Shown in pieces: positions 1-64,000 of a stretch of 64,000 nt of DNA. The notes under the pieces are model-generated. The model made no database searches. It was not told the DNA's origin and saw only the letters and a program-made list of their open reading frames with translations. The position numbers and the translations under genes are program-made. Origin of the DNA: Anaspis maculata (Eukaryota > Arthropoda > Insecta > Coleoptera > Scraptiidae); NCBI GenBank assembly GCA_949128115.1, contig OX421966.1, forward strand, positions 49,349,416 to 49,413,415. Direction: 5' to 3'. Within the stretch, counting starts at the first letter, position 1. Each line of letters begins with the position of its first letter.

Positions 1-930
1 TGCAACTATTTCACGCATTTACATCAGGCATTCGACATAATTATCATTTCTTGAATACTATGAAATCGAGTTGGTTTGATGTTCGGTGTAAGCCAGCTTG
101 AAACTGAAAAATGTGGCTATACCCGCGGGAAAGTTGCTGTTGTTATATTATTATTATTTTAATGTAGAGTGTTTTTTTTTTTAAAGCTAGAGAGTTGTTT
201 TGGCTACAAGAAGAAACCTTGAAAGATGGAATCAAACCCATATTACAGCTACAATACATTTTTTCCAACTGCGCGGAGATATTTTTGAGTGACATTTAGG
301 ACTTCGACATTTTTTTCAATAAATTATTTTTCTCACCTTGTAACCACTTACGTCGCATTTATGATATGATAGTCTTATGCAGAAAAGTCCATATAATTCA
401 CCCAATCTTGAATACAAATGATTAATGCATCAAACGCAAAAATAACCCAAATTGAAAAACCGGCTTTATTTTGGTCCCAAAATCACGTTTTTCTGCCAAA
501 AATTGCTCAAAAGATTTTTTAAACTGAACTTAAATGTCATAATCGGATTTGCAAGGTCAGATTTAGTGGGAAACGATACCCAACATGCCAGTATTGTCTC
601 AATATTATTGAAAACCAAATTTCTTGCATAGGTCACCAATTGCCCCCCTCCCGAGCTCCCCTCACGGGGACCGTAGACATCTAGTTTGTCAATAAGTTTC
701 ACTGATAACCTACTGTATCCAAATATAATAAATTTGAAGCCAATGATCAGATTACTCTTGTCCTAGAATTTTTTTAATGAAAATTTTGACCCCCCCCCCT
801 CAAAAATTATGACGCACACGGAGGAAAGTTGAGGACTTTCAGTATGTTGTTTAGTGAGGTCAAGTGGGTACGATACCGTGAAGATTGCACGTGGATTAAT
901 TTGTTTCATGTTAAATGCTAAAAAGCCTGG
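1..930. other. Intergenic DNA, no gene seen
   Basis: AT-rich sequence with a T-run near 170-182 and a C-run near 790-799. A 78-codon open frame on the minus strand (466-702) shows no recognisable domain and sits in biased sequence, so it is not called. No paired inverted repeat was found here. Confidence 0.5.
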
Positions 931-1735
931 GCTAAGAGACCATCAAGCGCACAAACGATGAGAAACAACCTTAACTAATCATTTGTCATCAATATTCAAG
1001 AGTTCAAATCACTCTAACGCCATCAGGCCCTTTCGAATGCGAAGAAGTTGAAAAACTAACTTCAAGTTTGTTGCACTGCACTGAGTGAACCCAAGGACGG
1101 AAATGGATGATGGCCATACTCAGAGATGTGTATAATCCTTGTGTTTGAGTGTAGAAACCATCAAGAGGATTTGACGACGCAAAAATTCCGTAATCGTACA
1201 GGAACTCATTAAAAAGATTCCTGCCCACACCATGATGGAGCCACCCCCAAACGGAATCCTGAGTGAAATGCAATCTGCAAGAAACCGCTGTCCACGACGA
1301 CATCATACACGACCCCGCCAGTCGTTTCCTCTCAGGGAGATACGTGTTTTACCTTTGTCGTTTTTGACCAGTCCCTGTACAATTACGAAAAACGAACAAT
1401 CCCGATTGAGAACTTATTCGATTTTAGCTGTTTTTCACACTGCAGAGGTTCAAACAAACCCCGATTTTCGAATGTTCATGCGTCGTCAGATGCTCTTGGT
1501 GGTTTCTACACGTGAACACAAGGTTTATACATACCTATCTCTGAGTATGGCCATCATTCATTTCCGTCCTTGGGTCCACTCAGTGCAGCGCAACAAACTT
1601 GAAGTTAATTTTTCAACTTCTTCGCATTCGAGAGAGTCTGATGGCGTTAGAGGGATTTAAACTCTCGAATATCGATGGCAAATGATTAATAAAGGTTGTG
1701 ACTCATCGGTTGTGCGTTTGGTCTCTTGGCGACAC
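931..1735. repeat. Foldback element, about 0.8 kb, arms about 245 bp
   Basis: The left arm (about 931-1175) and right arm (about 1490-1735) are reverse complements with scattered substitutions. For example CTAACGCCATCAG at about 1013-1025 mirrors CTGATGGCGTTAG at about 1639-1651. Positions sum to about 2664 across the arm. The spacer of about 300 bp is not palindromic. Mirrored short open frames on the two strands share peptides such as SMAIIHFRPWVHSVQ, which reflects the inverted duplication rather than coding. No clear terminal motif or target duplication was identified. Confidence 0.8.
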
Positions 1736-2631
1736 TACGCAATTTGTCTTTTCCTGAAAAGAACTGAAGAAATTGACCATTTCATCTTTGACCACTGCAG
1801 AGGTGTTTCATCGGCATGTGATGAAATTGATGACTTCTTTCTTGTCAATGCTCAAGGTTTTGACATATTTGTGAGCTTTTTCCTCTTGTTTTTGTTCTGT
1901 GTTCTTGTTCTGTGTTCAGTCTGCATAAAGAATTTCTTGTTTTTGAGGCTCGAGAGTGGGCAAAATTACAAAATTTTGACGCAAAATTACAATGAATACA
2001 CGAATGAACTGTTCACAACCAAAATCCAGGCAAAGTAATGCCTCATGCCTCCGGACTGGCTCCGGACAAGAATTCGAAGCCGCCGCCCCTAACCTAGGTC
2101 CGCGAGCGAAGCGAGCACAAATTAACCATTTTTCTTGCAATAATGGAGTTTTTTTGTGCTTTCACAGAAGCAAATTCGGTGATCATATCATCAATTTTTT
2201 CGATTTCAACCGCGATTTTTCCGCCCCTATGAGCTGGCGCCCCGGCGGTTGGCCCGTCTTGCCCTACCGTAAGGCCACTACTGTATTGGAAGTTATGAAC
2301 ATTTAAAAAAGTGGTCTCTAACTTTTGCTCAGAAGTGTATAAAAAAGTGTGAACATTAACACTTATCACGCAGTTTTAGATTCCCTGCTCCCTGCTCCGT
2401 CTATCTATTTCTCCAACCTGTCGGGATCATTCTTTGGGAATTTATAAAATTTCCTGTCACTTCTGCTTCTGATATTTGAACACCAGTATAATTGCATTTC
2501 GTGTACGACATTTTGCAATCAGAGAGGCACAACCGAAAGCGGAAAATGTATATGTATGCGAACAAACACACCACTTGTACGCGGCCAGTGTGGCACGACG
2601 AAGTCACGGAGTATCTACCGGCGAGACAGGC
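1736..2631. other. Unassigned DNA, no gene seen
   Basis: Contains only short overlapping open frames (up to 118 codons, 1682-2038) without recognisable domains. A locally GC-rich patch at about 2040-2120 includes GCGAGCGAAGCGAGC. Nothing supports a gene. Confidence 0.4.
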
Positions 2632-2851
2632 TAGGTACGTTTACACCGTGGCGTGGCTTTGGTCCGCGACCTAAGCACTATAAATTCGACCCAAATAAAT
2701 TTAGTCCACGTGGTGTAATGGTGTAAACGACCACGGACTACTCGGACAAGTTGTTTGGGTCAGATCTTTTGGCAGCCGTGGACTGAGTACTGACCTAAAT
2801 TTAGTCTGGACCAAATCCCCAAAGATGCGTTGATGTAAACGGTACCGGACT
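2632..2851. mobile_element. Possible short MITE
   Basis: GGTACGTTTACACC at about 2634 is mirrored by a GGTGTAAAC-type end (ATGTAAACGGTACC) at about 2838-2851. An internal copy of the GTGTAAACGACCACGGAC block lies at about 2731-2748. The interior is imperfectly palindromic and no target duplication was seen. This is a weak call based only on imperfect terminal symmetry. Confidence 0.35.
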
Positions 2852-2954
2852 GGCCCAAGCCGCAAAAATCTGTATTAGTTTCAGTTGGCAGGCTGTCAAT
2901 CACTGTCAATCAACCTAACTGTTGCTTTCTGACTGTCGAGGCTATGTAATCTCT

Positions 2955-4525
2955 GTAGCCCAGGCGCCAGGTATCCCAATTAGAAAATAATTGTTTACTG
3001 GCTGGAAACTAGCTTGAAACGATCTGTGTAGCTTTTGGCTCAGGTTTTAACATACTAGTTTCCCCCCTTTCGGAAATGTCGGCGTCATGTCGCCATCATC
3101 AACAAGAAGTGCACCAGCGCGGATTTTGCCGAATAGCTTAGTTTTGGGTCATCTGACAGCAAAAAATTTAAGAAGTCATTTTGAAGCCTATGAAATTCCC
3201 TACAGTTTGGTTTTTGAATCAACTTTCTGCAACCTATGGTCTTTGAGATAGAGCTTCTGGAAGCGAGAGTCATTGTCGTGAAAGCTCCATGGCCACTTGA
3301 CTCGAAAAACTAAAATGTCGACGTGACAAAAAAAATTCAAAATGAGATTACTCGAGAATCCTTCATGCTATAGTTGCGGTGATAGTCTTAAACTCTACCT
3401 CTTGAATCGTGGAGTACGCACATTGAAAAGTTAAAAACGTCACATTTTACATATACAGGGTGAACTTACTGTACTTGTACTAAGGGAATCAAATCAGATA
3501 AGAGAAATTGGACATATTTCTTCGATTCAGCCTATGCGAAACTCTAAGCACTTATCACGAGTCCAATATCTACATGCATTGCTCTGCAAGCTTCACTTGA
3601 TACACTTAAGAAGTGGTCAGCTCACAGCTTTCCTGTAAAATGTTTTGAAGGCCCTCTGAAATCATCAAAATTTACAGTAGCAAGAATATGTTACAGTATA
3701 TTATATACCAAGGAACCAAAGTGAATTTTTGATCCCTTGGGTGAAGTTTGTTGGTCGAGAGCCCTTTGGGTCCAAATCCCCAAATTAAAAATTCACTTTG
3801 GTCCCTTGGTATATAATATACTGTTATATACATTTCTTGGTAGTGTAAATTTTGAATATTTTGATGAATTCAGAGGGCCTTCAAAACGTTTTACAGTAAA
3901 GCTGTGAGCTGACCACTTCTTTAGTGTATCAAGTGAAGCTTACAGAGCAAATCCATATTGATATTGGACATCGAAGAAATATGTAAAATTTCTCTGATCT
4001 GATTTGATTTTCTCAGTACAGCCTGTATATGTACAATGTGACGTTTTTGACTTTTCTATATTCGTAATCAACGGTTCAAGAGGAAGAGTTTAAGACCATC
4101 ACCGCAACTATAGCATGAAGGATTCTCGAGAAATCTCATTTAGAAATTTTTTGTCACATCGACATTTTAGTTTCTCGGGTCAAGTGACCATAGAGCTTTT
4201 AAGACAATGCCTCTCGCTTCCAGGAGTTCTATCTCAGAAACCATAAGTCGCAGAAAGTTAATTTAAAAACTATTCTGTAGGAAATTTCATTGGTTTCAAA
4301 ATGACTCCTCACATCTTTTGCTGTCCCAAAGTGACCTAAAATCAAGATATTCGGTAAAAACCACGCTGGTGCACTTCTTGTTGATGATGGCGACATGACG
4401 CCGACATTTTTGAAAGGGGGGAAATTAGTATGACAAAACCTAAGCCACACAGATCGTTTTAAGCAAGTTTCCAGCCAGTAAACAATGATTTCCTTATTGA
4501 GCTGATTTTTGCTCTCTGGCGCCTG
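2955..4525. repeat. Palindromic foldback element, about 1.57 kb (outer unit)
   Basis: Near-continuous inverted arms run from about 2955 to the axis near 3741 and back to about 4525. Position sums stay near 7483, so indels are few; GTCGGCGTCATGTCGCCATC at 3078 mirrors 4386-4405. The outer arms contain no intact gene; the mirrored short frames at 3085-3273 and 4229-4450 are by-products. A second TA-flanked palindrome (3456-4025) sits exactly on the axis. Removing it leaves the tip ACATA-TA-TATGT, which is self-complementary. Confidence 0.9.
3456..4025. mobile_element. TA-flanked palindromic element nested on the axis
   Basis: Starts CAGGGTGAACT after TA at 3454-3455 and ends AGTACAGCCTG before TA at 4026-4027, 570 bp in all. 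Both halves mirror each other down to a loop at about 3740-3783, with GTATATTATATACCAAGG and its mirror close to the tip. TA flanks with CAGGGTG-like ends fit a TA-targeting MITE, plausibly Tc1/mariner-derived (inference). No transposase is encoded. Confidence 0.8.
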
Positions 4526-5339
4526 GGCTATCTGGTCGAGTATTCAAAAATGGCTGTTATCAATGGCTCGTGGTTAGTGCGGCTTGAATGAGCAGAAGGT
4601 AGATCTGTTTCGACGCCAAAAGGGCTTCTAGGGTTAAACTCGCCATAACTTCGAGCATGGTCAAAATTATCTCATAACCCCTATTTCAAGAACCACCCGA
4701 CCTCTAAAAATTACTGAAAATTTAAAGTCGAATAACGACCAAAATAAACGGGGAATTTCGTTGAGTTTCTGCTACGGTATGCTCAAAGTGTTGCTGGTCA
4801 ATTATTCTTTGCATATCAACCCCTGAAATTTGACGTTCACCCTCCAATAAATAATCAACTTCTGCTCTGCGCTGGCGCTGTTAGAAATAAATTGTTTCTT
4901 GGTAAGTTAAAATAAATTTACACTGTTGTAGCATACTATGTGCTGAGAAAGGTTGGTCCAGATTGATCCCTTATGTCCACCCACATTTACCCCTATAGCC
5001 TCTATACTTACCCTGATAGTTTTTCCCGAATCGGCAGTGGAAGTACTCGTTGCATATTTTCTAGTGAATGTGTTCAACTAGTAATTTCTGGAAAAACTAC
5101 CAGGGTATAGGGGCTATAAGGGTAAGGGTGGGAGGACATAGGAGATGAATTCAGACCACCCTTTTCTAGATAAGATATAATATGCCGTAAAGTAGAAATT
5201 CATTTCAACTTCGATTCAAACTTAACCAAAGAAAAATTATTTTCAAAAGCGCAGAGCTGAAGTTGATTATTTATTGGAGAGTGAACATCAGATTTTAGGG
5301 GTTGGTGCACGAGGAATAATTGATCAGCAACACTTTGTA

Positions 5340-5946
5340 CAGGGTGTTCACGTTAAGATTGACCCCCCCACACTAGCCGGCTTATCCCTGAACCAATTTC
5401 AAAAATTAAAACTGATTCTTGAAGGTTTTTTGCCGAATTTTCAAATTTGCCCATAAAATTTTTCTAGATCCATATTATACAGGGCGTCGCAAAAAATCAC
5501 CTTGTTTTATTACATTCACAATTATTGAAATAATGCAATGGATGCAGACTTTTGTTCTCAATACAAATACATATAATATAAGACTTCACGGGTTCATTAT
5601 TCAAAAGAATCATAGGTTATTGAAAAAAAATCTTGAAATCGGTTTGATTGTGATTGTTGATATTTTAAACTGTTAAATTATTGATATTTTGACAGTTTGT
5701 CAAATGAACCCGTGAGTACTTTATTTTGTTGTAATCGGGATAAAAGACCGCATCAACTGCATGTTGAGGGAAATATATTTTTTGCGACACCCTGTAAATT
5801 TATGGTTTAGAAAAATTTTTTGGGCAAATTCAATAAATGCAGAAAAACTCCTTCAAGAATCAGCCTTCCTTTTTGAAATTGTTCCAGGGATAAGGCAGCT
5901 AGTGGGGGGGGGTCAATCTTAACGTGAACACCGCTCGGAACACCTG
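5340..5946. mobile_element. TA-flanked palindromic insertion in one arm
   Basis: Begins CAGGGTGTTCACG after TA at 5338-5339 and ends with CACCTG before TA at 5947-5948. The termini are CAGGGTGTTCACGTTAAG and its mirror, which is disturbed by a roughly 10-bp insertion near 5931-5940. Its own arms mirror each other (runs of C after the left end and of G before the right end). It carries a further palindrome (5480-5794) at its centre. The uninterrupted opposite arm of the host palindrome serves as the empty site. Confidence 0.8.
5480..5794. mobile_element. TA-flanked 315-bp MITE on a hairpin tip
   Basis: Termini CAGGGCGTCGCAAAAAAT and ATTTTTTGCGACACCCTG are near-perfect inverted repeats flanked by TA at 5478-5479 and 5795-5796. 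An inner pair, CACGGGTTCATT (about 5587) and AATGAACCCGTG (about 5703), gives a second stem. The ends match the GTGTCGC-type ends of the unit at 17340-18048, so these belong to one terminal-repeat family. Noncoding. Confidence 0.85.
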
Positions 5947-6158
5947 TACATACCGTGTCAGAAATTCAACAAAATTCCCCGTTTATTTTGGTCGTTAATC
6001 GACTTTGAATTTCCAGTCACTTTTCGAAATGCTAGGGGTGGTTCTAAAGATAAGGGTCAATGAAATAATCTTGACCAGCTCGCAGTTATGGCAAGTATAA
6101 CCTTAGAAGCCCCTCATGGCGTCAAAACAGATCCATCTTCTGCTCATTCAAGCCGGTA

Positions 6159-6744
6159 ATAGAAATAAATTAGTTCTGTGACCACCGGCACTCCACTCCC
6201 CCTAGCGGGTGAACCGTTGGGTTCAGAGGATTTGCGAATGATAAAGTTTGATCACCCCAACAAGGGCTGAGACATATTAAAATTTGAGCTGAATCACCCG
6301 AGGGGCCAAATCCCATGAATGTGCGGGGTCCTTTCGAAAGATCGGGTAAGTTTCTTCAGAATTAGAAGTGACATGTGGTTGAGCCTGATTGACTCTATCT
6401 GATTATCTGCCCAATCAGATCTAGACTGTGTGATCCAGTGTTGGGCAAGCTGAAGCTGACGACAAGACGTGTTTATCCGGCCAATCTTCGATTTTGTATC
6501 GAGATTAAACTCGAGATTAAAAAAGCATTTTAAGCTCCAAGAGACTAAGCTCTTGTTTATTGTTGTTGCACCGCGCAGTTCGCCCAGAAAACAACCGCAA
6601 AAATCCCGATTGGTCTCAAACAATGACGAAATCAAAAATAGCCAGAGAATCCAGAAGGCGGAGCTCGCCCGCCAGGCGCAAACAATCGCGGCAGGCGCAA
6701 CTTCCCCGTCGACTCGGGAGACTCGATCGCGGCACTCGCGGCAT
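6159..6744. other. Region upstream of candidate promoter
   Basis: No protein family is recognisable in the overlapping open frames on both strands (up to 152 codons, 6294-6752 minus). From about 6560 the sequence becomes CpG-rich (CTCGCCCGCCAGGCG, GCGATCGCG-type words) against an AT-rich background. This fits a promoter-proximal region of an arthropod gene transcribed to the right. Confidence 0.4.
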
Positions 6745-6779
6745 TCAGTCATGTGCCGCTAGATTCCGGAGAAGGACGT
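6745..6779 (+). promoter_or_regulatory. Candidate Inr + DPE core promoter
   Basis: TCAGTC at 6745-6750 matches the arthropod initiator consensus, with the A at 6747 as +1. GGACGT begins exactly at +28 (6774-6779) and matches all six positions of the DPE consensus RGWYVT. The spacing is the strict one known for TATA-less Drosophila promoters. No TATA box is seen at -30. The site lies in a local CpG-rich stretch and precedes a good splice donor at 7149/7150. The assignment rests on motifs alone. Confidence 0.5.
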
Positions 6780-7149
6780 ACGGCACACTCAATCCCCCGG
6801 CCTCCCGCGATCGCGAACACGCGACCGCGATAAAAAAAAAACAATCGCAACAGGACGATCCTCGTTTGTTTCGGCAAAGAAAGACACACGTGATCCGTGT
6901 GGCTAGGGCCATTTTTTCTTTCAAGAGTGCGTGAGTGATTGCGACGATCCCTTATCATTTTTAGTGCGCTCATTTTGGGTGATTTCGTGCCGCCTAGATT
7001 ATAATCCAATTTTGTCTGGGTTGAATTTTTTTCGGCTCCTTCTGCCTTCTGGAACGAACAGCCAACTTATTGTCTATCGTATCGTGCATGTGTGTGTGTC
7101 TGTGACATTGTTATTATTGCTGAGAACGATGTTGGAAATTCTTCATCAG
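6747..7149 (+). other. Candidate 5' untranslated first exon
   Basis: Bounded on the left by the predicted +1 and on the right by CATCAG|GTGAGATTGG, a near-ideal 5' splice site. At 403 nt it has no convincing coding frame. An open frame at 6931-7212 begins with GTG rather than ATG and runs through the donor, so a noncoding leader exon is the simplest reading. The downstream exons would lie to the right, possibly beyond the mobile DNA. RNA-seq would decide. Confidence 0.4.
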
Positions 7150-9146
7150 GTGAGATTGGCATTCGTGATGGGAACTTTGTTTTGTCTATTGTTTTTTTTT
7201 ATAGAGATATAAATAAAATGAATCGGAGTGAGTTTTTCTGATTTCACTCTGAGTATAATGGGATGGATGCATAACAAATTACTTAGGTAATCGCCCTATA
7301 ATCAAGTGTCATTCGAGTTGCACTCCAAGTTGTTTTATAAAGTTATGATTACTTATACGTCAGAAGATTTGATGATAATTGCTTATTTTGATGTGACACA
7401 TTCACACATTGTGGTGTAAACATTGATAAGCTATTCTTATCTTTTTATCTTGGGGCTTGTAGCTCCTGTAGATTTCCATTGTATTGTCTATTATTGAGCT
7501 AAATGGGCTCTTTTTGATAAACAACCCATTGTAAAAATGTCTCATTTCGTTGAAGGGACCTATATTGTACTCTGTCCATTGAATTGAATGAAAGAGATCC
7601 TCAAGAAATGACTATAGGCTCTACCACAAAAAAGCTTGGTTTAACGAAATAACTTGAAAGGTTATCTGAGAAACAATGAATGAAATGAGGGCTAAGTGGC
7701 CCTAAAAAGTCAAAACAAAAATTAGGAAGGTTTTGATGCAATAGAAAAACTTGTGTAACGGAATGATAGGTTTTTGGGGGCTTTTTTTAAATACAAATTT
7801 AAATTTGGCATGAACTTCCCCAAAAAGACATGTTGATTTTCTAAATATTCAAAATTTTCAGCAGTGCATGCAGTAAACACAGATACTATAGGGAAAATGC
7901 ACATATACTTGGGGCCTGTATCCCACCAATCTTGAAGTGGATACAAATTTCGACGAAATTTTCCCCGCCAAAAACAGCATGTGATGTCACAACCCTTACC
8001 AAGGTTGACAAGCTTTCCCATATCAGTGATTCACCCTGTATATTGAATAAATAACACTCATGCCAAACACTTGCAACTTTTTTTTTTATGTGGTCAATTT
8101 CATTTTGCACATTTTATGAAATAGCTAATATTTCAGGAACTAGGACCTTAGACCTTAATCCTCGCCTTAATAATTAATGATCTGTTAACGCCAGGTTCAC
8201 TCCAAACTGAAGAGAAATTTGATGAGAAACAAAAAATATGAAAAAGTGACAGCAGCATACTTTTTCTAATTGAAGTAATGCAACGTGACTTTATTGCACG
8301 CCACTGGTGCCCCCCCTCCCCAAATCTAATATTTTCATGAAGTTGTCCTTAGGGAGGCATCCAAAATTTTCTTTCAATCCAAGCTTTTTTTTGGAAGCTA
8401 TTGGGAAAGGCACCTTAGGTAATTTCTGAATCCAGGACGACTAAGAGTGCCATTAAAGTTAGCTCAGTTAAAACCGAGGTTAAAACTGAAACACCCTATA
8501 TTTTAGGCTTGTATCCGATCCTTGTTGAAACGTTAAATCCTCGGTTAAACCTACTTCTAAGTACTAACTATTACTTCTAACTAAAATGCAATGAACCATG
8601 ATGATCAGATTTCATACAAAACAAAAATTCATGCCGCACCACCACGACTTACTCACCATATTCAAACAGTATTACCTATTTATTATTAGCCGGAATGCCA
8701 GACCCCTCATCAAAGTCAGAGTTGATTAATATTGTAATAATCAATCAACGCGTTTGTGAAAAGAAACCTTGTTGACAAAACTCCCAATCAATCTGATGTC
8801 GATCATTATTGTTTCTAATCATGAATAAGAAAAAAAATCAATTCAATCAACATTAACGCGAGTTCCAAGCTTAATATCGAACTAACACATCGGTTTTACT
8901 TCGTCAAAGACAGGTAGAAGTAGTACAGACAGACAAGTAGGCACCTGATCAAAATCCATCTCCGACCTCGTCATCCACAAAGGAATAATAATGATGTGGA
9001 CACAATTATGCGGAGTTATTAAAAATTGGCGATCAATTTACAAAGTCTGTATTTTTTAGCAAATTTAAGTCATATTTTGCTTTTGAGAAACCGTTCTTTG
9101 AAGCGATAGAATTGTCCAAACTATCAAAATCTGTGAACTAAAACCA
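7150..9146. other. Possible intron or intergenic DNA
   Basis: AT-rich, without a credible gene. A lone CACCCTGTA end occurs at 8032-8040, the mirror of the CAGGGTG terminal motif. No matching partner was found to its left, so it may be a decayed or solo element end. GTTAAAACCGAGGTTAAAAC at about 8468 is a short local repeat. Confidence 0.4.
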
Positions 9147-10398
9147 TTAAATTCACGTTAGTCCGGGATCTTATGTGTCCCCGTGGCGGTATTTCTGAAG
9201 ACGGTTTGAAAGTGGTTTAGTTCGATGAGGTAGCATCCCTAGTTAAAGATTTTTTTTGGTGGCCATCGATCTGTGGCGTCTGGTAACCTTGATGGCCTCT
9301 TCAAAATGAAGACATAATTTTTTTTTCCATCTGTCAAATCTTTGATACCGCTCGTCCGATTTTCATGTAAGTAAGCTTATTTCAAAGAGAATTTTGACAC
9401 CTACACGAAGGTTGTGACAGATTTTTGACAAGTGATTTTGACAAAAAAATTATAACGGATGAGTCAAAAGTGAGACCGAACATGTATCATGATTACTTGA
9501 AACTCTGGCATTTCTTTATTTTTTGATAGATTTCCGCGATTTTTTTTTTTAATTGCAGATGAAATATTGGGAAAGACCTGAAAGATGTCAAACTGCCCAT
9601 TCTGATGTTCAAAAATATGACGGAGAAGAGTTTGATATTTTTTTTAATTGAAAATGTGGTTCAACTAGAAGGACAAAGCAGCCATTTATCTAAACAGTAC
9701 TGTCAAACTAATACCATTTTGAGATGAAACAAACCATTTAAAGTATATCCAGGTGCAAAACTCACAATGAATTTGGCTCGGACCAAAATTATGGCCAACT
9801 ATGTCAAAGCGTGTTTTCTCAGTTTTTCGTCAAAAAAATTACTATTTTGTGATTTTTTTTGTAATTTACCATAGATTGTCGACGAAATTAACTCAGAGTC
9901 TAGAGAAAGAACTTATCTATAGGTGCCAGTTGCCAAAGCAGGTATAGTTTCTAAAATCTTTTCGAATTTCTGGAATTTCGTGGATTTCCATGATATTTTG
10001 ACTTTTTTTCTCAATTTTAGTTTTGCCGCTTAATTGGGGCCCAATAATGTGCAAGCACCTGTTGAAGTGGTAGAGTCAACATCAAGGAATAGTTTTAGAA
10101 TTGGTGGCCATCACTGTTTGTCACGTGTGGATCCGCAATGAGAATTTTTTGAAATGACGTTTTGATGAAATTGTGAAAATTTGACATATTACCACAGCTT
10201 ACATTCTTATGTTTATGGGGCCTTCTCCACCTCCATCTTTTTCACCGATGCCATTCATTCAAACAAAAAGGTCAATGAAACACAGAATCAAACATATAAT
10301 ATCAATTTTGTAGCAATGTGATCATCAAATATCAATAATTTATACATGTGATTACAAATTATCATCACGTTTGAAATTGAACCTGATACGTGGTAAGC

Positions 10399-11205
10399 TT
10401 AGTATGAATATACTATGAGAAAAATATGTGACAAGTAATTTATGAACCCTTCCCTTCTTCCTCGTCCTTTCTTCTTCCTTCCCCTTTTCTTCGTCTTCTT
10501 CTTCGCCGCTAGCGTGATCAGGATCACAGTTGGCATTTTGGCACAAGTCCTCATCACCCCCGCATCGCATTCACACATTAGAGTGCACGGCAGTTTGTTG
10601 GCTAGGCATTTGCAGGGTGCAGCACATCTGTTTTTCAAGCAGGAGCACCTGATTAACTTTACTGTTCTATCCGGAGCGCAAGGCATTTCATAAAGGTCAG
10701 GTGTAACTTGTCCATCGCTTTCTATTAGTCTCCAGCCGTGACCAACTGGGGATGGTAGAGTAGGCAGAGCAACACAATCCAAACTCCAGATATAAGCTTG
10801 GTAGTTCACCCTTTTCAATGCCGGCAAGAATGAATGAGCTCCGAGTCGGAGGCAACTTTTCTCAGCTAGCTTGCTTTTTTGAAAAAAGGTACCAACGCAG
10901 CTGAGCCAGCGTGGTGAAGTTGGGTACTCCCCGGTTGATAAATATAGTAAATTAATTTCTCCATCGCATCGACGACTTGCTCGGTGATGGCATCCAAGGT
11001 GCCTAATGCTGCAATCGTCTTCGATCGTCTTGATCATCTCTTTGTCACATCCGATAAATGCTTTCCAATAAGAAAGCTTTTCCTTGCCGAATAAAGAGCC
11101 GCACGTGTCACACCCCGACAAAGCGTGAAACGCAGGCAACGCCGATGACTTCGCACTGCCCAAACCATTGTAGATGTCTCAAATGCTTATAATGTTTTTT
11201 GTAGG
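10399..11205 (-). pseudogene. GCDT-family protein fragment (left arm)
   Basis: Minus-strand remnant of a protein family that is multi-copy and usually uncharacterised in arthropods and other metazoans. Visible blocks, in order, are ALPAFHALSGCDTCGSLFGK, then KRVNYQAYIW, LPSPVGHGW, and a Cys-rich tail (CSCLKNRC..CKCLANKLPC..CEC). The stretch between GCDT and KRVNYQ is read out of frame in the single open frame. The tail also changes frame before the expected final cysteines, so the copy is broken. The N-terminal EEADT/DTD part is absent from this arm. Function is unknown; the family assignment comes from recognised motif order. Confidence 0.55.
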
Positions 11206-11439
11206 TGGTATTAAGACCTCCCCAACCCACCCCTCTTATAATTATTACCCAAAGAAAGAATAAGAAGAATCCTCTCAAGTTGAAAAATTAAGTGTGGCCG
11301 TAATCGTGATTGTCTAGTGGTGTTTGTTAGGACTCTCGTTGTGTTGTAGTTACCCAAGGTAGTACAGGTAAAGTGAAGGCTTGGAAATGAGAAACAGAGA
11401 CTTTCGAATCAACAAAAAACAATTTTATTTCAAAGACAA

Positions 11440-11670
11440 ATATATCAATTCATGTCCGGAATGCATATCAATGTAATTTAATGAAATCAATTTAATATCA
11501 TACAATATTCAATAAATTCAAAGGTGTGTCAATTCAATACAATGAAATATCAGTTTAATTCAATATGTAATAAAATGCAATGGAAAGTCAGTTCAATACA
11601 AATCAAAGCAATGCCAATATCAATTCAAGAGAGTTCAATAATAATTCACTCAAATGCAATCAATTCAATA
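11440..11670. repeat. TTCAAT-rich low-complexity tract
   Basis: Irregular reiteration of TCAATTCAATA-like words. It lies at the centre of the 5.1-kb palindrome, between the end of the left arm and the N-terminal coding remnant. Origin unknown; the frame translated across 11580-11690 is an artefact of this tract. Confidence 0.6.
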
Positions 11671-11689
11671 ACCCCCCAAAAGACACCGA

Positions 11690-12975
11690 GAAGCGCATCG
11701 TTGTGGCTTGGCGTGCAGAAGTTGAGTCTACACACTGTGATTTACAACACCTGCGGAGTACTCACGAAGAAGCGGATACGAAAATTATCCTACACAGCCT
11801 GGACGCAGCAATGAGAGGAGCATCAGAGCTGCACCTGTATGCTCAAGACACAGACATACTAGTACTAGCGATACGACGATACCCGCTACTGCCCAAGAAA
11901 AGCTTCTTTATACCAACTACAAAAAACATAAGCATTGGAGACATCTACAGTGGTTTGGGCAGTGAGAAGTCATCGGCGTTGCCTGCGTTTCACGCTTTGT
12001 CGGGGTGTGACACGTGCGGCTCTTTATTCGGCAAGGAAAAGCTTCCTTATTGGAAAGCATTTATCGGATGTGACAAAGAGATGATCAAGACGATCGAAGA
12101 CGATTGCAGCATTAGGCACCTTGGATGCCATCACCGAGCAAGTCGTCGATGCGATGGAGAAATTAATTTACTATATTTATCAACCGGGGAGTACCGAACC
12201 TCACCACGCTGGCTCAGCTGCGTTGGTACCTTTTTTCAAAAAAGCAAGCTGGCTGGGAAAAGTTGCCTCCGACTCGGAGCTCATTCATTCTTGCCGGCAT
12301 TGTCGGGGTGTGACACGTGCGGCTCTTTATCTGACAAGGGATAGCTTTCTTATTGGGAAGCATTTATCGGATGTGACAAAGATCTGATCGGGACGATTGC
12401 AGAATTAGCCACCTTGGATGCCATCACCGAGCAAGTCATCGATCATCGATACGATGGAGAAATTCATTTGCAAAATTCATCAACTGGGGAGTAGGTAACT
12501 TCACCACGCTGGCTCAGCTGCGTTGGTATACCTTTTTTCAAAAAAGAAAGCCCCGCTGGGAAAAGTTGCCTCCGACTCGGAGCTCATTCTTGCCGGCATT
12601 GAAAAGGGTGAACTACCAATAGCTTATATCTGTCGTTTGGATTGTGTTGCTCTGCCTAATCTACCATCCCCAGTTGGTCATGGCTGGAGAATAGAAAGCG
12701 ATGGACAAGTTACACCTGACCTTTGTGAAATGCTTTGCGCTCCGGATAGCATATTAAAGTTGATCAGGTGCTCCTGCTTGAAAAACAGATGTGCTGCACC
12801 TTGCAAATGCCTAGCCAACAAGCTGCCGTGCACTCTAATGTGTGAATCACAGATGACGTGTGAATGCAGGGGTGATGAAGACTTGTGCCAAAATGTCAAC
12901 TGTGATCCTGATCACGCTAGCGGCGGAGAAGAGGACGAAGAAGAGGAGGACGAGGAAGAAGGGGAGGGTCCATGA
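11690..12975 (+). pseudogene. GCDT-family protein, decayed longer copy (right arm)
   Basis: Plus-strand copy that retains the N-terminal blocks STHEEADTKIILHSLDAA and LYAQDTDILVLAIRR, then ALPAFHALSGCDTCGS. KRVNYQ-like and Cys-rich blocks follow downstream. The acidic spacing (EEADT, DTD, GCDT) resembles the metal-binding acidic pattern of PIN/FEN-like nucleases; that is inference. A 303-bp tandem duplication (12001-12605) splits the gene. In the second unit the frame reading TLAQLRWY and KLPPTRSSFLPALKR is closer to the family than the first unit is. The frame ends in an Asp/Glu-rich tail at about 12930-12975. At least one frameshift and the duplication make it a pseudogene unless spliced. 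Confidence 0.55.
12001..12605 (+). repeat. 303-bp direct tandem duplication
   Basis: CGGGGTGTGACACGTGCGGC starts at 12001 and again at 12304. The downstream text (TTATCGGATGTGACAAAG, ACCTTGGATGCCATCACC, TTGCCTCCGACTCGGAGCTC) repeats in the same order. The units have diverged by substitutions and small indels. It is present only in the right arm of the palindrome, so it arose after the inverted duplication or was lost on the left. Confidence 0.85.
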
Positions 12976-14256
12976 TTTACTTTTCACATATTTTATTCAT
13001 ACTAAGCTTACCACGTAGCCGGTTCAATTTCAAACATGATGATAATTTGTAATCACATAATATGTATAAATTATTGCTATTTGATGATCACATTGCCACA
13101 AAATTGATATTATATGTTTGATTGTGTTTCATTGACCTTTTTGTTTAAACGAATGGCATCGGTGGAAAAGATGAAGGTGAAGGAGGTGAATGTAAGCTGT
13201 GATAATATGTCAAATTTTCACAATTTCATCAAAACGTCATTTCAAAAAATTCTCATTGGGGATCCTCACGTGACAAACAGTGATGGCCACCCATCCCAAA
13301 ATTGTTTCTTGATGTTGACTCTACCACTTCAACAGGTGCTTGAACATTATTGGGCCTTAATAAGGCAGCAAAACTAAAATTAAGAAAAAAAGTCAAAATA
13401 TCATAAAAATCTACGAAAATCCAAAAATTCAAAAAGAATTCAAAAACTATACCTGCTTTGGCAACTGGCACCTATAGATAAGTTCTTTCTCTACATTCTG
13501 ATTTAATTTCGACGACAATCTATGGTAAATTACAAAAAAAATCACAAAATAGTAATTTTTTTGACGAAAAACTGAGAAAACACGCTTTGACATAGTTGGC
13601 TATAATTTTGGTCCGAGCCAAATTCATTGTGAGTTTTGCACCTGGATATACTTTATATGGTTTGTTTTATCTCAAAATGGTCTTAGTTTGACATTACTGT
13701 TCAAATAAATGGCTGCTTTGTCCTTCTAGTTGAACCACATTTTCAATTAAAAAAAATATCAAACTCTTCTCCGTCATATTTTTAAACATCAGAATGGGCA
13801 GTTTGACATCTCTCAGGTCTTCCCCAATATTTCATCTGCAATTTAAAAAAAAAATCACGAAAATCTATCCAAAAATAAAGAAATGCCAGAATTTCAAGTA
13901 ATCATCATACATGTTAGGTCTCACTTTTGACTCATCCGTTATTATTTTTCTGTCAAAATCACTCGTCAAAAATCTGTCACAACCTTCGTGTAGATGTCAA
14001 AATTCTCTTCAAAATGAGCTCTCTTATATGGAAATCGGACGAGCGGTATCAAAGATTTGACAGATGGAAAAAAAATTTATGTCTTCATTTTGAAGAGGCC
14101 ATCGAGGTTACCAGACGCCACAGATCGATGGCCACCAAAAAAAATCTTCAACTAGGGATGCTACCTCATCGAACTAAACCATTTTCAAACCGTCTTCAGA
14201 AATACCGCCACGGGAGCTGTTTTTCCTACATAAGCTCCCGGACTACGTTTAATTTT

Positions 14257-14790
14257 GTTCTCTAACTGTAACGTTAATTTGAAGGTTCTGGATGAAGCTC
14301 TTAAGCTCGCTTTTAAGGGTAGAATTATGGAAGTTTTTTTTGATCCATATGCAGCAATAAAATTAGGGGGTGCTAGTGCAAACAGATTGTTCCAGAAATA
14401 ACCTGAATTGAAATTCTTTGAATTTCTTCCCTAATGTTACGATTCCCTGTGCATTTTTTCTTCAGAATTCGGCTTCATGACGGAAATCCGTCACCTTTTG
14501 AAGTTCGAATTTTCAATAGTTCTTTTGCGATTAATTCATAGACGGCTTTATGCACTGTGACTGGACTGCATTTTGGAAGAGCCATGTTTTGACTTAATAA
14601 TCTCACCTCTCGTCTCGCCTTCTATTCAGGTTTAATCTTGAAAAATTCCACCAGCGGTTCCAAGTTAAGTAACGTATTAGTGATGGAAAGAGTTGAATCT
14701 TTAGAAAGAAACCGCTTTTAGCATAATCTGTAAGGACCTTATGGACTTTATAGTTATTAAAATTCTTCGGATTATTTATAGGACAACTTA
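14257..14790. other. Spacer between palindromes, no gene seen
   Basis: AT-rich DNA without a sizeable open frame or recognisable repeat. Confidence 0.4.
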
Positions 14791-14792
14791 TA

Positions 14793-15251
14793 CAGGGTGG
14801 AATACTGCAAAAGATTTCAGGGGGTGATTCCTGACATTATTTTAAGAAAAAAGTTCATATGAACATGGATCCGAAAATGCTTACCCACTGAGCTATAGCC
14901 CCTCAAAGTTGAGACCCTGAAGAAGGTTTTTATTTATCATTATCTCCGAAACTGTCCAACGTAAGATAACGAAATTCACCACACTTACTAACGTTTTTAT
15001 GCTCAATAAAATAGGCTTTTAATCGTTTTGCAATTTTGACCAGGGGAAGATTAAATCTGGGAGGTTAGTGGTAAAAATCACTTCAATTTTTTTGGATTCA
15101 CAAATTTCACAATTTTACTCGCAATTTTACATCGAAATACAAAAATAAATCCAAAAAAGTTGAAGCAATTTTAACCCCTAATTTTATTAAGCATAAAAAC
15201 ATTGGTAAATGTGGTGAATTTTGTTATTTTACGTTGGACATTTTCGGAGAT

Positions 15252-15294
<43 letters not shown>

Positions 15295-15386
15295 TTTTCG
15301 GCCCCCATGTTTATATGGGCTTTTTTCTTGAAACAAACTCTGGAATCACCCCCTGAAATCTTTCGCAGTATTTATGTTACACCCTG
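14793..15386. mobile_element. TA-flanked palindromic MITE, 594 bp
   Basis: Starts CAGGGTGGAATACTGC after TA at 14791-14792 and ends GTTACACCCTG before TA at 15387-15388. The arms mirror each other through AAAGATTTCAGGGGGTGATT and its complement, and through ACGTTAGTAAGT-like blocks nearer the centre (about 15090). Noncoding. The right arm alone contains an AAT microsatellite. Confidence 0.85.
15251..15293 (+). repeat. (AAT)n microsatellite in one arm
   Basis: About a dozen AAT/TAA units at the point where the opposite arm of the same palindrome has only TTATCATTATCTC. The expansion is therefore arm-specific and post-dates the inverted structure. Confidence 0.9.
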
Positions 15387-15559
15387 TATAAGAGCAAGGT
15401 TTTCCCCTATGGTTTCTCATTTTATTTTGAAAGATGTAGAGCACCGGTTCCCATGAAATCCCGTAGTAGGGCCGCTACGTGAAAAGTTACTGCACTTCAT
15501 GTTAAAGCTATGAAATTTGATACGCTTTTTCAGGGAACTATTTGGAACAATTCTGTCTA

Positions 15560-17048
15560 TAGTGGGGTCGGTACACAATTAAAACCGGTACTATACGGCA
15601 TTTAATGATACAGGAAATTTCTTTTGCATGAGTGTTCTACAAGGTCTAACGAACGATATTAGAAGGGGAAGCACAAAAGCTTCCCCTTAGGGGGGCCGCA
15701 GGGGGCCCTGTCAAGTTGACGGTCCAAGAACTCCTACCAAACCATCCTTTACTTTCGTTGTATCACTGAAATGGGGATGATGTGACTCCATTGTGAATCT
15801 CGATGGCATTGGTTGCCATGTCTCTTTCATCCTTCATGCTTGAAAAAATAATTTCTTCGGGAGGTCAGAGTTATCACTTTTTATTTTTTTATACATACAA
15901 GAAGATGCGAAGTTGGCATGTTTTGTGTCTTAACCTGTTATTTGGCATCCCCAAAATCCTGTTGTAAAGTCAATTTTTCAAATTCTCAATTTTGGGTTGA
16001 TTGGTAGGCTAAGAAGTAGGTATTTTTTAACATCCAGTTCAGACGTACTTTTTTCAGTGTCCAACTGGAAGTTATTGAAATCATCATCAGAGGTGGACAC
16101 ACTGAACTATTTTCTCAACGTTATGTCGAGAAAATCAATTCTAAACCGCGCATAGACAGTACACAAATTATCTTTCTTTCGGTCGGTCGAATTGCGATGC
16201 CTACTACGTCCGTCAGGGAGAACGCTGAGCATCGCCAGCCTAAACTAGTATGAAAACAGTCTAAACAATTTCAAAACTGACTAAAACTCTTTGTGCTGAC
16301 TCAGAATTGAATGTCGAACCACATAATGAGTGTTTCAGGCAGTTTTGAATCCGTTTAGGCTGTTTTCATACTAGCTTAGTCTGGCGATGCTCAGCGTTCT
16401 CTCTGACGGGCGTAGTAGGTATCGCAATTCGACCGACCGGAAGAAAAATAATTTGTGTACTCTCCATGTGCGGTTTAGGATTGATTTTCTCGATATAATG
16501 TTTAGAAAATAGTTAAGTCTATCCACCCCTGCGATTATTTCAATAACATCCAGTTGGACATTGGAAAAGGTATGTCTGAACTGGATGTTGAAAAATACCT
16601 AATTCTTAGCCTACCAATCAGCCCAAAATTGAGAATTTGAAAAATTGACTTCATAATAAGATTTTGGGAATGCCATATAACAGGTTAAGATACAAAACAT
16701 GCCACCTTTGCATCCTCTTGTATATGTAAAAAAAAGAAAAGTCATTTCTCTGACCTCCCGAAGAAATTATTTTTTCAAGCATGAAGGATGGGAGAGACAT
16801 GGCGACCAATGCCATCCAGATTTACAATGGAGCCACATCATCCCCATTTGAGTAATACAACGAAATTGAAAGATGGTTTGGTAGAAGTTCTTGGACCGTC
16901 AACTTGACAGGGCCCCCTGCGGCCTCCCTAAGGGAAAGCTTTTGTGCTTCCCCTTCTAATATCGTTCGCTAGGCCTTGTAGAACACTCATGCAGAAGGAA
17001 TTTTCTGTATCATTAAATGCCGTATAGGAATGCCTACCGACCCCACTA
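15560..17048. mobile_element. Palindromic element, 1.49 kb, CTA target duplication
   Basis: Ends are TAGTGGGGTCGGTAC and TACCGACCCCACTA, with CTA directly repeated at 15557-15559 and 17049-17051. The arms mirror each other throughout (GAGAACGCTGAGCATCGCC at 16218 against its complement ending at 16401), with the axis near 16305. Joining the flanks gives a sequence resembling the uninterrupted left arm of the next palindrome (about 17486-17590), which supports a real insertion. The terminal motif differs from the CAGGGTG group. Confidence 0.8.
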
Positions 17049-17339
17049 CTAAGGGGCCTACGAAAATTATTCCTGCATCCAAAATGGCGGCCGATTCAAA
17101 AAATGGCGACTTGAATACGTGAAAATGTCTTATTCGCCCCATTGTACACGACGGTAACCATAATAATCGTGACAGATGCTCAATTTTCTGTATACAGGGT
17201 GTATGCGCGAGGTAAAACACTCCTCTTCACCGAACGGTTCTCCTTGGAGGTATTTTGAAAAAGCTAAAACTAGTCCTTTTGTAATTTGTTCCGTAGCTCT
17301 CAAATTTGCTCATCATATATTTATTCAACTCACAAAATA

Positions 17340-17380
17340 CAGGTGTTCAAATTTTTTTTTGCAATTTTTGCGACACCCTG
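17340..17380 (-). mobile_element. 41-bp ends-only mini-element
   Basis: TA, then CAGGTGTTCAAA, an A/T-rich centre, GCGACACCCTG, then TA (17381-17382). It consists of little more than two different element ends joined back to back. An inverted partner lies at 18009-18048, and the GCGACACCCTG end also occurs at 5784-5794. Confidence 0.65.
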
Positions 17381-18008
17381 TAAATTAAAATTATTGTCAT
17401 CTGTGGAGCTTTCTAATCTCACTTGCGAAGATTGTATTCAAGGCAGCCAGGAGATACACTACACTCTATATTCTACTATATTCAGACTATATTCATGTTA
17501 AAGGTATGAAACTTGCTACACTCCTTGGGAAACCGTTTGAAACAGTTCTGCCCGAGGTGCCAATCAAAATTATGGCTGCGTCAAAAATGGCTGTCGTTTC
17601 TTACTATGGCGGCTTACATATTATGGGAATCGTGTATTCGTAATCGAATGTATTCGTGCGATTGTTGTGCTTTCATCAGTTTCAGAATAGCTGAATCTAT
17701 GGGAATCGACATCCTGCGGGATTTAATCGGACGAATACAGGATTCTAACATCTGTTGGCCGCCATTTTGGACCCAGTCATCATTTTGATTGGCACCTCGA
17801 GCAGAACTGTTTCCAACAGTTCCCCAAAAAGAGTGTAGCAAGTTCCATACTTCTAACATGAAGTGTAGTGTATCTCCTGGCTGCCTAAAATACGGTCTTC
17901 ACAATTCAGATTTATTCATGTTTGAGGAAATATTTGGAAAGAAACCCGTATGTGTCACACATTTTTGTAATCAGTATAGGAAGCTACATAAACTACAATA
18001 TAAAATTA

Positions 18009-18048
18009 CAGGGTGTCGCCAAAATAAAAATAAAATTTGAACACTCTG
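18009..18048 (+). mobile_element. 40-bp ends-only mini-element
   Basis: CAGGGTGTCGCC, an A/T-rich centre and TTTGAACACTCTG, flanked by TA at 18007-18008 and 18049-18050. Inverted partner of 17340-17380. Confidence 0.65.
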
Positions 18049-18839
18049 TATATTGAGTAAAGTTCCCGAAGAACTTTTCTTCTGAGCCAAGTGTTAATGA
18101 CTGTGTGAATAGTGTATTATGTTACGTATTTGAAACTGGAAATTTGTTGATTACTGATAAGATAACTAATATAACCATTATTGTGTACATATCAATCCTT
18201 TGCCGCTGGACATCAGGGCTCTTCCACTCAAGTCTGTTAAAGCGAAAGTCAAGGCCTATCTAACCGAGAGGGCATTCTATACATTGGATGAGTACTTTGA
18301 GGGAGATTTAAAATTTTGAACCTGACTGCGGAACGTGTATGTTTCATGTCGTTCGGTTCCGTTTATGTGTTGCATCAAATAATTGTTAATCAAGTGTTAT
18401 TCTTGTATTGTACATCTACTGTGAAATTGTTGAGGTACCTATTATGGACTATATGCCTGTTTTTTTTTTTGCTTTTTGTTAGTTGATTTTAGGGTTAAAA
18501 TACCTTGTTAAAAAGGGTCCCTCAAAAAACATATATATCTATGACCAAATGCAAAAAAAACACTTAATAAAAAGGGTACCTTCCTATGACAAAAAATAAG
18601 TCGATAAAGGAGTAAAAAAAAAATACTGCCAATTTTCAAATGACAATTTAAATTTTCAATTTATTGATAATTCAGAAGTTTTCTTCACACGATAATCCCA
18701 CCCCCAATTTTTCAAGGACTGACTAGCGGTTCGTGGCTTTTCACTTCATTGCGTCGAGCGCATATCTTGAAATACCAAAACCTGCTGGACATTGGCCAAA
18801 CTTTCAAGCGGTGAGAATATTTAGGACTGCATCTAATTT

Positions 18840-18905
18840 TTGTTGAATAGCCTCCCCCCACCAACATGGAAGGGACAGTATTGTAATCGTGTAGAAAAAA
18901 AGTTT
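18840..18905 (-). repeat. Dispersed repeat shared with 34930-34990
   Basis: In minus orientation it reads close to TGCACGATTACAATAC followed by a GTTGGTGGGGG block, matching 34941-34983 on the plus strand. Family identity unknown. Confidence 0.6.
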
Positions 18906-18970
18906 TGAGATTTCGCCGGATATATCCATTTTGAGGTCCGCCAAGATGATTAAAACCATTTTCAGAATGA

Positions 18971-19008
18971 TGTCTGTCTGTGTGTGTGTGTCTGTCTGTC
19001 TGTCTGTG
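18971..19008 (+). repeat. TGTC/TG microsatellite
   Basis: Compound TGTCTGTC, TGTGTG, TCTGTCTG tract. The same CTGT/GACA core occurs in both arms of the 44.8-49.7 kb palindrome. Confidence 0.95.
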
Positions 19009-20762
19009 ATCTTCCACGATAACTGCCGAACTGTTCATCCGATCGATTTTTGAGCCTTGTTGTTGCGGGATGACAAATGAATCAAACAGTTGTGAACTTT
19101 TGCAAAAAAAATTATGCGTGAAATGCTGAAAAAATTCGAAATATTTATGCAATAGAAAGGCTGAGAAGAGCTTTCATTTACAGATTGAAAAAAGTGGCCT
19201 ATTGAAAATTTCATTCTGGCGATGCTCACATTGATCATTTAATTTTATGCCTTGTGTTCACTGGCGTTCAGAACATTACTACATTATGGCATGGAATAAT
19301 CATTGTTAACAGGCAGGTAAAAGTTGCATTAAATGCATTTTGTGCTCGCCCATAATAATAATAATATTAATTGTCCAACCATGCTTGCGGTAATGACGAG
19401 GGTAATGAATAATGCACTGCATCAAAAACAACTCGTTGCTCTATGCATTATGAAAGGACGTCAATTTATTATCACTGCGGTTTGAATTGTTCGCCGATTG
19501 AATTCGGGACAAAATTGGAACAAACAATTTATTGAGGGTTGCGAGTGTGTGTCGCGTTAATGCATTCGTGAAAATTTAAAGATCTGCTGCTCTAATTGAT
19601 CATGATTTAAAAATGAACAGTGAATAGACAGGAGGGTGACGGAATGGCAGTGAGTTGGCTGTGGCCTAGTCAGTAGGTGTGGAATCATCAGTGCTCACAC
19701 TCGAAATTTGGAATAATGGAGCTTTTCACATCCTCTTAGAAAGATGGACCCCTGCACGGGACAGATTGATTTCTTCAAAAAGTTATATTTCCCGTCAATT
19801 TCATTTTTTTTTACATCACCCCCTCCTCGCCGTTTTCAAGCAATGATTATTTTGAATTAGACACGCCAGTCTTTAGCATGCAGATTAAAAGCATATATAC
19901 GAGTTTCATAAGACCTAATCCTTCCTTTCGATCGTCGTGTGGTGATACGTCTTATTAAACGAGTATAATATACTATCTTATCTACGTTTTCTTAATAATC
20001 GCCCAGAAATTGGAAATTCTGGCTGATGCTTAAAATAGAAACGTTTGACGGGTGACACTTCAGAACAGACGTTCGCCTACCTTTTATTGGCAGTAAATTG
20101 TTTCTATTTGTTGGAAAAAAAACAAAAAAAACAGTTCAATAATATGCTTCATTAGAGCACTGTTTTCGATGTAGTAATGAATCCAATAGGATAGGGTCAA
20201 TTCAGTATGAAACTTGCTGAAATTTTAAGATGATGATGAAGATGAAGATGAATTGGAAATAATGCTGGGAGTATTATAGGTAACTAGTTTATTATTCATG
20301 CTGAAACTCATAAGGAATCATTGGACAGCTTCTCAACTAAGGGTGGGTTTAGTCACCTTATTTAGCCGCAAGTTTTAATTTTAGTCGCAAGCGCAGCGAC
20401 GTCCATTGTCTCTTGTGAACCAGCCTCCTCAGGGTAGCTATTCTTGGCCTTGTTTACGCGAGGTTTAAAACTGGTGTTAAGGTCCGTAACATCAATGTTA
20501 TCGTCCGCATAAACACCTCTAAACGCAAGTTTCGCAACAGCTGTTAAGCTTAGCTAAATGTGATTTTGAATTGCATTTAGTAAGCAAACAAGTGTTGGCA
20601 ATCGCACGTAAACGCCCATGCATATTACGACGCATGTGCAAACCAGAAATCGGTTGGATTTATAGCAGATTTATGGGTTGGGTTGGATGTTGGATGACCT
20701 GTGAGCACCAGTTTAATAAAATTGATAATTGATGATTAACCATCTTCTTTGAAAGATGTCTC

Positions 20763-20949
20763 CCTGGGCCGCTATTCTTGAATCGTGTGAGAAAAGTCCT
20801 TGGGAGTAAAATCCATTCCGCAGTACACTGATGTAGCGAATGTTGCCTAAAATCGTGGTTTTTAGGCAACTTTCGCTACATCAGTGTACTGCGGAATGTA
20901 TTTTACTCCCAGGGACTTTTCGCACGCGATTCAAGAATAGCGGCCCAGG
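20763..20949. repeat. 187-bp near-perfect hairpin MITE
   Basis: CCTGGGCCGCTATTCTTGAA on the left is mirrored by its complement ending at 20949. The middle is GTTGCCTAAAATCG...TTTTTAGGCAAC. Only a few mismatches are visible, so the copy is young or under conversion. Confidence 0.9.
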
Positions 20950-21044
20950 TTAAGGGGTTGTCGGCTGTCATTTTGGTCGGCGCGCGTAAACACTCCCAAC
21001 TAACCACTGTTAAAATCTCTGCTAAGCCTCGCGTAAACAAGCTC

Positions 21045-21201
21045 CTTGAAAGTGTTGGAGAAACTCCCTGGGAGTTTTATATAATCCGTACTACACTGTT
21101 GTAGAGAAAGTTGCCTAAAAACACGATTTTAGGCAACTTTGCTACATCAGTATAATGCGGAATGTATTTTACTCCCAGGAAGTTTCTCCCACACTTTCAA
21201 G
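21045..21201. repeat. 157-bp hairpin, relative of the 20763 hairpin
   Basis: CTTGAAAGTGT and its mirror CACTTTCAAG bound a stem that shares GGGAGTTTTA/TAAAACTCCC-like and GTTGCCTAAAA blocks with the neighbouring hairpin. It interrupts the right arm of the host MITE; the left arm is the unoccupied counterpart. Confidence 0.85.
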
Positions 21202-21312
21202 AATAGCTACCCAAACAGCCAATAAGCGATGCAGCGCTTACGGCTAAAACTAAAACCGCGGTTAAATAAGCTGCGACTGAACCCACTTCACCTCTCACAA
21301 GACATAATTATA

Positions 21313-21374
21313 CAGGGTGGCCCAACGGAAACGTAATAGACAGATTTTTGTTACGTTTCCGTTGAGCCACCATG
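21313..21374. mobile_element. 62-bp TA-flanked minimal MITE
   Basis: CAGGGTGGCCCAACGGAAAC and its mirror GTTTCCGTTGAGCCACCATG, ending at 21374, are separated by only about a dozen loop bases. TA occurs at 21311-21312 and 21375-21376. It shares its terminal sequence with the right end of the 27385-27658 element. Confidence 0.85.
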
Positions 21375-21376
21375 TA

Positions 21377-23140
21377 TAATGCATGGGGTGCCATATGAAA
21401 AAAGTTTTGATGGGCTATAAAAAGCAAGAGGTATTGAGATTAAGACTAAACTACAAAAGAGAATTTTCATATCAACACATTTTTCACTTTGTCACTTTGT
21501 CATCGAAATCCCCTTCGAAAAATTGTACTTACGCTTCATTGCGTCACATAGGGGAACTCAGCTCGACTATAGACACCTAATAGTTGACCACAATAATTAT
21601 AGATAGGTACATACGTATACTTACTAATAATGCAAACCAGAAATGGAAAGAAGTGTTACTCTATATTCAGTTCAGTTTATAGGTGCCTACTGAATATTTA
21701 TATTTAGTAATTTAAAATAATTCATCTTGACATTAAAGCTGTCAACAATACCTATGATCAATCTGTTGAGCTAGTGCCAAATTCGAGATTCTACGTTAAT
21801 ATTTGAAATATCAAGATTAAATTTTATTAATTACGCAAGCCTCCAGTACTGTATTTATGAACATGTGAATACCTATACAATATTATGTTCCAATTCTACC
21901 ATAATCTATCTACCTGTGCCTATATTATTTATAGAATCATCAAATCTGGCAACTCTTTGGCAATAATTTTGAAATTAAATTGATCGTGTGGTCGAATCAA
22001 TTCAATATAACGTAGATACCAAACTACCTGTACCTCTGCGTTCATGACAAATATAAATAATATGTCATAATGTGATTATTGAAAGCCTTTTGAACTTGAA
22101 TAATATCGTGCGCATTGAAATAGGGAAGCAAACACAATAACAATTTGCTTTCTGGTTGTTTGACAGATCCGAGGACGATAATACCAATATTAGTGCTGTA
22201 ATCACTAAATCGTCCATTTTGCCCCCATTCCCCATTAGTGATGGAAAAGAACCCATCCTGCCCCGTCACCTGTGTCCACGCGTATTATTATCATAATGGT
22301 GAAGACAAATAATATCGGAACCGCATACAATTGACTCGGTATTTGCGTATGCCTCTTGCGACAACATGCGTTGTTGATGTGTAATAATCTATAACAAATT
22401 TCGAGGTTAGAGTATAAGGGTCTCTGCAAATGTATTAAGTAATAATCCATCCATGGCAATAACTATTATGAATGCTCGATAATCGCGTTTCGTGCACGCA
22501 CCTCTATTGAAAAGTGGTATTTTGCGACTTACTGCCAGATTATTATGTTCTGTTGCTACTTACGCCCGTGATGGAGCGCTCTTTTCAAAGCGTGTCCGTC
22601 AAAACGTCCATCCGTGAAATTTATGCAACGTCACACACGTATACCTATTGTTCGGGATTTGGAGGAGCAGCCTTGCGTCTTTTTTCCCCTGCTCCTTATG
22701 TCTGTAGAGTCTACTACCTTGTGCCTCACTATACCTACACCCACCTAGAAAACAGTTCAACCCATTGAATGGGCTTGATTCAAACGCACAGCACACATCA
22801 CATCACCCTGTCTTTGACTAATGGCTCCATTAATGTTTATAATTAGCATGTTAGACATGTTCCAGTGGACGTGTATGGTGGATACGGTATAAATCAGGTC
22901 GCCCTAGTCAGATGCAGGACGGGCGCCCAAATTAATTGCCACCAGGATATACACGGAAGAGCTGTATGGCGTGTAGGTATAGGTATATGGGATATAATGC
23001 ATGATCATTATTATTGTTCAGCAGTCACACCGAAGATTGACATCATTTTAGGTTAATGAAACAGTAGTTATTTTCTCAAAACTTTTGTTCTTGCTTCTTG
23101 TTCGTTTGACTGGACACCAGCAATAAACATTATAACTAAG
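21377..23140. other. Intergenic DNA, no gene seen
   Basis: AT-rich; only short unrecognised open frames (up to 84 codons, 22514-22768). No long inverted repeats found. Confidence 0.4.
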
Positions 23141-23291
23141 GGTAGGTTTAGTCAGCTTATTCAGTCTGACGGGTTTATTTTAGCCGTACGCGCAGCACTG
23201 CTCATTGGCTTTTGTGGCACAAGGCATGGCACGAAAGCTAATGAGTGATGCCGCGCTTACGGCTAAGTAAGGTGCCTGAACCTATCCTAAA
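23141..23291. mobile_element. Short MITE, relative of 20336-21290
   Basis: AAGGGTAGGTTTAGTCAGCT at the left mirrors AAGGTGCCTGAACCTATCCT at the right. Inner ends GCCGTACGCGCAGCACTGCT and GATGCCGCGCTTACGGC also mirror. It lacks the two hairpins of the longer copy and so looks like the basic unit of the family. Confidence 0.7.
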
Positions 23292-26200
23292 AATACAGAA
23301 TGACCACTGACCACCAGTGACCAGGAGAAGGTAACTTTGGTATCACCAACACCAATACAACAGTCGAGTCGCCCTTCCACTCAATGAAGTTGCCGCATGA
23401 TAGTAGGCAAGCAAAATATCCCTACTCATGGCAAGGTGGTACCACACAAAATGAGCCATCAACCTAAAGGCTTCATAACTTTGCAGGAGTATCTATAGAA
23501 AATTTTCTGTAAAGTGATGGTTAAAATTATTATAATAAAGTTAAATAACCTAGCTGATTGAAGAAATGCATTTCAAGTGTTTAATGTTCGTATACTAAGC
23601 ACAACGATGTGAACAAAATTACTGAACTGAAAAAGTTCAAAACTTCAACATACAACGACATAACCTAGATCCCATTTATGCTTCTCAGCAATGACAGTGT
23701 CTTTCGATGATTCATGTCTTCATCTGTGTGGTAGAATGGAGCAGGAATGGCTTACTCAGAGCATCTATTCACCTCTCCAGTACCATACGGGGCCCGGGTG
23801 TATGATAAAAGTAAACAAAAATGTTTTTTTTCTTCGGCAGTCTAACTGAACTTATAGGAATTTCGAAGGCCGCGTCTCGAACTTTGTCGCAAGTCTCACA
23901 AGAGCCTTTCTCTTCAGCAGATCCATGTACGATTCAGCGATACGATTCCAATTAATTCCAATTTATGTTCACGGTGACGTTTTTAAATATTTGACGTTTA
24001 TTGATTTGACAGCACTCGCTTGTTTACTAGCAAAGGGTTGCAAGCTAGGCTAGATAAAATCTCCAGAGGTCCCAACCAACCGCAGCGCCTCCTGGCAGGA
24101 GCAAGATCGTCCATGCCTCCCATTGAGACGATCGTTCAAACACACACTGTTTATTACTACGTACTGCTGTGAATACACGTCAATGTTATTCGCGCTTGTG
24201 TATATCGCCAACTACTTCTCGCTGTTATCAGTGTTATCGCTCTGATTTTTAAGACTGGTCTGTCGGCCGATCCATCGGTATTCTTGTGACTGTTACTCTG
24301 GAAGTTTTTACAGGCTCTGTAGTAGATTCCACATTGACTGCGGCATATGACTTCGAGGCGACTCTCGAATAATTCTACACCTTTCGCGTGATTTACCAAT
24401 GTGTTTTCGAAGCAGCTCCTCCGCCAATTGGGCTGATGTATCTTACCCGCCTGTTGATATCTCCATGTAAATTGAATGGTCCAAACCATGCATCTCGCAT
24501 GTTTTCGAATGCCTAGAGCTTCGCAACTTGTGACACAACGATCGAATGGTCTATAGTAGGTTCACTTCTACAGTGACTCTAGTTAGCTGGGCAAATTTTC
24601 TATTTTAGCATTGCTTGCCGCCTTTTTACCTGGTGAGAAACTGACTTCTCTAAAAGTGAAGTTATATTTCTTATCAAATCGATATTAAAATCTTGGAAAA
24701 CTGACCTTGTCACACGTGGAAATGCGACCAGAGGGGCGCAGAGCTGTATTACCGTCATTTGGACGCCAAAACTTCACACGGGGCCGCCTTCAATCGAAGT
24801 CATCTTGACGACGGCCATTCAAGGCCGACAAAAACCCGTTCCATCAAGCTCCAAGACGAAAGCAAATTGCAAATTGAAGGTACTCACATGAATTTCGGTC
24901 CACTACGCAACTTTGAGCGGCTGGTTTTTTTTGTAATTCGGTTCATTGAACTTTTTACACGTGAATCCTGCTGCAACTGCAGACCTGCTGGGACGTTCCT
25001 TGACTTGCCTATAGTTCTTCATGGCTTGGCGTGTTTTTTCAACTGAAAGAGGTGAAAGGATTGATGATTCCATGGGTTCTTTTTTTTTGGAGGAAGGGCT
25101 AGTATATTTTTAGTTTGAATCATCGTGAAGTTGAACTGGCTTCGAGAGGTTAAAAATATTTTTGACATCTGTCAGATGTCAAAGCTGCTTAAATTTATTT
25201 GTTCATTGACGAAAATTGAAAACAGGTCGAATAATCACTACATTTTCCAAATAAAATCTAAAAAAGAGTGAGACATCACGTCCCCCAGAAATATCCCGTC
25301 CATCTGCAAAGGAAATGCGTAAAAAATGTGTTCCAAAAATCGTCCGAACGACTTCTTGTCTTTTCGTGAATTATTGTGCCGAATGAGCCAAGAGCAGTCA
25401 GCCGCAAAGTTTTGGGGATTTAATATATTTCAGATTTGAAAACTTGAAAACAAAATCTTACAGCCGACTGGAATCACGGCACAAGTGAACATACTATAGA
25501 AGGACAGCATGTGTTCTTGAACGCACAAGAGAATCACCACTCGTATCATTATAAGACAAGCTACAGCTTTGTCAACAAGGAGCAAGGCTTCAAAAAGCAA
25601 TCGCCGAAAGTGATAGATAATGCAATAGCCTTTAAAACGGTTTTTTAACAATAAGGTTTCTAAAGACATCAATAATTTTCGAAACATTCTCCTGCTTTTA
25701 GATGAGTGCTACAAAATAAGAATTGGATATTTTTTCAATTAGGCGTTTTTTTTCTTTTTGTTTTTTTTTTTCTGAAAACTAGTATATACTTGGTAAGAAG
25801 TAGGAAGTAGTAAGTAAGCAAGAAACTATGAACACTTCCAGAATTTTTCTCAAACTGGAATGTTAAATCTGTAATCTTCAAACTAAATTTTGCTTCTTGC
25901 CATAAAATTCAAGCCTCGTTCAGATATTCCGTTCACAGTGAGTACGAGTTGCAAAAAACAACCACAATGTGAAACACCAGCTCACCTAGGAAACACGAAT
26001 AGTAAAAAATGACGGAATTTTTCTTTTCACTTACTGGAGAACTCCACTAACACCAGTTTCGTCATTGATTGGGGGCTCATCAGTGCACAGAAAAAGTAGA
26101 AAGCTGGAACTGCTCTCGACTGAAAGTCCTAGCCAACTAATATTACCGTGTAATAAAAAAAAACAAAAACATTTGGGGTTGGCTTTGTGGTCAGAATTTC

Positions 26201-27384
26201 GGTTATTCTGCCAATATATTTTTCCAATGGCAACCTTGAATATATATATATTTTTTTGTGGTTCGTTGTTCGCACTATGCAAACGGCCGTTTCTCAATCG
26301 TAAAAATTTTATGACATTAAATATCTAAATCTACTCATACGCTTAAGAATTTCAATTGATTTTTTGTCTCTAATTTCTCTCTATACTTATTAGGTTTACT
26401 TCTCTAGATATTCAGTTAGGTACTCACGTCTGTCCTCATTCACAACAACTTATTAATTAATCTAAATTGGCTCTAACTTACCCACAAGAGCGCGCGTTTT
26501 TGCATAGGTAAACCACAATTATGGAATAAACAAGCTTTACGGCACTGCTGCCAACACCTAAAAGAAAAACCGAACAAAAACCGTGGTAAATTTCGCCCGC
26601 GTGGTAGTTAGTGTAACTTTATTAATAATAATCCATTCATTAACTTGGTCAATGACATAGGTACACGCCGTATAGTCCCGTTTATTATGCAACATACTTA
26701 TACTAGGACAAAAGTGCAATAGTCCCATGCCTAATAATAACACCGGCACACATTTATTACGATTTCCTCCTGCGCATACAACAGGTAACGTAATATACAT
26801 TCAGGTGAGATGTCTTGCGGACTAATTTCGATGCGTTTTTGTTCTTTTTATTATTAAATAAGTATATTAGTTTCACCTGTGTGTGTGCGCTGGAGTATTA
26901 TACCTACGGAGCAAAGGCAATCACGAAATGGCAACAAAATGAAATTGCTGCAATTACTCCAGGAACTGGACTTTTTGTTTGTCGTTCCATCTGCATTCTA
27001 AACCTACATTAGAGAATTCAGAATAGGTCTAATGTTGTTTATAAAATAGACATTTTCCTCCGTTATTGTCGTTTGGGCGGACATTAGATTTAGTGCTGTC
27101 TTACAGTAGCGGGTTGCCGCTATAATGCTATGTAATATTAGGTTGGCGGCGCGGTGATCTGTCATCTGTCACGCACAGATGCAACAGTGCGGTTAGAGAT
27201 AGATTTTAAATTACGCGACAAAAATGACAGCTGCTGGGTGATCGCCTGTCATCTTTGACATATTATCATGGGTGGTCGCCTACAAGTTGATTTTGAAAGA
27301 CAGTGGATCAAGGCGGCGCATTACTATTTTATTGAACACTCGATTGAACAGCAATTTGTTTGGGACAAATAGGCAATAAGTATA
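23292..27384. other. Intergenic or intronic DNA, no gene supported
   Basis: Four kilobases without long palindromes, unlike the rest of the window. Open frames are short. The 110-codon minus frame at 24157-24489 has a loose Cys/His pattern (CRSQCG...SHKN) but no regular zinc-finger spacing, and is not called. Confidence 0.4.
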
Positions 27385-27658
27385 CAGGGTGATTCAAAAA
27401 TGGCGCAATGACGCGGAAAATATTACTTTCAGAAAGGTATTTTCATTCTCTTTGATTTGATGTATCTCAAAGTAGATGGTGTCATTCAAAATTCTGAAGT
27501 TGAGGTGGGTAGGGGTGAGGGGACTGAAGATAGAAATTTGCCAATGTATGTTTCAGATGTCCTCCTCGATATAAAAATCGACCTGTCTAAGCTTTTTTCA
27601 AAAAAATGAGGTGAAATGTCCGAAAACCCTTCTGTTCTGTTTTCGTTGGGCCACTCTG
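27385..27658. mobile_element. TA-flanked element, 274 bp
   Basis: CAGGGTGATTCAAAAATGG follows TATA at 27381-27384; the right end GTTGGGCCACTCTG precedes TATA. The two ends differ internally. The last 120 bp or so (CTCGATATAAAAATCGAC, AAGCTTTTTTCAAAAAAATG, TTTTCGTTGGGCC) recur at 34248-34375. The left CAGGGTGATTC end resembles the right end of the adjoining foldback (28951-28961), so the boundary between the two elements is ambiguous. Confidence 0.6.
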
Positions 27659-28961
27659 TATACAAGTCCATGGTTACCTTACGCATAGACCAATAGCAGA
27701 TAGAAGACTTCTAGGCAAGTTCAGATCCACAGGAGACTTCTTTTTGTCCATCGATTACGAATATACCTGTTTTTTTTTTCTGTTTGGTGTAACAATTTGT
27801 CAAGGCGATAGTTCTTAAACGTTTCAAGATATTTTGTTGAAATTGACCAGTAATATTTCTCTCTTAGAACTTATCAGGATATCCGAGAGGATACCATACT
27901 GGGGTGAATCAAAATTACCGGGTGAATCAAAATCCAGGGCAGGACTAAAAAAAAATGTGCCCTCATGTTATTTAATCAAACAGTACCTACATTTGATCCC
28001 TTTCCTGAAAAACTGTCAATTCGAAAAGTTGGGGGAAAATGCTAGTAGAATCACTACTCAATTTAAATGGCACACTTAAACTGCTTTGACAAAAAAATGT
28101 AAAAGTAAAATTTGTGAATGAGTTTCGAAACGGAGATAATCTACTCATTGCCCGACTAAATTCCTTCGAATTCATTTTTTGGCTCATCGAGACAAAGTAG
28201 GATCAAGAAGTTTTATACATTTTCAACTTTCGTTTACTTGAATGTCAACAATGAGAAAGAGAGAATAAAGAGGGACCAGTGGTGGAACCACAAACACTCG
28301 ACAGTTGTAGATCTCGACAATTTCCCCCTTTTCCAAAGGGTGAAAGGTGCAGAGAGGAAAGGGGAAATTAGGGTGAAGGATGCAGAGAGGAAAGAAAAAA
28401 TTGTTGAGATCGACAACTGTCGAGTGTTTGTAGTTCCACCACAGGAGTGGAACAGAAATTTTGACCAATATTTCCTCGGTCCAATTTGATTATTGGATAT
28501 AATTATGGAGAAAATTAGAGAAAAATGCAATATTTTCAATTAAAGCCATTTTAGACAATTGAACTGTCAAGATGTGCCATCTAAATTGAGGAGTGATTTG
28601 TATAGAATTTTTTCTCAACTTTTCAAATCAGGCAATAGGTACCTACCCCAAAAGCGACCAGAAAATGTAATTTTTGACCAGATAACAGCGAAGCTCATTT
28701 TCTCTAGTTTGGTCCTAGATTTTGATCCATCTAATGGGGCAATATCTGTTGGGGCATTTTGACAATTTCCAACAGAGAAAAATTACTGGTCAATTTCAAC
28801 AGAAGAACATCTTGAACCTTTTCAAAAATATCAGTCATCAGGGAAAAACTTCGTATCTTGGTAGGTAATGAATAGACAAAAAATCCTCCCGAGGATCTTC
28901 GCTCACCTTGGAGTCCTCTTTCTGTCATTGGCGTATGCAAAGTGACTCATGAATCACCCTG
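27659..28961. mobile_element. Foldback element with CAGGGTG-type end
   Basis: TTGAAATTGACCAGTAAT at 27837 mirrors 28782-28799. Outer blocks (ACGCATAGACCAATAGCAGA against the mirror of 28921-28940) and inner blocks (CTCAATTTAAATGGCACA near 28058) also pair. The right terminus TGAATCACCCTG is followed by TA (28962-28963). A further hairpin lies near the centre. Arms are diverged; no coding. Confidence 0.75.
28276..28450. repeat. Inner hairpin with purine-rich loop
   Basis: GGTGGAACCACAAACACTCG...GATCTCGACAATTT on the left pairs with AAATTGTTGAGATCGACAAC...GTAGTTCCACC on the right. The loop contains two direct repeats of a GGTGAAGG/AGAGAGGAAAG-type unit. Near the axis of the 27659-28961 foldback. 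Confidence 0.85.
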
Positions 28962-28963
28962 TA

Positions 28964-30422
28964 TATCTCTACCTTTTTTATTTCTTGTAAAAGTGACGGA
29001 GTGATAGTAAGCGACAACGGAGAAAATTTTCAAAGCGTTTTGAAAATAATCTGGGAATTTCAACTATAGATGTTTCAAGTCAAGAAGTGCTGCAACTCCC
29101 AGGAAATACTTCATTAGCATTAACGCTGTTCAGATAGTTCAACAAACCGATTTCACTGTATTCAAGAAATTTAAATCTAGAATAGGCACTCAAGGAATGA
29201 ATATGCCGCTCCCGTGACCCATGGGAAGATTTTTTGATGCATTCAGAGCTTTTTCTTATAAATTGGGGAACTGAGATATTGAGGCTCAAGACAAAACTTG
29301 TAGACATAAGAGTCTCAAAATTGATCAAATGACGTCAACGTCAATTGCCATTTGCCAGTTTAAAACAGCCCAAAGCCGCTTTATCGCCTCATTTATCTGT
29401 CAATCCCGAGGTCACTTCTCTATCTATCTTCCCCAACACATTTCGTTCAAAATGTGGCCGCTAATGGCGCTTCGATCTGGCAAACTAAAACGCCAATTAC
29501 CTTTGCTATTACCTATATTTTTCCCAGAAATCAGAATGTTATAAGTACATTTTGATTAGGGTTTGTGTTTATACAATACTAATTACTGTGCAACTCTCGA
29601 GCTTTATAAGAGGAAGTGCCTGATAATCACCGCGAGCACTTGCATAACAAAAACCGAAGTGCAGTGATTAGATACCGCACCAGAGCTAACACCCGGTCCC
29701 ATAAGTACGCAGCATTAGATGAAGCGGAAACTTTAACTGAATTATTCCCTCAGCTTGCCAGTTACTTTACTAAATACTACTGCACTACATAGTGGTAGTG
29801 TTGTTGTTGAGTTGTTGCACAGACTTTCAATGTTACTCTAATACAACAGCTATACAATGTAACTAAAGAGCCTTCCCGTATACATAGCGCATGCGGTAGG
29901 TGCACTGCCGGTTTGATAATGCACATCCGGTTTTTGAAATTAGCCATTATAAAAGCCTGGCACAGTAATGCATCATCTCTGAAATGCAATTTTATACTGC
30001 GATAGTATAATGTTGTGCGTTTTCCAGATCCATCGCGCGTCAATAATAAAAATGAAATTATGATGGGAAGCATATCCGTTGTTGTTTGATTAAAAATAAC
30101 GCTGGATGCAGTGTTACAGTTAACCAGAGCAATTCTGGGCAATGTGATGGATTATGTTTGCGGTTGAAACGAGACGTGAGCTTTGCTCGCTGACTGGCGC
30201 TTTTTCGGCGCTGAGCTATTACGTTGTTTTGGTCGTGATGATGACACCATGATGCACGTTGAATTTATTTTTGTATCTGTGACTGTGACTACTCTACTGT
30301 ATGGTAAAAATCTGCGGAAGAAAGTGCAGATTTACTTGGTAAAATTAGAACAAAGAGCCGTTGTAGGTCCAATTCGGTCACACTTCACTGTATCGACAAA
30401 AGTGCAGCTAAAATTTTCTTGT
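28964..30422. other. Intergenic DNA, no gene seen
   Basis: Short open frames only (up to 121 codons, 29777-30142 minus), none with recognisable domains. Confidence 0.4.
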
Positions 30423-30754
30423 CTTAAGGACGGAGTTCAATTGGTAAAATAAGCGTTGCGAAATCAATCTGTCTGGGTTTATTCCTTGACGGATTTTCAC
30501 CATTTTGGTCTCTTTCGAAAGCTACAAGGATGTACTTTGGTTTGAGCCCATTGGCATTTCCAAAATCCAGAAATAATTTTTTGAAATGTCAAAATTTAAT
30601 TTTTTTTTGGATTTTGGGAATGCCAATAGGCTCAAACTAAAGTATATCCTTGTAGCTTTCAAAAGAGAACAAAATGGTAAGAATCCGTCAAGGAATAAAC
30701 CCAGACGGATTGATTTCGCAACGCTTATTTCACCAATCTGACTCCGTCCTTAAG
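30423..30754. mobile_element. 332-bp hairpin MITE
   Basis: CTTAAGGACGGAGT and its mirror ACTCCGTCCTTAAG bound arms of about 160 bp that match closely (AAATAAGCGTTGCGAAATCA, GGGTTTATTCCTTGACGGAT, AAAGCTACAAGGAT). The axis is near 30588. No target duplication was identified. Confidence 0.9.
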
Positions 30755-31002
30755 GTTCCCGTTCATCATACCTCCAACATGCAAACCTCTCGCATCAACG
30801 TAAACCACCAAGTTGGGTCATTTAGTGACCTCGCTTAAATGACAGGCCCATATTATAAAAAAAAAGTAAGATGAAGACATGAAAAAGTCAATTTATGCCT
30901 CATTTGAAAGGTTGACAACGTATTGCAGTTTTCGAAAAGCAAAATATAATACTTTGGTTAAGTGTCAGAATAGCTTTAAGCTAAACTTCGCCAAATAAAG
31001 CC

Positions 31003-31003
<1 letters not shown>

Positions 31004-31037
<34 letters not shown>

Positions 31038-31040
31038 AAT
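31004..31040 (+). repeat. (ATT)n tract after AATAAA
   Basis: CCAAATAAAGCCGTATTATT leads into ten or so ATT units. A polyadenylation-like AATAAA followed by a simple repeat is typical of the 3' end of some insect LINEs and SINEs, but no coding part is seen upstream. Confidence 0.5.
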
Positions 31041-31158
31041 TTGCAGAAACTTCAACCAACAAATTCTTGTAACGGGTTATCCACCATTGGCGTAATTTTC
31101 GGTGCATCGATTATTTTCCGATTTTGAATTTGAAACTTTTTACTTATAATTAAAACTA

Positions 31159-31316
31159 ATGGTGCAATTCTGCAAAAAAGATACATCGATGTAAGCTCTA
31201 CATCGCTGTAAAATGACATAAATAATAATGCTTGGCATTGTCATATGTGTCATCTTACAGCGATACAGCGATACAGCGCTTACATCAATGTATCTTTTTC
31301 ACAGAATTAGCACCAT
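31159..31316. mobile_element. 158-bp hairpin MITE
   Basis: GGTGCAATTCTGCAAAAAAG pairs with CTTTTTCACAGAATTAGCACC, and ATACATCGATGTAAGCTC with GCGCTTACATCAATGTAT. The right arm has an extra CGATACAG repeat. Confidence 0.85.
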
Positions 31317-34247
31317 AAAATTCAATTCCTACCCAGGAGAGTCGATTCTAAAAATGGCACAGAACCAAATATGGATGTAATAGAAGATGGAAGGAACAAT
31401 ATCATAAAATTTCACAACCGACAAAAAACCCCGAAGAAATGTCTACTTGGAGTACTTGGACAAATCTAAGTGAAGTTGGTGAGAGCTGTGATAGACGTGT
31501 GGCGTAGCATGTCAACTATTGACGTTCGGTATTTGGATCAAGTTTAATCACCGCTATTACAATTTAGCACTAATACTACTTTTACTGCTTGACTATACCT
31601 GCGATCAACTGACCAGCACTCAGTCACCATCACCTTTATTATCCAGCTGCTTTTTGCCTTGATTATCTGAGTTGAATGAAGGATTTATTGAGATATCTCA
31701 AGAATTTCATTTTAAACTATTAATTAAATCACATGGAATTAATGAAACACACTCTTGATCTATAGTTCTCAGAATAATATAATCTTTCGAATCAAAAGAT
31801 CCAAGATATTTCCATTCAATCGCACTGCAATTATTTTCTATTTTCGCATCCAAGTATATTCCTCTTCTCGATTCTGAATAAATGCATTTTAATGTTATTG
31901 TTCTTGCCATTTTAATTAACAGATCTTAATAAAAATTGATTTAATTGTCTAAGCTAAGCCAGATGTTTGAAGCTGAATTCTTATTCTCTCGTGGTCGTCA
32001 TCAGTTTTTCACCACAAAATCAAAACACAAATCTCCTTTTGGACAACAATGACATCGTAATGATAATAATAATTCACGGCAATCGCGCAACTTTGTGTGT
32101 ATCTGCGATGAGTTACTATCATTATTCAATTGAATAATCATAGCCATAATGGAAATAATAATGGAGTAATAGTCAAACACAGTTCCGGTTCTGCCAGTGG
32201 AATCACAGAACGAATAAAAACTTGGATGCACACGAATTATTATTCACGATAATTCATAATAGGTATGCCGGAATCGGGATGATTATTATGGTCGGGAATT
32301 AATATCATCAGCGGAGTCAGCTCTATTCAGCTTTTGACCATAATTATTCCCATAGTTCTCGCTAAATCGAAAGTAATTACGCGGTAATTTCGTTTTCAGC
32401 GCGGTCATCTCGGCGGTCATTTTACAGGTTGTGTTTGGCAGCTGACAGTTTCAGTGATATAATATTGGTATTTGTTTTAGGTACAGCTGTAGGTATGTAC
32501 CTAGGTATATGTGATTTTTGCAAAAGTTGTTACAAGAAAATGTTCGGATGGAAATATAAAATCTGTTGTGGGTGATCAAAGCATCCCGTCCCCGTCCCTT
32601 CGGGAATATTATTCATTTCCAGCTTAAAAAAACCACAGTCTCTTATGATATTTTTTCTTCAAGTTGGACAATCTGATAAGTTGATGGATTGAAAAAATCA
32701 AATGACTTTAATTAAATTTGTCAAAGTGATGTTTGCTCTGCTGGATTGCCGTTTCAATTCAATTGTTAGGTCAGATTTTGACACAACATTTCCATTTTTT
32801 TTTTGCCTTGAAAACGCCGTTAGGCACGTTATTCCAATTGTAAGAAGTGGAGAGGTCAATGGTAAGAATATATAGTTGAAAAAATGACCGAGGAGGACCC
32901 AGTTCTATCGCCGGCGCTGGCGTGTGATTTCGTCGCAAGTGATCTCGTGACCTGAGTTCGTTGCGCCCTGTAAGAACTAGGTACGTTAATTCACTCACTG
33001 TTCTTGATCTGTGATCTTGAGCGAAAGAAAGCGGCTGAGGTCAGTGGACAAACCTGCGATTCGCCGGCAACGCAGTCTCCAGAATAACAATTTGACAACA
33101 CAGCGTAGTTCAGGTGAAAGTTTCATGTCATACGGACACAAACTTTAACGTAACCTCCTTTGTAAAGATGACATTAAACATCAAAAATCAGGGACACCAA
33201 CAAAACTCGATTTCTCATGGCAAGCTGCGTTTTTTTTTTAACTTGGAATAGATTATAGGGATCTGATTTGAAAATTGAACGAAAAACAAGTGGGTACCAC
33301 TTGTTTGAGCGAGCATCCTGGAAGACAAACTTTGCGTATAAAACTTCATTATCCCATCAAAAACACGGTGACTCAAGAAGTCTCAGGGGGGCTCCTTCAA
33401 CCTCAAGGTAATACGGTTTTGTCTGCGACCTTCATCAGAAACCATCCTTTATCCACCTTCACAACGGCGGATTATCCTTTCAAATGCCATAAGAGCATCG
33501 AAGTAGCATGGCCCGTATTCATAGTCAGATCTTATGTCTTAAGAACACCTCATTCAATTTCCATTAGCCAATTTTCAGCAAACACAACCACAAGAAGATG
33601 TAATTGTATTCGATTATAATATACAATATATTCAAGGAGCTTCTTATACCTATAAAATCATCTTACATCAAGCCTGGGTGTAAGTAAGCATGGTCTCAAA
33701 ACCACCTTATATTTCAGATCTGACTATGAATACGGGCGTAAGACATTGCTATGACCATGCAGTGCCGGATCTGAGCTTTTCTTTATGGGGTGCAAAATCC
33801 ACTTTTGTTGCCCCCCATCGATATACGAGAGGCGAAGGGGGTCTAGGGGAGGGGGCAGTAGCACCCTAGATGAAAATTGTTCGGATTTCAGGTGGGACCT
33901 CGGAAGGGACTATTTGAGAAAAGTACCCTCTTTACCTATAAATTTTTCCACTTTGGAAACATACAAATTGCTGAACGACTGCAGCACTTTCTTTGGCCCC
34001 ATCTCAATTACTTTACTTTTCTACATTTTTCTCCACACTTGACGCCGATGGTGTTTTTTTTTAATCTTTACGTAATCACTCTTTGAGCAGTGTGGCGTGG
34101 CCAATTCCAATTGTTTTGTTTATTATCAAGATAAGAAAATCGAACACGTTAGTTTTCCAGTTTTAGTTCTTTCCGGTGCAATTTTGTTTCGGCTTTGCTT
34201 GTGGCGTCAAATTGGTTCGATACGCCAAAGGCCACTATCGGGCATGT
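31317..34247. other. Intergenic DNA, no gene seen
   Basis: AT-rich; the longest open frame is 114 codons (33275-33619), with no recognisable family. No palindromes above about 100 bp were found. Confidence 0.4.
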
Positions 34248-34375
34248 ATATAAGATAGAAAAATTTGTCAATATGTTTCAGATCTTCCCCTCGATATAAA
34301 AATCGACTTGTCCGAGCTTTTTTCAAAAAAATGAAGTGAAATGCCCATAAACCCCTCTGTTGTGTTTTCGTTGGG
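34248..34375 (+). repeat. Truncated copy of the 27385-27658 element
   Basis: AAGATAGAAAAATTTGTCAA, CCTCGATATAAAAATCGAC and TTTTCGTTGGGCC follow in the same order and spacing as at about 27530-27650. The copy lacks both CAGGGTG-type termini. Confidence 0.75.
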
Positions 34376-35611
34376 CCTTAAACCCAACCTTAAATACCCA
34401 TCTTCAACCCCTTGAAGAACGAGAATTGTCCATTTTTTTGAGAAACGGATGATGGATTCTGACTCCTGTCAAATTGGGCTACAGCATATAAAAATATCAG
34501 GAAATTGAGCGAGACCCATTTTCCATAAGAATCGTATGCACGGTCCTTTGATTTAAATCCCAGGGGCCAGTTTTTGAATTATCAAATTAACTTTTGTAAC
34601 TTATAACAGACGAGGCATTTCGTTCCCACACAGTTTTTCAAGGGCTTTTAAATGATTATATCCGCACGATGAGTTTAGCAAGAATAGAGGTTTTCAATAA
34701 AGTGAAAAAGCAAAACCTGCGCGGTCGTAAGGGTATTCTTCGACAGAGACGACTGCTTAATTGAACACCTCTATCAGCTTGTCATACCTTGACAGTCACA
34801 TTCCTGTTTGACAGATGACAACCAAAAATTAATCAGCACATTCGAGGCTGAAACCATCTCTAACTATACTTATACTGAGACTTATACCAAATTTCAATTC
34901 AGTGGGGATAACGGTTCGACAGTTTCGTCATCTTCATTTTTCCTGCACGATTACAATACTTTTCCATTCGTGTTGGTGGGGGCTGGAAAAGTGAAATTCA
35001 CCAGGCACTATGCCTCAGCATTCTTCATTACCTCTGCGTAGTAGCTGAATAGTAGCAGGCATCCCGATACCATTCGCCCCTGACCTGGCAAAGCTAAAGT
35101 TGGGTTAGTGCTCGTAGCTCTGCTGACTGCAGGCTGCGATTCGCAATGAAGTTATTGGAATGAATTAAAGTCGTGCCGGAGAAGAGGGAAACGGTCGTTC
35201 TTTAAAGCTTCCTCTGCCCTGATCTTGGCTTGCGAGAGCGTTGTAGGTCAGTGTGGCAACACGCGATCTTTATCGTATATCTGTACTTAGCTACCATACT
35301 CGCAACATTTACCTACCGTTTCAATTTATTCCAAACTTTTTGTTTTGTTTTCATAACCGTAATAACTATACTTTTGAACTCGCTTTTTGATGTCACAAAT
35401 TCCAGAGCTTGCTGTGTTTAGTCAACATTATTTCAGTCTGGATGTTGATGCAGGAAACACGGATATCAGGACCAGTAAGCATCGATGCCAATAGTGTAGG
35501 CGTCGTTTACAGGGTGCACTATAAAATGAAAGTCGAAGTCAAGTCAAAATCTCAATAACCAAAACAGGTGAACTCGGTGTCGATAACCAAAAACCATGAT
35601 GTATTCCTAGC
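34376..35611. other. Intergenic DNA with one dispersed repeat
   Basis: 34930-34990 matches 18840-18905 in inverted orientation. A lone TACAGGGTGCACT end occurs near 35512. No gene supported. Confidence 0.4.
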
Positions 35612-36340
35612 TTCATAGACCAAGAGCTAGCAACATTTTATTTACCTCATAAGCAAAATGCCGTTTGACTTCTGGGGCATGTAAAGATTATTATTGGCTT
35701 CCATAAAATATTTGTCTTATGAAAAACACGCCTTGCTTTCTCACAAGGCAAGCAAAGAAATGGGCCATTTGACAGCAATATTCAAGGGCGGTTTTCCTAG
35801 TGTTCTAAATCGATATGAATATCAATTCATCAGGAATGGATAGGTTGAACTATCTTTCAAATAAATTGATAGGAACCGAATCTCGGAATGTATTAGAAAC
35901 TACCGAAAACCAGACTTTCTCAACTGGCATGTTCAAGCTAGTGGGCTATGCCGAGCTATTTGGATCACATTTGATGGCCGATTCTCGAATCACGTCTACT
36001 AGAAAAACCGGTGCCAACTTCCGTCCGCTTGGAAATCTGGTTTCTGGTAGTTTCGAATACATTTCGATACTCTTTTTCATTAAAATCAGTTGAAAGATAG
36101 TTCAATCTATCCATTCCTGATGAAATTTATACTCATATCGATTAAGAACTCCAGAAAATCCGCTGTTGAATACTTCTGTCAAATGGCACATTTCTTTGCT
36201 TGTCTTGTGAGGAAGCAAGAGGTGTTTTTCATGAAACAAATATTTTATGGAAGCCCATCATAATCTCCACATGCCCCAGAAGTCAAACTGCATTCTGCTT
36301 ATGAGGTGAATAAAACGTTGCTAGCTCTTGATCTATCATG
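35612..36340. repeat. Foldback element, about 0.73 kb
   Basis: GAATGGATAGGTTGAACTAT at 35834 mirrors 36097-36116. The outer ends ATAGACCAAGAGCTAGCAAC and GTTGCTAGCTCTTGATCTAT pair as well. The axis is near 35975, with a loop of about 120 bp. The open frame at 35815-36093 spans the loop and is not a gene. Confidence 0.85.
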
Positions 36341-36419
36341 TCTAATGTCCATGAAGGTATGCAGTCAACCTTTTAGAAAACTTTTGGGTCGTTTATGTAA
36401 CATATCTAGAGGGGCTGCC

Positions 36420-36765
36420 ATGGCACACCGCTTCAGCCGCGGTGAAACTTGACTGCAGCAACGCGGAGGTTGTGAGGCAGTTCGGAATTAGGACGGGCAG
36501 ACTCCATCCAATCCCAATAAAGCTGAATTACCCCTCTCGGGCGGTGGGCGGCCCTGAGCAAGCTCAAAGTATTACCCTTGCAACCGGCAGTACAACAATG
36601 TGTGGATGATAACCGCCAGCCTATGACGCGGAGACCTGCCCCAGCGTTGGGGGCTCTGGCGAAGGCTTGATGCACCGCGCGTGTGGCGGGTCCAACGCTT
36701 GGATAAAGGGATGGACCTACCATCAGATATCCAAGCATCATCACATTGCGGCTCGGTAAGTTCGG
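36420..36765. other. GC-rich island, possible retroelement 5' region
   Basis: A sharp rise in GC against the flanks. On the minus strand a 103-codon frame (36433-36744) and a 75-codon frame overlap without recognisable domains. The sequence style (GATGCACCGCGCGTGTGGCG) resembles untranslated leaders of insect LINEs. That is an impression, not a match I can verify. Confidence 0.3.
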
Positions 36766-37967
36766 CTGGTCTGGGGTAGGGTGGATATAATGGGCTCAAA
36801 CGTGAGGTCTACGTACCGGATGGAACTCGTTGCTTCCCTCATCAAATCCAGAGTCCAGAAACATGATTTAGAAGATAGGCACGCACACGCTCTTTATTTA
36901 TTTAGTGCGGCTAGAAAATTTGAATCTGGCTTCCATTTAACAGGCACAAAAAGTGGCAGCGTTTTGTAAAAGAGCGGCCTTCAAGCAAGCTATTGCTGTT
37001 CAAGTTGATGAATCCCAAAAACGTCCGTCGTTACGCCTCAGCACAAGGTAGCTAGCTATAAAAGAAAATAATCGAGTTAAAAAAGCCCAGACTCAGGGAT
37101 CGATTAGGAGTGTGGAAAAGGACAAAGCACAACAGTTATGCTCGCCTCTTCCACGCGCGACTTTCCGCCGTTTTCTCTCGCAGTTTTCGCCTCTTCGAAC
37201 TCGTAAACTTTCGATTCGGTGCCACTTCATGCCACCAAAACACGTGTTCTATATTTGTGAAATTGGGCAACAACATCGTCGTTATGTCGAAGGAGAGAGA
37301 CCCGGGCTAAATATCGAGTAAAAGCGGGAAAATGCCAGCCAGAAGGGAAGACGAGGAAGGGTATATTTAGACCTGTTGCACGTTTGTCAGGTCAGCGTCT
37401 CCGCAAAGCGCGTGGCGGCTGCGGCTAGAACCTCCGTCCTCATGCTCTACTACTACGCCCGCCGCCACCACCGACTTCTGGATGTTTAAAATAAGCGATG
37501 TCAGAAGTATTTTTAGGTTTTCAAAGGGGGCGCTTTCTTTTCGAGATGCCTGAACATAATTTAAATATGATGCGTGGTGTGTGGGCAAATAATGCCGAAT
37601 GAGAAGATTGGTTCTGGCGGGACGGGAGCTCGAGCTAGTTGGCACACGATTTTATGAAGAATTCATTATATTCCTCATGTGCCCAGGCAGGCGGCAATAA
37701 TCACGGAAGGCATCCCGTTGACAGGCGACATGCAGTGTTGCCAGCATTGTTGTCGTTATTAATTAGATCAGATATCCGTGGATCAGATAGATGTCAGCAT
37801 GATGCTGTCTGAATCGAAGTCACTGAATCAAGATGGCTTTCGATTTATAACTTCAATTCCCAGGTACCGTCAATTTCAGTCAGTGGCGCTGAACCATGAA
37901 CTCATAAAAAGTTACAATGGCGAAGAAAATTTTAGACCCCCCCCCCCTATTGCCTCACTACGGTCGG

Positions 37968-37970
<3 letters not shown>
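36766..37970. other. Intergenic DNA, no gene supported
   Basis: Mixed-composition DNA with short overlapping frames (up to 92 codons). A C-run at about 37937-37947 lies just left of the LINE poly(A). Confidence 0.4.
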
Positions 37971-38000
<30 letters not shown>

Positions 38001-40345
38001 CGGGAGGAGAGGAATGCCTTTACGCACACCCCGGCTGGACAGCACCGGGGTAGTGTGGGACTCACCGAAGCACTACCCACTAAACCTCTCCTCATGCCTG
38101 GTGTTTATCCTCCTATTGGGACCGCGGGGAGCATTGCTTCAATAGGAGGTTGGCAGATGGTGGTTGAGAGGCGGCCTCGTACTGGCTCTTTCGACCTCAT
38201 TTCTTCTCAAGGCTTCTTCTTCTTCACACCGCAACATCGGCAGCTACTTTGTTACGGTATTCTCGTTCTCGTTCCGCCTTTGCTCTTGCTTGCATAACTT
38301 CCCTGATGTAACCTGTGATAGTCTGCCAGTTCGCTTCGTTTTTCAGCATGAGAGCCACCAGATTTGTTCCAGACACCGCGGTGTCCACGTCACGTTCCAA
38401 CTTTTCTCGAGCATCAGCTGTTCCAGCGCATGCGAACAGGGCGTGCTCGGGATCATCAAGGTCGTTCCCACACAAGTCACATATTGCGTCCTGGCATTTT
38501 CCTATTCGGCGCCTGTAGTTGCCGAAGCATCCGTGGCCTGTCAATGCTTGCGTTGTCCAATGGTCGAGCTGTCCGTGTGCACGCGTGGTCCATGGCTCCA
38601 AGTCCTGTATAAGGTTTCTTGTCCAGTTTCTTTCTGTTCGCCATCTTGCAGACCATTTGTCCACAAGAGTCCGTCGTGCTTCAGCTTTACATTCTTGATG
38701 TGTATGGCCTTCCCGGCACTCATGGATCTGGGACCTCTCCGCCGCAAGTAGGTCGAACGGTGGCAAGTTGGCCAGCACTGCTGCTGACATATTGGAGACA
38801 GTTCGATACGCGCACGTGATTCTCAAAGCTGCCTTTCGAAACTCCTTTTGCATCGGTTTTGCGGTCGGTGCTTTGTCTGTGACGGCTTTCCCCCATATCG
38901 GAGCACCGTAGAGTGCGACAGACGTATATACACTCGTCAGCAGTCTTCGCTTGCTTGTATTTGCGCCATTAATGTTTGGCATTATACGGCTGATCATTGC
39001 TACAACTCGTCCTACTCTTCCCGCAGTCTGTCGAATATGTTCCGCAAATTTCATTTTGCTGTCCAGGATCACCCCCAGATACCTGATGTTGGGCTTGAAC
39101 TTGACTTGTGTACTTCCGAAGACTAAAGTTGGTGGCTGAAGTTTTCTTTTCCGTGTCACCAGCAGCGCCTCTGTTTTCTCTGCGGCAACCTCCAATCCGT
39201 GTTTCTTCATCCACTTAAGCACCAGCGTAAAGGCTTTATTTGTGTTCTCTTCTACATCCTCGATCCATCTACCGTGCGCCACGATAGCGACGTCGTCGGC
39301 AAAGCCAATAATTCCTACGCCCGTTGGCATTTCTATCCTCAGGAGGTCATCGTAAGTGACATTCCACAGCTCCGGACCAAGGATGGAGCCCTGCGCCACG
39401 CCAGCTGTACTTGCAAACTTCTCTCCTTCATAAACGATCGAACGTCCAGTGAAGTAACTCCTAATTATCGAGAAAAGCCGCCCTGTGACTCCTCGCTTCT
39501 CTAGTGCACGCAGAATCTCACTTCTCGGGATCGAATTGAAGGCATTCTTCACGTCAATTGTGACGATGACGCAATGCCCCATTGTTTTGAGTGTTCCCTT
39601 GGTTGCCTCTTCGGCAATCGTCTTCACTTTTTGTATTGCATCGATTGTAGACATGCCACGCCGAAACCCAAACTGGTTGTCGGACAGCGTCTTATTATTT
39701 CGTTCCATAGCCTTCCGAATCCGTTCCAGGATAAGGTTTTCAAGTATTTTTGTCCAAGAATCCAACAGGCAGAGGGGTCGATATGACGCCGGTTGTCCCA
39801 CAGGTTTATTAGGTTTTCTCAGCAAAACCAGTCTTCCAGTTTTTCCCGCGCTGGGGAAGTAACCCTTTTGAAGGCACAAGCTCATAAGATGCCTGAGCGG
39901 TTCTGGCCTGAACTTGACTATGGCTTTTAAAATCTCGGCCGGTATTCCATCAGGGCCTGAAGCTTTCCGATTTTTCAATCGGTTGGTCGCTGTTGCAAGC
40001 TCTTCGATGGATACCTCATTTGTGTCATCCGCATCCAACTCTTCGGTGTTGACAATCAAAGGGTGGTTGGGGAACAAATAATTCACTATTTCCGGCAGCT
40101 TTTCTCTAGGTACTCTAGCAGGGCCTTGCAGCCTTTTGGTTAAAATTTGATAGGGCTTACCCCAGGGGTCGGTATCCACCTCCTGGCACAGTTTATCCCA
40201 GCATTCCGCTTTTGCCTTCTTCATCTGTATATTCAGCTGTTTCTTTTTTTCCTTGTAGTCGTTCCACATCAGCTGCGTAGCTGAATTTCTGCGTAGCGCT
40301 CTCATATAAACTCTTCTACAGTGGTTGGACCTGGGGTCCTAAGAG
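37971..40345 (-). mobile_element. 5'-truncated R1-like non-LTR retrotransposon
   Basis: Reads right to left. The 30-nt T-run at 37971-38000 is the poly(A) tail of the minus-strand copy. A 3' untranslated region of about 220 bp (38001-38223) follows, then an uninterrupted reverse-transcriptase frame. Upstream of the first ATG the reading frame continues for a few codons (CRRVY) and then meets a TAG near 40340. No endonuclease domain is present, so the copy is truncated at its 5' end, as is usual for target-primed insertion. Target duplications could not be defined. Confidence 0.85.
38224..40305 (-). CDS. Reverse transcriptase of R1-like LINE (partial ORF2)
   Basis: A 693-codon frame from ATG at 40305 to TGA at 38224. 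Order of parts: an N-terminal basic helix-rich segment ending in DPWGKPYQIL. Then RT with KPVGQPASYRPLCLLDSWTK, DNQFGFRRGMSTIDAI, VTIDVKNAFNSI and the catalytic FADD box at residues 335-338. Then GFxPNIRYLGVILD-type thumb sequence, and a C-terminal zinc knuckle starting CDLC at 609-612 with EHALFAC. The FADD box and C-terminal CCHC are typical of the R1 clade. The apurinic-like endonuclease that should precede RT in ORF2 is missing. The absence of internal stops suggests fairly recent insertion, but the protein could not drive retrotransposition on its own. Confidence 0.85.
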   Translation of the reverse strand: MRALRRNSATQLMWNDYKEKKKQLNIQMKKAKAECWDKLCQEVDTDPWGKPYQILTKRLQGPARVPREKLPEIVNYLFPNHPLIVNTEELDADDTNEVSIEELATATNRLKNRKASGPDGIPAEILKAIVKFRPEPLRHLMSLCLQKGYFPSAGKTGRLVLLRKPNKPVGQPASYRPLCLLDSWTKILENLILERIRKAMERNNKTLSDNQFGFRRGMSTIDAIQKVKTIAEEATKGTLKTMGHCVIVTIDVKNAFNSIPRSEILRALEKRGVTGRLFSIIRSYFTGRSIVYEGEKFASTAGVAQGSILGPELWNVTYDDLLRIEMPTGVGIIGFADDVAIVAHGRWIEDVEENTNKAFTLVLKWMKKHGLEVAAEKTEALLVTRKRKLQPPTLVFGSTQVKFKPNIRYLGVILDSKMKFAEHIRQTAGRVGRVVAMISRIMPNINGANTSKRRLLTSVYTSVALYGAPIWGKAVTDKAPTAKPMQKEFRKAALRITCAYRTVSNMSAAVLANLPPFDLLAAERSQIHECREGHTHQECKAEARRTLVDKWSARWRTERNWTRNLIQDLEPWTTRAHGQLDHWTTQALTGHGCFGNYRRRIGKCQDAICDLCGNDLDDPEHALFACAGTADAREKLERDVDTAVSGTNLVALMLKNEANWQTITGYIREVMQARAKAEREREYRNKVAADVAV

Positions 40346-41636
40346 CCCCCCATGCAGTTAGCGCCGCAGGCTAAATTTTTTCGAAATATAATAATATCAA
40401 CAAAAATAAGCAAAAGGAGGGTAGCCGCTGACCAAATTGTCCATAGATTTCATCATCTTTTGCACAAAAATCGAAAGTTTTTTTGTGAGATCGTATGATT
40501 TTCCTAGTCCATTTAGTTGGCTGTTCAAACACCGATGATCAAAACCTTTTTGCCTCTAGTCCAATAAGGTGCTATGAAATTATTGGTTATATGAAATATT
40601 TTCAAAGATGAATACCTCTAACAGCGAAAAACAGTTTTGTGAAAATTGTAAAGAAAAAACAGGTTTTCTCAAAGTGACTTGTCCGAACTTGTTTTTATTC
40701 AAATTTACTTATTGGATTCAAGTTCAGGACATTTAATTTAGTCGGAAAAGATACCAATCTTGTCGTGATCCATTCTTCATGATCCATGAAGAAAAAGAGC
40801 TACCCAGCCGAGTTTCGCCCTCCCCTGCGACCCCCCTCCAACAACGATCGACACTTTTTGAGCCAAAATTGTATCAACGGGATGTGATGCGTCGAACTAC
40901 GACGTATTTACATCAACTGGATTGACGGGTTTCATCGGGTTCCATACCCTGAATATTGAGTTGCAATTTTTTACCTCCCCTCTAATAGCTCGAAGCTTCG
41001 GGGTGCAATTTTTGGCGAGTTTGGATATGTGATAGGGATAGGGCACTCAATTCTAAACAAAATATCAAATTTTCAGGGCGTCCATATTTTTGCCGAGGTT
41101 TTGGCAATTTTTTTACTAACTTTCCTGTACTTGAACAAAATTGGCCTTAAAATGTATGAAAACAACGTGTGAAGGCAGCATTTGATACTTTGCTTGTGAT
41201 AATGTACTCTTTACTCATTTCTACATGTAGTTTTAACTGAACAGAACTAAAAAATACCGACTGCGGTACCAGAGACCGGCCAGAAATAATTTTTGCAGAA
41301 TTTACCCCCAGCAGGTATGTTACCTGCAATACAGTGCCTCTGGTGCACAATCTTGCGTGGCGCCACATCTGGAATTGTGAAGGAGGGCCTTCTGAACACG
41401 TATGCCAAATTTCATGCTTTGATCACAAAATGCGCAGATCATTCCATTTTTGGCCGTTAACCCCGCCACTGATACTTTCAAAACAACTAAATATATCAAT
41501 AATTGATAGCCAGCCACATTGCAAGGGTCTGTATTTTTTTTTCATTTCTTGGCGCACGAATGAATAAGCCAACCTAGCGAGTTCGAAGTGTACGTTTCCG
41601 TCTCTCTGACTCCACCACTTTATGTACCGTGTGATC
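40346..41636. other. Intergenic DNA, no gene seen
   Basis: AT-rich, short unrecognised frames only. Confidence 0.4.
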
Positions 41637-41745
41637 AAAAACTATTCTACTTGCGGTAGGCTGTGGCGTGGGCCTGGCCAAAATCAGCCTCGTTCGCCTG
41701 CCAATGACCAGGCCACAGCCTACCGCAAGTAGAAAAGTTTTTGTT
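41637..41745. repeat. About 105-bp hairpin
   Basis: TACTTGCGGTAGGCTGTGGC pairs with GCCACAGCCTACCGCAAGTA, and AAAAACTATTC with GAAAAGTTTTT, around a loop of about 35 bp. Confidence 0.9.
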
Positions 41746-42898
41746 CATAAGGGATAAGCTGATGCAGAGCGAAAGAGAAACAGATAGATTCTTGTGGCGT
41801 GAGTTTCTGCCAAATTTGTGCAACTAAAAATGTAACAAAAAAATAAGTTATTCAAATCTAGGCTGGCATGAGAATGAGGGTTTTTTTTCTGAAAATATAT
41901 AAAAATTTTGAAAAAAAATTCTAGATTTTCGAATTTTGAAATTTTGAAATACTTACACGTTTTCATACTTGATTTTAGATTAGTTACTCTTCTTTTTTTC
42001 AAACCTCCTACTCTACTGGTTGTCATATGTATCTCACGTTAAAAAAAACAGTAGGAAAAGCCGTCCTTAAGTAAGTGTGAAACTTAACCCACCAACCACC
42101 TACGGCCTCCCCTACCTACTATACCAAGTTTATTTGAAAGAATACGCGGAACAAAAAGAAGTCATTATTTGTCGGGATCGCAGTCAAAAAATTTCCCGTC
42201 AACTTATCAAAAGGAGAGAACAAACGAAAGACTATGGCTCTTAAATTGCGTTTAATTACCGTAATGTGTCTAATTAATTACTTGATTAATCGCAGAGTTA
42301 ACGACGCCGTTCTGTTCTCTGTCCCCGCGCACGCAACCATTTAGGTTTGTTTTGTTTTTGTCATGACGCTTTGAAAAACGCCCTAGAACGATTTCGTACA
42401 ACGATATGACTTGTCGGGTAGGCCTTTTCATATCTATGATTAATTCGTATGTCGTCACTTTTCACACGTAGGTAGGTATTAGGTATCCTAACAATATATT
42501 AATTGATAACGCACGGACTCTATTATGGTAATTGAATTGAATAATTAAATATCAGAAAATCCTTGTCGGGCGAGTGGTCGGGCATAAGCCTCCAGCATCG
42601 ATCATCGATCGGTCGATTAGGGAAGTTTTCAGCCAGAATTTGAATAAATTAAAAGTGTGAATCACTCGGCATACCTACCTATTTCTAAAAATATATAGTG
42701 GTCGTAAACCTTCGACTTTGAATCAAAAAGTAAACCAGTTGTAAAAATAACGCACCGAAACTTCATTTGCTTGCGGTTTTTCTAAGCTTTCATTGCTTGC
42801 AATATATGGAGTATGAAATCTATGAAAAAAATATCAGAAAAAATTACGACTTTTTGAAATATTATTTGATAAAGTGATTCTGGGTAACTGTTTGTGAT
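41746..42898. other. Intergenic DNA, no gene seen
   Basis: AT-rich with A- and T-runs; short frames only. Confidence 0.4.
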
Positions 42899-43018
42899 GG
42901 TCTAATCAGTAAAAATTATCAACCGCTAATCGTGCACTAAATAATGTTCATTTAATGTACCTACTGGGTGATTCATAAATCTCAAAAATTCATTTAATAA
43001 TTTTCACTGATTAGTCCA
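42899..43018. repeat. Small hairpin next to the 43-kb palindrome
   Basis: GTCTAATCAGTAAAAATTAT pairs with ATAATTTTCACTGATTAG, with a loop of about 75 bp. Confidence 0.8.
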
Positions 43019-44716
43019 TCTCAAATAAACTGCTTGACAATTGAACTGCAACACCTAAAAAATTAGGTGCGTTTTCAAATTGAGGTAGCTCAAAAAATAT
43101 TTGACGGATTCCAGAAATTTAGACATGTGAAGAAAGATCATTTCTTTGACTATCGAGTGCTGGTATTGATGATAAGTTTGATCGCACAATTTGTCATATA
43201 CAGGGTGCCAACGGAGAGCGTGCAGATATGGGCAATCTTTCACCTTGTACAACTTTTGAAAAAAAAGTCCGAGATTTTTTCTATCACCTGATTTTGAAAA
43301 CTTGTATCATTATGCCGAAACGGTTTTGGAATTTCGACCTTAACTTTTTTTTTCAAAAAAATTGTGCCCAATTTTCTGAAATATGCACCTTCTGATTAAG
43401 AAAAAGAAATAAAGACATTGTTTGTTTTCAAACGGCGTCCATATTGAATTTGCTTACAAAGATTTCCATTTGAGCTTCCACATCCCCTATAAACTACCCC
43501 TTTTGGGACACCGTCCCACAACAAGATATGCAATGCTTCATTTAAAAGGCCTAAGAAAAGTTCTCATCAATAATTGGATTTAAATAATGATACTACGATG
43601 ACCCCACACGTACAGCACCCTAAAAACCACGCATTGACTTCAAGGGACAGGGACAGGGTTGGTATGATAAGACATGCAATACATGAAAATTCCAAAAAAC
43701 GTCTTTTTCAACTGTTTCACTAAAAAATTGATGCTACACGATGACCCTTTGCGTAGGTCATCCCAACAGCTACCCTCTCGAAAAAAGACCTACCCTTCAA
43801 AAGACCAGTAGGTACTTCCGCAATACCTCATTTGTTAGAATTTTTTAAAATCTGTCGCAATAGTTTGCCGATACGATTTTTTTTCTTTATAACAACAATG
43901 GAATTTTACAATCTGCCCTAACGGGCAATAAGTAAAAGGTACAAGAAACAAAATAAATCAGCGTTGGTCAGAACATTACAATAAATGCCTAACATAATGA
44001 AAAACATTCCAAATCATTGCCGCTACGATGATTTCATTCATATATCTACCCGAAACTACCCCTTCAATATCTCATAGCTTTTGCCTTGATGCGTTATTTA
44101 CGAGTCAAGGGGTGGTTTTTAGGGAGCTGTACGTGTGGGCTCATCGTAGTGTCCTTATTCTAATCCAATTATTGATTAGAGTACATTTCTTAGGCCTTTT
44201 AAATGAAGCATTGCATATCTTGTTGTGGGACGGTGTCCCAAAAGGGGTAGTTTCTGGGGGATGTGGAGGCTCAAATGAAAATCTTGGTGGGCGAATTCAA
44301 TATGGACGCCGTCTGAAAACAAACAATGTCTCTATTTCTTTTCCTTAATCAGAAAGTGCATATTTCAGAAAGTTGAGCACAATTTAAAAAAAAAGTTAGG
44401 TTCAAAATTCCAAAACCGTTTCGGCATGATGATACAACCTTTCAGAAGCAGGTGATAGCGAAAATCTCGGATTTTTCTTTCCAAAGTTGTATAAGGTGAA
44501 AGATTGCCCATATCTGCATGCTCTCCGTTGGCACCCTGTAGATGACAAATTGTGCAATCAAACTTATCATCAATACCAGCACTCGACAGTCAAAGAAATG
44601 ATCTTTCCTCACATGCCTGAATTTCTGGAAATAGTCAAATATTTTCTGAGCTATCTCAATTTGAAAACGCACCTAATTTCTAGGTGTTGCAGTTCAATTG
44701 TCAAGCAGTTTAGTTC
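43019..44716. repeat. Palindromic foldback element, 1.7 kb (outer unit)
   Basis: GCGTTTTCAA at 43069 mirrors 44661-44670 (sum 87739). The outer blocks AACTGCTTGACAATTGAACT and its complement also pair. The outer arms converge on a TA-flanked palindrome (43201-44538). Deleting that leaves the tip TTTGTCAT-ATAG-ATGACAAA. Mirrored open frames (43055-43252 and 44487-44798) share peptides such as MYKVKDCPYLHALRWHPV and are not genes. Confidence 0.9.
43201..44538. mobile_element. TA-flanked 1.34-kb palindrome on the axis
   Basis: Starts CAGGGTGCCAACGGAGAGC after TA (43199-43200) and ends CTCTCCGTTGGCACCCTG before TA (44539-44540). Arms mirror inward (GGGACACCGTCCCACAACAA pairs with its complement near 44224). 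The axis at about 43870 is the same as that of the enclosing palindrome. No transposase frame. Confidence 0.85.
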
Positions 44717-44996
44717 CCCAAAATCACTCTCCTGTACGAATATAATAATTTGTTTGGATATTTTTTTCATGTTCGTGACTGGATTTTTGGACTTTTGAGA
44801 CACGCTTTATACCTATATGATGATGATCTACAGGATGGTCCAGGTTTCAGTAGAAAAATTTGCAAAGTCGATAGAAAATCAAACAAGCGAATATGCCTCA
44901 TGGGCATGAGGCTCAGTAGCGCACTTCCTTTTTGGAGGATTAGTGAACGCAAGATGTTAAGTGATTAGGGTTCTACCGTCTTGGGCAAAAAATTGC

Positions 44997-45350
44997 AATA
45001 TGGCGGCCAAAATATCGACAGAATCATGAAATTCGGCTTGAAAATCAAAATGATCGTACTAGACAAGGGTAAGTTCCAAGTTTCATGAAAATCGTTCCAC
45101 TAACAAGAGATTTCAATATGGCAGCCAAGATGGCGGCAGAATTATGAAACTCAGCTTGAAAATAGGAATGATCGTACGAGACAAGCGTAACTCTCAAGTT
45201 TCATGAAAATCCTTCCACTTATAAGAGATTTCAATATGGCGGCCAAGATGGTGGGGCAATCATGAAATTTGGCTTGAAAATAAGAATGATCGTACTAGAC
45301 AAGGGTAAGTTTCAAGTTTCATGACAATCGTTCCACTAATAAGAAATTTC
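44997..45350 (+). repeat. Three 118-bp tandem units (left arm)
   Basis: Units start with AATATGGC at 44997, 45115 and 45233, and a truncated fourth starts at 45351, an exact 118-bp period. Each contains CTTGAAAAT, GATCGTAC and GTTTCATGA blocks. The mirrored set lies at about 49207-49560; there the fourth unit keeps 26 bp more than in the left arm. Confidence 0.9.
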
Positions 45351-45637
45351 AATATGGCAGCCAACCTGCCTATTTGGTCCTTGAGGACCTAAGCTATCCA
45401 CCGGATAAAGTTCAATCTTCAAGGGCTGTAGCTTTATTTCCCGAGGAGAAGTTCAACTTCATCGAAGTGCACAGGAGATCTCTGTTTTTTGAGAATAATG
45501 ATAACGATGTATGGATAACAAAAATAGTGCCCATTGGCCACCCTTGGGGACATCAGCTATTAATCGGAAAAAAGTTCCAAGACTCTTGTTTCAATTCTCG
45601 AGAAGGAGTACAGCGTCTTAATTTCTGCACGGACTCG

Positions 45638-45673
<36 letters not shown>
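45638..45673 (+). repeat. (GACA)n microsatellite, mirrored at about 48858-48893
   Basis: About nine GACA units, with the complementary CTGT tract at the mirrored position in the other arm. Repeat number looks equal in both arms, which is unusual for a fast-mutating tract unless the arms are very young or homogenised. Confidence 0.95.
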
Positions 45674-45676
<3 letters not shown>

Positions 45677-46731
45677 CGGCCACATAAGCGTCATTCTGTT
45701 ACTTATATAAAAAAATGTTCTCCAACTGATTTCGACCTCCTGAACACTAATATCGGGTTCACTTTTGAATTGGAACATTTCTTTTTTATCGAAAAACCGA
45801 CAAAATGGTAGCCTTGTCACATGATTTTTAGTGATACCTACCTACTTTTTTTTTGTTATTGAGCAAACATCTTTCGTAATTTGAGTGCCATAATCCTTCA
45901 GGTACCTAGTATTGACTATTTCAAAATGTTCAATTACTATTTCGGCACGTCTGATTTTAAATTTGTAGGGTCGTGTAATATGCGCCGAGCCGTGGCTTTG
46001 CGGTCGTTTTCAAAAATTGATAACAATTGACCCAACGGTCGGATCGAAGTGGGGTTTTTGTCAAAAGAAAGTTCAAATTGTTCTCTAAATATAATGCCGT
46101 ACATGCAGTGATGTATTTCATTAAGAAATTGTAGTTGCCTGCATATCGCAACTTTCTACATCTTACCGCGAATGCCAGCACTTGATCGGCGAAGCCGCCC
46201 TACACCAAAATGTTATTTTTGTAATTGTTCATGATTATTTCGGCAAAATTTTTCTTGATTCGCGTACCAAGGCCATGAGCTACCCATTCGAGTTGAAATA
46301 TTTTCTGTATTGAATTTCGTTTTGTTCGGAGGAAAGGATATCAAGCACCAGCAAGCAACGAATAAATCATTTGCGGCCGAGCCGTAGTTTCGGAGTCATT
46401 TTCAAAAATTAATAACTACTAATCGGCACCTCGCACCGATGTGAAATTTTCATTAAAATAAAGTTCAAATCATTCTCTAAATATAACTCCGCATATGTAT
46501 TATGGTAAAATGATAAGATCGGGTACTTCCTCGCATGTGATAACTTTCGAGATCAGGCCGGCTTCTGAAATGCAGCATTCAACGGCGATGCCGCGTCACA
46601 CTAAATTGTTATTATTGTCATTGTTTATTATTATTTCGTCAAGATTTTTCTTGGTTCGGGATACAAGGTCATGAGCTACCCAATGGAGTAAAAATTTTTC
46701 GCAAAAACCTTTTCGTCTAGGACTAGATGCG

Positions 46732-46764
46732 GGGACGGACGGACGGACGGACGGACGGACGGAC
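46732..46764 (+). repeat. (GGAC)n microsatellite, mirrored at about 47767-47799
   Basis: Eight or so GGAC units, with GTCC units at the mirrored position. It is the innermost part of the near-identical zone, just outside where the arms begin to diverge. Confidence 0.95.
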
Positions 46765-46977
46765 AAAGCGAGGACAAAAGCGCCTTCCCGTTTGGAGAAG
46801 TGCGCTAAAAAGACGACGACCTGTCCCAAAAACTATATATCTGAAGTGCATAATAATGGAGCTATAAGCCTTAAGAATAACTTCCGACCGATTAAGTGCA
46901 AATTTTGCACATATATTCGTCAAATACGTACTAAGCTAAGTCGTTGAGTACCCAGAATGAATTTCTTGAAAATTGTT

Positions 46978-47518
46978 CAGTGGCGTAGGTGTAAGGGGGT
47001 CAGCCCTTTTTCACCCAGATATCGTCGCCACCACTGGATATTTTTAAAAAATGATCGATTTTCTGGATTTCGTGGCCAATTCTGGAGAGAGAACATTCCC
47101 GATTATTCCATGATTGGAGCAACCGTTTTCGAGATATTTCAGTTTGAATTAACAAAAACAAACAATTATATCGGCACCTTTCCCGTCGAGATCTTTTGAT
47201 CCATGTTTTTTTTTATTCACTGCGAGTTTTTTATGCTATCTTTAAAAAGAAATTTAAAAATTGAATGAAAAATTTCAGTGAATAAGTAAAAACATCCTTA
47301 AGATCTCGGCGGGAGAGGTGCCGATTTTATTGGGTGTTTATTTTTTCTATTCGAAGTGAAATATCTCGAAAACGGTTGCTCCAATCATGAAACAACTTCA
47401 GAAGTTTTCCCTTCAAAATTGACCTGGAAATCTAAAATTGGTCATTTTTCAAAAATATCCATTGGTGTCGAAGATATCTGGCTAGAAAGGGGCTCACTCT
47501 CTTACACCTACGCCACTG
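46978..47518. mobile_element. Older core palindrome with CAGTGGCGTAGG ends
   Basis: CAGTGGCGTAGGTGTAAG and its exact mirror CTTACACCTACGCCACTG bound a 541-bp inverted repeat centred near 47248. Inside, the arms correspond (GAGCAACCGTTTTCGAGATA against its complement near 47362) but with many mismatches and indels. No matching target duplication is seen, so it may be a core domain rather than a separate insertion. Confidence 0.55.
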
Positions 47519-48854
47519 GACAGTTTTCAAAACATTTATTCTAAGTACTAGCTTAGTATATATTTGAAAAATATCTGTGCTAAATTTGTTTGGGCTCAAT
47601 CGGTCCAATGCTTCAATAGTTATTCAGCAGAAACTAAACTCTTTGCTCATAACTTCGAAGGCTTATGGCTTCGTCATTATGCGCTTCAGATTATATAGTT
47701 TTTAGGACAGGTCCTCTTCTTTTTAGCGCACTTCTCCAAACGGGAAGGCGCTTTTGTCCTCGCTTTGTCCGTCCGTCCGTCCGTCCGTCCGTCCGTCCCC
47801 GCATCTAGTCCTAGACGAAAAGGTTTTTGCGAAAATTTTTTACTCCATTGGGTAGCTCATGACCTTGTATCCCGAACCAAGAAAAATCTTGACGAAATAA
47901 TAATAAACAATGACAATAATAACAATTTAGTGTGACGCGGCATCGCCGTTGAATGCTGCATTTCAGAAGCCGGCCTGATCTCGAAAGTTATCACATGCGA
48001 GGAAGTACCCGATCTTATCATTTTACCATAATACATATGCGGAGTTATATTTAGAGAATGATTTGAACTTTATTTTAATGAAAATTTCACATCGGTGCGA
48101 GGTGCCGATTAGTAGTTATTAATTTTTGAAAATGACTCCGAAACTACGGCTCGGCCGCAAATGATTTATTCGTTGCTTGCTGGTTCTTGATATCCTTTCC
48201 TCCGAACAAAACGAAATTCAATACAGAAAATATTTCAACTCGAATGGGTAGCTCATGGCCTTGGTACACGAATCAAGAAAAATTTTGCCGAAATAATCAT
48301 GAACAATTACAAAAATAACATTTTGGTGTAGGGCGGCTTCGCCGATCAAGTGCTGGCATTCGCGGTAAGATGTAGAAAGTTGCGATATGCAGGCAACTAC
48401 AATTTTTTAATGAAATACATCACTGCATGTACGGCATTATATTTAGAGAACAATTTGAACTTTCTTTTGACAAAAACCCCACTTCGATCCGACCGTTGGG
48501 TCAATTGTTATCAATTTTTGAAAACGACCGCAAAGCCACGGCTCGGCGCATATTACACGACCCTACAAATTTAAAATCAGACGTGCCGAAATAGTAATTG
48601 AACATTTTGAAATAGTCAATACTAGGTACCTGAAGGATTATGGCACTCAAATTACGAAAGATGTTCGCTCAATAACAAAAAAAAAGTAGGTAGGTATCAC
48701 TAAAAATCATGTGACAAGGCTACCATTTTGTCGGTTTTTCGATAAAAAAGAAATGTTCCAATTCAAAAGTGAACCCGATATTAGTGTTCAGGAGGTCGAA
48801 ATCAGTTGGAGAATATTTTTTTATATAAGTAACAGAATGACGCTTATGTGGCCG

Positions 48855-48893
<39 letters not shown>

Positions 48894-49728
48894 CGAGTCC
48901 GTGCAGAAATTAAGACGCTGTACTCCTTCTCGAGAATTGAAACAAGAGTCTTGGAACTTTTTTCCGATTAATAGCTGATGTCCCCAAGGGTGGCCAATGG
49001 GCACTATTTTTGTTATCCATACATCGTTATCATTATTCTCAAAAAACAGAGATCTCCTGTGCACTTCGATGAAGTTGAACTTCTCCTCGGGAAATAAAGC
49101 TACAGCCCTTGAAGATTGAACTTTATCCGGTGGATAGCTTAGGTCCTCAAGGACCAAATAGGCAGGTTGGCTTTCATAATTCGGCCGCCATCTTGGCTGC
49201 CATATTGAAATTTCTTATTAGTGGAACGATTGTCATGAAACTTGAAACTTACCCTTGTCTAGTACGATCATTCTTATTTTCAAGCCAAATTTCATGATTG
49301 CCCCACCATCTTGGCCGCCATATTGAAATCTCTTATAAGTGGAAGGATTTTCATGAAACTTGAGAGTTACGCTTGTCTCGTACGATCATTCCTATTTTCA
49401 AGCTGAGTTTCATAATTCTGCCGCCATCTTGGCTGCCATATTGAAATCTCTTGTTAGTGGAACGATTTTCATGAAACTTGGAACTTACCCTTGTCTAGTA
49501 CGATCATTTTGATTTTCAAGCCGAATTTCATGATTCTGTCGATATTTTGGCCGCCATATTGCAATTTTTTGCCCAAGACGGTAGAACCCTAATCACTTAA
49601 CATCTTGCGTTCACTAATCCTCCAAAAAGGAAGTGCGCTACTGAGCCTCATGCCCATGAGGCATATTCGCTTGTTTGATTCTCTATCGACTTTGAAAATG
49701 TTTCTACCAAAACCTGGACCACTCTGTA

Positions 49729-50684
49729 TATGTACCGGAAACCCCCAGTTTAAATTAAATAAGTAGGTAGGTACTTACGTAGAATAGAATTCTGCGGAGA
49801 AAGAAATGTGTTTATCAAGCTGAATTTCCTATTCATCATTAAAAATGTGATGTCCAAAAACCAAAAATTCAACTATTGTTTTGTATTATTGTTCCCGAAC
49901 AGAAAACCTTGACATTGACCGTAATGTCCATAATTTAACCATAATGTACCCATTATATGCAAAGAAGCGGCTATTGCTATCCATCTACCTGACTACAGAC
50001 TATACCTACGTTTATTGCTAATTATACCGGAAGCACAAGGCAAAGTGAATCCGTCATCTCCTCTCGTCATTCTCCTCTCTACATGATGGGAGGCGGTGTG
50101 TAACGACGACCGCACACTAACTAGACCTCTCTCATTAACCATCATCATGATGATGATGATCGTATTAATCTTGTAGTAATGATATCAAAACACATGTCTG
50201 TCAAGGTCACGTGCACTGCAAATTTAAATTGTCCCGTCCAACAATAAATGCGATTCAAAAGCAGAGAACCATTGTAAAAAATTGCGTGCAGCAGCGTTGT
50301 TTAGTGGCTGTGATGGACAACCGCTGACATTGGCACGGCGCATTGCGAGATGAAAATCTACGGTTCACTGGTTCTTTTTTTGTTATCAATTTTCGAATGA
50401 AGCCATTCGTGATCTTCATACAAGTGTATGTAGGTAACTACCTGTATTAAATTGAACTCGTTTTTTGTATGCACAGGTTCGAATCAGGCTCAGTAGGTTT
50501 ACGAGGAACATCTGTTGTGGAACAGGAGCATTCTGTCAAATACAACAACAATAATCATTTGATTATTTGCATAGTAACGGGCATCAGGCCATCAGTGGAA
50601 CTTTTGGATCGTTACTGTAACAACAGTAATCGTGTTATTTTCTCTGGAATCACTATGACAACATTGACAACTTGTTCATGATTT
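49729..50684. other. Intergenic DNA, no gene seen
   Basis: AT-rich; ATG/CAT trinucleotide runs near 50145-50160; open frames short. GGTTCGAATCA near 50467 is not part of a tRNA. Confidence 0.4.
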
Positions 50685-51045
50685 CTACAGAATTTCTTGT
50701 ACAATTTCTTGTACAATCTGTCAATAAAACAATCAAATGCATTGTTGTTTTGACACTATTTTGGCAGATTGTTCACGAAATTGTAGAAGAATTTGTGTAG
50801 TGTGATTAGTAGAGTAGAGTAGAGTAGAGTAGAGTAGAGTAGAGTAGTAGTAGTGTAGTAGTAGTAGTGTAGTAGTGTAGTAGTAGTAGTAGTAGTAGTG
50901 TGTAGTGTAATAGAGACAGCTATTACACTACACAATTTTTTGAACAATCTGTCAAAATAGTGCTGAAAAACAATGAACTTGATTGTTTAAGTGACAGATT
51001 GTTCCAAAAGTTGTACACAAAATTGTGTCGTGTAATACAGCTATT
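50685..51045. repeat. Hairpin with microsatellite at its tip
   Basis: TTTTGACACTATTTTGGCAG with TTGTTCACGAAATTG on the left pairs with CAATTTTTTGAACAATCTG and TCAAAATAGTGCTG on the right. The tip (50806-50906) is a compound tract of AGTAG pentamers and AGT trimers. Outer ACAATCTGTC blocks near 50711 pair with GACAGATTGTTCC near 50992. Confidence 0.75.
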
Positions 51046-51354
51046 ACCTCTCAGCTATGTGCCTCAATCACATAGGTGCTTATTACTCGGGGCTCAGGGG
51101 CGCGGGCGACTTTCTGTCAAAGATAGGGATAGGGGAGCTTGGGAAGTCAAACACTATTTTCTTTGTGCCTATATTTAGTTTCTAATTGCGAACAACGAAA
51201 TACAGAAATTTGCCAATAGGAATAGTATTTGCAACTCCAGATTCGCCGCTGTATGACCAAGGCTTTGGTGTGGTTCTAAAACTGATGATTTCTTGCCAAA
51301 TGACAGTTTGAAATAGTGCAATCCAAGCACTATTCCAAGGTTTTCGATGGTACT

Positions 51355-51729
51355 TGTTGGGGATACACCCGAAAAGAAGGTGCGAAAAAAGAATAAAGGA
51401 CTCACCTTGACGTCCGGCGTCTTCTCGTGTAGGCAAGAGCTCTTGGATGTTCTGGTGGTGCACGGACGTCGAAGGGTATAAGGGGTTAACAGGTACACAC
51501 ACACAAATAATGAAGGAGAATGTTCGCACAGCGCGTAATAGGTACCTAATAAAAGTAAAAACGGAAACTTAATAATCTTTAGAAATTATAAGCTACTGAC
51601 GCACAACGCGACCATCTATGTTGGCGTACAACACACCGAGCAAATCTTATCGTAATGCTTTTTCTCATTCGTGTGATAAGTTTCTTTTTTACATATCCGA
51701 AAACCTAAATTTTAATTGACGACCAAACA
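51355..51729 (-). repeat. 3' LTR of the BEL/Pao element
   Basis: Identical to the 5' LTR. It should supply the polyadenylation signal for the minus-strand transcript. Confidence 0.95.
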
Positions 51730-51742
51730 TAACCCTCCACCC
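51730..51742 (-). promoter_or_regulatory. Candidate polypurine tract
   Basis: GGGTGGAGGGTTA on the minus strand directly abuts the 3' LTR, the position needed for plus-strand DNA priming. Confidence 0.6.
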
Positions 51743-51869
51743 AAAATTACGCAAATTTTGACTGGAAAGGTTAATCAAAACTTAAATGAAAACAAAAGAA
51801 AACTCTGACCAAAATTGAAACAAAACTGAAAAATGTGAAAACGAAAAACCAAAATAAAGGAGATCAAAG

Positions 51870-54800
51870 TCAGACCCATGGGAGGCGAATGACTTTGGTG
51901 ACTGGCCGCGTGAAGATGCTGTCAGCGGTTCGAATTTCAATGACGCGAACAACCCCGTCCGCACCCGGAAAAAGTTGTGTCACTCTTCCAAGCGGCCAAG
52001 ACAACGGCGAAACAGAGGGACGAGTGAGGAGCACTAAATCTCCCAACTGGAGATTCGGAGTCGGAGTCGTCCACTTCGGTCGTTGCGTGAGCGAATGTAA
52101 AAAATCGCGGGACCATGCTCGCCAGAAATGCTGGGTAGTTTGAGCAACCATTTGCCACCGATTCAACAAATTGGGAGGGTGCGTCGTCAGATCGTCCTCC
52201 ACTGGCGATAGTAAGCAACCGCCCGATAAAAAATGCCCTGGCGTCAGGCAATCGAAACCATCGTCTGGTAAACTCGATAGGGGTCCCAACGGGCGAGAAT
52301 TGAGAATGGCCTCGATTCGGCACAACACAGTAGTAAATTCCTCGTGGGTAAAATGCTGTTCTCCAACGATTCTCTTGAGGTGGTGCTTCATCGATTTAAC
52401 CCCCGCCTCCCAAAGGCCACCAAAATTGGGCGCATAGGGTGGATTAAAATTCCACTTGATTTGTCGGGCAGCTAGCGACTCCGCGATTTCGGATTCGGAA
52501 TTTTTGAAAAAGGAAAACACCTCATCCAAGTGGCGTGCGGCACCCCTGAAATTCCGTCCTTGGTCGCTAAAAATGTTAGCCGGAAGACCACGGCGCGCAA
52601 AAAATCGATGTAACGCAGCCAAACAAGATTCGGAAGACAGCGAGTTTACCAATTCCAAATGAATGGCTTTCGTAGCCATGCAAACAAACAGAGCCACGTA
52701 GCACTTCAACAATTTGGCGTTTCTTCGTGGACTCTCCTTGATTAAGAAAGGTCCAGCAAAGTCAAGGCCAGTATTGCTGAAGCACCGCCCGGGTGTGACC
52801 CGCGCAGGGGGTAAATCACCCATCAACGGTTGAGACGGATGTGCCGTTAAGCGATAACAACGTAAACAACGGAAAATACGAGTGCGAATCAAATTGCGCA
52901 ATCCGGAAATCCAAAACTGCCTGTGAATGAGCGATGAAACCAGCCTGGGTCCTCCATGTAACGTGACTGAATGACAGTGATCCACAATCAAGGCCGCAAA
53001 ATGACTTTGGCGGGGTATCAAATAGGGGTGACGAGAGATTTTAGGTAACACTGAATTCCGAAGTCGACCCCCCACCATGAGAATACCCTCGGGTGAAAGA
53101 AAAGGAGACAGCATTCTCAATTTGTTGCTGACGGGCTTTTCTTGCTTCAAAGCCTTGATATCGTCGAGAAAATAATGATTCTGCACCAACCGTACGCAGT
53201 GAACCGTAGCGTTCGTGTACTCGGAGGGCAGAAGAGGACCAAGCTGTCTTTCATCTCGAACAGAACGACAATTTCTGATGAAACGCAAAACGTAGGAAAA
53301 AACTCTCTGTAACTTCAACAACGACGAATACTTTGAGATTAAATCAAAAAATGGATTTGTAGGGACATCCCGAGTAATCAAAGCAGCCTGCGGTTCCTTA
53401 AGCTCAGGAATCGGCTTAGGCGCAGCAATGGAGGAGGAAGGCCAGAGGGACTCGGGTTGAGTCAAAAACGAAGGGCCGTTCCACCAGAGAGGATGTGACA
53501 ATAATTGAGACGGTATTAATCCCCGAGTTGCGCAGTCCGCCGGATTTAAATCTGTTGGTATGTACCGCCAAGTACATGGGGAACAATTTTCATGAATTTC
53601 GACCACGCGGTTTGAGACGAACGTCTTCAACGAATGGGGAGGGGTACGAATCCAAATCAATGCCGTGGTGGAGTCACTAAATAAAATGATGTCGTGAATT
53701 TGTAAGGAAAAAATCAGCGCTTGAACAGATTTGACAAGGCGTGAAAGAAGCACAGCAGCACTTAACTCAAGCCTCGGTATTGTTAGAGTTTTGAGAGGAG
53801 CGACGCGCGTTTTCGCTTTCAGAAGATGAGAAACAGCTTGAGACGAACAAGTAACTCGCAGGTAGAGGACAGCAGCCATTCCTTTGCTGGACGCGTCAGC
53901 AAAACCGATGAGTTGGATCTTGGAATACGCCGAGGTCAAAATGCAACGTGGAATCTTGAGGTTCGAAAGCAAAGGCAATTCATCATGCATGGTCTTCCAG
54001 AGATCGTAGAGATCTGAAGGCAAAGTTTGATCCCAATCGATCTTGGCTAACCACAGAAGTTGCATCAGGTATTTAAAATAAAAAATTACTGGGCTCAAAT
54101 AGCCGTTGACGTCATACATGCGCGCAATTTGAGAGAGAATGTTTCGCTTTGTGGGTGCATCAGAGCCAGGTTTGACGGAATAACAAAAACAATCCGCAGT
54201 CGGGTCCCAAAAAAGGCCTAAAACCTTTATGACATGGATGGAGCCTGTAGGAAATTCGCGCAGTGAACTGTCAAGATCCCGAACGACATCGTCATGCGAA
54301 CACGCCCACTTACGCAATTCAAAACACGCTGAGTGTAAAAAATCTGTCAACTCACGTTGCAACGAGATAGCGTCAGAAACTGATTGTGCTCCAAAAACAA
54401 TATCATCCACATAAGAAGACGAGGCAAGAACTTTTGCGGCACGCGGATAAGTTTTTCCTTCATCTGTTATCAGCTGCTGCAGCACCCGCTGTGCTAGAAA
54501 GGGACTGCAGGACATGCCGAATGTAACACGATTTAATTCCCATTCTTGAACTTTTTCAGAAGGAGAAGAACGCCAAAATAAGTGTTGATAACAGCAATCT
54601 TCAGGAGATAAAGCAATCACACGATACATTTGCTTTATGTCGCACGTCAAACCGATCTGATGCATACGAAAATTCGTGATGATGGTTTCGATATCACTAT
54701 GAAGCTTCGGTCCCACATGAAGGGCACTATTCAGAGTTTTAGAAGTCGTACTTTTTTCGGAAGGGTTAAAAACAACACGAAGAGCGGTAATTGAGCTTTC

Positions 54801-57068
54801 CTTTAAAACTCCGTGATGCGGTAGGACATACGACGAAGGTGTAGGCGCAATAGTCATGTGACCTTGATCAATATAATCTTGAAGATTCTCACGATACAGT
54901 TTTGCAAATTCAGGGTTTCGAGAAAAGCGAGTTTCGAGCTTGTGAAATCTCTGAAGCGCAGCATCACGTGTGGAGCCTAAATCGGGACGGATTCCACCTT
55001 TGAAGGGCAAAGACACAACGTAACGCCCAGCGGAATTACGCGAAACCGATTGCGCAAAAAGTTGCTCGCATTCCTGCTCCTCGGGTGACAGAGGAACCGG
55101 ACCTACAATCTCTTCCGTCTCCCAAAATGACCGAATCAAAGTGTCCAGCGGCGGAGCGGTTGATACGAACAATGATGACACTGAAGGAGACGAAACACCA
55201 TCTTCCACGGAACCCATAATAACCCAACCGAAATTGGTGAAAATGGCTGAGGGGTGTCCCTTGATGATGGACGAGGAAGCTGGCATGATATCGAGGTATG
55301 CTTGAGCCCCTAAAAGAATGTCAATATTCGAGGGATGCGTAAAAGCAGGGTCCGCTAAAGATAGCGCAGAAAAACGTTGGAGCACTGCGTCCGACAGAGG
55401 AGCTGTCGGCAGAGTAGAAGTGATTGACGAGAGAACCACTGCATCAATAACAATGGAAGTTTCAGCCCGAAACCGCGGAGCAAGCTTACAAGAAACTACA
55501 CCCTTCACCTGAAGGGGTGGAGCACCACCAATTCCGGAGATGTCATATGGACATTTCTTTGGGGTGAAATTCAATGATTTTGCAAGAGAGCTACTAATAA
55601 AACAAAGTTGGCTTCCCGGATCAACAACTAATCTGCATGGGTACCAATTTCCAAGAGAGTCTTGAACACGTGCTTGTGCAGTTCCAAGCAAAACACTGCG
55701 AGAACGATTTTGAATTTCGGAAGAGAAATTACAATTTAGTTTGGGGCCAGTACGCTTCTCGGCACCAGGAATAGAAGTGCTAGCATCCGTATCGAGCTTA
55801 GGTACAAGTTCGTTCGGCATACTCGAAACAGACGGCGCATAATGCAAAAGAGAGTTGTGCCTAGAAGACGAACATTGCTTACATCTGCCCTGGGAAGTGC
55901 AAGCAGGCAACAAATGATTTCCGAAGCACGCGAAGCACCTGTGAGCTGAACGTACTACTGCATGACGTTCCGAGGGAGAAAGGAGCAAAAAGGACGGACA
56001 CTTGATGAGTGGATGTGCAGCCTTACAATGTGGACAAACAATTGAAAGATTCGCAGAGACTTTTGGGACGACTTTGTTTTCTTCTTTTTGTGCGGTAACT
56101 TCCGTGCTAACAAAAGCTTTGCGCGGTGGCTTCGTCGGCACCGAAGACGAACTGGAGTGACCAGCATCTTTTGTCAATTCCTGAACCGCACATTGATTTA
56201 GCAAGAAATCAATCAAATTCTGAAAAGTGGGAAATTGCACGGAGATGTGTTTTTGTTCAAAGAGATTACGGGTTTTGCCGTCGAGCAAGCGCAGAGTTAT
56301 GTGTAAAAACAAAAAGTCCGCCAAATCTCTCAAATTTAGAGCTTTTAATGAGACAATATTGGAATGTACATTGTCGAGTACATTTCGCAAATTGCTTAAT
56401 GAATCTGACTTCATCGGGGAGCAATCAAAAATCTTGTTCAAATAGTATGAGGCCACGACACGTTTATTTGTATACCGATCTACAAGAGAAGTATACGCCT
56501 GTGCATAATTGACCGCCGCGAAACGAACACTTTTCACCAAACTCAACGCAGCGCCGTCCAAACAAGACACCAAGTAGGAAAACTTCTGCACATTGGACAA
56601 GGCAGAATTGTGGATGAGAGCGTTGTACAATCCAATGAAAGAATCGAACTCCTCAATGGCACCGGAAAATTTGGGAATATCGATTCGGGGCAACGTCGGA
56701 AGCTGATTTGGTGCAACCATCGGCGGAGGTGCAGATAACGATGGATCTGTCAGAGTAGGCAAACTACGGAATTTACTAATGACCGCATAGTACATCTCAT
56801 CAAACGCAATATCGACCTTTTGGGTGTCAGTTTTGAGATCCGCATGGGCTGCCGAAAGGGTCGCGATCTTGACCTGAATCGATTCAAACTGTTCACGCAA
56901 CTCCTGCAAATCCTGACAACGTGCACGAAAAACATCTTCACCGCCGGGTAATTTCGCTATCAGACCATGAGTTACTTGAAGCTTTTGCCAATACCGTTCA
57001 CGCTTGTCGATGAGTGCCTTTGACTCCTGAACAAGAGCTGCGGAAGGAGGAGGAGGAGTCGCAGGCAT
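51870..57068 (-). CDS. BEL/Pao Gag-Pol polyprotein
   Basis: From ATG at 57068 to TGA at 51870, 1732 codons; an upstream in-frame TTG at 57098 is not a plausible start. Residues about 130-300 match the Gag-like DUF1759 region (PKFSGAIEEFDSF). CCHC/Cys-rich knuckles start at 345 (CPHC). The retropepsin active site is at 483-487 and reads DPGSQ, with Pro where Ser or Thr is usual. The RT catalytic YVDD box is at 886-889. RNase H carries FADASSKG (Asp 1058) and FSDSTTALIWI. An HHCC integrase zinc domain precedes the catalytic core with Asp 1436, Asp 1502 and Glu 1554. A DUF5641-type C-terminal domain (about 1590-1732) closes the protein. Domain order and length are standard for BEL/Pao. The protease variant is the one oddity; Asp and Gly are kept. 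Confidence 0.95.
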   Translation of the reverse strand: MPATPPPPSAALVQESKALIDKRERYWQKLQVTHGLIAKLPGGEDVFRARCQDLQELREQFESIQVKIATLSAAHADLKTDTQKVDIAFDEMYYAVISKFRSLPTLTDPSLSAPPPMVAPNQLPTLPRIDIPKFSGAIEEFDSFIGLYNALIHNSALSNVQKFSYLVSCLDGAALSLVKSVRFAAVNYAQAYTSLVDRYTNKRVVASYYLNKIFDCSPMKSDSLSNLRNVLDNVHSNIVSLKALNLRDLADFLFLHITLRLLDGKTRNLFEQKHISVQFPTFQNLIDFLLNQCAVQELTKDAGHSSSSSVPTKPPRKAFVSTEVTAQKEENKVVPKVSANLSIVCPHCKAAHPLIKCPSFLLLSPSERHAVVRSAHRCFACFGNHLLPACTSQGRCKQCSSSRHNSLLHYAPSVSSMPNELVPKLDTDASTSIPGAEKRTGPKLNCNFSSEIQNRSRSVLLGTAQARVQDSLGNWYPCRLVVDPGSQLCFISSSLAKSLNFTPKKCPYDISGIGGAPPLQVKGVVSCKLAPRFRAETSIVIDAVVLSSITSTLPTAPLSDAVLQRFSALSLADPAFTHPSNIDILLGAQAYLDIMPASSSIIKGHPSAIFTNFGWVIMGSVEDGVSSPSVSSLFVSTAPPLDTLIRSFWETEEIVGPVPLSPEEQECEQLFAQSVSRNSAGRYVVSLPFKGGIRPDLGSTRDAALQRFHKLETRFSRNPEFAKLYRENLQDYIDQGHMTIAPTPSSYVLPHHGVLKESSITALRVVFNPSEKSTTSKTLNSALHVGPKLHSDIETIITNFRMHQIGLTCDIKQMYRVIALSPEDCCYQHLFWRSSPSEKVQEWELNRVTFGMSCSPFLAQRVLQQLITDEGKTYPRAAKVLASSSYVDDIVFGAQSVSDAISLQRELTDFLHSACFELRKWACSHDDVVRDLDSSLREFPTGSIHVIKVLGLFWDPTADCFCYSVKPGSDAPTKRNILSQIARMYDVNGYLSPVIFYFKYLMQLLWLAKIDWDQTLPSDLYDLWKTMHDELPLLSNLKIPRCILTSAYSKIQLIGFADASSKGMAAVLYLRVTCSSQAVSHLLKAKTRVAPLKTLTIPRLELSAAVLLSRLVKSVQALIFSLQIHDIILFSDSTTALIWIRTPPHSLKTFVSNRVVEIHENCSPCTWRYIPTDLNPADCATRGLIPSQLLSHPLWWNGPSFLTQPESLWPSSSIAAPKPIPELKEPQAALITRDVPTNPFFDLISKYSSLLKLQRVFSYVLRFIRNCRSVRDERQLGPLLPSEYTNATVHCVRLVQNHYFLDDIKALKQEKPVSNKLRMLSPFLSPEGILMVGGRLRNSVLPKISRHPYLIPRQSHFAALIVDHCHSVTLHGGPRLVSSLIHRQFWISGLRNLIRTRIFRCLRCYRLTAHPSQPLMGDLPPARVTPGRCFSNTGLDFAGPFLIKESPRRNAKLLKCYVALFVCMATKAIHLELVNSLSSESCLAALHRFFARRGLPANIFSDQGRNFRGAARHLDEVFSFFKNSESEIAESLAARQIKWNFNPPYAPNFGGLWEAGVKSMKHHLKRIVGEQHFTHEEFTTVLCRIEAILNSRPLGPLSSLPDDGFDCLTPGHFLSGGCLLSPVEDDLTTHPPNLLNRWQMVAQTTQHFWRAWSRDFLHSLTQRPKWTTPTPNLQLGDLVLLTRPSVSPLSWPLGRVTQLFPGADGVVRVIEIRTADSIFTRPVTKVIRLPWV

Positions 57069-57359
57069 GGTGCTGGCTTCGAAAAGTGACAACAACAATG
57101 AATAAAATTGTCGACGTAAATGTCAACGCAAATGACAGCAGAAGTGACAGCCGTTTGTCCGCTGACAGCTCGTTCACGCAAACGTAAAGACTCGAATCGC
57201 GTTAGCTTGTTTAAACCCCGGTCAGAGTGCGCTACCGTCGCGGTACTGAATTGAATTGAAATCACAAGAGTACAAAAAAAAGTATAAGATAAAGAAACTT
57301 AAATGAAATTGAAATGTAAAACGCGTCGAACAGCGGTTTTGTACAAAGGACAACTGGAT

Positions 57360-57377
57360 CTGGATTTCGAAGGACCA
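57360..57377 (-). promoter_or_regulatory. Candidate primer-binding site
   Basis: On the minus strand, six bases after the 5' LTR, the sequence TGGTCCTTCGAAATCCAG begins with the TGG that pairs with a tRNA CCA end. I cannot name the tRNA with certainty. Confidence 0.6.
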
Positions 57378-57383
57378 AAATTA

Positions 57384-57758
57384 TGTTGGGGATACACCCG
57401 AAAAGAAGGTGCGAAAAAAGAATAAAGGACTCACCTTGACGTCCGGCGTCTTCTCGTGTAGGCAAGAGCTCTTGGATGTTCTGGTGGTGCACGGACGTCG
57501 AAGGGTATAAGGGGTTAACAGGTACACACACACAAATAATGAAGGAGAATGTTCGCACAGCGCGTAATAGGTACCTAATAAAAGTAAAAACGGAAACTTA
57601 ATAATCTTTAGAAATTATAAGCTACTGACGCACAACGCGACCATCTATGTTGGCGTACAACACACCGAGCAAATCTTATCGTAATGCTTTTTCTCATTCG
57701 TGTGATAAGTTTCTTTTTTACATATCCGAAAACCTAAATTTTAATTGACGACCAAACA
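57384..57758 (-). repeat. 5' LTR of the BEL/Pao element
   Basis: Reads TGTTTGGTCGTCAATT on the minus strand and ends CCCCAACA. Identical to the copy at 51355-51729, offset 6029. As the 5' LTR it should contain the promoter for minus-strand transcription. Confidence 0.95.
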
Positions 57759-57763
57759 GTACT

Positions 57764-59459
57764 AATTCCAAATGATAGCGGGAATATCGAAATTCAAGAA
57801 TTGAAAACTCTTCGCCTTTTTTTTTTTGGGGGGGGGGGGCTCATAATTAAGCACCCACCCCGGCTGGAAAATAAATAGTCAATACGTATAAGCACACAAA
57901 TTGTCGTTCTATTATTCGTACTTTCACCTGTCCCTCAAGAAAATAGTCGTGTTTCAATCGTTGGCGTAGTGTTTACCTGCCGGTGTAAAGTTGCTGAATT
58001 TGATAAAAGAGTCGCTGAAAAAAAAGCTTCCAGCGTTGCTCGCGCCCGCGCTCGCTAATTCCCGATATTTTCCAAAATCTATTACCGAACAAAATGTGCC
58101 GTATAATCGAGAATAAATCGAAAAAACATCAGCTCCACGACCTTTTTCCAATCAATTCTTGAGGGTGTAAAGGGAGCATGGCACAGAGGGCCCATGAAAG
58201 ACGCAGATTGATTTGCGAAAACGTCGTCATTGTTGTTGTTGTTGTTGTGTCGTCGGAGGAGAAGACGGGAATTTTTCTTATTACATAACGGTTCGTCACC
58301 TCTTCCCTTCCTCACTCCCTCTTCTTTATTCCCGTTCCTCTTCTCTATTTCCGGCTTTTTAAAAAAGCCCAAGAAAAATTTAAGCAAAGCTCTGATCGGC
58401 CATAAGGAAAATCGGATAGGCGCGGATGGCTAATGATGGGGCCCTCCAGCTTCTTCGCATTTTCTCACTTCTCTCGCTCATTCGCTGTAGTATCCCGTTC
58501 TCCCGCAGTATAAATCATCGCATCCGATTTACTTTCGCTTCCACTTCTTGGTTGCGGGGTTATGGGATTCCGCGCATTCTCCGGTTAATAATACTATCCT
58601 TTTGCTTTTTTGGCGCGCAGTCATGGAGGAGAATGAAGAGGCTTTCGATATTCGCTTTTTTTTTTATTGGTAGAAAAGATGGTAGACGATATAATCTGTT
58701 CATGTCAACTGAGAGTGTTGAAGTCAAATCAAAATAAATCAGGTTCAAAATCTTGCACACACCCAGTTTTGTTCAAGCGACTGCGTTCGCGACTATATCA
58801 ATTTTTTTCACTGGGCTAGTTACTTGTTCAAGCCACCAAGTGACTGCTCTTCAATCACTGTCAGCTGTTATATCTACAAATGGACCTTCTCCGATAGGTC
58901 TGGATTCTTCAGTTCCTGGCGGATTTCGAAAAATGTCCTCCCAGGAACATTAGTAGCTACGACCGAAATGTCGTACGACCGAAATGTCGTAGAGTGATTC
59001 CATATGATCACGTTGGCATGGCGGCAACAAAGCATCCGCAATCCCGTTGCAAGTTGCAAGGACCGGGAATGTAGTCGATTCGCAAATTGAACGGCTATAA
59101 ACGCAGCACTCAACGTGCTAAATGCCCATTGAGTGATCGCAGGGACTTTGAGCGGTTCGTGGTCACTAGTCGCAGTAACCTCGTGACCTTCCAAGGTAGC
59201 CACGAAACTTCCCTACGTCTTATATAACGCCTAACGCTTCCCTCTCCGTAGTGCTAAAAAGTTTTCTTCGACGCAGTAAGTAGACATTTGGCGTGCCTAA
59301 CATGTCGTTCTTGTTCGTCTTCTTGCTTCTTCTGTAGTAAACACGAACCAACCGCATAGATCTGCTGTCCGTCCTCAGATAAAGAGCAGATTTGAGACAA
59401 ATCTCATGAACCAGTCACATAGTTAAAGAGAAAACTCAAGTTTCTCCTTATTTCTTGGA
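57764..59459. other. Intergenic DNA, no gene supported
   Basis: A T-run and G-run at about 57817-57839; a TTG microsatellite at about 58218-58245; TATAAA at 58509 without a good initiator downstream. The minus frame at 58874-59203 (109 codons) includes TSDHEPL, which might be a decayed RNase H segment of the Ty3 relic to its right. That is too weak to call. Confidence 0.4.
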
Positions 59460-60390
59460 GGAGGACGGTTTTTATTCAGATGGACTGACACCACCAATAC
59501 AGATAATGTGTCCAAGGTACTTACTTAACCGATGGACAAAGGAACGAACTTTTTTCGGCCTGTCAACCTGTCATACTTTTTGCTGATGGTCTTCCAACTG
59601 ATTCTCCAAACTTGGAGAGATCAAGATGAGGTCATCTAGATAAGCAAAAATCGCCATCCCACGAAATTTAATTTGAAGCTTATCAACTAACTGCTGAAAA
59701 AACTCTGGTGCATTTCTAAGACCGAACGGCAACCGTCGGGAGTGGAAGAGACGAAGTGGCATGATGTTGTCTTGTTGTTGTTGTTGTTGTCTTGCTTGTT
59801 GTCTTGTTGTGGTCACTTCCCTTCACCCCAACTTGGTGAAAACCTGCCTGTCTGGTCTAGTGTTGACATGAATGCGTCGAGTTTGACAGCATGCAGTAGC
59901 TCATCCAGCTTTGTACGAGGATAAAAGTCTGCAACAATTGTAGAGTTTGTTGTCTGTAGACACAATAGAGTCTATATTTCTCATTTTGGTTTGAGCACGA
60001 GTAGGTACAACAGATGCAGCGTAAGGTCACGATTCACACTACTCAATGATGTTTTGGGTCGGCAAGACATCAAATTCTTGCTTCGTGGCAGTTTTCTTCA
60101 TTGGTGACATTGGCCGAAACCTCGGCCGAAACGAAGTTTGAGATGTCATTGGTGAAGTTTATTTCATGCTCAGCGTACGTTGTCTTCTGCGACTTCTGGC
60201 GAACACGCTGCGGTTCTTTTGTAGAAGAATGTTGATTTGATCACGCTCAATTTCACTGATGCCCGGTTGCAGGAACGTGGTAGTTGATTTTGCGACGTAG
60301 CAAATTGAATCGGGTTGCAGGAACAGGGTATCAAACACGGTACCAAACAGGCTGTGGCTAAGGTTGTCACACATTTGAACTACTTGCATT
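59460..60390 (-). pseudogene. Ty3/mdg4-type pol relic (RT region)
   Basis: Read on the minus strand, separate frames give in order: IERDQINILLQKNRSVFARS (region before RT), then TKLDELLHAVKL with STLDQ, then FHQVGVKGSD. These are followed by LPFGLRNAPEFFQQLVDK and the catalytic box FAYLDDLILISPS, and finally KYLGHIICIGGVSP near 59480-59520. This is the motif order of Ty3/mdg4 reverse transcriptase. Stops and frame changes occur between blocks. A CAA/CAAGA tract (59770-59812) replaces coding sequence just before LPFGLRN. No LTRs were found nearby, so this is a decayed fragment. Confidence 0.8.
59770..59812 (-). repeat. CAA-rich microsatellite inside the RT relic
   Basis: Plus strand TTGTTG/TCTTGTTG units, read on the minus strand as poly-Gln codons or CAAGA units. 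It interrupts the conserved RT order. Confidence 0.85.
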
Positions 60391-62252
60391 TTTTATGCGT
60401 AGGTAAGTACCTAAAATGTCTGATTCGACACTTTATTTTGGATTTTCCAACGTCTCCAATCTCTATTCCCCTGAGAAGACCAAGAAATAGCAGTTCGTCG
60501 GGACGTCAGGTCATTGTCGTACGAGAAAACCTCCTCGTAGATAAAATGTTCTGCGCGGGCTGCGGGCTGTCAAAGTCAAAGAAGCGTCAAAATTTTTGAG
60601 GTTAACAGCATTATTCATTTCTTCGAGTTTTGAACAATAATATGCAAATCATTGCACTGAACTTAGGCATAAATCCATCATGCACAAGCTCTCGATCAGG
60701 TGAATATGACAAACTGCCTCCGTAGATGCTATTATGTCGATCAACAATTCCAGGTTCAGGCGATGGGAGTTACAGACTGAAATCGCTAACACTTGCTGGA
60801 TGCCTCCACGAGCACGAGCCTTGTACCTCCGGCGGAAACAAAGCTGTTGTTTACACCAAGAACGCGGAGCTCCTTATCGCAAAGCATTGCTCGGTCAAAG
60901 TATTAGTGCTTCGGTGACAACGATGAGTTACAGGTGTACTGGGACTGTGATCCTGTGACGAAACTTGAACAATCCTGGGCCGCTAGTGACACTGTATCAA
61001 GAATGTGTCAAGGTGATGTCCAGTGCTGATTCAGTAGCTCCAGAACAGCTTTTGATGGCAGGAAATACTGCAGGAGCCGTTTGCATGAGCAACAGTGAAG
61101 AAATTGAGAGAAAGGAAGGAAACTGAATTCTGGATTTGTCGAATTTTTCTTTGGTACAAAAATTAATCTCACACAGTGAAAATGGCTGCCTCTTTTCTCT
61201 TGTCTTAATTCAAACCTAATCCCGCAGAATCTAGTCCGAAAAATTCGTTTTGGCCTGGATAACTGGTTGCCTACAGCCACTACCCAAAATCTCAAATTCT
61301 GATCAATGAATCGAAACTCAAACGTACACTTGTGCTTGCTTTTTTATCTTCTCCCGTGCATCTTTTTCAATGCACAATTCAGCTTAGCTTTCCATTTCCA
61401 AATTTGATTCAATTTTTCGTTTGACAAATAATGCCAGTCGTCACTCTAGACACGTCTCTGTTTACGCCGTCAAATAGCCTACCATTTGATACCGAGTTTG
61501 GTACCGAAGCTAACTTGCGACGGAGCAAATTTGAGTTTCTTGCAACCGGGGGTGAGTGCTGTTGCTCTTGTTTGGACGCAAAAAACTGCATTTCGTTGGA
61601 ATGGCTCGTCCGTTCAAATGGACGGCGGCTTCGAAAGTTACACAAGTGACGAGTTGAGGAGCACCGATGGTTGGTGTTATTTGTAGACTAGAAACTTTGG
61701 ATGGAACTGCATATATGAAAAATGTTTATATGACCTGTTTCCAACAATTGTATATTTATTTATTTTTTTTTTATTGTATATTTCACACCTGTGTCGAGTA
61801 GGTATGCGATATTTTTTGGTCTTCATTGATTGATGATTCCATACCGTAGTTCGAACTGTGATACGTACGTACGTATGTAGGTGGATGTATTTTTACCCAC
61901 ATATTTATCAATGTTTCCCAACAACATGATATACATGTTTCACCCAAACGCAATCAGGTATATCAAACTTTACGCACACCTGTTAATTAACGGATTAATA
62001 AAACTGCCACGCTTCCCCTGTCATCACTTTGAAAAAAAATCCGCATTTGTTTTGATGATGATGCGTGTGCTGTTTGTAGGTTTGTGTGCGCTAAAGCCTG
62101 ATGAATGATGATTTGTTTGCTTTTGAGGTTATTCGAATCGGCCATATGCGATAATTTCATCATCACTCGTTTCCGAAAAGCCCGTGATTACTCTGAAATT
62201 GGAAAAAATATAAAAACGTTACGCACATAAACGCTCTGAAGAGTTTAAACCT
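60391..62252. other. Intergenic DNA, no gene supported
   Basis: Several frames under 100 codons, none recognised. A GGTTGCAGGAAC word near 60266 recurs near 60313. GTACGTACGTA lies at about 61864. No inverted repeats of note. Confidence 0.4.
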
Positions 62253-62371
62253 GAATATAGGCTGTCTGATTTCTACATGATTCTAGTGGGCTGCGATTCA
62301 GGCCGCGATCGGCCGATGGCGACCAGAAACACTGCCCCCTCGAATCATGTAGAAATTAGACAGCCTATATT
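62253..62371. repeat. 119-bp hairpin MITE
   Basis: AATATAGGCTGTCTGATTTC...CATGATTC pairs with GAATCATGTAGAAATTAGAC...CTATATT. The stem is about 30 bp with a single visible mismatch, around a GC-rich loop of about 58 bp. Confidence 0.9.
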
Positions 62372-64000
62372 ATACTTGAGCTCTACCTACCACCAAATCT
62401 CATTTCCCCATTAACACCACAACACAGTCAACACACACAAAAAGAATCCGTCTTAATGACAAGCTCTTTTCTGTTCCATTAAACATTGAATAAAGAAAGA
62501 TCGTTGATGGAGGAACAGGGCTGAGAAGGGGAAGAGCGGCGCTGGGGCGACCTGATTGAAACGACGATGAAATTCAGAATGTAAGGTAAATAAAAGAAGG
62601 TGTGGGTAGCGAAAGGGGTGGCGAAGAGGTGGCGTGGTAGCATTGGGACGCCCGCCGGGTCGTTGTGTGTATTCAATAAAAGTCGATGGGAATTTATCGA
62701 GTGTACACATTGTAATATTATGACAGAAACAAAAGCACGTCGACGATGAGACCCTCTCTGCGAATCCATTTGATTAATTCGCACATTGTTCCTGGTATTG
62801 CCTCCAACAAAACTTTGGACGGATTCAATTAATTTTTCCTGCGGAATTTTGCGATATAAAAGAACCAAATTTGAAATTCTTTCATTTGGCAATGCACAAT
62901 GGCCCTTTGAAGCAAATTTTGATGAAGCTAGGGCAAACATCCCCAGCTATCTCTTTCAGCCCCCGGATGGGTAGGCAACCCATTATACTTACATTAATTC
63001 TACTTATTTGAATTTCATCTTTTTTATCGCTCTTGGAATCGCATTACCGATGCTCATCTAGTGTCAGGTCAAGGTCAGGACGCCATCTTGTTTTACTTCG
63101 CTTCTTTTTGTTCGATGGTATAGCTTTTGAGAATGTTGAAATCGACGCAACCAAGAGCTTGAACGCAATAGTTTTATGATAACGTCATTCTATTAACCAC
63201 CTATTGAACTATTTGGAGAAAGATTGGATTTGACTTGCCTTTGTGGGGACTTTGAACCTGTTTTCACCGGGAATTGCCCTCATCGCTTAGAAAGATGCCG
63301 TTGACGCGAGTGTCTATAGCCGGGGATGCTAAACCCTCGGCTAAACCATTGTTTAATTATATCCAGTTAGCCAATGCTGTGTATAATTTTGGCAACCACT
63401 TCTGCGCACCAAATAGAGCTGGGAGTGTGCTATAGCTAAGAGCTGGGATTAGTTCCCAATTCAACCGCGAGATGGCCGGTAAATCGACTCGGTTTCGTGC
63501 GGACTGTTCATCCGCACGTCGTAGCTTGAATCTTTGACTTTTCTCGCTGTTTGACGTATACATCAAAACAAAAGGTGAACATTCAGAAAAATCTTCATTT
63601 TAATGACCTATTCAATGCTATTGTGGAAAAACCGACGCACACATACTGGTAGGTAAGTCGAGACTTGATAACACCTGACTATTATTAGTCGATCTCTTCA
63701 TTCCAGGTTCCTGCTATATGCGGCGAAAATTGGAGGTTATGTTGTGGTAGATACTTGAATTAGGAGATTTTCTACTCTTCTTTCAAAAACCCACGTTCCA
63801 AAGAAGTCCAGCCTAGGCCAACTTTAGTGCATGGAGACTGAATTGATGCATTTGACATATAATCAACAGCCCCATCAACATTGCAGCAAAAAAATGAAAC
63901 TGTACCAGCCGTGCTAGCCGTCCGGCCACAAACCAGATGAGGTTAAAATGAAGTTACATGAAAAACTGTTGAAATATAGTGCTATTCCCAGCCTAAATTT
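62372..64000. other. Intergenic DNA, no gene supported
   Basis: Open frames up to 153 codons (62479-62940 minus) lack recognisable domains and overlap frames on the other strand. No long repeat found up to the window end. Confidence 0.4.

Follow-up and report, generated by a model that had tools for sequence, protein, structure and literature searches.

Why should a TA-flanked element with CAGGG-type ends lie on the exact axis of a larger palindrome, and do so at three loci in one stretch of a beetle genome? The window analysed here, 64,000 nucleotides of the Anaspis maculata contig OX421966.1 (assembly GCA_949128115.1), contains these features:

O1, 2956..4530, no strand assigned: palindromic, probably non-coding repeat with TA followed by GCCCAGGCGCC at both ends (fold alignment)
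I1, 3456..4025, no strand assigned: palindromic core of O1, bounded by TA followed by CAGGG
XY, 4580..6155, no strand assigned: larger palindrome with arms at 4580-4781 and 5949-6155 and its centre at 4784-5337; the right arm holds W
W, 5340..5946, no strand assigned: element with CAGGGTGTTCACG ends and palindromic outer arms of ~140 bases, lying off-axis inside 4580-6155
V, 5480..5794, no strand assigned: weakly palindromic core of W, bounded by TA followed by CAGGG(T/C)GTCGC
O2, 43026..44712, no strand assigned: palindromic repeat, the window copy having TA followed by AACTGCTTGACAA at both ends
I2, 43201..44538, no strand assigned: core of O2, bounded by TA followed by CAGGGTGCCAACGG, with a centre that varies among copies

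A preliminary description of this DNA had reported that a pair of CAGGG-type ends, each preceded by TA, is centred on the axis of the larger palindrome, and arm-to-arm alignment bears this out at all three loci. These alignments place the bounding TAs of O1 at 2956-2957 and 4529-4530, those of W at 5338-5339 and 5947-5948, and those of O2 at 43026-43027 and 44711-44712. The O1 family consensus is ~1591 bases long; at the left end of I1 it has TA followed by CAGGGTGTACTACGGG, whereas the window copy carries a private 15-base insertion. The self-palindrome of V is weak, with 82% identity over 90 aligned columns and a further 31 gap columns. Once the inner piece and a single TA are removed, each outer palindrome closes spacer-free on a central TA (in W to within ~1 bp). 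The resulting virtual empty sequences of O1, O2 and W contain 57, 19 and 15 TA sites, respectively, and the TA that was used is the axis TA in all three. Chance placement on the axis had been judged improbable, and under random choice of TA the probability for all three axes is indeed only ~1/(57 x 19 x 15), or ~6e-5, a descriptive figure, since symmetry was the basis on which the loci were chosen. The window contains 15 occurrences of the motif TACAGGGTG, where 0.12 are expected and 50 simulations gave 1 at most; a literature search on this motif returned no transposon work, by title, among the matches listed.

Each of the three loci belongs to a different repeated palindromic family, and in the copies read the inner ends are a constant component of the unit. 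First-look genome searches gave 2876 candidates for O1, 1385 for O2 and 692 for W, with 40 scored for each. Among the best-scoring of these candidates, the I1 ends were at the tip in 41/41 further O1 copies and the I2 ends in 27/27 further O2 copies, while the V ends were at the W tip directly in 34 of 39 copies and behind an insertion in 2 more. Outer palindromes with empty TA tips, which the preliminary description had proposed to look for, did not appear in clean form in the 41 O1, 27 O2 and 39 W copies read. It had also held that outer palindromes never seen without the inner one would point to a single element with internal motifs, and this is the pattern at all three loci in the best-scoring copies read of the 692 to 2876 candidates. 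V on its own was found in 0/29 of the best-scoring V-ranked copies, 20 of which were read with 60-base flanks in which the presence of W was judged by eye. All copies read were the best-scoring for each query, a selection that diverged empty or solo copies could escape. With one family behind each locus, the loci represent three founder events at the most; independent insertions at the three loci are rejected, the nested layout being family-wide.

Some individual copies were less regular. W copy L068 has another CAGGG element at its tip, and W copy L121 breaks before the tip. L062, a candidate for W without V, was rejected, as V lies ~8.7 kb away, past an insertion at the W/V junction; the two halves of L062 share a matching GTCCAGTCAAA end. 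Among the V copies, L147 has a right-side W match of ~12 bases only, and in L155 and L156 the 60-base flanks contain W on just one of the two sides.

O1, O2 and W have the inverted terminal repeats of MITEs (fold alignments) together with a high copy number and defined ends (2876, 1385 and 692 candidates; 21 aligned O1 copies), and contain no stop-to-stop frame of at least 150 aa, shorter frames lying outside this cut-off. In the 21 aligned copies O1 has both ends defined, with TA there and unrelated flanks. TA directly precedes the left end of W in 17/21 copies and accompanies the query-side end of O2 in 8/8, the window included in each case; TA at the other O2 end is seen in the window copy only. 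The TA target duplication at these ends (both of O1, the left of W, the query-side end of O2) is a Tc1/mariner trait. CAGGG-like ends are also found in the hAT superfamily. The 8-base target duplication of hAT elements is absent, the O1 and W ends showing TA only. Rhodnius prolixus MITE_83.0 (TACAGGGTGACCAGAG, given as 'Tc1-like ?' in Table 2 of PMC4678618) is a non-coding element that likewise is repeated and has TA plus CAGGGTG ends, but the available part of that paper describes no concentric second end pair on the axis of such TA-flanked MITEs. The foldback-type elements Galileo, Tetris and Tm1 likewise have long inverted repeats but are assigned to other superfamilies, and the accessible portions of their descriptions do not mention concentric ends. 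For Stowaway MITEs, the available part of PMC1925063 raises sequential central deletion as a route to nested palindromes, which likewise ties these to one element; there, however, palindromes of decreasing size occur at one site, whereas here two end types share one axis in one copy.

The shared-axis coincidence recurs outside the window. Among 74 other palindromes (copies of O1, W and O2 left out, and palindromes with nearby axes merged), TACAGGGTG was placed symmetrically and facing inward 8 times and outward once, with a shuffled-word mean of 0.4. Merging removed the window locus 17338-18050, an outward pair, from the counted rows; with it the outward count is 2. Four of the eight inward matches are clearly axis-centred (L033, L054 at 1968, L055 and L069 at 2767). 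Two were discounted, L054 at 1638 being a W copy and L069 at 2620 a register shift, and those at L031 and L037 (772) belong to mini elements mirrored between the arms, whose outer ends they form. L037 at 1070 and L066 are axis-centred in appearance and fall below the cut. A scan of viral contigs with TACAGGGTGTNNCAAAAA gave 20 stretches.

On what we regard as an evenly balanced judgement, the founders of the three families arose when a transposon pair that was already nested underwent foldback duplication, and the product then spread as a unit. The starting point would have been a transposon, H, already carrying a second, TA-inserted transposon, I, and the event a foldback (snapback) inverted duplication of both with its turning point inside I. 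A 3' single strand would fold back and prime synthesis, producing a mirror copy that runs from the near half of I across the TA junction and through the near half of H. All boundaries outside the turning point would thus be mirrored on one axis without any targeting, and complete small elements further out would end up as mirror copies in the two arms. The resulting unit would have two matching H ends, so that a transposase acting on those ends could mobilise it and spread it as one unit.

Several observations favour this foldback origin. The inner ends are fixed at the tips, V stood alone in 0/29 of the V-ranked copies, and a spacer-free TA tip is seen in 0/53 unoccupied palindromes. The divergence of the outer and inner layers does not differ significantly in any family, and the O2 subtypes have no left/right differences in common, so the arms of the root palindrome were nearly equal. 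Complete mini elements are mirrored in both arms at L031, at L037 and in the window palindrome 17338-18050, as foldback would predict. For yeast, the part of PMC7467729 available documents hairpin-primed foldback inversion, which likewise yields an inverted duplication with a central loop; the yeast cases are laboratory-selected chromosomal rearrangements, unlike the transposon families here. Against the foldback origin, neither a birth locus nor a non-palindromic host element carrying I was found, the 140-base median spacer of this genome (34 palindromes) exceeds the yeast median loop of 36 nt, and the pooled excess divergence of the inner layer would be more in keeping with growth in steps than with a single event. 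Arm-to-arm conversion, which is seen at 44826-49731, could likewise equalise layers or mirror an insertion, and because CAGGG elements prefer symmetric targets, a TA dyad is a more favourable target than had been assumed. Of the two explanations in the preliminary description, outward growth by inverted duplication fits better than tip targeting as a founder event.

The other explanation was insertion into a TA exposed at a hairpin or cruciform tip. Here a second TA-specific element would have hit the dyad TA of spacer-free palindromes, through cruciform exposure or a transposase preference for a locally symmetric TA; such palindromes being unstable, the survivors would be mainly those rescued by insertion. 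The target preferences are consistent with this, CAGGG ends favouring a symmetric TA/TA (T 69%, A 69% of 52 ends) and W-type ends a symmetric TG/TA (80%, 84% of 25 ends), and in O1 and O2 the inner and outer ends are of different types. At the virtual empty tips of O1 and O2 the sequence is CATATATATG, in agreement with the C. elegans Tc1 consensus CAYATATRTG (PMC9635669, available in part), likewise a TA target in a symmetric AT-rich motif; unlike Tc1, the CAGGG elements here have only a putative transposase, and they show the TA/TA and TG/TA preferences just given. A suitable tip is, however, present in 0/53 unoccupied palindromes, that is, the 74 less 21, of which 9 are nested and 12 re-align the same repeats with overlap or an offset. 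The minimum spacer of those with arms of at least 100 columns is 4, and a Fisher comparison of 3/3 with 0/53 is post hoc and carries no weight. The lack of solo V among the 29 V-ranked copies also argues against tip insertion, as do insertions in family copies, which lie off-axis by 225 (L029) and 424 bases (L047) or, in L054, L058 and L072, place three different CAGGG elements in one TA-rich V tract ~60 bases off the V centre. The reading of L058 and L068 as a swap of another CAGGG element into the W tip was rejected on the right junctions, which fall within V and the right arm of W; we infer that the insertions were off-axis and that a loss between direct CAGGGTGT repeats came afterwards. 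With no empty tips in the copies read and fresh insertions off-axis, ongoing tip targeting is not supported, and for the founders we consider it unlikely.

Stepwise outward growth seems to us more doubtful still. I would first have been a stand-alone palindrome, to which a later inverted duplication, primed by the inverted repeats of I, added younger outer arms. Spacer-free outer arms would follow automatically, and the inner arms are slightly more diverged in all three consensuses (outer/inner 0.050/0.070 in O1, 0.107/0.168 in W and 0.049/0.085 in O2; p = 0.04 for the three families pooled). No family is significant by itself (p 0.32, 0.32 and 0.20), and a solo palindromic V was found in 0/29 copies read.

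Tc1-like elements of the IR/DR type have an internal, direct-repeat-like transposase site, and the inner site resembles the outer end in each repeat. The inner end here is often offset from the outer end by ~120 to 175 bases (141 in W and 175 in O2, consensus; 144 in L031, 171 in L033, 124 in L037), TATACAGG is kept at a matching place in W and its distant relative L031, and inner and outer ends are alike in L069 and L066, partly so in W, and not in O1, O2 or L033. A single element with two putative binding sites per end, in which nesting never occurred, is nevertheless quite improbable, given that the outer ends of O1 and O2 are unlike the inner CAGGGTG ends, that the O1 offset is ~500 bases, and that the inner motif has TA before it, as a true end does.

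To our knowledge, the origin of long palindromic MITE families is not settled. We suggest tentatively, and with less assurance than for the three founders, that in this genome new transposon families arise repeatedly by foldback of nested transposon pairs, a mirrored host end providing the two matching ends that let the product spread as a concentric palindrome. Finding nested end motifs at one locus does not by itself imply that insertions were nested there. If foldback of nested elements does make MITE families, concentric end motifs would offer a sequence test in any assembled genome, some high-copy MITEs would be by-products of repair with a regained pair of matching ends, and the concentric layers would preserve, in readable form, the nesting as it stood at the time of foldback.

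Arm-to-arm alignment confirmed, with slightly corrected limits, the proposal of the preliminary description that at three loci an inner element lies on the axis of a larger palindrome. These nests and the other elements of the window discussed here are as follows.

2956-4530, outer palindromic repeat element O1; inner TA|CAGGG-type end pair I1 at 3456-4025
43026-44712, outer element O2; inner pair I2 at 43201-44538
5340-5946, outer element W; inner pair V at 5480-5794
4580-6155, larger palindrome XY
17338-17382 and 18007-18050, mini element of about 41 bases, TA CAGGTGTTC...GCGACACCCTG TA, standing in mirror image on either outer side of a palindrome
38227-40338, 704 aa reverse-transcriptase frame, best named matches about 40% identical (arthropods)
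44826-49731, 4.9 kb palindrome, ends TA|CAGGATGGTCC / TA|CAGAGTGGTCC
51355-51729 and 57384-57758, 375-base direct repeat, 100% identical
51870-57122, minus strand, 1750 aa frame flanked by these repeats

The unit at 51355-57758 looks like a recent LTR retrotransposon. Palindromes are abundant in the window, and TACAGGGTG is strongly over-represented there (15 seen against 0.12 expected; maximum of 1 in 50 first-order simulations). Once the inner part and one TA are taken out, TA sites number 57, 19 and 15 in the three outer palindromes, and each time the one used lies at the axis. Random choice of a TA is thus a poor account of the founders.

All three nested loci are members of repeated families in the 757.8 Mb assembly (50 contigs), and the inner ends are fixed in almost every copy read. 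When the left outer arm of O1 served as query, 2876 candidates came up at first look and 40 were scored; the 40 non-window rows, read as 20 loci with wide flanks and 19 tips, became 41 copies with an extra neighbouring copy in L038, and among these best-scoring copies the I1 end was at the tip in 41/41. In 21 aligned copies, excluding L044 (truncated on the right), O1 ends in TA|GCCCAGG on both sides, the sequences outside being unrelated, and in the consensus the inner junction reads CATA-TA|CAGGGTGTACT; an extra 15 bases at the left inner junction are private to the window copy. In copy L086 unrelated sequence, presumably hAT-like, begins 11 bases into I1. Locus L041 holds two O1 copies back to back, only a couple of bases apart. 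For O2 (1385 candidates, 40 rows listed) the inner end was at the tip in all 27 copies read among the best 40 (7 wide and 20 tip reads), the other 12 rows standing outside this count. For W (692 candidates) every listed non-window row was read, and the arm passes directly into V at 16/20 wide loci and 18/19 tips. Elsewhere, V is present behind an insertion (L060 and L062), another CAGGG element is present, with only the inner part of V behind it (L058) or with V absent (L068), or a break precedes the tip (L121). The insertion near the W tip at L060 1633-2770, which looks hAT-like, has ends CAGGGCCGGCAAC and an 8-base duplication TCTAGATC.

The preliminary description had suggested a search for the inner element outside palindromes, and such a search was made with V. 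Among the best 39 non-window places of 462 candidates, flanks were read at 29 (7 more were W copies already read and 3 fell outside the count); none of the 29 was a solo V, and 27 had recognisable W on both sides. The W flank is displaced by about 120 bases in L141, and in L140 the other half lies 8.7 kb away, as L062. L155 and L156 carry W on the right side of V only: the left 60 bases, right up to TA|CAGGG, are not W, and the right side continues into W. These two copies may reflect use of the inner end as an element end, or an insertion at the junction.

The nested layout recurs in other palindromes. We scanned 237 kb (the window and fetched loci) with O1, W and O2 copies set aside, scoring TACAGGGTG where it stood at matching places of the two arms and over 40 columns inside; the loci had been retrieved for O1 and W, which makes their flanks a convenience sample. 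The 74 other palindromes gave 8 pairs pointing inward, towards the axis, and 1 outward, against means of 0.40 (maximum 3) and 0.37 (maximum 5) for 150 shuffled words. Two of the 8 inward pairs are best discounted; of the remaining 6, those in L031 and L037 mark the outer ends of mini elements that stand mirrored in the two arms, and the other four (L033, L054, L055, L069) are centred on the axis. This axis-centred layout was seen below the scan cut as well, in L066 and in another pair of L037, and the mirrored mini element at window 17338-18050 lies outside these counts, its locus having been merged away. At L055 2250-2370 the arm end and inner end appear partly repeated at the tip, as if twice copied near the axis. 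There may have been five or six independent founders, an uncertain figure, since L054, L055 and L066 seem to form a single lineage, L031 looks like a distant W relative, and the similarity of L033 to O2 is mainly in the terminal bases.

Divergence between arms (outer/inner) was 0.050/0.070 for the O1 consensus, 0.107/0.168 for W (9 sequences) and 0.049/0.085 for O2 (3 sequences), each difference being non-significant; pooled, divergence was slightly higher in the inner layer (p = 0.04). Three O2 copies have 31 fixed left/right differences, of which L074, L076 and L077 share only a part, in similar numbers per arm, so these subtypes seem to have split when their arms had hardly diverged. In the palindrome at 44826-49731 about 1.9 kb per arm is nearly identical, as against 7 mismatches in the outermost 50 columns and central arms about 83% identical, suggesting arm-to-arm conversion, which could blur layer ages too.

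For the founders we favour a foldback, in which a transposon already carrying a nested transposon underwent inverted duplication. The rival, entry of a second element into a spacer-free palindrome with TA at its dyad, keeps some weight because symmetric target preference alone may raise the odds of hitting such a dyad. The targets of both end types are symmetric: CAGGG ends prefer TA|TA (T 69%, A 69%; 52 ends) and W-type ends TG|TA (80%, 84%; 25 ends). The virtual tips of O1 and O2 (inner piece and one TA removed), CATATATATG, match the Tc1 consensus (PMC9635669). Insertions occur off axis: 225 and 424 bases away in O1 copies L029 and L047; roughly 60 bases off the V centre, in the same TA-rich tract, for three different CAGGG elements (L054, L058, L072); and at window 5338, where W with V entered one arm of XY, whose arms are continuous without W apart from two mismatches at the junction. 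An in silico study of plant LTR retrotransposons reports only weak palindrome preference (PMC6911290). Tip insertion requires palindromes whose arms meet without a spacer on a TA, and no such tip was present among 53 unoccupied ones. Spacers of at most 2 occurred in four of the 53, none of these being TA-centred and all having arms shorter than 75 columns; where the arms reached at least 100 columns (34 palindromes), the shortest spacer was 4 and the median 140.

The concentric layout was not described in the literature searched, whose coverage was partial, which is weak evidence of novelty. In yeast strains whose Mre11 and Sae2 are normal, hairpin-primed foldbacks have loops with a median length of 36 nt (PMC7467729). 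We prefer the foldback of a nested pair because it would bypass any spacer-free TA-dyad stage and would explain the inward-only ends together with the complete mirrored elements. We infer for these families the founder event, its order, the transposase and an amplification driven by the matching ends.
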